From assembly GCA_018711525.1 (NCBI GenBank), contig DVIF01000078.1, forward strand, positions 1-39,936: a stretch of DNA of 39,936 nucleotides, in the 5' to 3' direction. Each line of letters begins with the position of its first letter. Position 1 is the stretch's first letter. The position numbers and the translations under genes are program-made. Positions 1-39,936 of this stretch are shown piece after piece. Below the pieces are notes generated by a model. It had not been told where the DNA came from. It ran no database searches and worked only from the letters and a program-made list of their open reading frames with translations. This DNA comes from Candidatus Ornithospirochaeta stercorigallinarum. Its GTDB lineage: Bacteria; Spirochaetota; Spirochaetia; Sphaerochaetales; Sphaerochaetaceae.

Positions 1-1
1 A

Positions 2-142
2 AAAGCTTCTGGACAACCTATTCCAGATGTCATTGTCCACACGACCCAGGGAACCATTGTCGAGATAGTCCTTCCTGAAAGCATCAGCAAGGAATATCTT
101 GAGAGGAAAGGATTCAAAGAAAAGGAGGAGAAGAAGGAGTGA
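2..142 (+). CDS. 3' end of an unidentified gene (cut by window start)
   Basis: An open frame enters from the left edge and ends in TGA at 140-142. It leaves 46 residues whose last stretch is strongly charged (GFKEKEEKKE). The part before it, with IPDVIVHTTQGTIVEIVLP, looks like beta strands of a small soluble domain. I do not recognise the family. It converges on ygeW, and the hairpin at 149-173 lies between the two genes. Codon use is like that of the neighbours. Confidence 0.55.
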   Translation, partial: KASGQPIPDVIVHTTQGTIVEIVLPESISKEYLERKGFKEKEEKKE

Positions 143-148
143 AAAAAA

Positions 149-173
149 GCAGGGATTCGAAAAGAGTCCCTGC
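149..173 (-). terminator. Intrinsic terminator of ygeW
   Basis: On the minus strand GCAGGGA and TCCCTGC form a perfect 7-bp stem around an 11-base loop, followed at once by seven T residues. This is a classic Rho-independent terminator for the leftward ygeW transcript. The plus-strand flank is less T-rich, so termination of the gene ending at 142 is possible but weaker. Confidence 0.8.
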
Positions 174-195
174 CTTTCAATTCATTTCAATTAAA

Positions 196-1398
196 TCACT
201 TTATTCTCTTCTTTCCTGCTTCAAGGAGTTCGGAAAGCTTGGCTGAAGGATCCTTGAACTTGGAAAGGAAGATCATGGCTGCGATGATGTACGGCTTGTA
301 GGAAGCCTCCTTATAGAGAGGCACAAGGTAGCGGTCGAATACGGAGGCATCAACCTCGCCTTCCTTACAGCTTACACCTGTGATATCCGCAGGCAGGCAG
401 TGCATGTAGAGGGCCTTACCATCCTTTGTAGTCTTCATGAGATCCTCAGAGCATGTCCAGTTCTTGAACTTTGCATTGTTCGCAAGACATCTCTGCTCAA
501 GTTCTTTAAGGTCATCGAACCTATCCTCTTCCACGAGCTTCGTCCTCTCTTCCATAACTGCATATGGAGCCCATGACTTCGGATATACGATATCAGCATC
601 CTTGAAGGCCTCTTCCATAGAACTCACCTTCTTATAGGAGCCACCTGACTTCTTTGCATTCTCTGCAGCAACATCCTCTACATCGCTCATCACATCATAG
701 CCCTCTGGATGTGCAAGAACGACATCCATGCCGAATCTTGTGAAAAGCCCGATGATTCCCTGAGGAACGGATAGAGGCTTGCCATAGGAAGGGGAATATG
801 CCCAAGTCATTGCAATCTTCTTGCCTTTGAGGTTCTCCACCCCTCCGAAATGGTTGATTACATGGAGCATGTCGGCCATGGCCTGAGTCGGATGGTCGAT
901 ATCACACTGGAGGTTTACAAGCGTAGGCCTCTGCTCAAGAACTCCGTCCTTATACCCTTCCTGGACAGCCTCGCTTACAGTCTTCATGTACGTATGACCC
1001 TTTCCGATGTACATATCATCACGGATACCGATGACATCCGCCATGAAGGAGACCATGTTGGCTGTCTCCCTGACTGTCTCGCCATGAGCAATCTGGGAAA
1101 GTTTCTCATCAAGATCCTGAACTTCCAGTCCTAGAAGATTACAAGCGGATGCAAATGAGAAACGGGTACGTGTGGAGTTATCGCGGAAGATACTGATTCC
1201 AAGCCCGGAATCAAAGACCTTTGAAGAGATATTGTTCTCCCTCATTCCCCTTAAGATCTCTGCAACCGTGAATACCGCATCAATCTCATCATCACTCTTC
1301 TTCCATGTATGGAAGAAATCATCAAGATACATGTTCTCTGTTTTAAGAGATTTCAGTTTACTGATTAAAGCTTCGATATCGCTCTTGGTCTTTGCCAT
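196..1398 (-). CDS. ygeW: YgeW-family knotted carbamoyltransferase
   Basis: This 400-residue protein is a member of the aspartate/ornithine carbamoyltransferase fold. It has the carbamoyl-phosphate loop STRTR (residues 75-79), the HPTQ motif (169-172) and HCLP (333-336). The length and the sequence around these motifs fit YgeW (about 400 residues), not classical ArgF or PyrB (about 310-330). YgeW is cytosolic and its substrate is not settled. In other bacteria it sits with selenium-dependent xanthine dehydrogenase and purine or ureido catabolism genes, and here the selenium genes lie about 3.4 kb away. The ATG start is preceded by a strong AGGAGG eight bases upstream. The gene is monocistronic, with its own promoter and terminator. 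Confidence 0.9.
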   Translation of the reverse strand: MAKTKSDIEALISKLKSLKTENMYLDDFFHTWKKSDDEIDAVFTVAEILRGMRENNISSKVFDSGLGISIFRDNSTRTRFSFASACNLLGLEVQDLDEKLSQIAHGETVRETANMVSFMADVIGIRDDMYIGKGHTYMKTVSEAVQEGYKDGVLEQRPTLVNLQCDIDHPTQAMADMLHVINHFGGVENLKGKKIAMTWAYSPSYGKPLSVPQGIIGLFTRFGMDVVLAHPEGYDVMSDVEDVAAENAKKSGGSYKKVSSMEEAFKDADIVYPKSWAPYAVMEERTKLVEEDRFDDLKELEQRCLANNAKFKNWTCSEDLMKTTKDGKALYMHCLPADITGVSCKEGEVDASVFDRYLVPLYKEASYKPYIIAAMIFLSKFKDPSAKLSELLEAGKKRIK

Positions 1399-1422
1399 CG
1401 CAAGTCCTCCTATATCATGTTG

Positions 1423-1451
1423 AGCATATCATGGATAGGTAAAGTTCGCAA
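1423..1451 (-). promoter_or_regulatory. Predicted promoter of ygeW
   Basis: Read leftward: TTGCGA, a 17-base spacer, then TATGCT. Transcription would start near 1416 and leave a leader of about 18 bases that holds the AGGAGG site. Position and spacing fit a sigma70-type promoter. This is a prediction by eye. Confidence 0.5.
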
Positions 1452-1496
1452 GGAAATGTTGCGTTTTGTTGCTTTCTTATCATTACAACCACAGAT

Positions 1497-1539
1497 GGGA
1501 AATTAGGGGAAATTTTCTCATGTTTTCCCTTATTTTCCC
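1497..1539. repeat. Imperfect inverted repeat at the end of the Fic gene
   Basis: Two 16-base arms (1497-1512 and 1524-1539) are complementary except at two positions, with an 11-base loop. Each arm is built of GGGAAA/TTTCCC blocks. The Fic stop codon (1530-1532) lies inside the right arm. The structure may end fic transcription, or it may be the scar of an insertion boundary. No clean T-tract follows it. Confidence 0.5.
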
Positions 1540-2792
1540 TTAATTTCCGCTAATTTAAAGCCGTTAAAATCAGGACTGGCGGCATAACCGGAAAGTCGTT
1601 TGTTCTTAGCGATCCTTTCAAGAAACCCCAGAGCTACCAACCCTTCCAAATCAGCACGGACTGTCTTTTCTGTAACACCAAAAGAATTGACAAGCTCCTT
1701 TGCAGTAAAAACACTATTCGGCTTATCGACATATATTTTTATGATTCCAGCCTGGCGTTCATTTATGCCCTCTATCTCCTTGAATTCCAGAAGCGCGCTT
1801 TCCTCTTTCTGCTTCCGTTCCAGATAATCCTTCAAGTCGGTAAAAGACTTCTGCAGAGCAATAAGATTGTGATTTATGAAGTATCCCAGATCTCCATCAT
1901 CAAGCTCCGTATGAATAAAGGCCTTCTCGTATTGCCCTTTCGTTTTATATATGTTTCTTGAAACAGACAGGAATTCAGTAAGCCAATAGCCTTCTTTCAA
2001 CATGTACCAATAGAACAAAGAACGAGCGGTCCTTCCATTTCCGTCTACAAAAGGATGTAGATAGGAAAACATGAAATGAATTATTATCGCTTTGATTATT
2101 GGATGAATGAACCATTCTCCATCATTATTTGCAAAAGAACAAAGAATCTCTATGCTGTTTTCTATACAAGAACAGTCTGGTGGAATATGCACGATATCAC
2201 CGGAAACACTGTCGGCCACAACAATTTTGTTGTCATCCCGGAATCTCCCCTCATCATCTTTGTTGTCAAGAGTGCCTTGCGTAATCCGCCTATGATTCTC
2301 CAAGATGAAGTCTTTTAATAAAGAGACGTTTTTGTTTGATCTGAGATATTCTATCGTCTCATAATTATTCAGAATCATCCTCTGGCTTTTATCCTTAGGC
2401 TTAGCCTGGGGGCGTATCATTTCCTTTGCTTTCTCCCGGGTAGTCGCAGCCCCTTCCATTTTACTGGAGGCTATCGCTTCCTCCGCTATTGAGCTAAGAA
2501 GATAGTATTCCCTCCTTTTTTCCGGGATGCTGCCCAAGGAAAGCAATGTTCCTCCAAAGTTCAGATCAAACTCATGAAGCATCTGCTGCATAAAGCTCGT
2601 TTCAGTAAAAGTAAAAGATCTACCTGCAAAATTCAAAATTCTTCCTTGCCTTGAGAATTTCACAGCAGACCAGAAGTCAGCTTCATCCAACTCTGCAGGA
2701 GTCTTATATTTGACCTTATCCCAATACAGATATTTCCTGTTGATATTCTCAATCAATTCCCTGTATTTTGGATTAAGTGACCTACTCTCCAC
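1530..2792 (-). CDS. Fic-domain AMP-transferase with C-terminal winged helix
   Basis: This 420-residue protein has the complete Fic catalytic motif HPFVDGNGR (246-254). An N-terminal inhibitory helix with S-x3-E-G (SSKMEG, 109-114) marks a self-inhibited class II Fic protein that transfers AMP or another nucleotide phosphate to target proteins. The C-terminal part (about 340-405, ERQAGIIKIYV... VTEKTVRADLEGL) reads as a winged helix-turn-helix, suggesting DNA binding or autoregulation. The start is GTG at 2790-2792, inside the last codons of tnpB (11-base overlap), with no convincing Shine-Dalgarno site, so translation may depend on coupling to tnpB. An N-terminus such as NPKYRELIENINRKYLYWDK seems complete for the family. 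The target is unknown, and the gene is part of the accessory stretch between ygeW and selD. Confidence 0.85.
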   Translation of the reverse strand: MESRSLNPKYRELIENINRKYLYWDKVKYKTPAELDEADFWSAVKFSRQGRILNFAGRSFTFTETSFMQQMLHEFDLNFGGTLLSLGSIPEKRREYYLLSSIAEEAIASSKMEGAATTREKAKEMIRPQAKPKDKSQRMILNNYETIEYLRSNKNVSLLKDFILENHRRITQGTLDNKDDEGRFRDDNKIVVADSVSGDIVHIPPDCSCIENSIEILCSFANNDGEWFIHPIIKAIIIHFMFSYLHPFVDGNGRTARSLFYWYMLKEGYWLTEFLSVSRNIYKTKGQYEKAFIHTELDDGDLGYFINHNLIALQKSFTDLKDYLERKQKEESALLEFKEIEGINERQAGIIKIYVDKPNSVFTAKELVNSFGVTEKTVRADLEGLVALGFLERIAKNKRLSGYAASPDFNGFKLAEIKGK

Positions 2793-4053
2793 CCTGTCTC
2801 ACATTACTGTGAGTCTGAGGATGGAGCTTCTTCTCACTCAAGACACCCGATGGTGCCAGTATCAGTGAGCTATCCCCGTTAGTCCAACGGTTAAGGATGT
2901 CTTTTCCCTCATCCTGCAGGTTTTTTGTCGCGTTCCTGTCCCTGTCATGATGCATGCCACAATTGCTGCACGTCCATTCACGGTCGGAGAGCTTCAGGTC
3001 GCGGTTTATCTCATGGCAAGAAGAGCATCTTTTACTTGAGGGAAAGAACTTATCTACTTTCACAAGCACCTTTCCCTTATCTTTCAGCTTGTAGGCAAGC
3101 ATGTTCCTCAGCATTCCATACCCGTTGTCGTATACGCTCTTGCCGAAATTCAGGGACTGAGACATGTGCCGGAGGTTTATGTCCTCCACTACGACGGCGT
3201 CAAATGCATCGGAGACTTTCCTGGAGAGCTTATGCAGGAAGTCCTTCCTCCTGTTTCTTGCCTTCTCATGAAGCTTCCCGATTCTGTGTTTCTGCTCCCA
3301 ATAATTCCTTGATCCGTACTGCATCCTCGAGAGCTTCCTCTGCTCCTTTGCAATCCTCTCCTCAATATTGCGGTACCAGCGGATGTCATCGGAGGTGATG
3401 TCGTTCTCCCCTGATGCGGAGACGACGAGGGATGGCATCGAGTAGTCGAAGGCTTCAAGCCTGTCGAACTTCTTCCTTTTCTCCATTGGCTCTGTATCCA
3501 CATCGAATGTAAGAGATACATAGAACTTTCCGCTTGCAGTCTCCTTTATCGTCGCATGCTTCATCCTCCACTCATCCGGTATGCCACGGTGGAGTATGAT
3601 GCGCACTCTTCCGAGTTTCGGAAGCTTGATGTAGTTCTCTGTATCACCCTTGTGGACTATCTCGATGTTGTTGTTCGTCCAGTTCGTTGTATATGACCTT
3701 TTGTCTTTTCCCTTCGCCCTGAACTTAGGCTTCCTGCCTTTTGCGAAGAGAAGTCTGCATGACATGTTCAGATTCAGCTGGGTGTTTGAAAGAGAGAGGG
3801 AATCGACCTCGCATAGGAATGGATTGTCCTTCTTCAGATGGGCTGGTGTTGTATTGAGAAGTTTTCCTTTATTCATCCTCTCATAGCTGATGCGTTCATC
3901 CAGCAGATGATTCCAGACGAAGCGGCAGCATCCGAATGTCTTCCAGATGAGGGTCTTCTACTCCATGGTAGGGTTTATACGGAACTCCATGCACCTGGAG
4001 ACGGTCACTTTCCCATCTATTCTCCCTCTCTTCTCGTCAACTGCTTCGGCCAT
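2782..4053 (-). pseudogene. tnpB: tnpB (IS200/IS605 RNA-guided nuclease) with in-frame amber stop
   Basis: Read from the ATG at 4051-4053, the frame gives a TnpB of 423 codons. It is interrupted once, by TAG at 3958-3960 (codon 32), where family members have Gln: the context is NPTME-stop-KTLIWKTFGCCRFVWNHLL. The downstream frame (from an ATG at 3876, 364 residues) keeps the RuvC acids (Asp144 in AFDYS, Glu231 in VVVEDINL, Asp313 in DRDRNA) and the zinc finger cysteines 284, 287, 303 and 306. Nuclease chemistry is therefore not lost by point mutation. Without the first 60 residues the protein is unlikely to bind its RNA. A fresh CAG-to-TAG change explains this best. The promoter ahead of 4053 looks intact. 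No tnpA lies beside it, and the expected right end is replaced by fic. Confidence 0.85.
2798..2813. repeat. Short perfect hairpin at tnpB 3' end
   Basis: CTCACA and TGTGAG form a 6-bp stem around a TTAC loop. The hairpin lies in the last codons of tnpB just before the fic start. Subterminal hairpins of this kind mark IS200/IS605 ends and omega-RNA 3' regions, so it may be what remains of the right end. It could also be chance. Confidence 0.35.
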
Positions 4054-4059
4054 GGTATG

Positions 4060-4088
4060 AGTATAGCATATAAATGCTTATAATACAA
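4060..4088 (-). promoter_or_regulatory. Predicted leaderless promoter of tnpB
   Basis: Read leftward: TTGTAT, 17 bases, TATACT preceded by TGC (extended -10), then six bases to the ATG at 4053. The transcript would begin at or within a base of the start codon. Confidence 0.5.
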
Positions 4089-4164
4089 AAAGATATATAA
4101 AAAGTTCTATACTTATTGATATACTAGTATTATTGATATATATAGAATCTGCGATTCCACATGA

Positions 4165-4662
4165 TTCATCACCATCTATGAAATTGAAGATGGTGACTTC
4201 TCATGGATTGAGGTTAAAATCAAATTTGAGATCGACACAAATCCTCCTCCAGAATTCACGTGTGAGTTTAAAACAATTCTCCTACCTTACCCATGTAAAA
4301 TCAGACTATATGATAAAAGTTCTCTATTCGCTGGGAAAATACATGCTGTTCTTTGTCGAGGATGGACTAGAGTCAAGGAAAGAGATCTCTATGATTACTT
4401 ATTCTATTTAGCAAGGAAAATAGAAATAAACATTCCTTATTTAAAAGCAAAACTTATAGACTCGAACTATATTAGAGAAACGGATGACCTGACAATTGAA
4501 TCACTAGTGTCACTTCTTGAACAGAAATTTAAAAGCATTGACTACAATCAGGCAAAAAAGGATGTCAGTCCATTCTTGAAAGATACTACTAGTCTGGAAT
4601 TGTGGGATGCAGATTTTTTCATCTCCGTCACACGACAATATCTTTTAAACAACATGTTTTGA
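4165..4662 (+). pseudogene. 3' half of an AbiEii/AbiGii-type nucleotidyltransferase toxin gene
   Basis: An open frame without a start codon runs from the TGA at 4162-4164 to the TGA at 4660-4662, giving 165 residues. It reads as the C-terminal half of the AbiEii toxin family: VKIKFEIDTNPPPEF, then LFAGKIHAVLCRGWTRVKER followed by DLYDYLFYLARK, and near the end QAKKDVSPFLKD and SLELWDADFF. The N-terminal nucleotidyltransferase half with the GS and DxD-type motifs is missing, as is the AbiEi antitoxin partner. The sequence before 4165 is AT-rich and unrelated. The remnant is AT-richer than its surroundings, which fits acquired DNA that has decayed, probably by deletion when the tnpB/fic segment arrived. 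The family call rests on remembered motifs. Confidence 0.75.
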
Positions 4663-4761
4663 ATGATGACATAAATGAATTTGAAATATTCATCAATGTA
4701 ATTTCAAGACCACGTATTCCATTCAGGTCATCTGAGCCTTCATGGTTAATCAAAAAATTAA

Positions 4762-5787
4762 TCATGGAAGTACTTCTATGAGCTTCTCTCCCCTTTCCTT
4801 TACCTCTGCGATTATAGAGGCAGGGGTGCCCTTCATACGGGAGAGGAATATCTCTGCATCCTCCTTGTCCATTGATAGGAGAAGTCCTCCTGAGGTCTGA
4901 GGATCGAACAGGATGTCCTCTTCCTCCCTCTTGATATCAGAAAAGAAGGCAACATCAGGAGAGATGAACTCCCTGTTGTTATATGCACCCTCAGGAAGGA
5001 AGCCGAACTTTGCAAGCTCCAAAGCTCCATCTATCTGAGGAACCAGATGGTATTCGAGTTCAACCGTCTTTTCCGAGGATTTCGCCATCTCCCTGAGGTG
5101 TCCTAAGAGAGAGAATCCTGTGACATCGGTTGCAGCATGGACAGAAAGGTCCCTTGCTGCATCACGGGCTCTTTTATTGAGTGTGGTCATCGATGCTATG
5201 GCATCCCTCATGCTGTCAGAGCCTGCCTCATCTACCTTGGCGGCAGTGTTCACCACGCCCACACCTATCTTCTTTGTCAGTATTATGACATCACCCTCTT
5301 TCAGCCCCCTGTTGTACCAGACCTCATCCTTCTTTGCAAATCCTGTCACAGAAAGGCCATATTTTGGCTCCCTGTCGCTTATCGTATGACCTCCTGCTAT
5401 GACAGCACCCGCCTCCCTTACCTTATCAATGCCACCGAGAAGGATCTCTTTCATCACAGAGAGGTCAAGGCAATGAGGGAAGCACATCAGATTCATGGCA
5501 AGCTTAGGCTCCCCTCCCATCGCATATATATCTGAGAGTGCGTTTGCAGCTGCAATCTGCCCGAACATGAAAGGGTCGTCAACCATAGGTGGGAAGAAAT
5601 CGACCGTCTCAATGAGAACACTGCCATTTCCCATGTCATAGACAAGTGCATCATCTGAATGCTCAAACCCTTCGAGAAGGCCGTCACACCTCATCAAAGG
5701 TATTCCAGAAAGAACGCTATCGAGATCTTTAGGGCTGAGCTTTGCAGCACAGCCTGATGTATTTACTAGACTTGTAAGACGGACCAT
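4762..5787 (-). CDS. selD: Selenide, water dikinase (selenophosphate synthetase)
   Basis: SelD makes selenophosphate from selenide and ATP and is the common source of selenium for selenocysteine, selenouridine and the selenium cofactor of molybdenum hydroxylases. The 341-residue length is usual. The catalytic position near the N-terminus is a plain Cys (GCAAK, Cys13), not selenocysteine. Downstream it has the Asp/Gly-rich nucleotide region (ETVDFFPPMVDDP), AGGHTI and DVTGFSLLGHL of the AIRS/PurM fold, and the late motif LFDPQTSGGLL. It is the last gene of the yedE-yedF-DUF3343-selD operon and overlaps the gene before it by 22 bases. GAGGGGG ahead of ATG 5787 serves as ribosome binding site. 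The context points to the molybdenum hydroxylase branch of selenium use. Confidence 0.95.
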   Translation of the reverse strand: MVRLTSLVNTSGCAAKLSPKDLDSVLSGIPLMRCDGLLEGFEHSDDALVYDMGNGSVLIETVDFFPPMVDDPFMFGQIAAANALSDIYAMGGEPKLAMNLMCFPHCLDLSVMKEILLGGIDKVREAGAVIAGGHTISDREPKYGLSVTGFAKKDEVWYNRGLKEGDVIILTKKIGVGVVNTAAKVDEAGSDSMRDAIASMTTLNKRARDAARDLSVHAATDVTGFSLLGHLREMAKSSEKTVELEYHLVPQIDGALELAKFGFLPEGAYNNREFISPDVAFFSDIKREEEDILFDPQTSGGLLLSMDKEDAEIFLSRMKGTPASIIAEVKERGEKLIEVLP

Positions 5788-5996
5788 GAATCCCCCTCTT
5801 TCAAATACGCCTTGTCATAATCGAATCCATGATTGGAGATAAAATCTTCAAGGCTGACCTCCAATGCGGTTCCGCATGAAGAAGAAAGCGCACGAGGAAC
5901 AGCAATGAGGTTACCCCTTCCCATCTGTCTCTTCGCTTTCACCGCTTCATAATGAGAGAAGAACGTAATGACTACCTCCTCCCTGATATCAGCCAT
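5766..5996 (-). CDS. DUF3343 putative selenium/sulfur carrier protein
   Basis: This small cytosolic protein of 76 residues matches the DUF3343 family, which recurs next to selD. The pattern is a first strand VVITFFSHYEAVKAKR, then a single conserved cysteine in the loop SSSCGTALEV. By analogy with TusA-like proteins that Cys could carry persulfide or perselenide; this is inference. It overlaps yedF by 25 bases and selD by 22, so all three are probably translationally coupled. The ATG at 5996 is preceded by AAGGAA. A second, stronger purine-rich stretch (GGGAGGAGG) lies inside the first codons but is not followed by a normal start codon. Confidence 0.75.
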   Translation of the reverse strand: MADIREEVVITFFSHYEAVKAKRQMGRGNLIAVPRALSSSCGTALEVSLEDFISNHGFDYDKAYLKEGDSWSVLQV

Positions 5997-6178
5997 TCTC
6001 CATTTCCTTCCTCAAGGCCCACCTTGCATCCCATCGCCTCAAGATACCTCGAGACGTTTTCCTTGCTTGCAACATTATCCACATGGATGAATATCCCCTC
6101 AGGACTCTTCTTCAAAGCTTTTTTAGCCATGATCACAGGCTCAGGACAGCTAAGCCCCCTTGCATCGACTTCAATCAT
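5972..6178 (-). CDS. yedF: YedF/TusA-type sulfur (selenium) carrier
   Basis: This 68-residue TusA/SirA fold protein has the hallmark CPEP motif in DARGLSCPEPVIMAKKAL, whose Cys would hold a persulfide or perselenide. SelD-linked YedF proteins often carry a second DsrE-like domain. Here only the first domain is present, and a separate DUF3343 protein follows. AAGGAGT precedes the ATG. It overlaps the yedE stop by four bases. Position in a selD operon favours a role in selenium delivery over tRNA thiolation. Confidence 0.85.
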   Translation of the reverse strand: MIEVDARGLSCPEPVIMAKKALKKSPEGIFIHVDNVASKENVSRYLEAMGCKVGLEEGNGEWLISGRR

Positions 6179-7245
6179 TGTCTACTCCTTTTTCTGGTTA
6201 TCACAGCAGCTAAGGCCAGGCAGAATACAAGACCTGCCACCACACTCACCTTACCCATCATAGCAGGACCTGTGCCTGCAGAAGATGCAGCTCCCGCATT
6301 GTGGCTGAACGCAGCGCCGATGAGCATTCCGAGAACGGTAACAGCACTGTCGCTGTTTCCCTCCCCTGCCAGTATCAACTGTCTGAGCGGGCATCCCCCA
6401 AGCATCGCAGCAGAGAGGCCTACAAGTACCATCGAGAGGAAATTCCAGATGTGCTTATCATGGGCAACAGGCTGGTCTGCAAAACCAAGGTGGAAATTTC
6501 CTATAGCAATGTTCCCGATAAGAGAAGCAATGAAAATAAAGACAAAGCCTGTTATAAGGGTGAAATCCTTTATCAGGAAGATATCCCTTATACCACCTGC
6601 CATGCAGAGCCTAGTGCGCTGAGCAGCCATTCCGACGATGAGTGCGACAAGGAGGGATAGAACGATGGGAGCATGCATGCTGCCAGGCCCCGATTCGCTG
6701 AACTTTAAAAGTGATGGGAAGAAAAGAAGGATGAAAAGCAGGACGATGTTTATCAAAGGAAATACTGTGCCTTCAATTCTATCAACATCATGCGCCCTCC
6801 CTAAAGAAAATCCGTTATTAAGGAAAAACGAACCTATGGCGATTCCCGTAATGAACCCCAGAAGGCCCACAAAAGCATTCATATCCCCTGCTGCAAGGCG
6901 CAGGACCATCCTCAGAGGACAGCCCAGGAACACGAGGGCTCCCACCATCATGAAAAAGCCTAAGACAAAACGTAGGACAGGAGCACTTCCCGCTCTTGGC
7001 TTGAACTCCCCTTTGATGACGCTGATTATGAACGCTCCAAGGACGATTCCGATGATCTCAGGCCGCATATACTGGACGATTGCAGCATTATGAAGATTCA
7101 ATGCCCCTGAGATGTCACGGATGAAACATGCGATACAGAAACCCATGTTGCCGGGATTTCCAAAAACCATCAGTACGATCGCCACAACACCGATGAGTGC
7201 ACCTGTGACGGCCAAATTCCTTTTTTCCTTAATTGATGAAATCAT
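6175..7245 (-). CDS. yedE: YedE-family membrane protein, putative selenium transporter
   Basis: This 356-residue integral membrane protein has about nine or ten hydrophobic segments and the repeated GCPLR motifs of the YeeE/YedE family (GCPLRMVL and GCPLRQLI), with a further conserved cysteine in FCIACFIRD. The family is proposed to import a sulfur or selenium species when it sits with selD and yedF, as here. It is the first gene of the leftward operon. The ATG at 7245 has no Shine-Dalgarno site but has a -10 box (TAAGAT) exactly six bases ahead, so the mRNA is predicted to be leaderless. Confidence 0.88.
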   Translation of the reverse strand: MISSIKEKRNLAVTGALIGVVAIVLMVFGNPGNMGFCIACFIRDISGALNLHNAAIVQYMRPEIIGIVLGAFIISVIKGEFKPRAGSAPVLRFVLGFFMMVGALVFLGCPLRMVLRLAAGDMNAFVGLLGFITGIAIGSFFLNNGFSLGRAHDVDRIEGTVFPLINIVLLFILLFFPSLLKFSESGPGSMHAPIVLSLLVALIVGMAAQRTRLCMAGGIRDIFLIKDFTLITGFVFIFIASLIGNIAIGNFHLGFADQPVAHDKHIWNFLSMVLVGLSAAMLGGCPLRQLILAGEGNSDSAVTVLGMLIGAAFSHNAGAASSAGTGPAMMGKVSVVAGLVFCLALAAVITRKRSRQ

Positions 7246-7251
7246 GAATCA

Positions 7252-7280
7252 ATCTTACCATTATGTTTTTACACATGCAA
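7252..7280 (-). promoter_or_regulatory. Predicted leaderless promoter of yedE-selD operon
   Basis: Read leftward: TTGCAT (7280-7275), 17 bases, TAAGAT (7257-7252), six bases, ATG. Its -35 region interlocks with that of the divergent csd promoter, so the two polymerases would compete for one 58-bp gap. Confidence 0.6.
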
Positions 7281-7297
7281 TGAAAAAGAGTTATACT
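7268..7297 (+). promoter_or_regulatory. Predicted leaderless promoter of csd-xdhC unit
   Basis: TTTACA (7268-7273), 18 bases, TATACT (7292-7297), then six bases to the ATG at 7304. No Shine-Dalgarno site is present at usable distance. Confidence 0.6.
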
Positions 7298-7303
7298 ATC
7301 CCC

Positions 7304-8431
7304 ATGATCTACCTAGATAATTCCTCGACAAGCTTTCCCAAAGCACCAGGGGTAGCTGAAAGAGTATTCGAGTTTCTCTCAAAGAATGGAAGGAACATAA
7401 ACAGGACGACAAGCGGGAAGAGCTATGAGACTGTAAACGACCTGATAACCCTGAGGATGGATATCGCAGAGCTTATCGGACACGAGGGGGAGGAGACGGT
7501 CTTCCTAAACTCAGGTCTTACAGAGTCTATAAACACAGTCCTGCGTGGCCTCCTCTCAGAAGGAGACCATGTAATCACATCATCGACAGAGCATAATGCC
7601 GTCATGAGGACGATGGAATCACTGGGCATTGAATATTCTGTCACAAGAGCCGACAAGGACGGCAGGAACAATCTTGATGAGATTCCAAAGCTTAAGAGAA
7701 CCAATACAAAAGCAATAGTATTTTCTATCGCATCAAATGTGACAGGGGTGGTCGAAGATGTTGAAAAGCTCTCTTCGATAGCCGATGAATTGAAACTCCC
7801 CCTGATAATAGACACCGCACAGGCCCTGCCTTATGTGGATATAAAGATGGATGAGTGGGGAATAAGCGCTCTCTGTTTTTCTGGACACAAGGGGCTCCTG
7901 GGACCTGAGGGAACAGGAGGGTTCGCTACAACAAGGGAGTTTGCCCGGAGGCTAAAACCTCTATATACCGGAGGAACCGGAAGCTTTTCAGAGAGTTTCA
8001 AACAACCTGAGATCCTCCCCGACAAGTTTGAAGCAGGAACACGCAACATCCCAGGACTGTACGGTCTTTATGAGAGCGTAGGCTATGTCAAATCCCATCT
8101 GGAAAAGATCAGGGAAAAAGAGAGGAAGAACATTATGCATCTTCTCAGCGGACTACTCTCCATAGATGGTATAACAGTACACGGAGATAAAAGCGAAAAA
8201 AGGAATGCGGCAATCAGCATCAGTGCGAAAACAAAGGATAATGCAATCCTTGCAGAGCGTCTTCTTGAGCACCACCAGATAGAGACCAGGGTCGGTCTGC
8301 ATTGCGCCCCATCCGCACACAAAGTGCTCGGAACATATCCAGAGGGCACGATAAGACTATCCCCCGGGCCGTTCACAGAAAGCGATGAGATAGAAGAGAC
8401 CTTGAGGGCTATAAGGGAGGAGACAAGATGA
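7304..8431 (+). CDS. SelD-associated cysteine desulfurase (EF2568-type, class V aminotransferase fold)
   Basis: This 375-residue PLP enzyme has the Schiff-base lysine in CFSGHKGLLGPEG and the substrate Cys in RVGLHCAPSAHKVLGT. That last motif is typical of the cysteine desulfurase family found beside selD in genomes with selenium-dependent molybdenum hydroxylases. It would take sulfur or selenium from cysteine or selenocysteine and hand it on, in the cytosol. I chose ATG 7304 (MIYLDNSSTSFPK) because homologues begin at this strand and a -10 box lies six bases before it. ATG 7280 is in frame but falls inside the promoter. It is divergent from yedE and overlaps the next gene by ATGA. Confidence 0.87.
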   Translation: MIYLDNSSTSFPKAPGVAERVFEFLSKNGRNINRTTSGKSYETVNDLITLRMDIAELIGHEGEETVFLNSGLTESINTVLRGLLSEGDHVITSSTEHNAVMRTMESLGIEYSVTRADKDGRNNLDEIPKLKRTNTKAIVFSIASNVTGVVEDVEKLSSIADELKLPLIIDTAQALPYVDIKMDEWGISALCFSGHKGLLGPEGTGGFATTREFARRLKPLYTGGTGSFSESFKQPEILPDKFEAGTRNIPGLYGLYESVGYVKSHLEKIREKERKNIMHLLSGLLSIDGITVHGDKSEKRNAAISISAKTKDNAILAERLLEHHQIETRVGLHCAPSAHKVLGTYPEGTIRLSPGPFTESDEIEETLRAIREETR

Positions 8432-9369
8432 GAGAATACTATGGGGAATTGAAAAAACTTCTTGAGAAAGGGGCCGTGGATAGGATCACCGACCTGGAGA
8501 CGGGAGAAGAAGGGATCTACAAAGACGGCTCACTTATCCTCAGTACAAGCAGATACAGGGAACCATCGATATACAAAGAGGAGACGATCTCAATGCGCCC
8601 CACCCTCGTACTCTTTGGGTTCGGGCACATCGGCAAGAGCATCTACAAAATGGCGGAGATACTCGATTTTCCACTCATCGTCTTTGATGACAGAGCGGAC
8701 ATAGCAGATGACGAGCTATATGGGAAAGCTGAAATCATAATCGATGATTATGAGAAGATATTCAAAAAGAAATACTCCTTCGACAACCCTTATTTCCTCA
8801 TCTTCACCCATGGACACAAATGGGATGAAGAGGCTCTTTTCTACGTACTGAAGAACTACAGCTCACGCTATATCGGCATGATTGGAAGCAAGAAGAAAAT
8901 AGAGCTCACCTACTCCAATTTAGTAAAAAGAGGAATAGATGAAGGACTCATAAAGAGTGTCCATGCCCCAATTGGGATGGATATAAAAGCACAGAGCCCT
9001 GCGGAGATCGCCATCTCGGTCCTTGCCGAAGTCATAAAAACATACAGAGAAAACAAAAGGCAGATTACAATCGATGCCTCCATGCTAGGCTATCTTCAAG
9101 AGAGGGATGAAAAGACAATACTCGTAAGGATTGTCGAAAAAGAAGGATCCGGTCCAAGGGAGGAAGGATCTGAGATGGCAGTGACAGAAAGTGATGTATT
9201 CTCCTCAATCGGAGGAGGAGCGATTGAAGCTGAATGCATAAAAAAGGCAAGAGAGATGCTGTGCAGCAATGAGGAATTCAGACTGATGGATTTCAATCTG
9301 GAAAAGGACGGTCCTCTCGGCATGGCCTGCGGAGGAAATGCAAAGGTGATGTTCCGCCTGATTGTATGA
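8428..9369 (+). CDS. XdhC/CoxI-family molybdenum hydroxylase maturation protein, domains in reversed order
   Basis: The protein (313 residues) holds both domains of the XdhC/CoxI family. The Rossmann domain (GFGHIG, residues 64-69; IGMIGSKKK, 149-157; AQSPAEIAISVLAEV, 188-202) comes first. The XdhC_CoxI domain (VEKEGSGPREEGSEM, 236-250; SIGGGAIEAE, 260-269; GMACGGN, 298-304) comes second. In textbook XdhC the order is the opposite. Family members bind molybdenum cofactor and help put the terminal sulfido (or selenido) ligand in place before insertion into the hydroxylase. GGAGGAG lies before the ATG, and the start overlaps the csd stop as ATGA, so the two are coupled. It may fill the place of YqeB, which is not seen in this window. 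Confidence 0.82.
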   Translation: MREYYGELKKLLEKGAVDRITDLETGEEGIYKDGSLILSTSRYREPSIYKEETISMRPTLVLFGFGHIGKSIYKMAEILDFPLIVFDDRADIADDELYGKAEIIIDDYEKIFKKKYSFDNPYFLIFTHGHKWDEEALFYVLKNYSSRYIGMIGSKKKIELTYSNLVKRGIDEGLIKSVHAPIGMDIKAQSPAEIAISVLAEVIKTYRENKRQITIDASMLGYLQERDEKTILVRIVEKEGSGPREEGSEMAVTESDVFSSIGGGAIEAECIKKAREMLCSNEEFRLMDFNLEKDGPLGMACGGNAKVMFRLIV

Positions 9370-9386
9370 TAATTTTTCCATATATG

Positions 9387-9395
9387 TGCTATTCT
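9387..9395 (+). promoter_or_regulatory. Predicted leaderless promoter of the helicase gene
   Basis: An extended -10 box TGCTATTCT is followed by seven bases and ATG 9403. The -35 region is poor, as is common with extended -10 promoters. No Shine-Dalgarno site is present. Confidence 0.5.
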
Positions 9396-9402
9396 GTTTC
9401 TC

Positions 9403-11403
9403 ATGGGATATATGGAGAATCTTAATGAGGAGCAGAGGATTGCCGTCACAGCAGAGGACAGGCACATCCTGGTCCTTGCAGGAGCTGGAAGCGGAAAGAC
9501 CCGAGTGATAATCGCCCGGGCTGCATACCTCTTGGAAAAAGGGGTTCGCCCGGAGAAGATACTCATACTCTCCTTTACCAGGAAGAGCGCAAGGGAGATT
9601 GCAGAAAGGGTAAAGGGCGAGATAAGCATAAAGGAGAAGTCCTCACTCACAGGGCAGACATTCCATTCATGGTGCTATGAGCTTATAAAAAGCAATCCAG
9701 GCATATTCATGGAAAGCTCATTCTCCCTTATTGATGAGGATGATGCAGAGAGCATCTTCCGCTACACTTTTCCCCGTAATGATAAAGCCCCTCTCCCGAT
9801 AAAAGGCAAGGATGTACATGATGTATATTCATTCATGGTCAATACAAGGAAAAGCCTGAGTGAGGCAATCAGGGTGAAGCTCAGAAGGACATACCCCGAA
9901 GCTGAACTTGAAGAGTACATAAAAAGATATGGAGTGCACTACCGCAATGCAATAGAGGCATATGTAGGATACAAGAGGGAGCACAGGTATCTGGACTATG
10001 ATGACCTTCTGTATACGGTAGCTCGAACGCTAAGAACCAATGATAGAGCAAGAGGGTACATCGCCCGATGCTATGAGCATATCCTCATTGATGAGATGCA
10101 GGATACGAATCCACTACAGTATGACCTGCTGTCCTCTTTCTATGAGGACTCGCATATATATGCGGTAGGAGACGATGCACAGTCGATCTATGCCTTCCGT
10201 GGCTCTGATTTCAAAAGCATCCACAGCTTCACATCATTAGTCCCTGACTCGAAGGTATATAAGCTCAGGACGAATTACCGAAGCTACACAGAGATTCTTG
10301 ATGTCTCGAACTGGCTTCTCAGCCAGAGTCCGCTGCACTACGACAAGGAGCTCATAGCGAAGAAAGGAAGAAGCGAAAGAAAGCCCAGGCTGGTTCATAC
10401 AGACAATGGATACGAGGAGGCGAATTTCATTGTCGATAAAATCATAGAAGATATTGCAGACCAGGAGCACAGCTACATAGACCACATGGTCCTTTCCCGT
10501 ACCGTAATGGGGCTGAGGAAGGTGGAAGCAGTATGCATAGAGCGCGATATACCATACCGTCTATACGGAGGAAGCTCACTCATGGAATCAAAACACATAA
10601 GGGATGTCATCTCCCCTATCCGTGTCGTATTGAACATCCATGACGAGATCGCATGGATGCGCTTTCTGACACTTTTCAGAGGAATCGGTGAGAAAAGCGC
10701 AATGAAGTATGTTGAAGCCGTAAGAGGTAATGAATATACCGAGGATGCTATAAAATCATTGAAGCTGAACAAGGCTCCCGGCATCATCATCGACACACTT
10801 GAAAGGATAAACGAGAACAGGAAAAGCGCACTGAGTGCGGTGAAAGCATCGTATAAAGCTCTGGAGGAGAGACTTGCAGTACTCTACAAGGATGAATGGG
10901 CCTACAGGAAAAAGGACTTTGAAGTGCTTTTCTCCCTTGCCGAGAGAGCGAAGAATCTCGAGTCGTTCATATCGGATTTCGTGCTATCCCCTCGTCTTGA
11001 AGAGACGATGAGAAGAGATGAAAGCACCGATGATTATGTAATCCTCTCGACAATCCACTCTGCAAAAGGACTTGAGAGCAGTATCTGTTTCGTCCTTGAT
11101 GTCTCACCTTATGCCTTCCCGACAGAAAGAGCATATGCGGATGGCGCTGATGAGGTCGAAGAGGAGCGCAGATGCCTTTATGTCGCCCTCACAAGGGCAA
11201 AAGATGATCTATTCATCATGAGGAACACCAAAAGCGTAAGGGCATACGAGCTGGAAGGATCGAAGTGCCCCTATTTCCTCAATAATTTCGATTTGAACCT
11301 GGTTACGATGGTGACTGTTGAACATGATAATTCCATCGAGGGGGATTTCTTCAATGGAGAAATGAGCGACTACAGCATACTCGATGACATGGACTTCACA
11401 TGA
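9403..11403 (+). CDS. UvrD/PcrA/Rep-type superfamily 1 DNA helicase
   Basis: This 666-residue ATP-dependent 3'-5' helicase shows all main SF1A motifs in order: Q-motif LNEEQRIAV (7-15), Walker A AGAGSGKT (26-33), TFHSW, Walker B as DEMQDTNP (DExQ), DAQSIYAFRGSD, LRTNYRS, TIHSAKGLE and VALTRAKD. At 666 residues it is shorter than typical UvrD/PcrA (about 720). The C-terminus ends soon after the last motif and lacks the long tail that contacts RNA polymerase in PcrA/UvrD, so a Rep-like or specialised role is possible. It starts at ATG 9403 next to a -10 box. The TetR-type gene follows with only 10 bases between them. Confidence 0.9.
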   Translation: MGYMENLNEEQRIAVTAEDRHILVLAGAGSGKTRVIIARAAYLLEKGVRPEKILILSFTRKSAREIAERVKGEISIKEKSSLTGQTFHSWCYELIKSNPGIFMESSFSLIDEDDAESIFRYTFPRNDKAPLPIKGKDVHDVYSFMVNTRKSLSEAIRVKLRRTYPEAELEEYIKRYGVHYRNAIEAYVGYKREHRYLDYDDLLYTVARTLRTNDRARGYIARCYEHILIDEMQDTNPLQYDLLSSFYEDSHIYAVGDDAQSIYAFRGSDFKSIHSFTSLVPDSKVYKLRTNYRSYTEILDVSNWLLSQSPLHYDKELIAKKGRSERKPRLVHTDNGYEEANFIVDKIIEDIADQEHSYIDHMVLSRTVMGLRKVEAVCIERDIPYRLYGGSSLMESKHIRDVISPIRVVLNIHDEIAWMRFLTLFRGIGEKSAMKYVEAVRGNEYTEDAIKSLKLNKAPGIIIDTLERINENRKSALSAVKASYKALEERLAVLYKDEWAYRKKDFEVLFSLAERAKNLESFISDFVLSPRLEETMRRDESTDDYVILSTIHSAKGLESSICFVLDVSPYAFPTERAYADGADEVEEERRCLYVALTRAKDDLFIMRNTKSVRAYELEGSKCPYFLNNFDLNLVTMVTVEHDNSIEGDFFNGEMSDYSILDDMDFT

Positions 11404-11413
11404 AGAGGAGAAT

Positions 11414-11953
11414 ATGAACCGTTATTCATACATTAAGGACTATCAGAAAAAGGATGTTACATCGGCGGAATACAAGATGCAGGATGCTGTCATAGCCATG
11501 CTTCTTGAAGGGGAAGGGAACATCTCAGTAAGGACTGTGACGGAAAGGGCCGATGTGGACAGGACGACGTTCTATGCCTATTACGACAGGATTGAAGATG
11601 TCTATGAAGCGATAGAGGGCGAAGCTGTAAGTGACATACTCGAAGCAGAAGATGATGAGAGCCTTGACATGTTCATCGAGCACCTCTTCTCTTTCTTTGC
11701 AGAGAACAGGAAGACCGTCAAGGCCATGATAGCATGCCAAAACCGTTTCTCATATCTTGAGAAGATACTTACGGCAGTCAAATACTACATATCATCGAGA
11801 ATCACAAGGGAGTATTCGATTGAGAATGAGATGCTTGACAACATGATCTCCTCCTCAATGACAATCCCCCTCCTCTATTATGCACTAGAAGAGAGGGATG
11901 TCGATTTAAAAACGCTGCAAGAAAAGATATCAAGACTTCTGAAGAGGGATTAG
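11414..11953 (+). CDS. TetR-type transcriptional regulator
   Basis: This 179-residue protein has an N-terminal helix-turn-helix of the TetR/AcrR kind (NISVRTVTERADVDRTTFYAYYDRIEDV broken by normal spacing; key part TTFYAYYD near residues 52-59) and an all-helical ligand domain of unknown specificity. The ATG at 11414 was chosen because GAGGAG lies six bases ahead. It is probably co-transcribed with the helicase. Its stop overlaps the stop of the convergent xdhD gene by four bases (TTAG). A role in control of the hydroxylase operon is a guess from proximity only. Confidence 0.78.
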   Translation: MNRYSYIKDYQKKDVTSAEYKMQDAVIAMLLEGEGNISVRTVTERADVDRTTFYAYYDRIEDVYEAIEGEAVSDILEAEDDESLDMFIEHLFSFFAENRKTVKAMIACQNRFSYLEKILTAVKYYISSRITREYSIENEMLDNMISSSMTIPLLYYALEERDVDLKTLQEKISRLLKRD

Positions 11954-14829
11954 ATCCTTCCCATCCCCTTCAGTATCTTCTCAGGTGTAATCGGCCATGA
12001 GCGCATCCATACACCTGTGGCATCTGCAATCGCCATTGCAATCGCGGGAGCAGCTCCATTTGTAGCTATCTCGGAAATCGATTTCGCTCCGAAAGGACCA
12101 TACTGGTCATTCACATCGATAAGCACAGCCTTGAAATCATCAGGGGATTCCTCAATCATAGGAGCCCCGTAATCTGTGAAGTTTCCGTTTATGCACTTTC
12201 CTCCCTCATCAAGGACCATGTTCTCATACAGGGTGTGACCTATACTCTTCTGGACGGCACCATACATCTGGCAGAGTGCAAGCTCTGGGTTTATCGGAGT
12301 TCCCGCATCCTGAAGTGCATAGAACTTCAACACCTTCACCTTTCCAGTCTTCTTATTGACTGCCACCTCGGCAAAGTGTGCACCATAAGGGACTGCGAAA
12401 TTCGGAGTCACGAAGCTCCCTGTTCCTATGATCGCTCCCCTTCCATCTCCCGCAAGGGCTGTATGTATGAGATCCTTATAGCTGAGCTCTTTCCCGCTCT
12501 TTTTAGAGACGACCTTGCCGGGATACTCAAGCTCAAGGTCCTTCTCATCCTCATTCATCTGCAATGATGCCTCTTTCAGGACCTTCTTCTTAAGATCCTT
12601 TACAGCATTGAGTGAGGCGTTACCGCTGAAATATGTACCGCTTGATGCATATGCCCCGGTATCGAAGAGACAGGAATCGGTGTCTCCTGAGACAACGGAG
12701 ACATCTTCAAGAGGGCATTTCATGATCTCAGCACAGCATTTGGCGCTTATCGTATCCAGTCCGGTTCCTATATCAGCTCCACCGGAGAGGACTAGGAACG
12801 TACCATCGGAGACAAGCTTGACCTGTGCATTCGAATGGTCCAGACCTGGAAGACCTGAGCCCTGCTGTATCATGGCAAATCCTTTTCCTATCGTCCAGTC
12901 GGGATCATCAGAGACCTCCCTCCTGCCCCAGTCAATCATCCTGGCACCCTTGTCAAGGGCCTCTTCAAGTCCGCAGGATCCGACAGGGACGACAGTACCT
13001 TCCCTTCCTTCTCCCAGACCTTTGAGGATTTCGAGCATATACCCCGAGTGCACTATGTTCTTCTTCGCCATCATAAGGGGGTCTATTCCGAGCTTCATGG
13101 CAAGTTCTCCCATCGCACTGATTATCCCATAATACCCTTTTGGAGCCCCATACCCCTGATATGCCCCAGTCGGAGGGATGTTCGTGTAATAGGTCAGAAG
13201 ATCGTAGTACATGTTCTCTACTGCAAATATCGGAAGAGTCTTGCTCGATGCATTCATCGGGACTGTGAGACAGTGGTTGCCATAAGGACCTGTGTTCGCC
13301 CTCACGTCCATGTAGATTGCAGTAATCGTCCCGTCCTTTCTGCCGCCCATCTTCACACGCACCCTCATCGGATGGCGTGTGGAGTTAGCCCAGAACTCCT
13401 CCTCCCTTGAATTCCTGTAGTAGATGCTCTTGCCTGTAATCCAGGTAGCGTAGCCCGCGAGGTCCTCGACCAGGATATCCTGCTTGCTTCCGTATCCGCC
13501 ACCGACCCTTTCCTTGATTACATGGATCTTGTGCTCTGGTATCTGACATACCCAGGAGACGATTCTCCTTACATGGTACGGCACCTGTGTCGATGCATGG
13601 ATCACCAAGCGTCCGTTCTCAAGACGGGTGTAGCAGACATGCGGCTCAAGAGGTGTGCATTGAACCTGGCTCGTCTGATAGGTGGAATCGACAATGGCAT
13701 CTGCTTCTGCAAAACCTTTCTCGATATCACCGATTCCTCCATGGGCACCTGCTGCGATATTCTTTCTTATATCCCCATGAAGAGGAAACTGGTATATGAC
13801 CTTTCCATCAAGAGGATTCGCACTCTTATTGTATTCATCAAGGTCATCTGGAGCACCGGAGCGGTATTCAACAACTCCGTTATGTACCAACGGAGCATCT
13901 TCCGCCATCGCCTCTTCAACCGTGAAGACAGGAGCAATCGGCTCATATTCGACCTTTATCAAGGAAAGTGCCTTTTCTGCAATCTCATCGTTATCTGCTA
14001 CAATTGCAGCAACGCGGTCCCCGACGTGTCGGACCTTTCTGTTGAAAAGCCTCCTGTCATGAGGGCTTGGCTCCGGGTTTCCCTGACCGGCCTGCATGTA
14101 ATAGACATCGGGGCAGTTGAAGCACGTGATTACAGCATCCACACCTTCGACTGCTTCTGCGTCCTTGGTATCTATGCTCTTGATATATGCATGGGCATAA
14201 GGGCTTCTCAATACCCTCAGTACGCTATAGCCGGGAAGGATCTTGTCCTCCACGAAGACCCTTTCTCCCGAGACAAGAGCCTCTCCATCTATCTTTCCCG
14301 TAGGCTTTCCAACATATGAAAGCCCCTCGCGGAATGATGGGGACACCTTGCTCTTGTACTTCCCGTACTTCCTCTTCTCCTGTACAAGCTTTACAGCAAG
14401 ATAATAATGCTCATACCCTGCATCCCTTACGAAAAGGCCGGAAAGAGCTTCTTTGACATCATCTCTTGTCGCATCAGGCTTTCTTTCAAGCAGAAATGTC
14501 AGGATCAGTGCTGCAGAGGGAGCGTTATATGCGCTCTGCACGATACCTGAGTCTATCATGGCCTGTTGGACATCGTTTATCTTCCTGTCTTTCAACAATG
14601 ATTCGGCAGTATATATCTCGGCTCCATCGGCCCTGAAGAACGGAATGAGATTCGAATACATCAGACGAGAATTGAAAACAATGGTATCACTTCCTGTAAA
14701 ACCTTCCCTGTCATCGCTGTCCCTTACCGAATTATAACCAGCCGAATACAGCACGCTCCTGAGATCCTTGAGAGGCTCGTTGCTTTCAAGACGAAGATTC
14801 TTTCCGTTGATTCTTACCTTTATCTCCAT
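11950..14829 (-). CDS. xdhD: XdhD-type molybdenum hydroxylase, molybdopterin-binding subunit (putative selenate reductase/hypoxanthine hydroxylase)
   Basis: This 959-residue protein is collinear with E. coli XdhD/YgfN. Residues 1 to about 150 have the shape of the two-[2Fe-2S] ferredoxin-like domain but contain no cysteine up to about residue 235, so the clusters are absent, as in E. coli XdhD. The rest is the aldehyde-oxidase/xanthine-dehydrogenase Mo domain: VGGGYGSKQD, YQGYGAPKG, GGADIGTGLDT and the catalytic-Glu region GPFGAKSISEIATNGAAPA. It would hydroxylate a purine-like heterocycle or act in selenate reduction; the substrate is unproven. It is the last gene of the five-gene operon. 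Its ATG shares a base with the ygfM stop (TAATG). Electrons would have to come from the iron-sulfur subunit encoded upstream or from another partner. Confidence 0.9.
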   Translation of the reverse strand: MEIKVRINGKNLRLESNEPLKDLRSVLYSAGYNSVRDSDDREGFTGSDTIVFNSRLMYSNLIPFFRADGAEIYTAESLLKDRKINDVQQAMIDSGIVQSAYNAPSAALILTFLLERKPDATRDDVKEALSGLFVRDAGYEHYYLAVKLVQEKRKYGKYKSKVSPSFREGLSYVGKPTGKIDGEALVSGERVFVEDKILPGYSVLRVLRSPYAHAYIKSIDTKDAEAVEGVDAVITCFNCPDVYYMQAGQGNPEPSPHDRRLFNRKVRHVGDRVAAIVADNDEIAEKALSLIKVEYEPIAPVFTVEEAMAEDAPLVHNGVVEYRSGAPDDLDEYNKSANPLDGKVIYQFPLHGDIRKNIAAGAHGGIGDIEKGFAEADAIVDSTYQTSQVQCTPLEPHVCYTRLENGRLVIHASTQVPYHVRRIVSWVCQIPEHKIHVIKERVGGGYGSKQDILVEDLAGYATWITGKSIYYRNSREEEFWANSTRHPMRVRVKMGGRKDGTITAIYMDVRANTGPYGNHCLTVPMNASSKTLPIFAVENMYYDLLTYYTNIPPTGAYQGYGAPKGYYGIISAMGELAMKLGIDPLMMAKKNIVHSGYMLEILKGLGEGREGTVVPVGSCGLEEALDKGARMIDWGRREVSDDPDWTIGKGFAMIQQGSGLPGLDHSNAQVKLVSDGTFLVLSGGADIGTGLDTISAKCCAEIMKCPLEDVSVVSGDTDSCLFDTGAYASSGTYFSGNASLNAVKDLKKKVLKEASLQMNEDEKDLELEYPGKVVSKKSGKELSYKDLIHTALAGDGRGAIIGTGSFVTPNFAVPYGAHFAEVAVNKKTGKVKVLKFYALQDAGTPINPELALCQMYGAVQKSIGHTLYENMVLDEGGKCINGNFTDYGAPMIEESPDDFKAVLIDVNDQYGPFGAKSISEIATNGAAPAIAMAIADATGVWMRSWPITPEKILKGMGRI

Positions 14830-15497
14830 TACACCCTCCCGCTCTCTTTCCTGTAAAGAGTGGCAAGATAGCTCTTATATGAAGCACTGCCGAACATGTC
14901 ATCGTTGAACTTCAACTCATCATAAGAGAAGAATATCCCGCTTCCTTTCACCGCATAGCATTCACCTTCTCCGAATGATGCGGTCACCACTGCATGGCTG
15001 TGGCTTGTGAGGCTCTCCCTGAAATTCCTTACCTCAGCACTCGCAGGTATCGAAACACTCAGGATAAGGCCTCTCTTGAGGCCATAGTCCTTAATGCTCA
15101 TCCTTTCCTTCTCTCCATCGGATGAGACGACAGTCAATTCCGCACCCGATGCTGAAAGGGTCGGGATGAGGAAGGAATCATCGCGCCAAGAGGCGATGTT
15201 CCCCCCTATCGTCGCCTGATTCCTCAACTGAGGAGAAGGCATATAGCAAAGAGCCTCCTTCAGGTAGTCAGGCACAACCGGAGAGGAAAGCAGAAGGGCG
15301 AATGTGGCAGATGCTCCAATGAGGACTGAGTCCCCCTCTTTTCTGATTTCATCGCTTAATAAAGGAAGGATGTCTATCAGGGGGGAGTTTTTGTCCACTC
15401 CTGTATTAAGTCTTAATATCTCGGTTCCACCAGATAGGAAGAGGCCATCCCTTCCAACGGCATCCATCAATGAATCAACTCTTACAAGTTCCCTCAT
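14829..15497 (-). CDS. ygfM: YgfM-type FAD-binding subunit of the second molybdenum hydroxylase
   Basis: This 222-residue FAD-binding PCMH-type protein has LSGGTEILRL and the flavin loop ATIGGNIASWRDD. The pairing with an XdhD-type subunit directly downstream matches E. coli ygfM-xdhD. ATG 15497 is preferred over GTG 15500 because the AGGAGG site (it overlaps the upstream stop TAG) is then four bases away instead of one. The protein is somewhat shorter than the usual 255-290 residues, mostly at the C-terminal end, and may be a minimal version. Confidence 0.82.
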   Translation of the reverse strand: MRELVRVDSLMDAVGRDGLFLSGGTEILRLNTGVDKNSPLIDILPLLSDEIRKEGDSVLIGASATFALLLSSPVVPDYLKEALCYMPSPQLRNQATIGGNIASWRDDSFLIPTLSASGAELTVVSSDGEKERMSIKDYGLKRGLILSVSIPASAEVRNFRESLTSHSHAVVTASFGEGECYAVKGSGIFFSYDELKFNDDMFGSASYKSYLATLYRKESGRV

Positions 15498-15505
15498 CAC
15501 TCCTC

Positions 15506-16366
15506 CTATTCGTATATGCCGGGCTCGGCGCCCTCTGCGATCTTAAGCAAGAAGTCCTTAAGCATCCTCTTCGTGCTCTCCCTCCTGTATTCAGGCATCG
15601 CATGAGGAGAGAGGATCCTATTCCATGCATTTGTGAATTCATCGACATATGAAGGAATTTCAGCAACAGCTCTTCCGATGAGTATCATCTCTGCTTCCCT
15701 GCTCCTCTTGACCTTATCACCAGAGGCTCCTGAGGATGCCCTGAAATCCTTGATGATACCCTCTTCGACATCGACAAGAACAGAGAGTGAGAGTTTGCTT
15801 ATGGCATTGGCCTTCCTTGTACCAATCTTATGGTAGAAATAATGGGTGGCCTTTACAGGGGATACCCTTATCTCCTTTATGATCTCATCATCCCTGAGGA
15901 GCGTCTTCTTCGCCCCTGTGATGAAATCATCAACCTTGACAGTCCTCTCCCCATCGATGGAAGAGAGCACCAGGTCGGCATCCAGAAGGATGAGAGGCTG
16001 AGGAAGATCTCCTTTTGGTGAGGCATTGGCGATGTTCCCTCCTATCGTAGCGGTGTTCCTCAGGGAGACTGCTCCCATCTGGGAAGCTGCCTTCCTTATA
16101 TGGAAAAACACACGCTCATCATGGGCTATCTCACTGCTCGTGGCAAGGGCTCCGATTACCAGAGTGCCGTCATCCTCGACCCTTATCCCCCTAAGCTCCT
16201 TCAAATTGGTTATGATCATCACAGGAGACGGGAATGATGGATTTACACCTATGCCGTTCTTGGCCTGCACCATCAGGTCGGTTCCTCCTGCAAGAGGGAT
16301 GGCGTGTGTCTTCTTTCTTATCTCCAACGCTTCTGTGAGGTTTTCCGGAATATAACAGGTGCTCAT
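15506..16366 (-). CDS. xdhB: Xanthine dehydrogenase FAD-binding subunit
   Basis: This 286-residue protein of the CO dehydrogenase/xanthine dehydrogenase flavoprotein family has LAGGTDLMVQAKNG near residues 24-38, TIGGNIANASPKGD in the FAD loop, and the C-terminal CODH-like domain. It passes electrons from the 2Fe-2S subunit to NAD or another acceptor. The ATG overlaps the xdhC stop as ATGA, and the next start is eight bases beyond its stop, so the operon is tightly coupled. Confidence 0.9.
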   Translation of the reverse strand: MSTCYIPENLTEALEIRKKTHAIPLAGGTDLMVQAKNGIGVNPSFPSPVMIITNLKELRGIRVEDDGTLVIGALATSSEIAHDERVFFHIRKAASQMGAVSLRNTATIGGNIANASPKGDLPQPLILLDADLVLSSIDGERTVKVDDFITGAKKTLLRDDEIIKEIRVSPVKATHYFYHKIGTRKANAISKLSLSVLVDVEEGIIKDFRASSGASGDKVKRSREAEMILIGRAVAEIPSYVDEFTNAWNRILSPHAMPEYRRESTKRMLKDFLLKIAEGAEPGIYE

Positions 16367-16839
16367 GCATTCCTCCTTCTCTCATCTGCAAGACGGATGC
16401 TTTCCACAATCAAATCATAACCGGTGCATCGGCAGATGTTACCGCTTATCGCCTCCCTGATCTCATCCTCACTCGGCATCTCCTTCTCCTTGAGAAGAAC
16501 ATATGAAGCAAGGACCATCCCGGGAATGCAGAACCCACACTGGACAGCACCTCCATCTGCAAAGGCATCGATGATGATCTTTCCAAGCCCCGTCTCCCTG
16601 ATTCCCTCAATCGTCCAGATATCAGAACCGGCAACAGACCCCATCGGGATTATGCAGCTCGTGACAAGCTTTCCATCCTTGATTACGGAACATGCTCCGC
16701 ACTCCCCCTCTCCGCAGCCTTCCTTGACCCCCGTGAGGGAGAAGTCCTCCCTCAGAGTGTCTATAAGACGTCTGAGAGGATCTCCTATGAACTCTACCTT
16801 GTTCCCGTTAAGGGTGAATGAAATCCTGTTATCAAGCAT
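16363..16839 (-). CDS. xdhC: Xanthine dehydrogenase 2Fe-2S subunit
   Basis: This 158-residue ferredoxin-like electron carrier has two clusters. The plant-type cluster is ligated by GCGEGECGAC plus a later Cys in VTSCIIP. The helical domain cluster uses CGFCIPGM and CRCTGY. All eight expected cysteines are present. It links the molybdenum and flavin subunits. It overlaps the xdhA stop by eight bases and the xdhB start by four. The name xdhC here means the iron-sulfur subunit of E. coli XdhABC, not the XdhC/CoxI maturation factor. Confidence 0.93.
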   Translation of the reverse strand: MLDNRISFTLNGNKVEFIGDPLRRLIDTLREDFSLTGVKEGCGEGECGACSVIKDGKLVTSCIIPMGSVAGSDIWTIEGIRETGLGKIIIDAFADGGAVQCGFCIPGMVLASYVLLKEKEMPSEDEIREAISGNICRCTGYDLIVESIRLADERRRNA

Positions 16840-18973
16840 TCCTGAGTGCCTCCTCTATATCTTCTGGTGGAAGTGGGATTTTGAATATATCCTTTCCTAT
16901 CGCCCTCTCAAGAGCATCGCAGTATGCGGCATCGGCCCCGTTGAAGACAAGCTCACCCATTCCCTTTGCACCGAAAGGACCGTATGGGTATGGATTCTCC
17001 TGTATATGGTAATACTGCTTCGGGAAGTCCATGCTCGTCGGAATCACATAATCGGACATGCTTGTCTGCTTGAAATGTCCATTCCTGTTCTCCATCTTCT
17101 CCATCGAGGCGTATCCAAGACTCTGGATGACTCCACCGTTTATCTGTCCATGTACGATAAGCTCATCGATCGCCTTTCCTATCTCGTGGCTGGTCCAGAT
17201 GCCCTTCACACTCACTTCATTCGTCCTCTTGTCTATCTCGACCTCGACAATCGCCGCACCCCATCCATAACCAAGGTATGCATCCCCTCTGAATGTGCTC
17301 TGGTCCCAAGGGAATCCTTCCGGATGCTCATATTCCTTCTCTACAGAGAAATCCCCCTCGCTCCAGCGCTCCTTCATCTCTGTTGCACAGCGCTCTATCA
17401 GCCTGCCGACAATCATCGTGGATCTTGAGGCAGCGGTCGGACCGGAGTCCGGCACGCATGAAGTATCAGGATTAGGATAGTCGACGTTCTCAATAGGAAT
17501 CTCGAGAACGGATGCTGCAATCTTCCTCAGAATCGTCTGGAATCCCTGTCCCATCTCCGTAGAGCCTACTTCAATGGTGACCCTTTCCCCTGTCTTTCTA
17601 AGCCTTGCATGGGCTTTGATGATCGCCTGTTCTCCGTTTCCCGTGAAAGCGCCTCCATGGTTGTAGAAGCTCACTCCGATTCCCCTGCCCGAGCCATATC
17701 CATACTCCCTGCTCTTGCTGTAGTAATCGGAAGCAGAGGCGATGTTGTCGAACATCTCGCTAAGCATGACCTCTTCAACGACATGGCCGTTTGTGACAGT
17801 CTCTCCTCCTCTTTTTATGAACATGCTTTTCTTGAAATCTGCAGGATCAACGCCAAGGGTGCGTGCGATATGCGTCATATGCATCTCTATCGCAAAGAGT
17901 GTCTGCGGGGCTCCAAAGCCACGGAATGCGTCACTTGGGAAAGTGTTGGTCGCCATACCATAGCCGTTGAGACGTGTGTTCGGGATGTCATAGACTCCGT
18001 TTGCATGGAAGACTCCACGCTGAAGAACGACGAACGATGATGATAGATATGCTCCACAGTTGTAGTAGATATCACCTTTCGTTCCTATGAGTTTTCCATC
18101 CTTTAAAGCAGACTTATATGTGATCTTCGACGGATGACGCTTTACAGAGAACTCCATGTCCTCCTCCCTGTCGAATATCATCTTGATCGGTTTATGTATC
18201 TTGTTCTCTGCGACAAGAAGAGGACCTGCTAGGACATCCGGGAAATGCTCCTTTCCTCCGAAGGCCCCTCCTGTCGTCGTCTGGCGGATTATTATCTTCT
18301 CAAGGGGAACTCCAAGAAGTCCCGCTACTGATTTCCTTACATAGAACGGACATTGGCATGAGATGTAGATGACGAAATTGCCATCCTCCTCCGTCACCAG
18401 AGCTCCATTTGTCTCAAGATGCACATGCTCCTGGAAACCAGTCTCGAAAGTCTCGGTGATGATGGTGTCGGCCTCCTTGAAGACCTCTTCCATATCCTCT
18501 CCCTTCTCACAGTAAAGCTGACAGAGTATGTCATCATCCTTCCCTTCGAGTATCGAGCCGCCTTTTACCGCAATCGCATCATCTATTGTGACAGCCCCCT
18601 GCCTGGTCCTGTATTCAACCTTCGTATTATCGACAAGGCTTTTGAGCACAGCCCTGGATGGACCGACAAAGAGACCTATGGTCTCACCGACATATCTTAC
18701 GTCACCGGATGCAAAGCATCTCCAGTCGTCTCCTATCATGTGGAGACTGTTCGTACCACAGTCAGGGATGTCTTCCGCCGAGACGAAATAATACCCTTCA
18801 GGAAGTGTGGGATAAGTGATGCTGACAATCTCAGCCCTGGCCTCCGTACTCCTGAGCATCAAGGCATACAGCATGCCGTCAAAGAAATAATCAGAAACGT
18901 ACTTAGCCTCTCCCCGGGCCTTGCTAAGAGCATCGCTTCTCCTGATTTTATCATCGATATGAGTTGTTGCCAT
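16832..18973 (-). CDS. xdhA: Xanthine dehydrogenase molybdopterin-binding subunit
   Basis: This 713-residue Mo-binding subunit has the small N-terminal aldehyde-oxidase domain (RSDALSKARGEAKYVSDYFF) and then the cofactor motifs TTGGAFGGKEHF, FRGFGAPQ, EVGSTEMGQGFQT and the catalytic-Glu region GPFGAKGMGEL. With the next two genes it forms a heterotrimeric xanthine dehydrogenase. Given the selD/yedE/csd genes 5-10 kb away, a selenium-dependent enzyme is likely but not proven by the sequence. It is the first gene of the operon, with GGAG eight bases before the ATG and a promoter about 60 bases upstream. Confidence 0.9.
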   Translation of the reverse strand: MATTHIDDKIRRSDALSKARGEAKYVSDYFFDGMLYALMLRSTEARAEIVSITYPTLPEGYYFVSAEDIPDCGTNSLHMIGDDWRCFASGDVRYVGETIGLFVGPSRAVLKSLVDNTKVEYRTRQGAVTIDDAIAVKGGSILEGKDDDILCQLYCEKGEDMEEVFKEADTIITETFETGFQEHVHLETNGALVTEEDGNFVIYISCQCPFYVRKSVAGLLGVPLEKIIIRQTTTGGAFGGKEHFPDVLAGPLLVAENKIHKPIKMIFDREEDMEFSVKRHPSKITYKSALKDGKLIGTKGDIYYNCGAYLSSSFVVLQRGVFHANGVYDIPNTRLNGYGMATNTFPSDAFRGFGAPQTLFAIEMHMTHIARTLGVDPADFKKSMFIKRGGETVTNGHVVEEVMLSEMFDNIASASDYYSKSREYGYGSGRGIGVSFYNHGGAFTGNGEQAIIKAHARLRKTGERVTIEVGSTEMGQGFQTILRKIAASVLEIPIENVDYPNPDTSCVPDSGPTAASRSTMIVGRLIERCATEMKERWSEGDFSVEKEYEHPEGFPWDQSTFRGDAYLGYGWGAAIVEVEIDKRTNEVSVKGIWTSHEIGKAIDELIVHGQINGGVIQSLGYASMEKMENRNGHFKQTSMSDYVIPTSMDFPKQYYHIQENPYPYGPFGAKGMGELVFNGADAAYCDALERAIGKDIFKIPLPPEDIEEALRNA

Positions 18974-19038
18974 ATAAGCGCTCCATTATCTTTTTCTTTA
19001 TATAATGAGGAATTACCCTCATATCCGATTCCACTCTG

Positions 19039-19067
19039 ATTATACACCCAAAGATGGGACAGACCAA
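19039..19067 (-). promoter_or_regulatory. Predicted promoter of the xdh operon
   Basis: Read leftward: TTGGTC, 17 bases, TATAAT. The transcript would start near 19032 and have a leader of about 60 bases with a ribosome binding site, in contrast to the leaderless selenium promoters. Two short AT-rich blocks in the leader are visible but no clear hairpin. Confidence 0.45.
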
Positions 19068-19102
19068 ACAAAATTATTATTTAGAGAGAGGGAGGCAGAA
19101 AA

Positions 19103-20158
19103 TCAGGCGCTCTCCACCACAAGGGACCTGACGGTCTCCTCATCCAACGGTGAGAGATACGGCTTTCCCAGCCCTTCAAGCAGGACGAATTTCACATGCC
19201 CGCCACTCTTCTTCTTGTCTTTGCCGAGAGCTGATTCAAATAGTGTCCATGAGGACGGCTCTATCCTGTAGGAGACGTCATAACCATAGTCTTCTAAAAG
19301 AGATAGTCCACTCTCATATGCTGATTTATCCAGGCTTTTCATCAAGTAGGATGCCTCAAGAGCCCTCCCCACGCCCCAGGCGACGGCCTCACCATGGCTT
19401 ATTGCGTATCCCTTCATGCTCTCAAGTGCATGAGCAAATGTGTGACCAAGATTGAGGAAGCTTCTTATACCCTTCTTTTCCAAGGGATCTCTTTCTATAT
19501 AGCTGCATTTCACCCTCAATGAATCATAGACCACCTCTTCAAGGAGGTCCCCTTCCCTCCCCATGATCCTGTCTCTGTTATCCTTGAGAAAATCGAAAAG
19601 ACTTCCGTCTTCCGTGAGGAAGGCATGTTTCACCACCTCCCCGAGTCCGCACATGAATTCCTTTCCATCGAGGGTTTCAAGTGTCGCTGTCGATATGAGC
19701 ACCTCTTGTGCAGGATAGAAAGTGCCGACCAGGTTCTTGCCTCCAAGATAGTCTATTGCAGTCTTTCCTCCGACAGATGCATCCACCATGCATAAAAGCG
19801 TCGTAGGGACCAATGTGAGCTTTGCTCCACGCATATAGAGGGAGGATGCAAGGGCCGCCATATCACAGATCACTCCACCACCGAACCCTATGAACCTCGT
19901 ATCCCTTGCAGATCCGCATGAAAGGGCTTTTCCGATTATCTTCTCAAGACTTCCGATATTCTTGTTGACCTCACCACTTGGAAGGACGATGCTTTTTTCC
20001 GGTATGGAGGAAAGCAGCCTGGCACTGTTCTCATCAAAGACGTAGAAGACATTGTCCTGATACGATGAAAGGGCATCTGTAAGCTCTTCCAGGCCCTTCA
20101 CAAACGATACGGTGGTCTGAGCTCCACCTGACAAAGTGAGAGAGAATTTTCTTTCCAT
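19103..20158 (-). CDS. aroB: 3-dehydroquinate synthase
   Basis: AroB converts DAHP to 3-dehydroquinate, the second step of the shikimate pathway, in the cytosol with NAD and a metal ion. The 351 residues show the NAD loop GFGGGVICDMAA, PTTLLCMVDASVGGKTAID with the metal and substrate residues, GLGEVVKHAF, and the metal-ligand helix NLGHTFAHALE. The first ATG with a ribosome binding site (AGGAG five bases ahead) is at 20158; the nine codons further upstream are unlikely. It is a single gene divergent from nifS, and no other aro gene lies in the window. No terminator hairpin is seen in the 129 bases before xdhA. Confidence 0.93.
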   Translation of the reverse strand: MERKFSLTLSGGAQTTVSFVKGLEELTDALSSYQDNVFYVFDENSARLLSSIPEKSIVLPSGEVNKNIGSLEKIIGKALSCGSARDTRFIGFGGGVICDMAALASSLYMRGAKLTLVPTTLLCMVDASVGGKTAIDYLGGKNLVGTFYPAQEVLISTATLETLDGKEFMCGLGEVVKHAFLTEDGSLFDFLKDNRDRIMGREGDLLEEVVYDSLRVKCSYIERDPLEKKGIRSFLNLGHTFAHALESMKGYAISHGEAVAWGVGRALEASYLMKSLDKSAYESGLSLLEDYGYDVSYRIEPSSWTLFESALGKDKKKSGGHVKFVLLEGLGKPYLSPLDEETVRSLVVESA

Positions 20159-20213
20159 GTTGACTCCTATCCAAAAGTAGCACAAAAGAAAATGTTTTGA
20201 AAACGGAAGTTTA

Positions 20214-20243
20214 TTGCAATTCTGCCTGATTCTTAATTAACAT
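20214..20243 (+). promoter_or_regulatory. Predicted leaderless promoter of nifS-thiI
   Basis: TTGCAA (20214-20219), 18 bases, TAACAT (20238-20243), then seven bases to ATG 20251. There is no Shine-Dalgarno site. Confidence 0.5.
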
Positions 20244-20250
20244 ATGTCCT

Positions 20251-21378
20251 ATGCTTAATTATTTCGACTATGCAGCGACATCTCCCATGAGCCAGAGGGC
20301 CGTCACAAGTTATGTTGAATGTGCAAAGGCCTTCCCCCTCAATCCTTCATCAATCCACAGAGGAGGAAGGGAGGCACATGAGGAGCTTGAAAAAGCAAGA
20401 ATGAAGGTTTCTTCAATCCTTGGGATAAGACCTGAGCAGACCATATTCACCAGTGGTGCCACAGAAGCGATAAACATAGTGTTTTCCTCCCTTCTATGGC
20501 AGAAGTCACCCGGAAGGGTCCTTATCTCACGCATCGAGCATGATGCAATCAAGGCGTTCATCCCACTTTTGAAGGACAAGGGATGGGATGTCGTAATGCT
20601 GAAAGCGAAAAAAGGATTCGTAGACCCTGAGGAAGTCAAAGAAAACCTAAGCCCGGAGACGAGGCTTGTGGCAGTGATGGCTGTCAACAACGTCAATGGA
20701 GCTATAGAGCCCACAAATGAGATTTCATCTGTAATCAGGGAATACGAGAAGACGATAAAACATAAGATAGTCTTCTTCTCCGACAGCGTACAGGCCCTTG
20801 CAAAGACGACACTCGAGCTTGAGAAAAGCGGTGTGGATGCAGCCTCATTCTCCGCACATAAGATCTCAGGCCCTCGCGGAGTCGGAATGCTATACATGAG
20901 AAGCAGGAACCTCATAAGGCCGCTCTCCTCAGCGGGAGGACAGGAGATGGGAATGCGAGGGGGAACGGAGAACCTTGCGGGGATAGTCTCTTTCGCATCC
21001 GTACTTGAGGAGGCCTACGAGAAAAGGAAAGAGAAGGAAGAGAGAGTCAAAGCCCTCTCGGAAAAGATGAAAAGGGAATTCGAGTCCATCGGCCTTCAGC
21101 TCAACAGCGAGGGGAACACAAGCCCGTATATCATAAATGTCTCCACCCCGTTTCCAAGCGAGGTCTTTTCGAGGATGCTTGACGACAAAGGGTTTTCCGT
21201 ATCATCCGGTTCCGCATGCTCGAATAATGCGAAAAAGGGAGAGAACATCATAGAAGCGATGGGATATGGTGCAAAAAGAGCGGGATCTTCAGTAAGGATC
21301 TCCCTCTCGGATGAGACAGAGGATATCGAGGTCGATAATCTGATAACAGCAATCAAGGAGATAGCAAGTGGAAAGTAA
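20251..21378 (+). CDS. Cysteine desulfurase (NifS/IscS type, ThiI partner)
   Basis: This 375-residue PLP enzyme opens with NYFDYAATSPMS, has TSGATEAIN, the Schiff-base lysine in SFSAHKISGPRGVGML, and the sulfur-carrying Cys in SSGSACSNNAKK. It removes sulfur from cysteine as a persulfide. It overlaps thiI by 11 bases, like the NifZ-ThiI pairs of Firmicutes, so it probably serves tRNA 4-thiouridine synthesis. It is the second desulfurase in the window and clearly differs from the selD-linked one at 7304. Confidence 0.9.
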   Translation: MLNYFDYAATSPMSQRAVTSYVECAKAFPLNPSSIHRGGREAHEELEKARMKVSSILGIRPEQTIFTSGATEAINIVFSSLLWQKSPGRVLISRIEHDAIKAFIPLLKDKGWDVVMLKAKKGFVDPEEVKENLSPETRLVAVMAVNNVNGAIEPTNEISSVIREYEKTIKHKIVFFSDSVQALAKTTLELEKSGVDAASFSAHKISGPRGVGMLYMRSRNLIRPLSSAGGQEMGMRGGTENLAGIVSFASVLEEAYEKRKEKEERVKALSEKMKREFESIGLQLNSEGNTSPYIINVSTPFPSEVFSRMLDDKGFSVSSGSACSNNAKKGENIIEAMGYGAKRAGSSVRISLSDETEDIEVDNLITAIKEIASGK

Positions 21379-22564
21379 GCTCTATCTTATAAAGGAAGGT
21401 GAAATATCTTTAAAAGGTGGGAACAGGAACCTATTCGAGAAGAGACTGAGGCACAACATCAAGGACAAGCTCTCCAGATGGAACGCCGAGATAGAAAAGC
21501 AGAAGGGAAGGCTTTATCTCCATCTTGACGGGGATGCAGATGAGGAGATTGTCAGGAAAGCACTCTCCAGCACGTTCGGAGTCACGGGCTTTGCACGGGC
21601 ATTCAAATGCGAAAAGGACATGGATGCCATCATAAAAGCAACGAAAGAGGTGCTTGAAGCATACCCTTTTGCATCCACAGGCTCATTCAAGATCGATGCA
21701 CGCAGGGAGGATAAGACATTCCCCCTCTCCAGCTACGATATATCACTAAGCCTTGCCGATGTGGTACACGGGATGTTTCCCTCCCTTACAGTGGACCTCA
21801 AGCACCCCGATTTCACACTCCATGTCGAAGTAAGAAAGGATGTCTACATATACACCGATGACGAGAAGGGACCGGGAGGACTGCCTGTGCAGACGGCAGG
21901 AAGGGCCATGCTCCTCCTTTCAGGAGGGATTGACAGCCCTGTTGCAGCCATAAGGGCGGCAAAGAGGGGGTTGAAGGTCGACTGCATATATTTCCATGCA
22001 TATCCATATACAAGCGAGCTTGCACTTGAAAAAGTGAAGAAGCTTGCATCCCTCATCGCCCCCTATCTTGGAGGGACAAGACTTTATGTAGTCCCTTTCA
22101 CAGACGGACAGTTGAGGATCAAGAAACTGAGCTATCCCGATGAGACTACGCTGATGTTCAGGGCAAGCATGATGCAGACAGCTGAGAAGATTGCAAAAGA
22201 GAAGAAGGCGACAGCGATAGTCACCGGAGAGGCGCTAAGCCAGGTCGCATCCCAGACACTCGATGCAATGAGTTTCACAGACAGCATGACTGACATGCTC
22301 GTGATAAGACCTCTTGTCGGAATGGACAAGGAGGAGATCATAAAGACAGCAAAGGAGATAGGTACATACGAGACATCAATCCTTCCATACGAGGACTGCT
22401 GCGTCATATTCTCCCCTAAGCATCCTGTGACACATCCGATAAAGGAAATGTCGAGAAAACATTATGAGGCTCTTGAAATGGATGAGGAGATAGACAAGGC
22501 CATAGGGAACATGGAGACCTATTATTTCAATCCCCTTGGAAAAGAAGAGGGCTCAGAGGTCTAA
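21368..22564 (+). CDS. thiI: tRNA 4-thiouridine synthase (sulfurtransferase)
   Basis: This 398-residue protein has an N-terminal ferredoxin-like and THUMP region (to about 165) and the adenylating PP-loop SGGIDSPVAA near 180. The conserved cysteine pair sits in YEDCCVIFSPKHPVTHP near 340-355. It stops before the rhodanese domain present in E. coli ThiI, as in B. subtilis-type enzymes that receive sulfur directly from a dedicated desulfurase. It makes s4U8 in tRNA and may act in thiamine thiazole synthesis. Its 3' end overlaps the convergent HAD gene by 12 bases. Confidence 0.93.
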   Translation: MESKLYLIKEGEISLKGGNRNLFEKRLRHNIKDKLSRWNAEIEKQKGRLYLHLDGDADEEIVRKALSSTFGVTGFARAFKCEKDMDAIIKATKEVLEAYPFASTGSFKIDARREDKTFPLSSYDISLSLADVVHGMFPSLTVDLKHPDFTLHVEVRKDVYIYTDDEKGPGGLPVQTAGRAMLLLSGGIDSPVAAIRAAKRGLKVDCIYFHAYPYTSELALEKVKKLASLIAPYLGGTRLYVVPFTDGQLRIKKLSYPDETTLMFRASMMQTAEKIAKEKKATAIVTGEALSQVASQTLDAMSFTDSMTDMLVIRPLVGMDKEEIIKTAKEIGTYETSILPYEDCCVIFSPKHPVTHPIKEMSRKHYEALEMDEEIDKAIGNMETYYFNPLGKEEGSEV

Positions 22565-23128
22565 AAAGCTCCTCAAATCATCATTATCCCCTCTAAAGAG
22601 AAGGCATTTTATCCCAAGGCTTTCTGCAGCCTCGATATTCTCAAGCCTGTCGTCGATGAAGAAGGTATCTCTTGCATCAAATCCCTCTTTCTCCATGATA
22701 TGACGCCAGAATGCCTTCACAGGTTTTGTTATATGCATCAGATGCGATGCATACAGGGCATCGAAATGCTCTACTATCTCCTTATAGTGTATTTTCATGT
22801 AGTTCCAGTGGGGAGCGAAGGTATTCGAACCTATCACACAGACGTCCCCTCTTTTTCTCAGCATATCCACATAAGAGATCAAGGTCGTATTCAATACAGG
22901 ATCGAAATATTTCACGAAGAGATCCTCATCTATCTTGATCCCGTACTTCAGCTCCATGTGCCTGTAGTAGTCGTCAGGATCCATGAATCCATCCATCAGA
23001 GGCTTGTCGTAGAGTCCATAGTCCGCCCTGAACTCCTTGTATTCAAGAGCGTACTGCTCAGCCATCCTTCTAAGCGTCCTCACTCCGAGAAGGACCACAT
23101 CCCCCATATCGAAAATATAAAGACTCAT
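22553..23128 (-). CDS. HAD-superfamily hydrolase (phosphatase-like)
   Basis: This 191-residue protein has HAD motif I as FDMGDVV (residues 5-11; nucleophile Asp present, second acid replaced by Gly as in YihX-type members). Motif II is GSNT, motif III lysine lies in TKPVKAFW, and motif IV is FIDDRLENIEAA. An all-helical cap sits between motifs I and II. It would hydrolyse a small phosphorylated metabolite of unknown identity. It is the last gene of the leftward operon, and its start overlaps the dtxR-type gene by four bases. Confidence 0.82.
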   Translation of the reverse strand: MSLYIFDMGDVVLLGVRTLRRMAEQYALEYKEFRADYGLYDKPLMDGFMDPDDYYRHMELKYGIKIDEDLFVKYFDPVLNTTLISYVDMLRKRGDVCVIGSNTFAPHWNYMKIHYKEIVEHFDALYASHLMHITKPVKAFWRHIMEKEGFDARDTFFIDDRLENIEAAESLGIKCLLFRGDNDDLRSFLDL

Positions 23129-23508
23129 GAATCTTCTCCTCCCTCGGCCTCAACAAACGCGGCAAGCTTCTCCATGCTCTCGGAAGAGATGTAATGCTCG
23201 ATCAGGCATGCATCCTTCTCCGCCTGCCCGGCATCAACGCCCAGTACATCACGGAAGAACCGTGTAAGGACGCTATGCCTGTGATAGACCTGGGAAGCCT
23301 TGACCCTGCCCTTCTCAGTAAGGTAGATATCCCCATATGATTCCTGCTCTATGTAGCCATCCGCATGAAGCTGCTTCATCGCACGTATGACACTTGGTTT
23401 TGTCACTCCTAGTTTCCGTGCTATGTCAGTAATCCTGACGCCTGTCCTCTCCTGCGCCCTCTCAAGCTGCAGGATGCTCTCCAGATAATCCTCTCCCGCT
23501 CTCAGCAT
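23125..23508 (-). CDS. DtxR/MntR-family metal-dependent repressor
   Basis: This 127-residue protein has a winged helix (VRITDIARKLGVTKPSVIRA and a wing ending DIYLTEKGR) and the metal-binding dimerisation helices (VYHRHSVLTRFF and KDACLIEHYIS). The SH3-like third domain is absent, as in MntR. Ligand positions look mixed: Asp7/Glu10 resemble MntR, while the Cys in ACLIEH resembles iron-sensing DtxR. Iron versus manganese specificity therefore cannot be called. It lies between the D-aminoacylase and the HAD gene, with no metal transporter nearby. Confidence 0.82.
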   Translation of the reverse strand: MLRAGEDYLESILQLERAQERTGVRITDIARKLGVTKPSVIRAMKQLHADGYIEQESYGDIYLTEKGRVKASQVYHRHSVLTRFFRDVLGVDAGQAEKDACLIEHYISSESMEKLAAFVEAEGGEDS

Positions 23509-23510
23509 CT

Positions 23511-25052
23511 CTATCTTCCCCTTGAAACTACGGAGCCGTGAAGGCCTCCCGAGTATATGCCGTCACGTATGACGGCCTTACCGTTTACAAGAACGGTATC
23601 GACCACACCTTTTTCAGCATCAAAAAGGACCAAGTCCGCTTTCATCCCTTCTTTGACATATCCTCTGTCCTTCAGATTGAGACGATCGGCGTTCTCCCCG
23701 CTCATCTTCCTGACAGCCTCCTGGAGGGAGAGCACCTTCTCTTTTGACACATATTCCCTGATAAGATGCATTGCGGCATCCTTTGTACGTGGATGAGGTG
23801 TGTCGGATGAGAAAAGCGAGTCGGTCCCGAACGAAGAGAGTGGATGCCTCATTATCTTCACCAGGTTATCCCTGCTTTCCGTGATATCCATCATGACGGC
23901 CTTCCCCGTCTCATCTGAAAGGATATCCAGAAGGGCATCAAGAGGATCCATCCTCCATTCCTCTCCAATCTCTGAAAGTGTCATGCCCTCCAGCTCCCTG
24001 TGCCCGTCAAGCGTGAGTATCTTGATCCTATCAGGGCCCGAAAGCGAATATATGCTGTCCCATCCCGTAGGGCTCAGCATCTCCCTCTTGATATCCTCCC
24101 TTTCATTCTCAAGAGAGACGGCAAGACGCTGTTCAATCCTCGTCAGTCCCTGCAGAGAGGGAGGAAGAAGAGAGAAAAGCCCTGTGGAGCCGTATTCATA
24201 CGGATACTGGTCGAATCCTACATCGACACCTTCTGCCCTGTATTCCTCTATCAAGGATAGTGCATCATCAACCTTAGCCTGGTTTCTCTCCCCTATTGCC
24301 TTGAAATGGGAGATCTCAAGCCTGACACCAGTACGCTCTGCCAGAGAAAGCACCTCTTTCAAAGATGGAACGAGGTCATCCCCCTCACATCTGTGGTGGA
24401 CGGAGAAAAGCCCACCGTTTTCCTTGACGACCTTTAAAAGCGCCAGCATCTCGGCCTCATCTGCAAAAAGACAGGGAGAGTAATAAAGCCCTGTTGAGAA
24501 TCCTAATGAACCTTCTTTCAATTGCTCATCCAGAAGGAGGCACATCATCTCTATCTCCTCAGGTGTTGCCGCCCGCGCTATATCATCACCCATCGCATAA
24601 AAACGCAGAGCGGAATGGGAGGTGAGAAAGCCTACGTTAATACCCGCACCTGTCCTCTCTATCCTCTCCCTGTAGCTTCTATAATCTTTCCAATCCCATC
24701 TTCCATCATAGGCGCCGAGTATGTCTACGACAGTCTCATAGAGTGCATTCTCATCATCCTTTAGGGGGAAAAGACCGACTCCGCAGTTGCCGTTCACATC
24801 CAAGGTTATCCCCTGAGAGACCTTATCCCTGAGCTCCGGGCGTCTCAACACCTCCAAGTCATCATGACTATGTATGTCTATGAACCCCGGGGATAGGACG
24901 AGGGAGGACTTTTCGATGACATGCCTGGCGCTCAAACTCCCACTCGGAGCTATGAGGCAGATCAAAGAAGAATATACTGCGACATCAGCTCTGAATGGCT
25001 TGTTCCCGCTCCCATCCACGAGCAACGCATTCCTGAATACATAATCATACAT
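23511..25052 (-). CDS. N-acyl-D-amino-acid deacylase / D-aminoacylase-type amidohydrolase
   Basis: This 513-residue metal-dependent amidohydrolase starts with the small beta-sandwich (RNALLVDGSGNKPFRADVAV) and has the metal motif in PGFIDIHSHDD (HxH, about residues 58-68). Other motifs are QGITLDVNGNCGVG, LEISHFKAIG and FGTDSLFSSDTPHPRTK near 400, and it closes with the second part of the sandwich (LKDRGYVKEGMKADLVLFDA). The family removes acyl groups from N-acyl-D-amino acids or related dipeptides; the true substrate is unknown. No signal peptide is seen, so it is cytosolic. It overlaps the HTH/pseudo-Fic gene by eight bases and is followed two bases on by the dtxR-type gene. Confidence 0.85.
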   Translation of the reverse strand: MYDYVFRNALLVDGSGNKPFRADVAVYSSLICLIAPSGSLSARHVIEKSSLVLSPGFIDIHSHDDLEVLRRPELRDKVSQGITLDVNGNCGVGLFPLKDDENALYETVVDILGAYDGRWDWKDYRSYRERIERTGAGINVGFLTSHSALRFYAMGDDIARAATPEEIEMMCLLLDEQLKEGSLGFSTGLYYSPCLFADEAEMLALLKVVKENGGLFSVHHRCEGDDLVPSLKEVLSLAERTGVRLEISHFKAIGERNQAKVDDALSLIEEYRAEGVDVGFDQYPYEYGSTGLFSLLPPSLQGLTRIEQRLAVSLENEREDIKREMLSPTGWDSIYSLSGPDRIKILTLDGHRELEGMTLSEIGEEWRMDPLDALLDILSDETGKAVMMDITESRDNLVKIMRHPLSSFGTDSLFSSDTPHPRTKDAAMHLIREYVSKEKVLSLQEAVRKMSGENADRLNLKDRGYVKEGMKADLVLFDAEKGVVDTVLVNGKAVIRDGIYSGGLHGSVVSRGR

Positions 25053-25932
25053 TTATCTTATAGCTCCTGAGCACCCTGCTCTCTATAAATGATGTGAAAT
25101 CCTTGTAGTTTCCCCTTTTAAGCGCTATGAAGTACGCACCATCGAACTCACCTTTGTCCCCCAGGGAGAATAGTGGAGGATAGATGTTGTTCCTCAGCAG
25201 CTCACCTGAGAGGACGAGGTAGGAAAAGAACGACGGGTACTTTTCAAAAGGACTTATCCTCTCAAGCTCACCATAGAGCATAACACCAGAGACTATGCCG
25301 TTCAGAGCCTTCCAGCTCTCATACTGGGAGAGCAGCGTCTCCATCTGCACATCGACACGGACCTTGTTCTTGCCCCTTACCTCCCTCAGGCTGTATCCAT
25401 CCCTGTATGTCATGGACCCCACATCATCGATCCCCTGCATAAGACGTGAATATGCAAGACGGAAATCCTTATCGGTCCAAGGCTCCTTCATGTCTATCAA
25501 GGACAGAAGCACAGAGCGGAAGTTGACGATCAGGAGGTGGGTCTCAAGTGAGACGGATGGAACGATCTTTCCTGAGAGTATCCTCTTTACATCCCTTTCC
25601 TCGACTATGATCTTCTCCTTGTCGAACAGGTAAAGGAGGTTCGATAGGATTATATGATTCATCCTCCCCTCACTCTTCATCTGAGAGGAGACCGGATGGA
25701 GTATCTGGAACTCAAGAAGCCTGTCGACATCAACACCTCCCGGGCGGATATCCATGTTCTTGAAATGCCTCAGGACCCTTCCGTCCCTCGGGCGTGGAGT
25801 ATCTTCAGGTATGGTCCACGACCAACCCATCTTTATCGCCCCGTCTATCCTGCCTTCATTGCAGAGATATCTGATCCTTCTGTCGGAAAGCCCCCATTTT
25901 TTTGCCGCCTGGCTCACGTCTATGTATTTCAT
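25045..25932 (-). CDS. HTH protein with degenerate Fic-like domain
   Basis: This protein is 295 residues. The N-terminus (KYIDVSQAAKKWGLSDRRIR, ending SWTIPEDTPRP) is a MerR/excisionase-like DNA-binding domain. The rest follows the Fic fold: LMQGIDDVGSMTYRDGYSLR resembles the Fic segment before the flap, and ELERISPFEKYPSFFSYLVL lies where HPFxxGNGRxxR should be, followed by LLRNNIYPPLF. The catalytic His is Ser and GNGR is gone, so AMP transfer is not expected. It is most simply a regulator with a pseudo-Fic sensing domain. ATG 25932 is preferred to the one 12 codons upstream because homologous HTH domains begin there; a GGAG is 13 bases ahead. It heads the operon with the D-aminoacylase and is divergent from the flavoprotein gene. 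Confidence 0.7.
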   Translation of the reverse strand: MKYIDVSQAAKKWGLSDRRIRYLCNEGRIDGAIKMGWSWTIPEDTPRPRDGRVLRHFKNMDIRPGGVDVDRLLEFQILHPVSSQMKSEGRMNHIILSNLLYLFDKEKIIVEERDVKRILSGKIVPSVSLETHLLIVNFRSVLLSLIDMKEPWTDKDFRLAYSRLMQGIDDVGSMTYRDGYSLREVRGKNKVRVDVQMETLLSQYESWKALNGIVSGVMLYGELERISPFEKYPSFFSYLVLSGELLRNNIYPPLFSLGDKGEFDGAYFIALKRGNYKDFTSFIESRVLRSYKINV

Positions 25933-26022
25933 GTTTTTAATTTTACTCCGATTCTGGAATATAAACAATAAAAATATTTATTTTAAATAATTAATTTTAT
26001 AATCAAAATCCTTTCTTATATC

Positions 26023-26051
26023 TTAAACAAAACATGGCAATATAGTAAACT
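26023..26051 (+). promoter_or_regulatory. Possible promoter of the flavoprotein gene
   Basis: TTAAAC, 17 bases, TAAACT, giving a leader of about 17 bases that contains GAGGAAG. The 106-bp gap here (25969-26074) is very AT-rich and shared with the divergent HTH gene. Confidence 0.35.
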
Positions 26052-26074
26052 ATTGCTTTGGCGAGGAAGATAAG

Positions 26075-27355
26075 ATGGATAAGTTTGATGCTGTAATAGT
26101 CGGATCCGGTCCAGCAGGGATGGGTGCGGCATTCTCAATACTCAAAAGAAAGAAAGACGCAAGCATATTGATGCTCGACAAGAGGCCTTACAGTACGGGA
26201 GGAATGCGCAACGACTGTAAGATGAACTTCACCTTCCCTATTGGTTTCCCTCTGGAATACTGGGATGAAGAGACTGCTGACAGATATCTTGAGGAGGTCA
26301 CCGATTTCCTTAAGCCGAACATACTCTCAAAGAGCAACATAGGTACATATCAGGCAAGGGCGGAACGCCTTGGATGCTCCCTCCTCGAAATAAAGCAGAC
26401 ACATCTTGGAACTGATGGCGGGCTTGAACTCATCAAAGAGCTGCTTGCCAAACTAAAAGAGAGCGGTGTAGAGCTCTCCCTCGGAGAGGAGATGGTAGGC
26501 ATCGACAACAAGAGGAAGGTCATCACCACCGACAAGAGGGAGATAGGATACAAGAGCATCCTTATCGCACCTGGACGCCAGGGCTTCCATTTCCTTCAGG
26601 ATGTGATGCATCAGCTTGACATCAATTACATGGACAACATCATCGATGTCGGAATAAGGGTTGAGACAAGACTTGAGCACTACCCTATCGTAAAGGATTA
26701 CTACGATCCGAAGTTCTACTTCAAGGAAAAGGTGCGTACATTCTGCACGAACAGCGGAAACGCACATGTCGTAAAAGAGAAATATGCGACAGAGCGCGGC
26801 GACATATGGTACAGCGTCAACGGACATGCATTCAAAGCTGATGAGAGCAAGAACAACGGACTGGTGAACTTCGCGCTTTTAAAGACAGTCAGATTCACAG
26901 AACCTCTTGCATCAGGTCAGACCTTTGCAGAACACCTAGGGCTCCTTGCCTCCCTGATGGGAGGTGGAAAGCCCTTGATGCAGAGGGTCGGAGACTTCCG
27001 CCTGGGAAGGAGAAGCAAGGTAGCTACATTCAACGGAGACCTCTATGATTTCAAACCGACTCTCGATGCCTGCCCGTCAGACATATCGCTGGCGATGCCG
27101 AGCAAGATCCTTAGATACATCTGGTCGGCAATGAAGAACCTGGATACCATCGTACCTGGAGTCCTCCATCCTTCCACAATCATGTACTACCCGGAGATAA
27201 AGCTCTATGCAAACAAGCCGGAGTACAAGGATGAGCACTTCCAGGTATGCGAAGGTGTGTTCTTCGCAGGAGACGGCGCCGGCACGAGCCGTGGAATCAC
27301 AGGAGCGTGGGCAAGCGGAATCAGAGCAAGCCTCGGAATGCTTGAATACTTCTAG
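26075..27355 (+). CDS. FAD-dependent dehydrogenase of the COG2509 type
   Basis: This 426-residue flavoprotein has an N-terminal FAD-binding GSGPAGMGAAF (residues 11-21), a conserved patch STGGMRNDCKMNF, and the late FAD motif FFAGDGAGTSRGITGAWASG that also defines COG2509 proteins. These are uncharacterised cytosolic oxidoreductases common in anaerobes. The ATG is preceded by GAGGAAG. The TAG stop overlaps the convergent esterase stop in the shared tetramer CTAG. Confidence 0.82.
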   Translation: MDKFDAVIVGSGPAGMGAAFSILKRKKDASILMLDKRPYSTGGMRNDCKMNFTFPIGFPLEYWDEETADRYLEEVTDFLKPNILSKSNIGTYQARAERLGCSLLEIKQTHLGTDGGLELIKELLAKLKESGVELSLGEEMVGIDNKRKVITTDKREIGYKSILIAPGRQGFHFLQDVMHQLDINYMDNIIDVGIRVETRLEHYPIVKDYYDPKFYFKEKVRTFCTNSGNAHVVKEKYATERGDIWYSVNGHAFKADESKNNGLVNFALLKTVRFTEPLASGQTFAEHLGLLASLMGGGKPLMQRVGDFRLGRRSKVATFNGDLYDFKPTLDACPSDISLAMPSKILRYIWSAMKNLDTIVPGVLHPSTIMYYPEIKLYANKPEYKDEHFQVCEGVFFAGDGAGTSRGITGAWASGIRASLGMLEYF

Positions 27356-28116
27356 AATACGCTATCCAGGAACCGGGATGCATCATCCAGCCAGGATGTG
27401 ACATATGGCAGACACCGCCCCGTCTCTACTGTTGCGAGCGAGAGCCCATGGGATCCTTCCGGATAGATATGAAGCTCCGAATATATTCCTTTTTCAATCA
27501 CAGCCTCATACATCATGAGGCTGTTTCTCACATCGACAGTCTCATCCGTCCTGGTCGCCCATATGTATGTCGGAGGAAAAGATGAGGAAACATTCATCTC
27601 TGCACTAAGATAGACCTCATTACTAAGCACGGAAACAATCAGGTCATGAGAACCCCTATGAGTGTATTTCCCCATGGTAATTACTGGATATGCAAGGATT
27701 AAAGCATTTAGTTCGGCATCATTACTAAATTCACATCCATGCTCTGCAAGCATTGCGGCAAGATGACCTCCGGCTGAAAAACCGATTGCGGTAATCTTCT
27801 TTTCATCCACGCTCTCAAGCCTTCTTAACACGCTGACTGCCTCCGCTGCCTCCTCAATAGGATTGGAGTGCGCCATATCCTCTCCGACAGAATAATAGAG
27901 CACAGCACACTCATATCCCTTCTCGAAGAAGGAAATGGCAACAGGTTCAGCCTCCCGCTCTGATATATGGTTGTATCCTCCGCCCGGGATTATGAGAACC
28001 GCCCTCCTTTTTCCTGGAAACGACATTCCTGAATAACCGATTCTTGAAAGATCTGCGTGGAGGTAGAACCTCAAGAAAGCATCTTTTTTTCCTAACTTAT
28101 GATTGAAAATCTTCAT
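27352..28116 (-). CDS. Alpha/beta-hydrolase, acetyl-esterase/lipase type
   Basis: This protein is 254 residues from ATG 28116. It has the oxyanion motif PGGGYNHIS, the nucleophile elbow GFSAGGHLA, a likely acid in TRTDETVDVRNS and the late His in EGSHGLSLA. The layout is that of BD-FAE/acetyl-xylan-esterase-like hydrolases that cut small acyl esters, perhaps from plant polysaccharide debris. No signal peptide, so cytosolic. Upstream in-frame codons begin with TTG (28134). Neither start has a good ribosome binding site. It is divergent from the phosphodiesterase, with about 50 bases between them. Confidence 0.78.
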   Translation of the reverse strand: MKIFNHKLGKKDAFLRFYLHADLSRIGYSGMSFPGKRRAVLIIPGGGYNHISEREAEPVAISFFEKGYECAVLYYSVGEDMAHSNPIEEAAEAVSVLRRLESVDEKKITAIGFSAGGHLAAMLAEHGCEFSNDAELNALILAYPVITMGKYTHRGSHDLIVSVLSNEVYLSAEMNVSSSFPPTYIWATRTDETVDVRNSLMMYEAVIEKGIYSELHIYPEGSHGLSLATVETGRCLPYVTSWLDDASRFLDSVF

Positions 28117-28134
28117 GACCTCATGATGGCACAA

Positions 28135-28163
28135 TTGATAGAGATATTAAAGATTCCTATAAT
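28135..28163 (+). promoter_or_regulatory. Predicted leaderless promoter of the phosphodiesterase gene
   Basis: TTGATA (28135-28140), 17 bases, TATAAT (28158-28163), then six bases to ATG 28170. This is close to consensus and the clearest leaderless start in the window. Confidence 0.7.
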
Positions 28164-28169
28164 GCCTAC

Positions 28170-28706
28170 ATGAAGTTTTTAATTTTTTCAGATATACACG
28201 GCTGCTCAGACAGTGCTGAATTCATAGTAGGAAAGACAGAGGTGGAGAAGCCTGACAAGGTTCTTATCCTAGGAGACATACTCTACCATGGACCGAGGAA
28301 CGATATACCGCATAACTACGAGCCCAAGGCTGTAATAGCCGAGCTTGAGAAAATCGCACCGAAGATCCTTGCCGTAAGGGGGAACTGTGAGGCTGAAGTA
28401 GACCAGATGGTGCTTTCGTTCCCATGCCTCAGCCAGGAGGCCCTCGTCTATGCAGACGGAAACACCATATTCATGACACATGGCCATATATACAACGAGG
28501 AGAACAGACCTAAGTGCGGCTATACGCATTTCTTCAGCGGACATACCCACCTGCACGGGCTGAAAAAGAAAGACGGCATAACATTCCTCAACCCCGGTTC
28601 GATTTCAATCCCGAAAGGCGGGGAGGGTAGAAGCTATGCCATCTATATCGATGGAAAGATTGAGATACGAAGAATGGAGGATGACTCAATCATATTGGAA
28701 ATCTGA
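28170..28706 (+). CDS. YfcE-type metallophosphodiesterase
   Basis: This 178-residue calcineurin-like phosphoesterase has the metal motifs in order: SDIHG (DxH), LGDILYHGPRN (GDxxxxG), VRGNCEAE (GNCE), MTHGHIY (GH) and FSGHTHLHG (GHTH). Length and motifs match E. coli YfcE, a metal-dependent phosphodiesterase of unsure physiological substrate. Its end overlaps the convergent histidine kinase gene by 17 bases. The start abuts a -10 box and has no Shine-Dalgarno site. Confidence 0.9.
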   Translation: MKFLIFSDIHGCSDSAEFIVGKTEVEKPDKVLILGDILYHGPRNDIPHNYEPKAVIAELEKIAPKILAVRGNCEAEVDQMVLSFPCLSQEALVYADGNTIFMTHGHIYNEENRPKCGYTHFFSGHTHLHGLKKKDGITFLNPGSISIPKGGEGRSYAIYIDGKIEIRRMEDDSIILEI

Positions 28707-30216
28707 GTGTTACAAACACAAAGCCATCCTTCTCATCGATCGATACAGAGCCGTGGTGCATCTCCATTATCTGATGCACTATCGGCAGTCCCAGTCCGGA
28801 TCCCCCCTCATGCCTGGACTCATCACCCCTGGCCCACGGCTCGAAGAATGGTGGACGCGGCTGAGGAAGACTGCCTCTGTTCATGATGCAAATGTCTGCA
28901 AAACCATCTTTCAAATGAACAGACACAACTACATCCTCTTCGCTTTCCCCATATTTATATGCGTTATCAAGGACTTCCTTCAGGGCCCTTTTCACAAGTT
29001 CATAATCAATATTCAGGAAAATCGGCACTTCAGGCTCAAAATGATAGCCGCTCCTTGATGAGAGTGCAGAGGAGATCACCTCGTTGATATCCACCTCCGT
29101 GAAATCGACCGGATAGTCGATCAGACTTGAATAATATGTGACGCTTGCAATACGGCTGATAAGTATATCATTCTCACTCTTTATCGACTTTACAAGGTCT
29201 GCATTCACAGGAAAGACGCCGTCCTCAACTCCGGAGAGAAGAAGGTTCATACTTGCAACAGGGGTATTTAGGTCGTGACTGATGTTCCTGAGCCACTCCT
29301 TTCTTGATTTCCTGTGCCTGTCGAGGTCGTTTCCAAGCTGCTCGATACTGTCTGCTATCATGGAGAAATCATCATAGTTCACAAGATTCCTATTCACAGA
29401 GACCTTGTAGTTTCCCATTGCAAGTTCCCTTAACGAACGCCTTATCTCCCTTATCATGTTCGCATTACGTTTTGAAATGAAATATCCGGCAATCAAAGAG
29501 ATGAGAACAGCAATTGGAAGGAAAATGATGATCTTGCTTGAAAAGTTTTTTACGAGTATCTCGGTAGGCCCATATACATCGATATCGAACACAATGATAT
29601 CGATATAGCCATATACGGTGTCATTGTTGTACAGCACGATGGATCCTGCGATATCGTTATCCTTTATGACTGAAGGGATCTTGACATCGACATCATTCCG
29701 CTCTCCTGTCTCCCTGACAGCGATGTTGTCTACAACCATATTCCTGCCGACAAGATGAGTGGTTAGGTTTATGCTGTACTTCGGGGCCTTTATGCTCTCT
29801 GTCGAATAATCCTCTGTCGTGTTGACCGATACGGAGAAAGCCTTCGGGAATGCCATAGATGAAGAGTTGTAATAATCGAAAAGACGCCCCCGCTCATATG
29901 GTTGAGGAATGAAATCACCTCGGCTGGAAGAACCGATAGAGATACTGATATCACCTCTTTCATCCCTGATCAGAAGGCCGGAGACCCTGTCTGGAGCACT
30001 ATCGACGAGAACATATAGGAAGTCTGCAACGGTAAGCGTGGGATTTTCCTGGAACGTGGAGGAAAGTGTCTCCACATACCCATCAAAGACATGAGCCTTC
30101 CATGTGCGCTCCGCTATCTTCGTCGAGACAAAAAGTATTGCCAGCTGTATACCCATCACAAGAACAGTGATGCCGACGATTGATAAAAGAAGCCTTAAGT
30201 AGATATTCCTACGCAT
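28690..30216 (-). CDS. Two-component sensor histidine kinase
   Basis: This 508-residue membrane kinase has a first membrane helix at about 8-30 and an extracytoplasmic sensor region to about 225. A second helix IIIFLPIAVLISLIAGYFIS is followed by a HAMP linker, the phospho-acceptor His in ISHDLNTPVASM, the N box EVLDNAYKYGE and the G box GSGLGLPIVHQIM. The large sensor domain is not one I recognise. The start overlaps the response regulator stop by one base (TAATG), so the pair is co-translated. Its 3' end overlaps the phosphodiesterase gene. Confidence 0.9.
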   Translation of the reverse strand: MRRNIYLRLLLSIVGITVLVMGIQLAILFVSTKIAERTWKAHVFDGYVETLSSTFQENPTLTVADFLYVLVDSAPDRVSGLLIRDERGDISISIGSSSRGDFIPQPYERGRLFDYYNSSSMAFPKAFSVSVNTTEDYSTESIKAPKYSINLTTHLVGRNMVVDNIAVRETGERNDVDVKIPSVIKDNDIAGSIVLYNNDTVYGYIDIIVFDIDVYGPTEILVKNFSSKIIIFLPIAVLISLIAGYFISKRNANMIREIRRSLRELAMGNYKVSVNRNLVNYDDFSMIADSIEQLGNDLDRHRKSRKEWLRNISHDLNTPVASMNLLLSGVEDGVFPVNADLVKSIKSENDILISRIASVTYYSSLIDYPVDFTEVDINEVISSALSSRSGYHFEPEVPIFLNIDYELVKRALKEVLDNAYKYGESEEDVVVSVHLKDGFADICIMNRGSLPQPRPPFFEPWARGDESRHEGGSGLGLPIVHQIMEMHHGSVSIDEKDGFVFVTLRFPI

Positions 30217-30911
30217 TACTTATCTATCTTTTTTCCTGCAAAACGGTAGCCATAACCCCTGACGGTCTCTATCCAGGCCTCCTTCTTCAGCTTGGCCCTG
30301 ATATTCTTTATATGAGTGTCTACGACGCGCTCATAACTTTCAAAACTGTAGTCGAAACATTCTTCAAGGATCTGAGCCCTTGAAATAAGGTTCGGAGAGT
30401 TGGATGCAAGATATGCGACAATCCTCCACTCTGCAGCAGTAAGAGTGATCTCATCCCCGTCTATTGTGAGCTTATGCTCATCCTCATCAATCACCATGAC
30501 GCTCTCCCCCAGTGAATAGGAACGGGAAGAGCTCTGAGGCCCTTGCACATCTGAGCGTCTGAAAAGCGCCTCGACGCGGAGAACCAGCTCCTTTGGACTG
30601 AAAGGCTTGGTAATATAATCATCACAGCCAAGCTCAAAGCCCATGATCTTATCGGATTCATCGATCCTCGCAGTAAGGAATATGATTGGAAGCCTCTGGT
30701 TCTTGCTCCTGACTTCCTTCACGAAGGAGAATCCATCTCCATCAGGAAGCATTATGTCCTGTATCAGCATATCAGGAACACGTTCCTGGAAAGCTGCCCT
30801 CGCCTCTTCAAGCGTACCATACCCTTTCACATCGAATCCGGAAAGCTCAAGATACTGGACTACTCCGTTACGTATAACCTCATGATCTTCTACAATGTAA
30901 ATCAGTTTCAT
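30216..30911 (-). CDS. OmpR/PhoB-type response regulator
   Basis: This 231-residue protein starts at ATG 30911 (MKLIYIVEDHEVIRNG). The receiver domain has the acidic pair ED, phospho-acceptor Asp in MLIQDIMLPDGDGF, Thr in FLTARID and Lys in ITKPFSPKEL. The C-terminal winged helix (LTAAEWRIVAYLASN, SYERVVDTHIKNIRAKL) binds DNA. It is first in the operon with the kinase. An upstream in-frame extension of 30 codons is rejected because the family begins at this Met and a promoter lies across it. Confidence 0.92.
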   Translation of the reverse strand: MKLIYIVEDHEVIRNGVVQYLELSGFDVKGYGTLEEARAAFQERVPDMLIQDIMLPDGDGFSFVKEVRSKNQRLPIIFLTARIDESDKIMGFELGCDDYITKPFSPKELVLRVEALFRRSDVQGPQSSSRSYSLGESVMVIDEDEHKLTIDGDEITLTAAEWRIVAYLASNSPNLISRAQILEECFDYSFESYERVVDTHIKNIRAKLKKEAWIETVRGYGYRFAGKKIDK

Positions 30912-30918
30912 ATGAATA

Positions 30919-30947
30919 ATATTATTGATGAAATGGATATTAGGCAA
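30919..30947 (-). promoter_or_regulatory. Predicted leaderless promoter of the two-component operon
   Basis: Read leftward: TTGCCT (30947-30942), 17 bases, TAATAT (30924-30919), seven bases, ATG 30911. No Shine-Dalgarno site. Confidence 0.5.
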
Positions 30948-31024
30948 AGGTTTAAATTGAAATACACCAAAAATCCAAGTTATCGGGGAAAGAGAAATCA
31001 TGTGAAGTAATGGTGAAAAAAACA

Positions 31025-31044
31025 GGGTTGATTTTCATCAACCC
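31025..31044 (-). terminator. Intrinsic terminator downstream of rpsD
   Basis: GGGTTGAT and ATCAACCC form a perfect 8-bp stem with a GAAA tetraloop on the minus strand, followed by TG and seven T. It lies 145 bases after the rpsD stop. The stretch between holds no convincing small gene. Confidence 0.75.
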
Positions 31045-31189
31045 ATAAGCTTTCGAAATCAAGGAACCTTTTCGTTCTCCCTTTTGAGGGCAGCCGTCGG
31101 GAAAACGCGGGAAAAAGTAGGAAAAACTGGAATGGTCCTTTCTTCTCCACCTCTCCTTTGTGGATAGGATGAGTTCCTTCAGCCCAACC

Positions 31190-31783
31190 TTACTTAGAGT
31201 AGTACTCTACAACGAGCTGGTCGTTTACCTCTACAGGAATCTCAGAGCGCTCTGGAAGTCTTGTGAACTTACCTGAGAAGTCCTCTTCGTTTCTTTCGAA
31301 GTATGGAAGATTGAATGCTGGATGTCCGAGGAAGTTGGTCTTGAAGAGTTCGTTCTTTCTTGACTTCTCCTTCAAGCTGATTACATCGCCGACCTGGATC
31401 TGGTATGAAGGAATGTCTACCTTCTTGCCGTTTACGAGGATGTGGCCATGTGACACGAGCTGACGTGCGAGGCGGATCGAGTTACCGAAACCAATGCGGT
31501 ATACAGCATTGTCGAGTCTTCTCTCGAGAGAGATTACAAGAGCATCACCTGTCATCATTGAAGACTTGAGAGCCTTCTCATAATAATGATGAAGCTGCTT
31601 CTCTAAAACGCCGTAATAAGCCTTGAGCTTCTGCTTCTCTGTAAGCTGCCTTGAATAGTCAGTCGGCTTCTTCCTCTTCTGGAAAGCAGGATTGCCCGCT
31701 CTCTTCATTGCCTTGGGATGTCCACAATAATTAACCCCAAGCCTTCTACACTGCTTGAATCTAGGACTCATGTTTCTTGCCAT
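31190..31783 (-). CDS. rpsD: Ribosomal protein S4
   Basis: This 197-residue primary 16S rRNA-binding protein nucleates the 30S body. It begins [20 protein letters not shown], and the S4 RNA-binding domain is clear ([14 protein letters not shown], then [20 protein letters not shown]). Only two cysteines remain of the four-Cys zinc knot seen in C+ type S4. The gene stands alone, away from rpsM/rpsK/rpoA. GGAGGG precedes the ATG after a leader of about 45 bases. Confidence 0.97.
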
Positions 31784-31832
31784 AGATTTTTACCCTCCAC
31801 AGTATTTATTCTGCTTTTTCAGCAACTTTGTT

Positions 31833-31862
31833 AATCTAATCTTTTTCGGGAGTATTTGTCAA
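31833..31862 (-). promoter_or_regulatory. Predicted promoter of rpsD
   Basis: Read leftward: perfect TTGACA (31862-31857), 18 bases, TAGATT (31838-31833). The leader would be about 45 bases. Confidence 0.55.
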
Positions 31863-31912
31863 TATGGAAAAATTGAATAAGTATATCCACGAAGAGATTT
31901 TAAGATATGATT

Positions 31913-32500
31913 CTACTTAAGACTATCGAATAAATTCTGATTATATACATCTGCTAATCCAACAGCAAACGAGACAGAAAGATTATCATCAACTTGCCAG
32001 AACATAAATGGTATACCAACAGCTAAAGAACCAGCAGAAAGGCCTAAAAGGATATATAACGGAACTGAAGAATCTCCATAATAGTTTGAGCCTATCAGCA
32101 ATGTTGCCAATAATCCAACACTACCAACTCCAGTCAATATATATCCTGCAAGTTTGAAATTTTCTGCTGTTTTGTACGCATTCTCCAAATTCTTTGCCAT
32201 ATCATATTGTCCTGTAGCATATAAGAAATCAACTTTTGAGATTTCCCCAGCACCTCTATAGGGGACCCAATCCGTACTTGTATTACTTGTTCCCCATCCT
32301 GATGACAAGGCTCCCCATGATGTAGGTTTTGCATAACCAGATGAATAAGATAATGTATTCTGTTCTGTTTGAATACTAAGAGCCTGATTCAAAAATATTT
32401 GCTGATGCTCAGATGACAACAAGGATAAATCTATACTTGCAAAAATAGAATTTGATAATAAAACAAAAACTAAACTCAGTGCAATTACTTTTTTAAACAT
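31913..32500 (-). CDS. Secreted or membrane hypothetical protein
   Basis: This 195-residue protein opens with a typical signal peptide (MFKKVIALSLVFVLLSNSIFA, cleavage likely after FA-S; shown in full only to its edge), then a Ser/Tyr/Trp-rich segment (SSGYAKPTSWGALSSGWGTS). Two hydrophobic helices follow near 118-135 (LAGYILTGVGSVGLLATLLI) and 145-170. The family is not recognised. AAGGAG lies ahead of the ATG. The gene is visibly AT-richer than its neighbours and prefers TTA/AAT/GAT-type codons, so it may be recently acquired. It could be a tail-membrane-anchored periplasmic or surface protein. Confidence 0.7.
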   Translation of the reverse strand: MFKKVIALSLVFVLLSNSIFASIDLSLLSSEHQQIFLNQALSIQTEQNTLSYSSGYAKPTSWGALSSGWGTSNTSTDWVPYRGAGEISKVDFLYATGQYDMAKNLENAYKTAENFKLAGYILTGVGSVGLLATLLIGSNYYGDSSVPLYILLGLSAGSLAVGIPFMFWQVDDNLSVSFAVGLADVYNQNLFDSLK

Positions 32501-32555
32501 ATAATCTCCTTAGCTTTTATAATAACACGGATAATTCATGTTTAAAATAAAAACA

Positions 32556-32577
32556 GGCCACCTCATGAGAGATGGCC
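32556..32577 (-). terminator. Intrinsic terminator of trxA
   Basis: On the minus strand GGCCATCTC pairs with GAGGTGGCC (9 bp with one G-U) around a 4-base loop, followed by TGTTTTTATTTT. It lies 32 bases after the trxA stop. Confidence 0.8.
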
Positions 32578-32608
32578 CTGACACTAAAACCGAAAGGAAT
32601 ACATCAAG

Positions 32609-32917
32609 CTATACAAGCATCATCTCAAGACTTGCCTTGCTTCTTGCTCCAACTGCCTGGGAGACGGCTTTTCCGCCCTTGAAGTAAATCAAAGTGGGAA
32701 TGCTCATCACTCCGTACTCAGCTGCAAGGTTCTGGTTCTCATCGACATCGACCTTGACTATTTTTACATCGCTTCTCTCTTCTGAGACCTGCTCCAGGAT
32801 CGGGGACATCTGCCTGCATGGTCCGCACCATTTTGCGAAGAAGTCCACAAGCACCGGTTTCTCCGACTCAAGCACTACGCTCTTAAACTGATTCTCATTG
32901 ATATGTTCTACTGCCAT
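32609..32917 (-). CDS. trxA: Thioredoxin
   Basis: This 102-residue single-domain thioredoxin has the redox motif WCGPC in FFAKWCGPCRQM (residues 26-37), followed by KVDVDENQNLAAEYGVMSIPT with the conserved cis-Pro. It is a cytosolic disulfide reductase and electron donor. AGGAG precedes the ATG. It is followed by its own terminator and preceded by the Crp/Fnr-type gene in the same direction. Confidence 0.96.
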   Translation of the reverse strand: MAVEHINENQFKSVVLESEKPVLVDFFAKWCGPCRQMSPILEQVSEERSDVKIVKVDVDENQNLAAEYGVMSIPTLIYFKGGKAVSQAVGARSKASLEMMLV

Positions 32918-32976
32918 TTTTCTTTTCTCCTATGACCATAAGATAATACATAGCTGGAAAAAAGAAAGTGATGATG

Positions 32977-33645
32977 TCACCTAAGGCTCTCAGAGGCCCT
33001 CTGAGAGAGCTTTCCCATATCCAGGATCTCAAGAGAGCCTCTTTTCACTGCGACTTCCCCCTCCTTCTCCAGATATGAGAGGGTACGGCTGATCACCTCC
33101 CTTCTCGAACCGAGGTTACGTGCGATCTCCTCATGCGTAAGCTTCAGGCAATGATTTCCTTTAAGTTCCGCCTCCTCGCACAAATAAGCTGCAAGGCGGG
33201 AATCAAGACGCTTGTTGAGTATCTGGTCTATAAGCCACATCAAATCGCTCAGATGGGAAGAAAGAATCGAGCAGATGTAGTTCGAGACTTTTATATTCTC
33301 CTTTCTGATGCGGTCGACAACCAAAGTCGGAACCAATATGCATTCGCTATCCTCCTCCGATATGACGTTCACACCGAAATCGATATCCCTTAAAAGGCAG
33401 GAGGCCGTAAATATGCATAGATCACGGCTAAAGAATCTAAAAAGAGTGATCTCCCTTCCATCTTCTGAAAGCGAGAACGCCTTGAGCTGACCAGACTTCA
33501 CGATGATGAAGCCCTGGCAGTCCTGCCCTGGGTTGACAGCCTCCCCCTTTTTAAAGCTCATGCTCCTGCTGTTGTTTTCAATCTCCAATCTCTCTTTTCC
33601 TGAAAGAAAAGAATAGAAAGGGATGTAGTTTTCATTATCGCCCAT
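32977..33645 (-). CDS. Crp/Fnr-family transcriptional regulator
   Basis: This 222-residue protein has a cyclic-nucleotide-like beta-roll (GFIIVKSGQLKAFSLSEDGR, EITLFRFFSRD) and a C-terminal helix-turn-helix (LTHEEIARNLGSRREVISRT). It lacks the N-terminal four-cysteine iron-sulfur cluster of FNR. Cysteines do occur at GQDCQG and in the pair of DLCIFTASCLL, a pattern shared by redox-linked members of this superfamily. It is divergent from the GH2 glycosidase, with interlocked promoters, so control of that gene is plausible. The start ATG 33645 has no Shine-Dalgarno site, and a TATCAT box is six bases away. Confidence 0.85.
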   Translation of the reverse strand: MGDNENYIPFYSFLSGKERLEIENNSRSMSFKKGEAVNPGQDCQGFIIVKSGQLKAFSLSEDGREITLFRFFSRDLCIFTASCLLRDIDFGVNVISEEDSECILVPTLVVDRIRKENIKVSNYICSILSSHLSDLMWLIDQILNKRLDSRLAAYLCEEAELKGNHCLKLTHEEIARNLGSRREVISRTLSYLEKEGEVAVKRGSLEILDMGKLSQRASESLR

Positions 33646-33651
33646 AAATAA

Positions 33652-33657
33652 ATGATA
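33652..33657 (-). promoter_or_regulatory. -10 box for leaderless Crp/Fnr-type gene
   Basis: TATCAT read leftward, six bases from ATG 33645. The -35 region is weak. It shares the 45-base divergent gap with the GH2 promoter. Confidence 0.4.
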
Positions 33658-33676
33658 TCAGCAAGTCCCTTCAAAT

Positions 33677-33684
33677 GCTATAAT
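33677..33684 (+). promoter_or_regulatory. Extended -10 promoter of the GH2 gene (leaderless)
   Basis: TGCTATAAT ends at 33684 and is followed by six bases and ATG 33691. The consensus -10 with TG extension compensates for a poor -35. The Crp/Fnr-type regulator could bind in this gap. Confidence 0.6.
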
Positions 33685-33690
33685 CAGGAC

Positions 33691-35370
33691 ATGCTTGGAA
33701 ACATACTTGGTGAAAATCCACGTCCTGACATGAAAAGAAAAGGAACCATTGTCCTCAACGGGTTATGGGAATATGGAGTCAACAACGGCAAGGGAGAGGA
33801 ATTCACAACCGAGATCCTAGTTCCTTTCCCTCCTGAGTCAGACCTCAGCGGCATAAAAAGAACACTGATGCCGGATGAGACAGCATACTACCGCAAGAAC
33901 ATTCCTTTGGAAAAAGAAGAAGGATTCAGATATATAATCACATTCCTTGCTGTGGACTACTATGCAACCCTTTTCATAAACGGAAGGGAGGTCCTTAAAC
34001 ATGAAGGAGGATACCTTCCCTTCTCCTATGACATTACAGATCATCTGAGGGAGAATGGTTTCGAGGTGAAACTCTACGTCAAGGATCCGACCGATACCGA
34101 GGCTATAGAAAGGGGGAAGCAGACCCTGAAACCCCATAGGATATGGTACCCCGCACAAAGCGGAATCTGGCAGAGCGTCTATATGGAGAAAGTCCCTGAA
34201 GACTATATTGAGAAGATTCTGGTCACTCCAGACTACGATGACTCATCTTTCACCATCCTACCGGTATCAAGCAGAAGGGAGGGAGGAAAGGCAAGCATCA
34301 TTATCGAGGGCAGAGAGTTTGAAATGAACATGGATGCAATGAACATCCTCAGAATCGATGATCCCCATCCATGGACTCCAGAGGATCCATACATATACCA
34401 TTTCACAATCAAATACGGCAGAGATGAGGTTGAAAGCTATACAGCACTCAGGAAATTCTCCATCGTAGTTGATGACAAGGGGATGAAACGCCTTGCTCTC
34501 AACAACAGCCCTTATTTCCATCATGGCATTCTCGACCAGGGATATATGAAACACAGCCTCATGACATATGAGAGTGACGAGGCAATCATAAAAGACCTCA
34601 AGATGCTTAAGAGCATGGGTTTCAACACGATAAGGAAGCATATAAAGATCGAGAGTCCGAGATGGTACTACCACGCAACGAGGCTGGGATTCATAGTGTG
34701 GCAGGACATGGTGAACGGAGGGGCTGCCTACAATGATTTCGCCGTCACCCTTCCACTCTTCACCTCATCGTTTTTAAGCGACAGGAAAAGCCATCTCCTT
34801 TCAAGGAGGAGTGAAGAGGAAAAAATGAAGTACATCAGCTTCATCAAGGAGAGCATCATGTACCTTTATTCAGTGCCGGCAATCGGGATGTGGTGCATCT
34901 TCAATGAAGGATGGGGACAGTTCAACTCTTCAGAGATTTTAAAAGAGATAAAGCAGATTGATGATACAAGGACCATAGACATAACATCGGGCTGGCATGA
35001 CCAGGGGGATGGGGACTTTCTTTCAAAACACGTCTATTTCCGTCCATACAGATTCAAAAAGGATAAGAGAGGAAGATGTGTCATACTCTCCGAGTTCGGA
35101 GGAATCGGGATGGGAGAGGAGAAAGAGAGCAAAGCAAGAAAATTCACCTACAAGGATGTCTCCTCAGAGGAAGCGCTTCTTAATGAGATAAGGAAGATGT
35201 ATGAGCGTGATGTGATTCCATACATTGAAAAAGGCCTTTCGGCTTCCATCTACACACAGCTGAGTGATGTAGAACAGGAGACGAACGGCCTTGTCACATA
35301 TGACAGGAAGAAAATAAAAGTCTCTGTACAGGGGATGAGGGAGTTAAGCTCCCGCATCGTCACACATTGA
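33691..35370 (+). CDS. Glycoside hydrolase family 2 type beta-glycosidase
   Basis: This 559-residue protein is from ATG 33691. An N-terminal jelly-roll sugar-binding domain (LNGLWEYGV, FLAVDYYATLFINGREV, PAQSGIWQSVYME) leads through an immunoglobulin-like domain to a TIM barrel. The acid/base is in WCIFNEGWGQF, and the nucleophile is likely the Glu in ILSEFGGIG. The set fits beta-galactosidase/beta-glucuronidase/beta-mannosidase-type enzymes; the sugar is not predictable. No signal peptide, so it acts on imported oligosaccharides in the cytosol. The C-terminus overlaps ychF by 11 bases. Confidence 0.87.
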   Translation: MLGNILGENPRPDMKRKGTIVLNGLWEYGVNNGKGEEFTTEILVPFPPESDLSGIKRTLMPDETAYYRKNIPLEKEEGFRYIITFLAVDYYATLFINGREVLKHEGGYLPFSYDITDHLRENGFEVKLYVKDPTDTEAIERGKQTLKPHRIWYPAQSGIWQSVYMEKVPEDYIEKILVTPDYDDSSFTILPVSSRREGGKASIIIEGREFEMNMDAMNILRIDDPHPWTPEDPYIYHFTIKYGRDEVESYTALRKFSIVVDDKGMKRLALNNSPYFHHGILDQGYMKHSLMTYESDEAIIKDLKMLKSMGFNTIRKHIKIESPRWYYHATRLGFIVWQDMVNGGAAYNDFAVTLPLFTSSFLSDRKSHLLSRRSEEEKMKYISFIKESIMYLYSVPAIGMWCIFNEGWGQFNSSEILKEIKQIDDTRTIDITSGWHDQGDGDFLSKHVYFRPYRFKKDKRGRCVILSEFGGIGMGEEKESKARKFTYKDVSSEEALLNEIRKMYERDVIPYIEKGLSASIYTQLSDVEQETNGLVTYDRKKIKVSVQGMRELSSRIVTH

Positions 35371-36466
35371 ACTTGAAGAACATGATATCCCCGTCCTGAA
35401 CGACGTACTCCCTTCCTTCAAGGCGGAGCTTTCCAGCTTCCTTGACTTTCAGCTCAGAGCCGTATTTGAAGAGGTCCTCAGCGTTATATACCTCTGCCTT
35501 GATGAATCCCTTCTCGAAATCGGAGTGTATGATACCAGCACATTCTGGAGCTTTTGCCCCTTCCCTGAACGTCCATGCCCTGTCCTCATCCTTACCTGCA
35601 GTGAAGAATGTCCTCAGACCAAGTGTCTTGTAAGCCGCTCTGATAAGAGGATTGAGGCCGCTTTCACTCAGGCCTACCGACTCCAGGAACTCCTGACGCT
35701 CCTCAGCACTCTCAAGGGAGGCTATCTCACTTTCAATCTTTCCGCAGATGGAGATGCACTGGCTTCCCTCCTTCTCTGCTATCTCCTTCACGATCTTCAC
35801 GTACTCGTTATCGCTACCGATCGAGTCCTCGTCGACATTGCAGACATAGATCACAGGTTTCATCGTAAGGAGATGGAGGTCGTAGATTGCCGCCTTCTCA
35901 TCATCATCGGTTATGATGCTTCTTGCACTCCTACCATCGGAGAGCGCCTTCATGAGCTTCTCATAGATTGGAAGAAGATACTCCGTCTCCTTCTGTGCCT
36001 CCTTGCTGACCCTGGCCATCTTCCCCTGCTTCTGATACCTCTTTTCAACGGTATCATAATCAGCAAGAGCGAGTTCTATCTCTATCGTCTCGATATCCCC
36101 CCTAGGGTCTATCTTGTTGTTGACGTGTACGATATCGGGATCATCGAAGCATCTTACGACATGTGCAATGACCCCTACCTCCCTTATCGATGCAAGGAAA
36201 CGGTTGCCAAGCCCCTCGCCTTTGCTTGCACCCTTTACAAGCCCTGCGATATCCACAAATTCAACAGTCGCAGGAATCTTCCTCTCAGGAGGAATAAGCT
36301 CGGCAATCCTATCAAGACGGCTATCTGGAACAGCTACGATACCAACGTTCGGATCTATGGTACAGAATGGATAATTCGCCGCCTCTGCAGGAGCTGATGT
36401 AACAGCTGAGAAGATTGTCGATTTTCCGACATTTGGAAGTCCGACTATTCCACAATTCAAACCCAT
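35360..36466 (-). CDS. ychF: Redox-regulated ATPase/GTPase YchF
   Basis: This 368-residue Obg-family P-loop protein has G1 in GIVGLPNVGKSTIF (residues 6-19), G3 in DIAGLVKGASKGEGLGN, the altered G4 typical of YchF (VCNVDE instead of NKxD, giving ATP preference), and the C-terminal TGS domain (GAKAPECAGIIHSDFEKGFI). It binds ribosomes and influences stress responses. GAGGTG precedes the ATG by six bases. It is divergent from hflX, another ribosome-associated GTPase. Confidence 0.96.
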   Translation of the reverse strand: MGLNCGIVGLPNVGKSTIFSAVTSAPAEAANYPFCTIDPNVGIVAVPDSRLDRIAELIPPERKIPATVEFVDIAGLVKGASKGEGLGNRFLASIREVGVIAHVVRCFDDPDIVHVNNKIDPRGDIETIEIELALADYDTVEKRYQKQGKMARVSKEAQKETEYLLPIYEKLMKALSDGRSARSIITDDDEKAAIYDLHLLTMKPVIYVCNVDEDSIGSDNEYVKIVKEIAEKEGSQCISICGKIESEIASLESAEERQEFLESVGLSESGLNPLIRAAYKTLGLRTFFTAGKDEDRAWTFREGAKAPECAGIIHSDFEKGFIKAEVYNAEDLFKYGSELKVKEAGKLRLEGREYVVQDGDIMFFKFNV

Positions 36467-36508
36467 ATTTTCACCTCAGAGTTGTACTTTATCACAAATA
36501 ACCCCAGA

Positions 36509-36537
36509 TGGACAGTGCCCATCAAGCTCACTATAAT
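36509..36537 (+). promoter_or_regulatory. Predicted leaderless promoter of hflX
   Basis: TGGACA (36509-36514), 17 bases, TATAAT (36532-36537), then eight bases to ATG 36546. This is near-consensus. A TTG codon at 36537 overlaps the -10 box and so cannot be the start if this promoter is right. Confidence 0.65.
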
Positions 36538-36545
36538 TGCAAAAG

Positions 36546-37796
36546 ATGGAAGAATACGACGTACTGCTTATCACAACCAATGAGCCGGGGGTGAATCCTA
36601 GAAAAGCATACCATAAGGAGATGGAGATAAGAAGCCTACTCGACACACTGGGCTTGAAAGTGGCTTTTCACATCCCATTCACAGTAAAAGATGAAAATCC
36701 GAATACATACATCGGTCCCGGACAGGCCGAAGAGGCCGCACGTATCGCTTCAGAGACCGGATGCAGCTCTGTTGTCATAAATGCATTCATCACAGCACGT
36801 GAAGAACTGAATCTTGAGAAGATATTCTCACTTGAGGTGATGGACAGGGAAAATGTGATCCTCTCGATATTCCTGAGGAACGCACATTCGAAAGAAGCTC
36901 TTCTCCAGATAGAGAAAGCACAAGCGGAATACCTCAGGCCAAGGCTGAGAGGAAGGATCCTGAATCTCGAACAGCAGAGAGGAGGAGTAAGAGGAGCGAA
37001 AGGTCTTGGAGAGAGGATGATCGAACTGGACAGGAGGAAACTGGACAGGAGGATCAACGCAATAGATAAGGAGCTTGAAAAGATAGAAAGGGTCAGAGAG
37101 ACCCAGAAAAAAGACAGGACGGAGAACTCCGTCTTCTCATTTGCCCTCGTAGGCTATACCAACGCAGGAAAAAGCTCGATAATGAACGCCCTTACAAAAG
37201 CAGACGTACTTATAGAAGACAAGCTCTTTGCGACACTGGATACGACCACCAGGAAACTCAGGCTGGAAAATGGAGAGACTGTGCTTCTCTCCGATACTGT
37301 CGGCTTCATAGAAGACCTTCCCCACCGTCTCATAAGTGCATTCTCCTCTACCTTGAATGAAGCACTCTCTGCTTCTGCACTTATCATAGTCCAGGACCTT
37401 GAAAGCCCCAACAGTTACGAAAACTTCCTCACCACGCTCAATACCATCAAAGAGCTGGGAGCGGAAGACAAGATAAAACTGCTTGTGCTTAACAAAGTCG
37501 ACAGGGAATATGACGACTACAATACGATAAGGCTCAAGAACTATGGTTACGAGTATGTCGTTACCAGTGTCAAAGAGAACATCGGGATGGTGGAACTTGT
37601 CGAGAAGCTGGAAAGAATCACAGATGAAAATGAAACGACGATAGAACTAAAGACACCACTTGACGGCTCAATCTTCAGCAAAATAAGAAAAGGAGACACC
37701 ATAATCTCCACTACATACAAGGAAGATGCACTTTACATCAAGATAAGAATAAAGAAGAGCTACATCCCCTACTACGGGAAATTAAATTTAGAGTGA
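36546..37796 (+). CDS. hflX: Ribosome-associated GTPase HflX
   Basis: This 416-residue protein is from ATG 36546. It has an N-terminal HflX domain (YIGPGQAEEAARIA), the coiled-coil linker with RGGVRGAKGLGERMIELDRR near 160-180, the G domain with G1 VGYTNAGKSSIMNAL, G2 DTTTRKL, G3 SDTVGFIEDLPHRLI and G4 LNKVD, and a C-terminal extension. It splits stalled or hibernating 70S ribosomes after stress. The TTG at 36537 would add three residues but lies in the predicted promoter. It is convergent with the beta-barrel-like gene across a terminator hairpin. Confidence 0.93.
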   Translation: MEEYDVLLITTNEPGVNPRKAYHKEMEIRSLLDTLGLKVAFHIPFTVKDENPNTYIGPGQAEEAARIASETGCSSVVINAFITAREELNLEKIFSLEVMDRENVILSIFLRNAHSKEALLQIEKAQAEYLRPRLRGRILNLEQQRGGVRGAKGLGERMIELDRRKLDRRINAIDKELEKIERVRETQKKDRTENSVFSFALVGYTNAGKSSIMNALTKADVLIEDKLFATLDTTTRKLRLENGETVLLSDTVGFIEDLPHRLISAFSSTLNEALSASALIIVQDLESPNSYENFLTTLNTIKELGAEDKIKLLVLNKVDREYDDYNTIRLKNYGYEYVVTSVKENIGMVELVEKLERITDENETTIELKTPLDGSIFSKIRKGDTIISTTYKEDALYIKIRIKKSYIPYYGKLNLE

Positions 37797-37810
37797 AAGA
37801 AAAAGGGAAA

Positions 37811-37829
37811 GGGAGCCGTATAGGCTCCC
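37811..37829 (-). terminator. Shared terminator hairpin between hflX and the beta-barrel-like gene
   Basis: GGGAGCC and GGCTCCC form a 7-bp stem with a 5-base loop. On the minus strand it is followed by TTTCCC and then six T, so it mainly ends the leftward transcript. It may also stop hflX. Confidence 0.65.
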
Positions 37830-37853
37830 CCCATCTCTTTTCCACGTAGGAAA

Positions 37854-38342
37854 TTAGAACATCCAGAGTGCTCCGATGTATCCTGCGAATGCAAAATCAA
37901 GCTCTGGAAGCACTGCAAGTCCAGGTGCAAGCCTGAGATAGAACTGCATCGGGAAATCCGGGATCTGGTAGGAAATGCCAACTGGAACGAGTACTGCGAG
38001 ATCGAACACGAATGGATCATCGAATACAAATCCCATTGAAGCTCCAACACCTACTGTGAGCGGCATGTGATGTCCGCGACCGAAATCAAAATCATAAACC
38101 TCATAGGAAACAGCCACATCTCCACCAAGAGAGAATGGATTGAATCTGAAGTTATCAAGACCGATGTTAGCCAATACATCAAAGTCCCCAAAGCCGAACT
38201 TAAGTCCAACACCTGTGTTTGTACCAAGGTTGAGACCTACACCGATTGCTCCATCGTTCTCAGAACCCCTGTAGCTTGCAGCTGTGACAGGTGCGAGAAT
38301 CAAAGCAACTAGAAGAGCAATAAGTAATACTTTCTTTTTCAT
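37854..38342 (-). CDS. Small outer-membrane beta-barrel-like protein
   Basis: The protein (162 residues) starts at MKKK (ATG 38342). It has a signal peptide (KKVLLIALLVALILAPVTAA), alternating glycine- and aromatic-rich strands (GVGLNLGTNTGVGLKFGFGD, then LPVG-type turns), and a terminal Phe (GALWMF) as in barrel proteins handled by the BAM complex. No specific family is recognised. An upstream ATG (38357) would place five residues before the signal peptide; the GAGG inside that stretch more likely serves as ribosome binding site. It suggests a cell with an outer membrane. Confidence 0.75.
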   Translation of the reverse strand: MKKKVLLIALLVALILAPVTAASYRGSENDGAIGVGLNLGTNTGVGLKFGFGDFDVLANIGLDNFRFNPFSLGGDVAVSYEVYDFDFGRGHHMPLTVGVGASMGFVFDDPFVFDLAVLVPVGISYQIPDFPMQFYLRLAPGLAVLPELDFAFAGYIGALWMF

Positions 38343-38369
38343 TTCTTTACGCCTCACAAAATTAAGATT

Positions 38370-38382
38370 TAGGCATTGCCTA
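38370..38382. promoter_or_regulatory. Perfect palindrome upstream of the beta-barrel-like gene
   Basis: TAGGCA and TGCCTA flank a single T, lying about 28 bases before the start region and probably near the promoter. A second small palindrome (GCTTAT...ATAAGC) lies near 38391-38406. Either could be an operator; no regulator is known. Confidence 0.35.
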
Positions 38383-38493
38383 TAGTCTTAGCTTATATCG
38401 ATAAGCCTTGAAAAGTAAAGACAAAAAAGCAATAATTAACCTGCACTTTGAAAAGCATGGAAATCGTAAATCTTACATTATAAGGATATAGAT

Positions 38494-39498
38494 ATGAATA
38501 GAAGTCTTTATGGCATGAAACTTGAGGAAATCATGGAAGCTCTGAAGCTTGAAAAGAAGTTCCAGGCCCGCATCGTCAGGGACAACCTTGTAAAGGGCGT
38601 GACGGATTTCTCTGAGATGACAAGCTTAAGCAAGAAGGACAGGGAAAGACTAAGTTATGATGCCATGACGACAAAGGTGATAGAACGTCAGGAAAGTGAA
38701 TCAACTGTCAAACTTGCCATCAGACTCTCTGACGGCCTTGTGATAGAATGCGTACGCCTTTCCGATGGCAGGGACAGATTCACTGCATGCCTTTCAAGCC
38801 AGGTGGGATGCGCCATGGGATGCGCGTTCTGCAAGACAGGGACGATGGGGCTGAGGAGGAATCTTGAACCAGGAGAGATAATAGAGCAGTTCGTACACCT
38901 TGAAAAACTCGGAGAGGAGATAAGCCACATCGTATTCATGGGGATGGGAGAACCGCTTAACAACTTCACTGCGGTTATGGAAGCAATACAAGTCCTGCAC
39001 GATCCGGAGCAGTTCAATATCTCATACAGGAAGATTACGATCAGCACCTCGGGTTTTGTTCCGGGAATCCATAAACTTACCGAGCTTGAACTGCCTTTGA
39101 AACTCGCTGTAAGCCTTGTCACAGCTGATGATAATAAAAGAAGCAGGATAATGAGGATAAACAGGACCTACCCTCTCTCCGAGCTTAAAAAGGCACTCAT
39201 TTCCTTCCAGCATCATGAGAACAAGAGGATTACGCTCGAGTACTGCATGCTCAAAGGATATAACACAGGCAAGGAGGATGCAGAGAAGCTCAGAAAATTC
39301 ATGAGCGGAATGGATGCCCTTGTAAACCTCATTCCATGGAATCCTGTTGAGGGAATGGAGTTCGAGACTCCAACAGATGTAGAAATCAGAGCTTTCACCA
39401 ATGAATTGAAGAAGCTGAACATAAACTACTCAATAAGAAGAGAAAAAGGAAGGGTCATCTCAGGAGCATGCGGGCAGCTTGCATCAAAGATAGAGTGA
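38494..39498 (+). CDS. rlmN: 23S rRNA (adenine2503-C2)-methyltransferase RlmN
   Basis: This 334-residue radical SAM enzyme has the CxxxCxxC cluster in GCAMGCAFCKTG (near 110-120), GMGEPLNN, TISTSGFVPGI, the substrate region LEYCMLKGYN, and the C-terminal catalytic Cys in VISGACGQL. It methylates A2503 of 23S rRNA and A37 of some tRNAs. AAGGA is seven bases before the ATG. It is the last chromosomal gene before the repeat cluster and IS end. Confidence 0.95.
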   Translation: MNRSLYGMKLEEIMEALKLEKKFQARIVRDNLVKGVTDFSEMTSLSKKDRERLSYDAMTTKVIERQESESTVKLAIRLSDGLVIECVRLSDGRDRFTACLSSQVGCAMGCAFCKTGTMGLRRNLEPGEIIEQFVHLEKLGEEISHIVFMGMGEPLNNFTAVMEAIQVLHDPEQFNISYRKITISTSGFVPGIHKLTELELPLKLAVSLVTADDNKRSRIMRINRTYPLSELKKALISFQHHENKRITLEYCMLKGYNTGKEDAEKLRKFMSGMDALVNLIPWNPVEGMEFETPTDVEIRAFTNELKKLNINYSIRREKGRVISGACGQLASKIE

Positions 39499-39509
39499 AA
39501 CCGCTTTCC

Positions 39510-39600
39510 ATGATGAAATTTTTCGCATTGCGAAATTTTTCATCATAGAAAATCTTAATATAAGTGAAAAACACAGTCGATCATGAAAAAATTTTTCGCA
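39510..39600. repeat. Three copies of an 18-base AT-rich repeat, two as a dyad
   Basis: Copy 1 (39510-39527) and copy 2 (39529-39546) are inverted around one base, with two mismatches in 18. Copy 3 (39583-39600) is a direct repeat of copy 1 differing at two of 18 bases. The core is GAAATTTTTC flanked by GCA/TGC. The dyad starts 12 bases after the rlmN stop and could act as a terminator. The third copy abuts the IS right end. Confidence 0.6.
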
Positions 39601-39640
39601 CTTTAGCTAAAAGTGACAGTACCGCCTAAGCAAGCTTAGG
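39599..39640 (-). mobile_element. Right end of an IS200/IS605 element
   Basis: On the minus strand the tnpB tail runs into GAAGCCCCTAAGC...GCTTAGG and ends GGTACTGTCAC. This matches the layout of IS605-type right ends and of omega-RNA 3' scaffolds: a stem CCTAAG/CTTAGG with a 4-base loop (39625-39640), then a short GT-rich tail. The cleavage point is probably near 39613. A small inverted repeat CACTTT/AAAGTG (39599-39615) straddles it. Confidence 0.6.
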
Positions 39641-39757
39641 GGCTTCCCGGGTGCATCCCAGGTCTTTTTCCTCGTTCACGGAAACCATGCTTCTTATGCA
39701 GGTGCAAACCCTGCTTTCGTCCACAGTGGGCTTCTCCAGAGGCTTCACTTCGCCGGC
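39626..39757 (-). pseudogene. 3' remnant of tnpB fused to tnpA
   Basis: Directly after the tnpA stop, in another frame, 41 codons read EVKPLEKPTVDESRVCTCIR and so on to REAPKLA-stop (TAG at 39626-39628). This resembles the variable tail of TnpB proteins of IS605-type elements (VKPVE-x-TVD). The rest of tnpB, including all RuvC motifs, is missing, so an internal deletion joined the end of tnpA to the end of tnpB. The tail kept is the piece that overlaps the omega-RNA and right end. Confidence 0.65.
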
Positions 39758-39936
39758 TCACCCGTGAACGGGTCGAACAGCTCTTTCATCTCCAGCTGCT
39801 CGCTAACCCTGTCCTCCTCCAGCTGGTTCCTTATGTACTGCTCCACCGCCACCCTGTTCCGTCCCACGGTGTCTACGTAATACCCACGGCACCAGAACTC
39901 CCTGCTGCCGTAGCGGTACTTCAGATTCGCAAACCT
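39745..39936 (-). CDS. tnpA: IS200/IS605 transposase TnpA, C-terminal part (cut by window end)
   Basis: The last 63 residues of a Y1 HUH transposase are visible: RYGSREFWCRGYYVDTVGRN, then EQYIRNQL with the catalytic Tyr, ending FDPFTGEPAK and TGA (39745-39747). The HUH metal motif would lie beyond the window. The DNA is more GC-rich than the chromosome around it, which suggests recent arrival. The enzyme acts in cis on the hairpin ends by single-strand transfer. Confidence 0.85.
   Translation of the reverse strand, partial: RFANLKYRYGSREFWCRGYYVDTVGRNRVAVEQYIRNQLEEDRVSEQLEMKELFDPFTGEPAK

Follow-up and report, generated by a model that had tools for sequence, protein, structure and literature searches.

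Predicted leaderless translation starts, marked by promoter boxes directly before the ATG, in an uncultured gut spirochaete

Where does transcription begin when a promoter box lies directly in front of a start codon? The preliminary description of the window (the whole stretch of 39,936 nucleotides of Candidatus Ornithospirochaeta stercorigallinarum analysed here) listed ten genes with a -10 box ending 6-8 bases before the ATG and without a Shine-Dalgarno (SD) site, and proposed that this lineage starts many mRNAs at the AUG itself and uses two modes of translation initiation.

We examined the ten listed starts site by site and found the box at the reported distance in each case. The metallophosphoesterase gene PDE (28135-28172, + strand) carries TTGATA-17-TATAAT-6-ATG, exactly as described. 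The predicted leaderless start of the GH2 gene (33679-33693, +) reads TGC-TATAAT-6-ATG, and that of the Crp/Fnr gene (33643-33657, -) reads TGA-TATCAT-6-ATG. These two genes are divergent, and 45 bp separate their ATGs. The csd-like gene, encoding a class-V aminotransferase (7268-7306, +), has TTTACA-18-TATACT-6-ATG, the yedE-like sulphur transport gene (7243-7257, -) has TGG-TAAGAT-6-ATG with a weak -10, and the OmpR-type response regulator gene (30909-30947, -) has TTGCCT-17-TAATAT-7-ATG. For the last of these, the site-check script picked AATAAT at 9 bases; the alignment of orthologues gives TAATAT at 7. The start of hflX (36509-36548, +; TGGACA-17-TATAAT-8-ATG) would be leaderless or near-leaderless. 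The UvrD-type helicase gene (9390-9405, +) has a predicted leaderless start of the form TGC-TATTCT-7-ATG, and the nifS-like gene (20214-20253, +; TTGCAA-18-TAACAT-7-ATG) is a probable case by both the site check and the motif model. The hexamers are thus TATAAT-like at most listed genes; those of yedE, nifS and the response regulator are weak and only loosely so. The tenth start, ascribed to tnpB (4051-4088, -), has the promoter geometry (TTGTAT-17-TATACT-6-ATG), but as a gene it did not stand: translation of the frame from 4053 meets a stop, and the open frame starts at 3876.

A -35 element with at least 4/6 matches to TTGACA lies 17-18 bases upstream in six of the ten (csd, helicase, nifS, PDE, hflX and the response regulator). 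At yedE, Crp/Fnr, GH2 and tnpB the -35 matches in 3/6 positions only; these four and the helicase gene all carry an extended -10 (TGN). No SD-like word was found in the last 18 bases before nine of the ten starts; the AGGA of GH2 leaves a single base between itself and the ATG and so is too near to function. Three genes were assessed manually, since the automatic gene caller overlooked yedE, began csd at 7148 and assigned the helicase gene to the intermediate class; for csd and yedE the orthologues were consulted as well. Outside the original list, a further candidate leaderless start at 25932 (25930-25945, -) has a hexamer at -13 and a posterior of 0.94.

The genome-wide count of TANNNT hexamers proposed in the preliminary description was run on 984,555 bases (51%) of the 1.93-Mb genome, which is incomplete and has 46.7% GC, with genes classed as promoter-proximal (389), intermediate (58) or operon-internal (361). 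TANNNT hexamers agreeing with TATAAT in five or more of the six positions peaked at -13/-12 before first genes and not before internal ones (43/389 promoter-proximal genes, vs 3/361 operon-internal genes and 43/6388 internal Met codons), over a background of about 4.6 promoter-proximal genes per position from -45 to -17. A motif search in which position was left free, with no prior choice of distance, recovered TATAAT at -12/-13 before promoter-proximal genes only, and found no TATAAT-type motif before the 361 operon-internal genes. The same model placed SD sites at 327 of these 361, versus 265 of the 389 promoter-proximal genes.

High-confidence leaderless genes (posterior >0.9) numbered 67/389 among promoter-proximal, 7/58 among intermediate and 6/361 among internal genes, and a refit of the model gave 64 promoter-proximal genes at this cut. 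Thirty shuffles of the 127 non-SD genes produced 4.8 +/- 1.8 (maximum 8). At posterior >0.5 the count rose to 97/389; as the non-SD genes still reach 22 after shuffling, this looser cut serves only as an upper estimate. A first control that shuffled all genes (53.7 at >0.5, 11.2 at >0.9) overstates false positives, since it also destroys the SD sites of SD genes. An SD score above threshold was reached by 3% of the high-confidence leaderless genes and 4% of shuffles, vs 94% of SD genes. The leaderless signal is real and far above chance; our estimate is that 16-25% of promoter-proximal genes, and 8-15% of all genes, may start in this way. Start codons in the leaderless set are mostly ATG (91/102, with 6 TTG and 5 GTG), a preference that does not discriminate because ATG is also the common start of SD genes. 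Leaderless and SD genes show no difference in RNA structure downstream of the start (p = 0.18). The exact pattern for the 3' end of 16S rRNA had no match in the incomplete genome, which precluded a direct reading of the anti-SD.

The partners of the box point to a promoter. A -35 at exactly 17 bases occurs in 23/102 leaderless genes (3.7 expected) and an extended -10 in 32/102 (7.0 expected); these sigma-70 features are present as an enrichment, a -35 match at 16-18 bases being found in only 29/102. The refit model again showed the 17-base peak (18/97, plus 7 at 18). Furthermore, a pyrimidine precedes the start codon in 59/67 leaderless vs 125/217 SD genes (p = 2e-6), and it does so whether the box is at -12 (32/36) or at -13 (25/28); it is therefore tied to the ATG and not to the -10 box. 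Together with the -35 at 17 bases, this makes the A of the ATG the probable +1.

One could also imagine that transcription begins 1-5 bases before the ATG and yields near-leaderless mRNAs with very short leaders. This would fit the observation that spacings of 6 and 7 bases between box and ATG are about equally common, the 8-base spacing of hflX, which allows a leader of about 2 bases, and genome G320 of family f18, where boxes spread over -15 to -12. However, in the window's own genome the box forms a narrow peak at -12/-13, and at both spacings it is the base immediately upstream of the ATG that tends to be a pyrimidine, so we regard this alternative as unlikely, though worth keeping in mind. 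For translation, such leaders would be too short for an SD site either way. Much less probable is that the AT-rich hexamer acts as a translation enhancer on a longer leader, for example as a site for ribosomal protein S1; according to the portion of the literature used here (PMC5397173), such sites might explain an AT-rich skew around -20 to -10. Against this reading speak the narrowly fixed spacing, a -35 partner 17 bases away, the extended -10 and the absence of the hexamer at operon-internal genes.

Conservation was followed in orthologues from the genus, at 30 loci for each gene, and a box was scored as TANNNT with at least 4/6 matches at -14 to -12. Rows were dropped when identity fell below 40%, when the match began beyond residue 12 or when a usable start was missing (PDE 2, GH2 18, hflX 1, response regulator 1, csd 3, yedE 2, histidine kinase 17, Crp 0, ychF 0). 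Loci where the query had no match at all do not enter these counts; a match was present at 5 of the 30 loci for Crp, 20 for ychF, 26 for yedE and 29 for csd. The box was present in 21/28 usable orthologues of PDE (there at -13/-12; SD-like site in 3/28), 24/26 of csd, 18/24 of yedE (SD-like site in 4 others), 21/29 of hflX, 6/12 of GH2 and 5/5 of Crp/Fnr, the latter all found in the 30 GH2 loci. The response regulator behaved differently: TANNNT occurs at -14 to -12 in 11/29 orthologues, yet TTG-17-xAnnnT lies at the leaderless distance in 24/29 (mean of 0.2 in shuffles), and the spacing is kept even where the -10 box became GAAACT.

As a contrast case, the ychF-like gene (36464-36485, -) has an SD-led start (GAGGTG) and is divergent from hflX. 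No box was found at -14 to -12 in its 20 usable orthologues, all of which (20/20) have an SD-like site; hflX and ychF, which have an intergenic region in common, show opposite predicted modes. An operon-internal histidine kinase likewise had the box in 0/13, with an SD-like word in only 4/13, so a missing SD alone proves nothing. Among genus orthologues the upstream DNA otherwise changes while the box is largely kept at the leaderless distance, and the arrangement persists down to 41% identity (csd). TATAATN6ATG exceeded its reversed control in 24/24 same-genus genomes searched, including the window's own. The leaderless mode thus appears largely kept gene by gene across the genus. We suggest, tentatively and with less than even confidence, that start mode is stably inherited in most genes examined rather than subject to drift, and that the regulator represents a special promoter class or depends on an activator, its leaderless output being selected.

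The start calls are computational only, and ordinary promoters could in principle precede true starts located further downstream. We find this hard to believe: the start position is common to orthologues, in PDE, csd, nifS and the response regulator the Pfam domain starts between residues 1 and 4, which makes a later start unlikely in these four, and an in-frame start with an SD site within 30 codons was found in 0/67 leaderless vs 10/217 SD genes.

Outside the genus, a search of the class for PDE matched 23/78 genomes, of which four were read. Three of these have SD-like words and no TANNNT at -15 to -11, so conservation of the PDE mode largely stops near the genus; the fourth, from family f11 and with 46% identity, shows TTGCCA-17-TAGTGT-6-ATG, where the arrangement is that of a leaderless start but the box is weak. 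We also compared TATAATN6-7ATG with TATAATN9-10ATG, family by family, in Spirochaetia. A clear excess of the former (p <0.01) was found in f1, f18, f12, f11, f22, f23 and f7, a weak one in f24 and f27, a non-significant one in f8, f19 and f21, and none in f20, f14, f25 and f26; for f18 the N9-10 control is conservative because boxes reach -15. The same pipeline returned 0/201 in the AT-rich genome G116 (GC 27%). That TANNNT simply arises anywhere in AT-rich intergenic DNA (upstream DNA is 66% A+T, with boxes at about 1% per position elsewhere), those near ATGs having been picked, can be practically dismissed, given 67 genes against 4.8 in shuffles, conserved boxes in orthologues and the blank result in G116.

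Our model is that in about one fifth of promoter-proximal genes a housekeeping sigma-70-type promoter is so positioned that RNA polymerase would start at the A of the AUG, a reading we consider very probable on sequence grounds. The promoter geometry, the absence of SD sites and the restriction to first genes are observed directly, and the geometry is conserved in several genes; the +1 position and the mode of ribosome binding we infer. The resulting mRNA would have neither a 5' leader nor an SD site. As set out for other leaderless mRNAs in the material drawn on here (PMC10783764), a ribosomal subunit to which initiator tRNA is already bound would recognise the AUG at the 5' end directly. In this model, later cistrons of operons, like the majority of the remaining first genes, rely on a normal SD site. 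Spacing, extended -10, pyrimidine preference and conservation in the genus thus lend support to the original proposal of transcription from the AUG and two initiation modes.

With this, an uncultured gut lineage of intermediate GC would join the bacteria with large-scale leaderless starts. Its promoters are clear enough for 5' ends to be predicted nearly base by base, and gene finders that expect an SD site can misplace leaderless starts. Since the modes are largely conserved per gene, selection for leaderless starts becomes a question that can be addressed.

Leaderless genes of Mycobacterium and Deinococcus have a -10 box directly before the start. As far as the cited portions go (PMC9581028, PMC5243855), their leaderless mRNAs likewise coexist with a second initiation mode within one genome. 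In high-GC groups the signal is given as TANNNT, the middle bases of which carry little information (PMC3160421, in part), in contrast to the TATAAT-like box found here at 46.7% GC, often with a -35 or TGN. The preliminary description had tied this hallmark to Actinobacteria and Deinococcus-Thermus, a contrast that proved too narrow because leaderless genes in spirochaetes are already published. In the excerpted results of Zheng et al. 2011 (PMC3160421), TA-led genes, taken as leaderless, carry a TA-like signal some 10 bases upstream of the start and occur beside SD-led genes in the same genome, as here; for Spirochaetes 6/18 genomes are given, the mean share of genes being 3.9% (1.8-6.9%) vs our 8-15% of all genes, figures that are not strictly comparable because the methods differ. 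Leptospira interrogans, also a spirochaete with leaderless transcripts, was studied by dRNA-seq in 2017 (PMC5243855): the sections on which we draw place a primary TSS no more than 10 bases from the start in 430-450 genes, and exactly at it in 184 genes at 30 degrees C and 170 at 37 degrees C, and state that no promoter motifs besides sigma-54 were identified. There the leaderless genes are defined by experimental 5' ends, whereas here a clear sigma-70-type box in fixed geometry is seen in the DNA. Leaderless starting is thus known from other bacteria, spirochaetes included; what is new is its occurrence, as predicted, in this uncultured gut spirochaete.

The preliminary description had proposed leaderless initiation, with a -10 box so near the ATG that transcription would begin at its A, for ten starts in the window: yedE (sulphur transport), csd (class-V aminotransferase), a helicase, nifS, a metallophosphoesterase (PDE; 28170, plus strand), an OmpR-type response regulator, a Crp/Fnr gene, GH2, hflX and tnpB. 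A -10-like hexamer indeed lies 6-8 bases before the ATG at all ten, once the response regulator is re-aligned. The -35 that most were said to carry 17-18 bases further upstream matches at at least four of six positions at 6/10 sites, and each of the other four has an extended TGN -10. Nine sites have no Shine-Dalgarno (SD)-like word in the last 18 bases, as claimed; GH2 does have one, but too close to the ATG. Within the TnpB-like frame (2782-4053, minus strand) a stop lies between 4053, the apparent leaderless start, and 3876, where the open frame begins; the leaderless-type site there thus stands before a broken gene, whose intact part encodes OrfB_IS605 and Cas12f1-like TNB domains. Position 25932 (minus strand) is a further candidate leaderless start, with an SD-led gene diverging from it at 26075.

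The genome (92 contigs, 1,929,630 bases, 82.9% complete) was sampled through the window and 60 further stretches, together 984,555 bases with a GC content of 46.7%. We called 936 genes using the hexamer coding score only, so that start positions were not biased by upstream signals, and kept 808 after dropping low-scoring and edge genes. Of these, 389 count as promoter-proximal, with a divergent neighbour or a gap of 60 or more, 361 as operon-internal, with a gap of at most 25, and 58 as intermediate. The predicted genome-wide difference between first and internal starts was borne out. TANNNT matching TATAAT at five or more of six positions stands at -13 or -12 in 43/389 first genes, 3/361 internal genes and 43/6388 internal Met codons. 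A two-motif model with free positions, which was also refitted, recovered AGGAGG between -10 and -14 in first genes, together with TATAAT at -12 (0.37) and -13 (0.33); in internal genes it found no TATAAT, and its second motif broke up into other words at scattered positions.

At a posterior above 0.9, 67/389 first, 7/58 intermediate and 6/361 internal genes were leaderless; when the 127 first genes lacking an SD site were shuffled, 30 runs gave 4.8 +/- 1.8 (maximum 8). The looser cut (above 0.5) gave 97/389 first genes, against 22 in shuffles, and 119/808 of all genes. From the strict and loose counts set against the shuffles, we put the leaderless share at an estimated 16-25% among first genes and 8-15% overall.

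Judged by its sequence context, the hexamer before leaderless ATGs is a promoter element. When sequences are lined up by their -10 box, hexamers resembling TTGACA are commonest at a spacer length of 17 bases (23/102, 3.7 expected), and TGN directly precedes the box in 32/102 (7.0 expected); after refitting, 18 of 97 had such a hexamer at 17 bases and 7 at 18. A pyrimidine directly precedes the ATG in 59/67 leaderless versus 125/217 SD genes (p = 2e-6), at both -10 spacings, as expected if the A of the ATG is +1. Leaderless starts are more frequent among divergent (48/208) than co-directional genes (19/181; p = 0.001), with shorter divergent spacing (median 97 versus 150).

TATAATN6ATG exceeded its reversed control in all 24 same-genus genomes searched, including our own, which has 47 matches (control 10). 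We count about 42 as distinct, because six identical ones near contig ends are probably one repeated element. These six copies of TATAATACACATATG (contigs C30, C32, C34, C40, C89 and C90 of G000, our genome) probably represent a mobile element that carries a leaderless gene and broke the assembly.

Across 118 genomes of Spirochaetia, we compared TATAATN6-7ATG with N9-10 counts by family-level group. There was an excess in f1 (780/524; 12/13 genomes, reversed in G280), f18 (7154/4792), f12 (95/43), f11 (233/163), f22 (809/583), f23 (130/47) and f7 (81/48), and a weak one in f24 (116/87) and f27 (30/15). In this survey the difference was not significant in f8, f19 and f21, and no excess was found in f20 (3244/3133), f14, f25 or f26. 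Outside the class, 41 of 178 genomes, a non-random set from six families, summed to 10453/9910; f55 had a small excess (1031/896; p = 0.002), and f35 and f33 had marginal ones. Some genomes beyond those 41 also showed an excess (for example G190, 120/76, and G088, 351/256), and hence the trait may not stop at the class boundary. At the loose and strict cuts respectively, the gene-model pipeline returned 30/121 and 12 in G034 (f12), with a less sharp peak; 12/86 and 6 in G320 (f18), with boxes spread from -15 to -12; and 0/201 leaderless in the AT-rich G116 (f35). In G320 (L152-L171), boxes are frequently of the TGCGCTANAAT type, 6-9 bases before the ATG, and no SD site accompanies them; genes of f18 may usually have leaders of 0 to about 3 bases.

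The most interesting feature is that leaderless starts are largely conserved gene by gene. For each gene we searched at most 30 genomes of the genus; among usable orthologues, which are mutually non-independent, TANNNT (at least 4/6) at -14 to -12 was kept in 21/28 for PDE, 24/26 for csd, 18/24 for yedE, 21/29 for hflX, 5/5 for Crp/Fnr, 6/12 for GH2 and 11/29 for the response regulator, and the remaining upstream DNA varies. The nearest public match found for the hflX of the window, from an uncultured Spirochaetaceae bacterium, has 84% identity, and the second-nearest 38%; on this basis we assign the genome to class Spirochaetia. Two control genes lack the box: ychF, which faces hflX across a common intergenic region (box 0/20, SD-like site 20/20), and the operon-internal histidine kinase (box 0/13, SD-like word in just 4/13). 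Switches to SD-like sites occur within the genus (PDE 3/28, yedE 4/24). Of four PDE relatives read outside it, three carry SD-like words and lack the box, and the fourth shows TAGTGT, a weak box, in a leaderless arrangement.

TANNNT is absent from 18/29 response regulator orthologues, which carry GAAACT in 10 cases and GACACT or AAAACT in 4 more. A loose pattern fitted post hoc, TTN-16/17-xAnnnT-6..8-ATG, matches 29/29 orthologues (shuffles 3.5, maximum 8/29), and the stricter TTG-17-xAnnnT matches 24/29 (shuffles 0.2). In these variants (among loci L233-L251, which correspond to 30909-30947 in the window), TTGCC or TTGAAA stands 17 bases upstream of the GAAACT-type box, whose distance to the ATG is unchanged. 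This promoter is perhaps activator-dependent or read by an alternative sigma factor.

Leaderless starts are of a kind already known, and their use in this lineage is a well-supported addition. None of the titles found in our literature search concerned leaderless starts in this gut lineage. Leaderless use is predicted in 21.6% of bacterial species (PMC9581028, citing GeneMarkS-2), and dRNA-seq of Leptospira is described as finding leaderless transcripts common (PMC5243855). Spirochaetes were already listed with leaderless genes in an earlier compilation (6 of 18 genomes; 3.9%, range 1.8-6.9%; Zheng 2011, PMC3160421). Obtained by a different method, the leaderless share estimated here lies above that published range.
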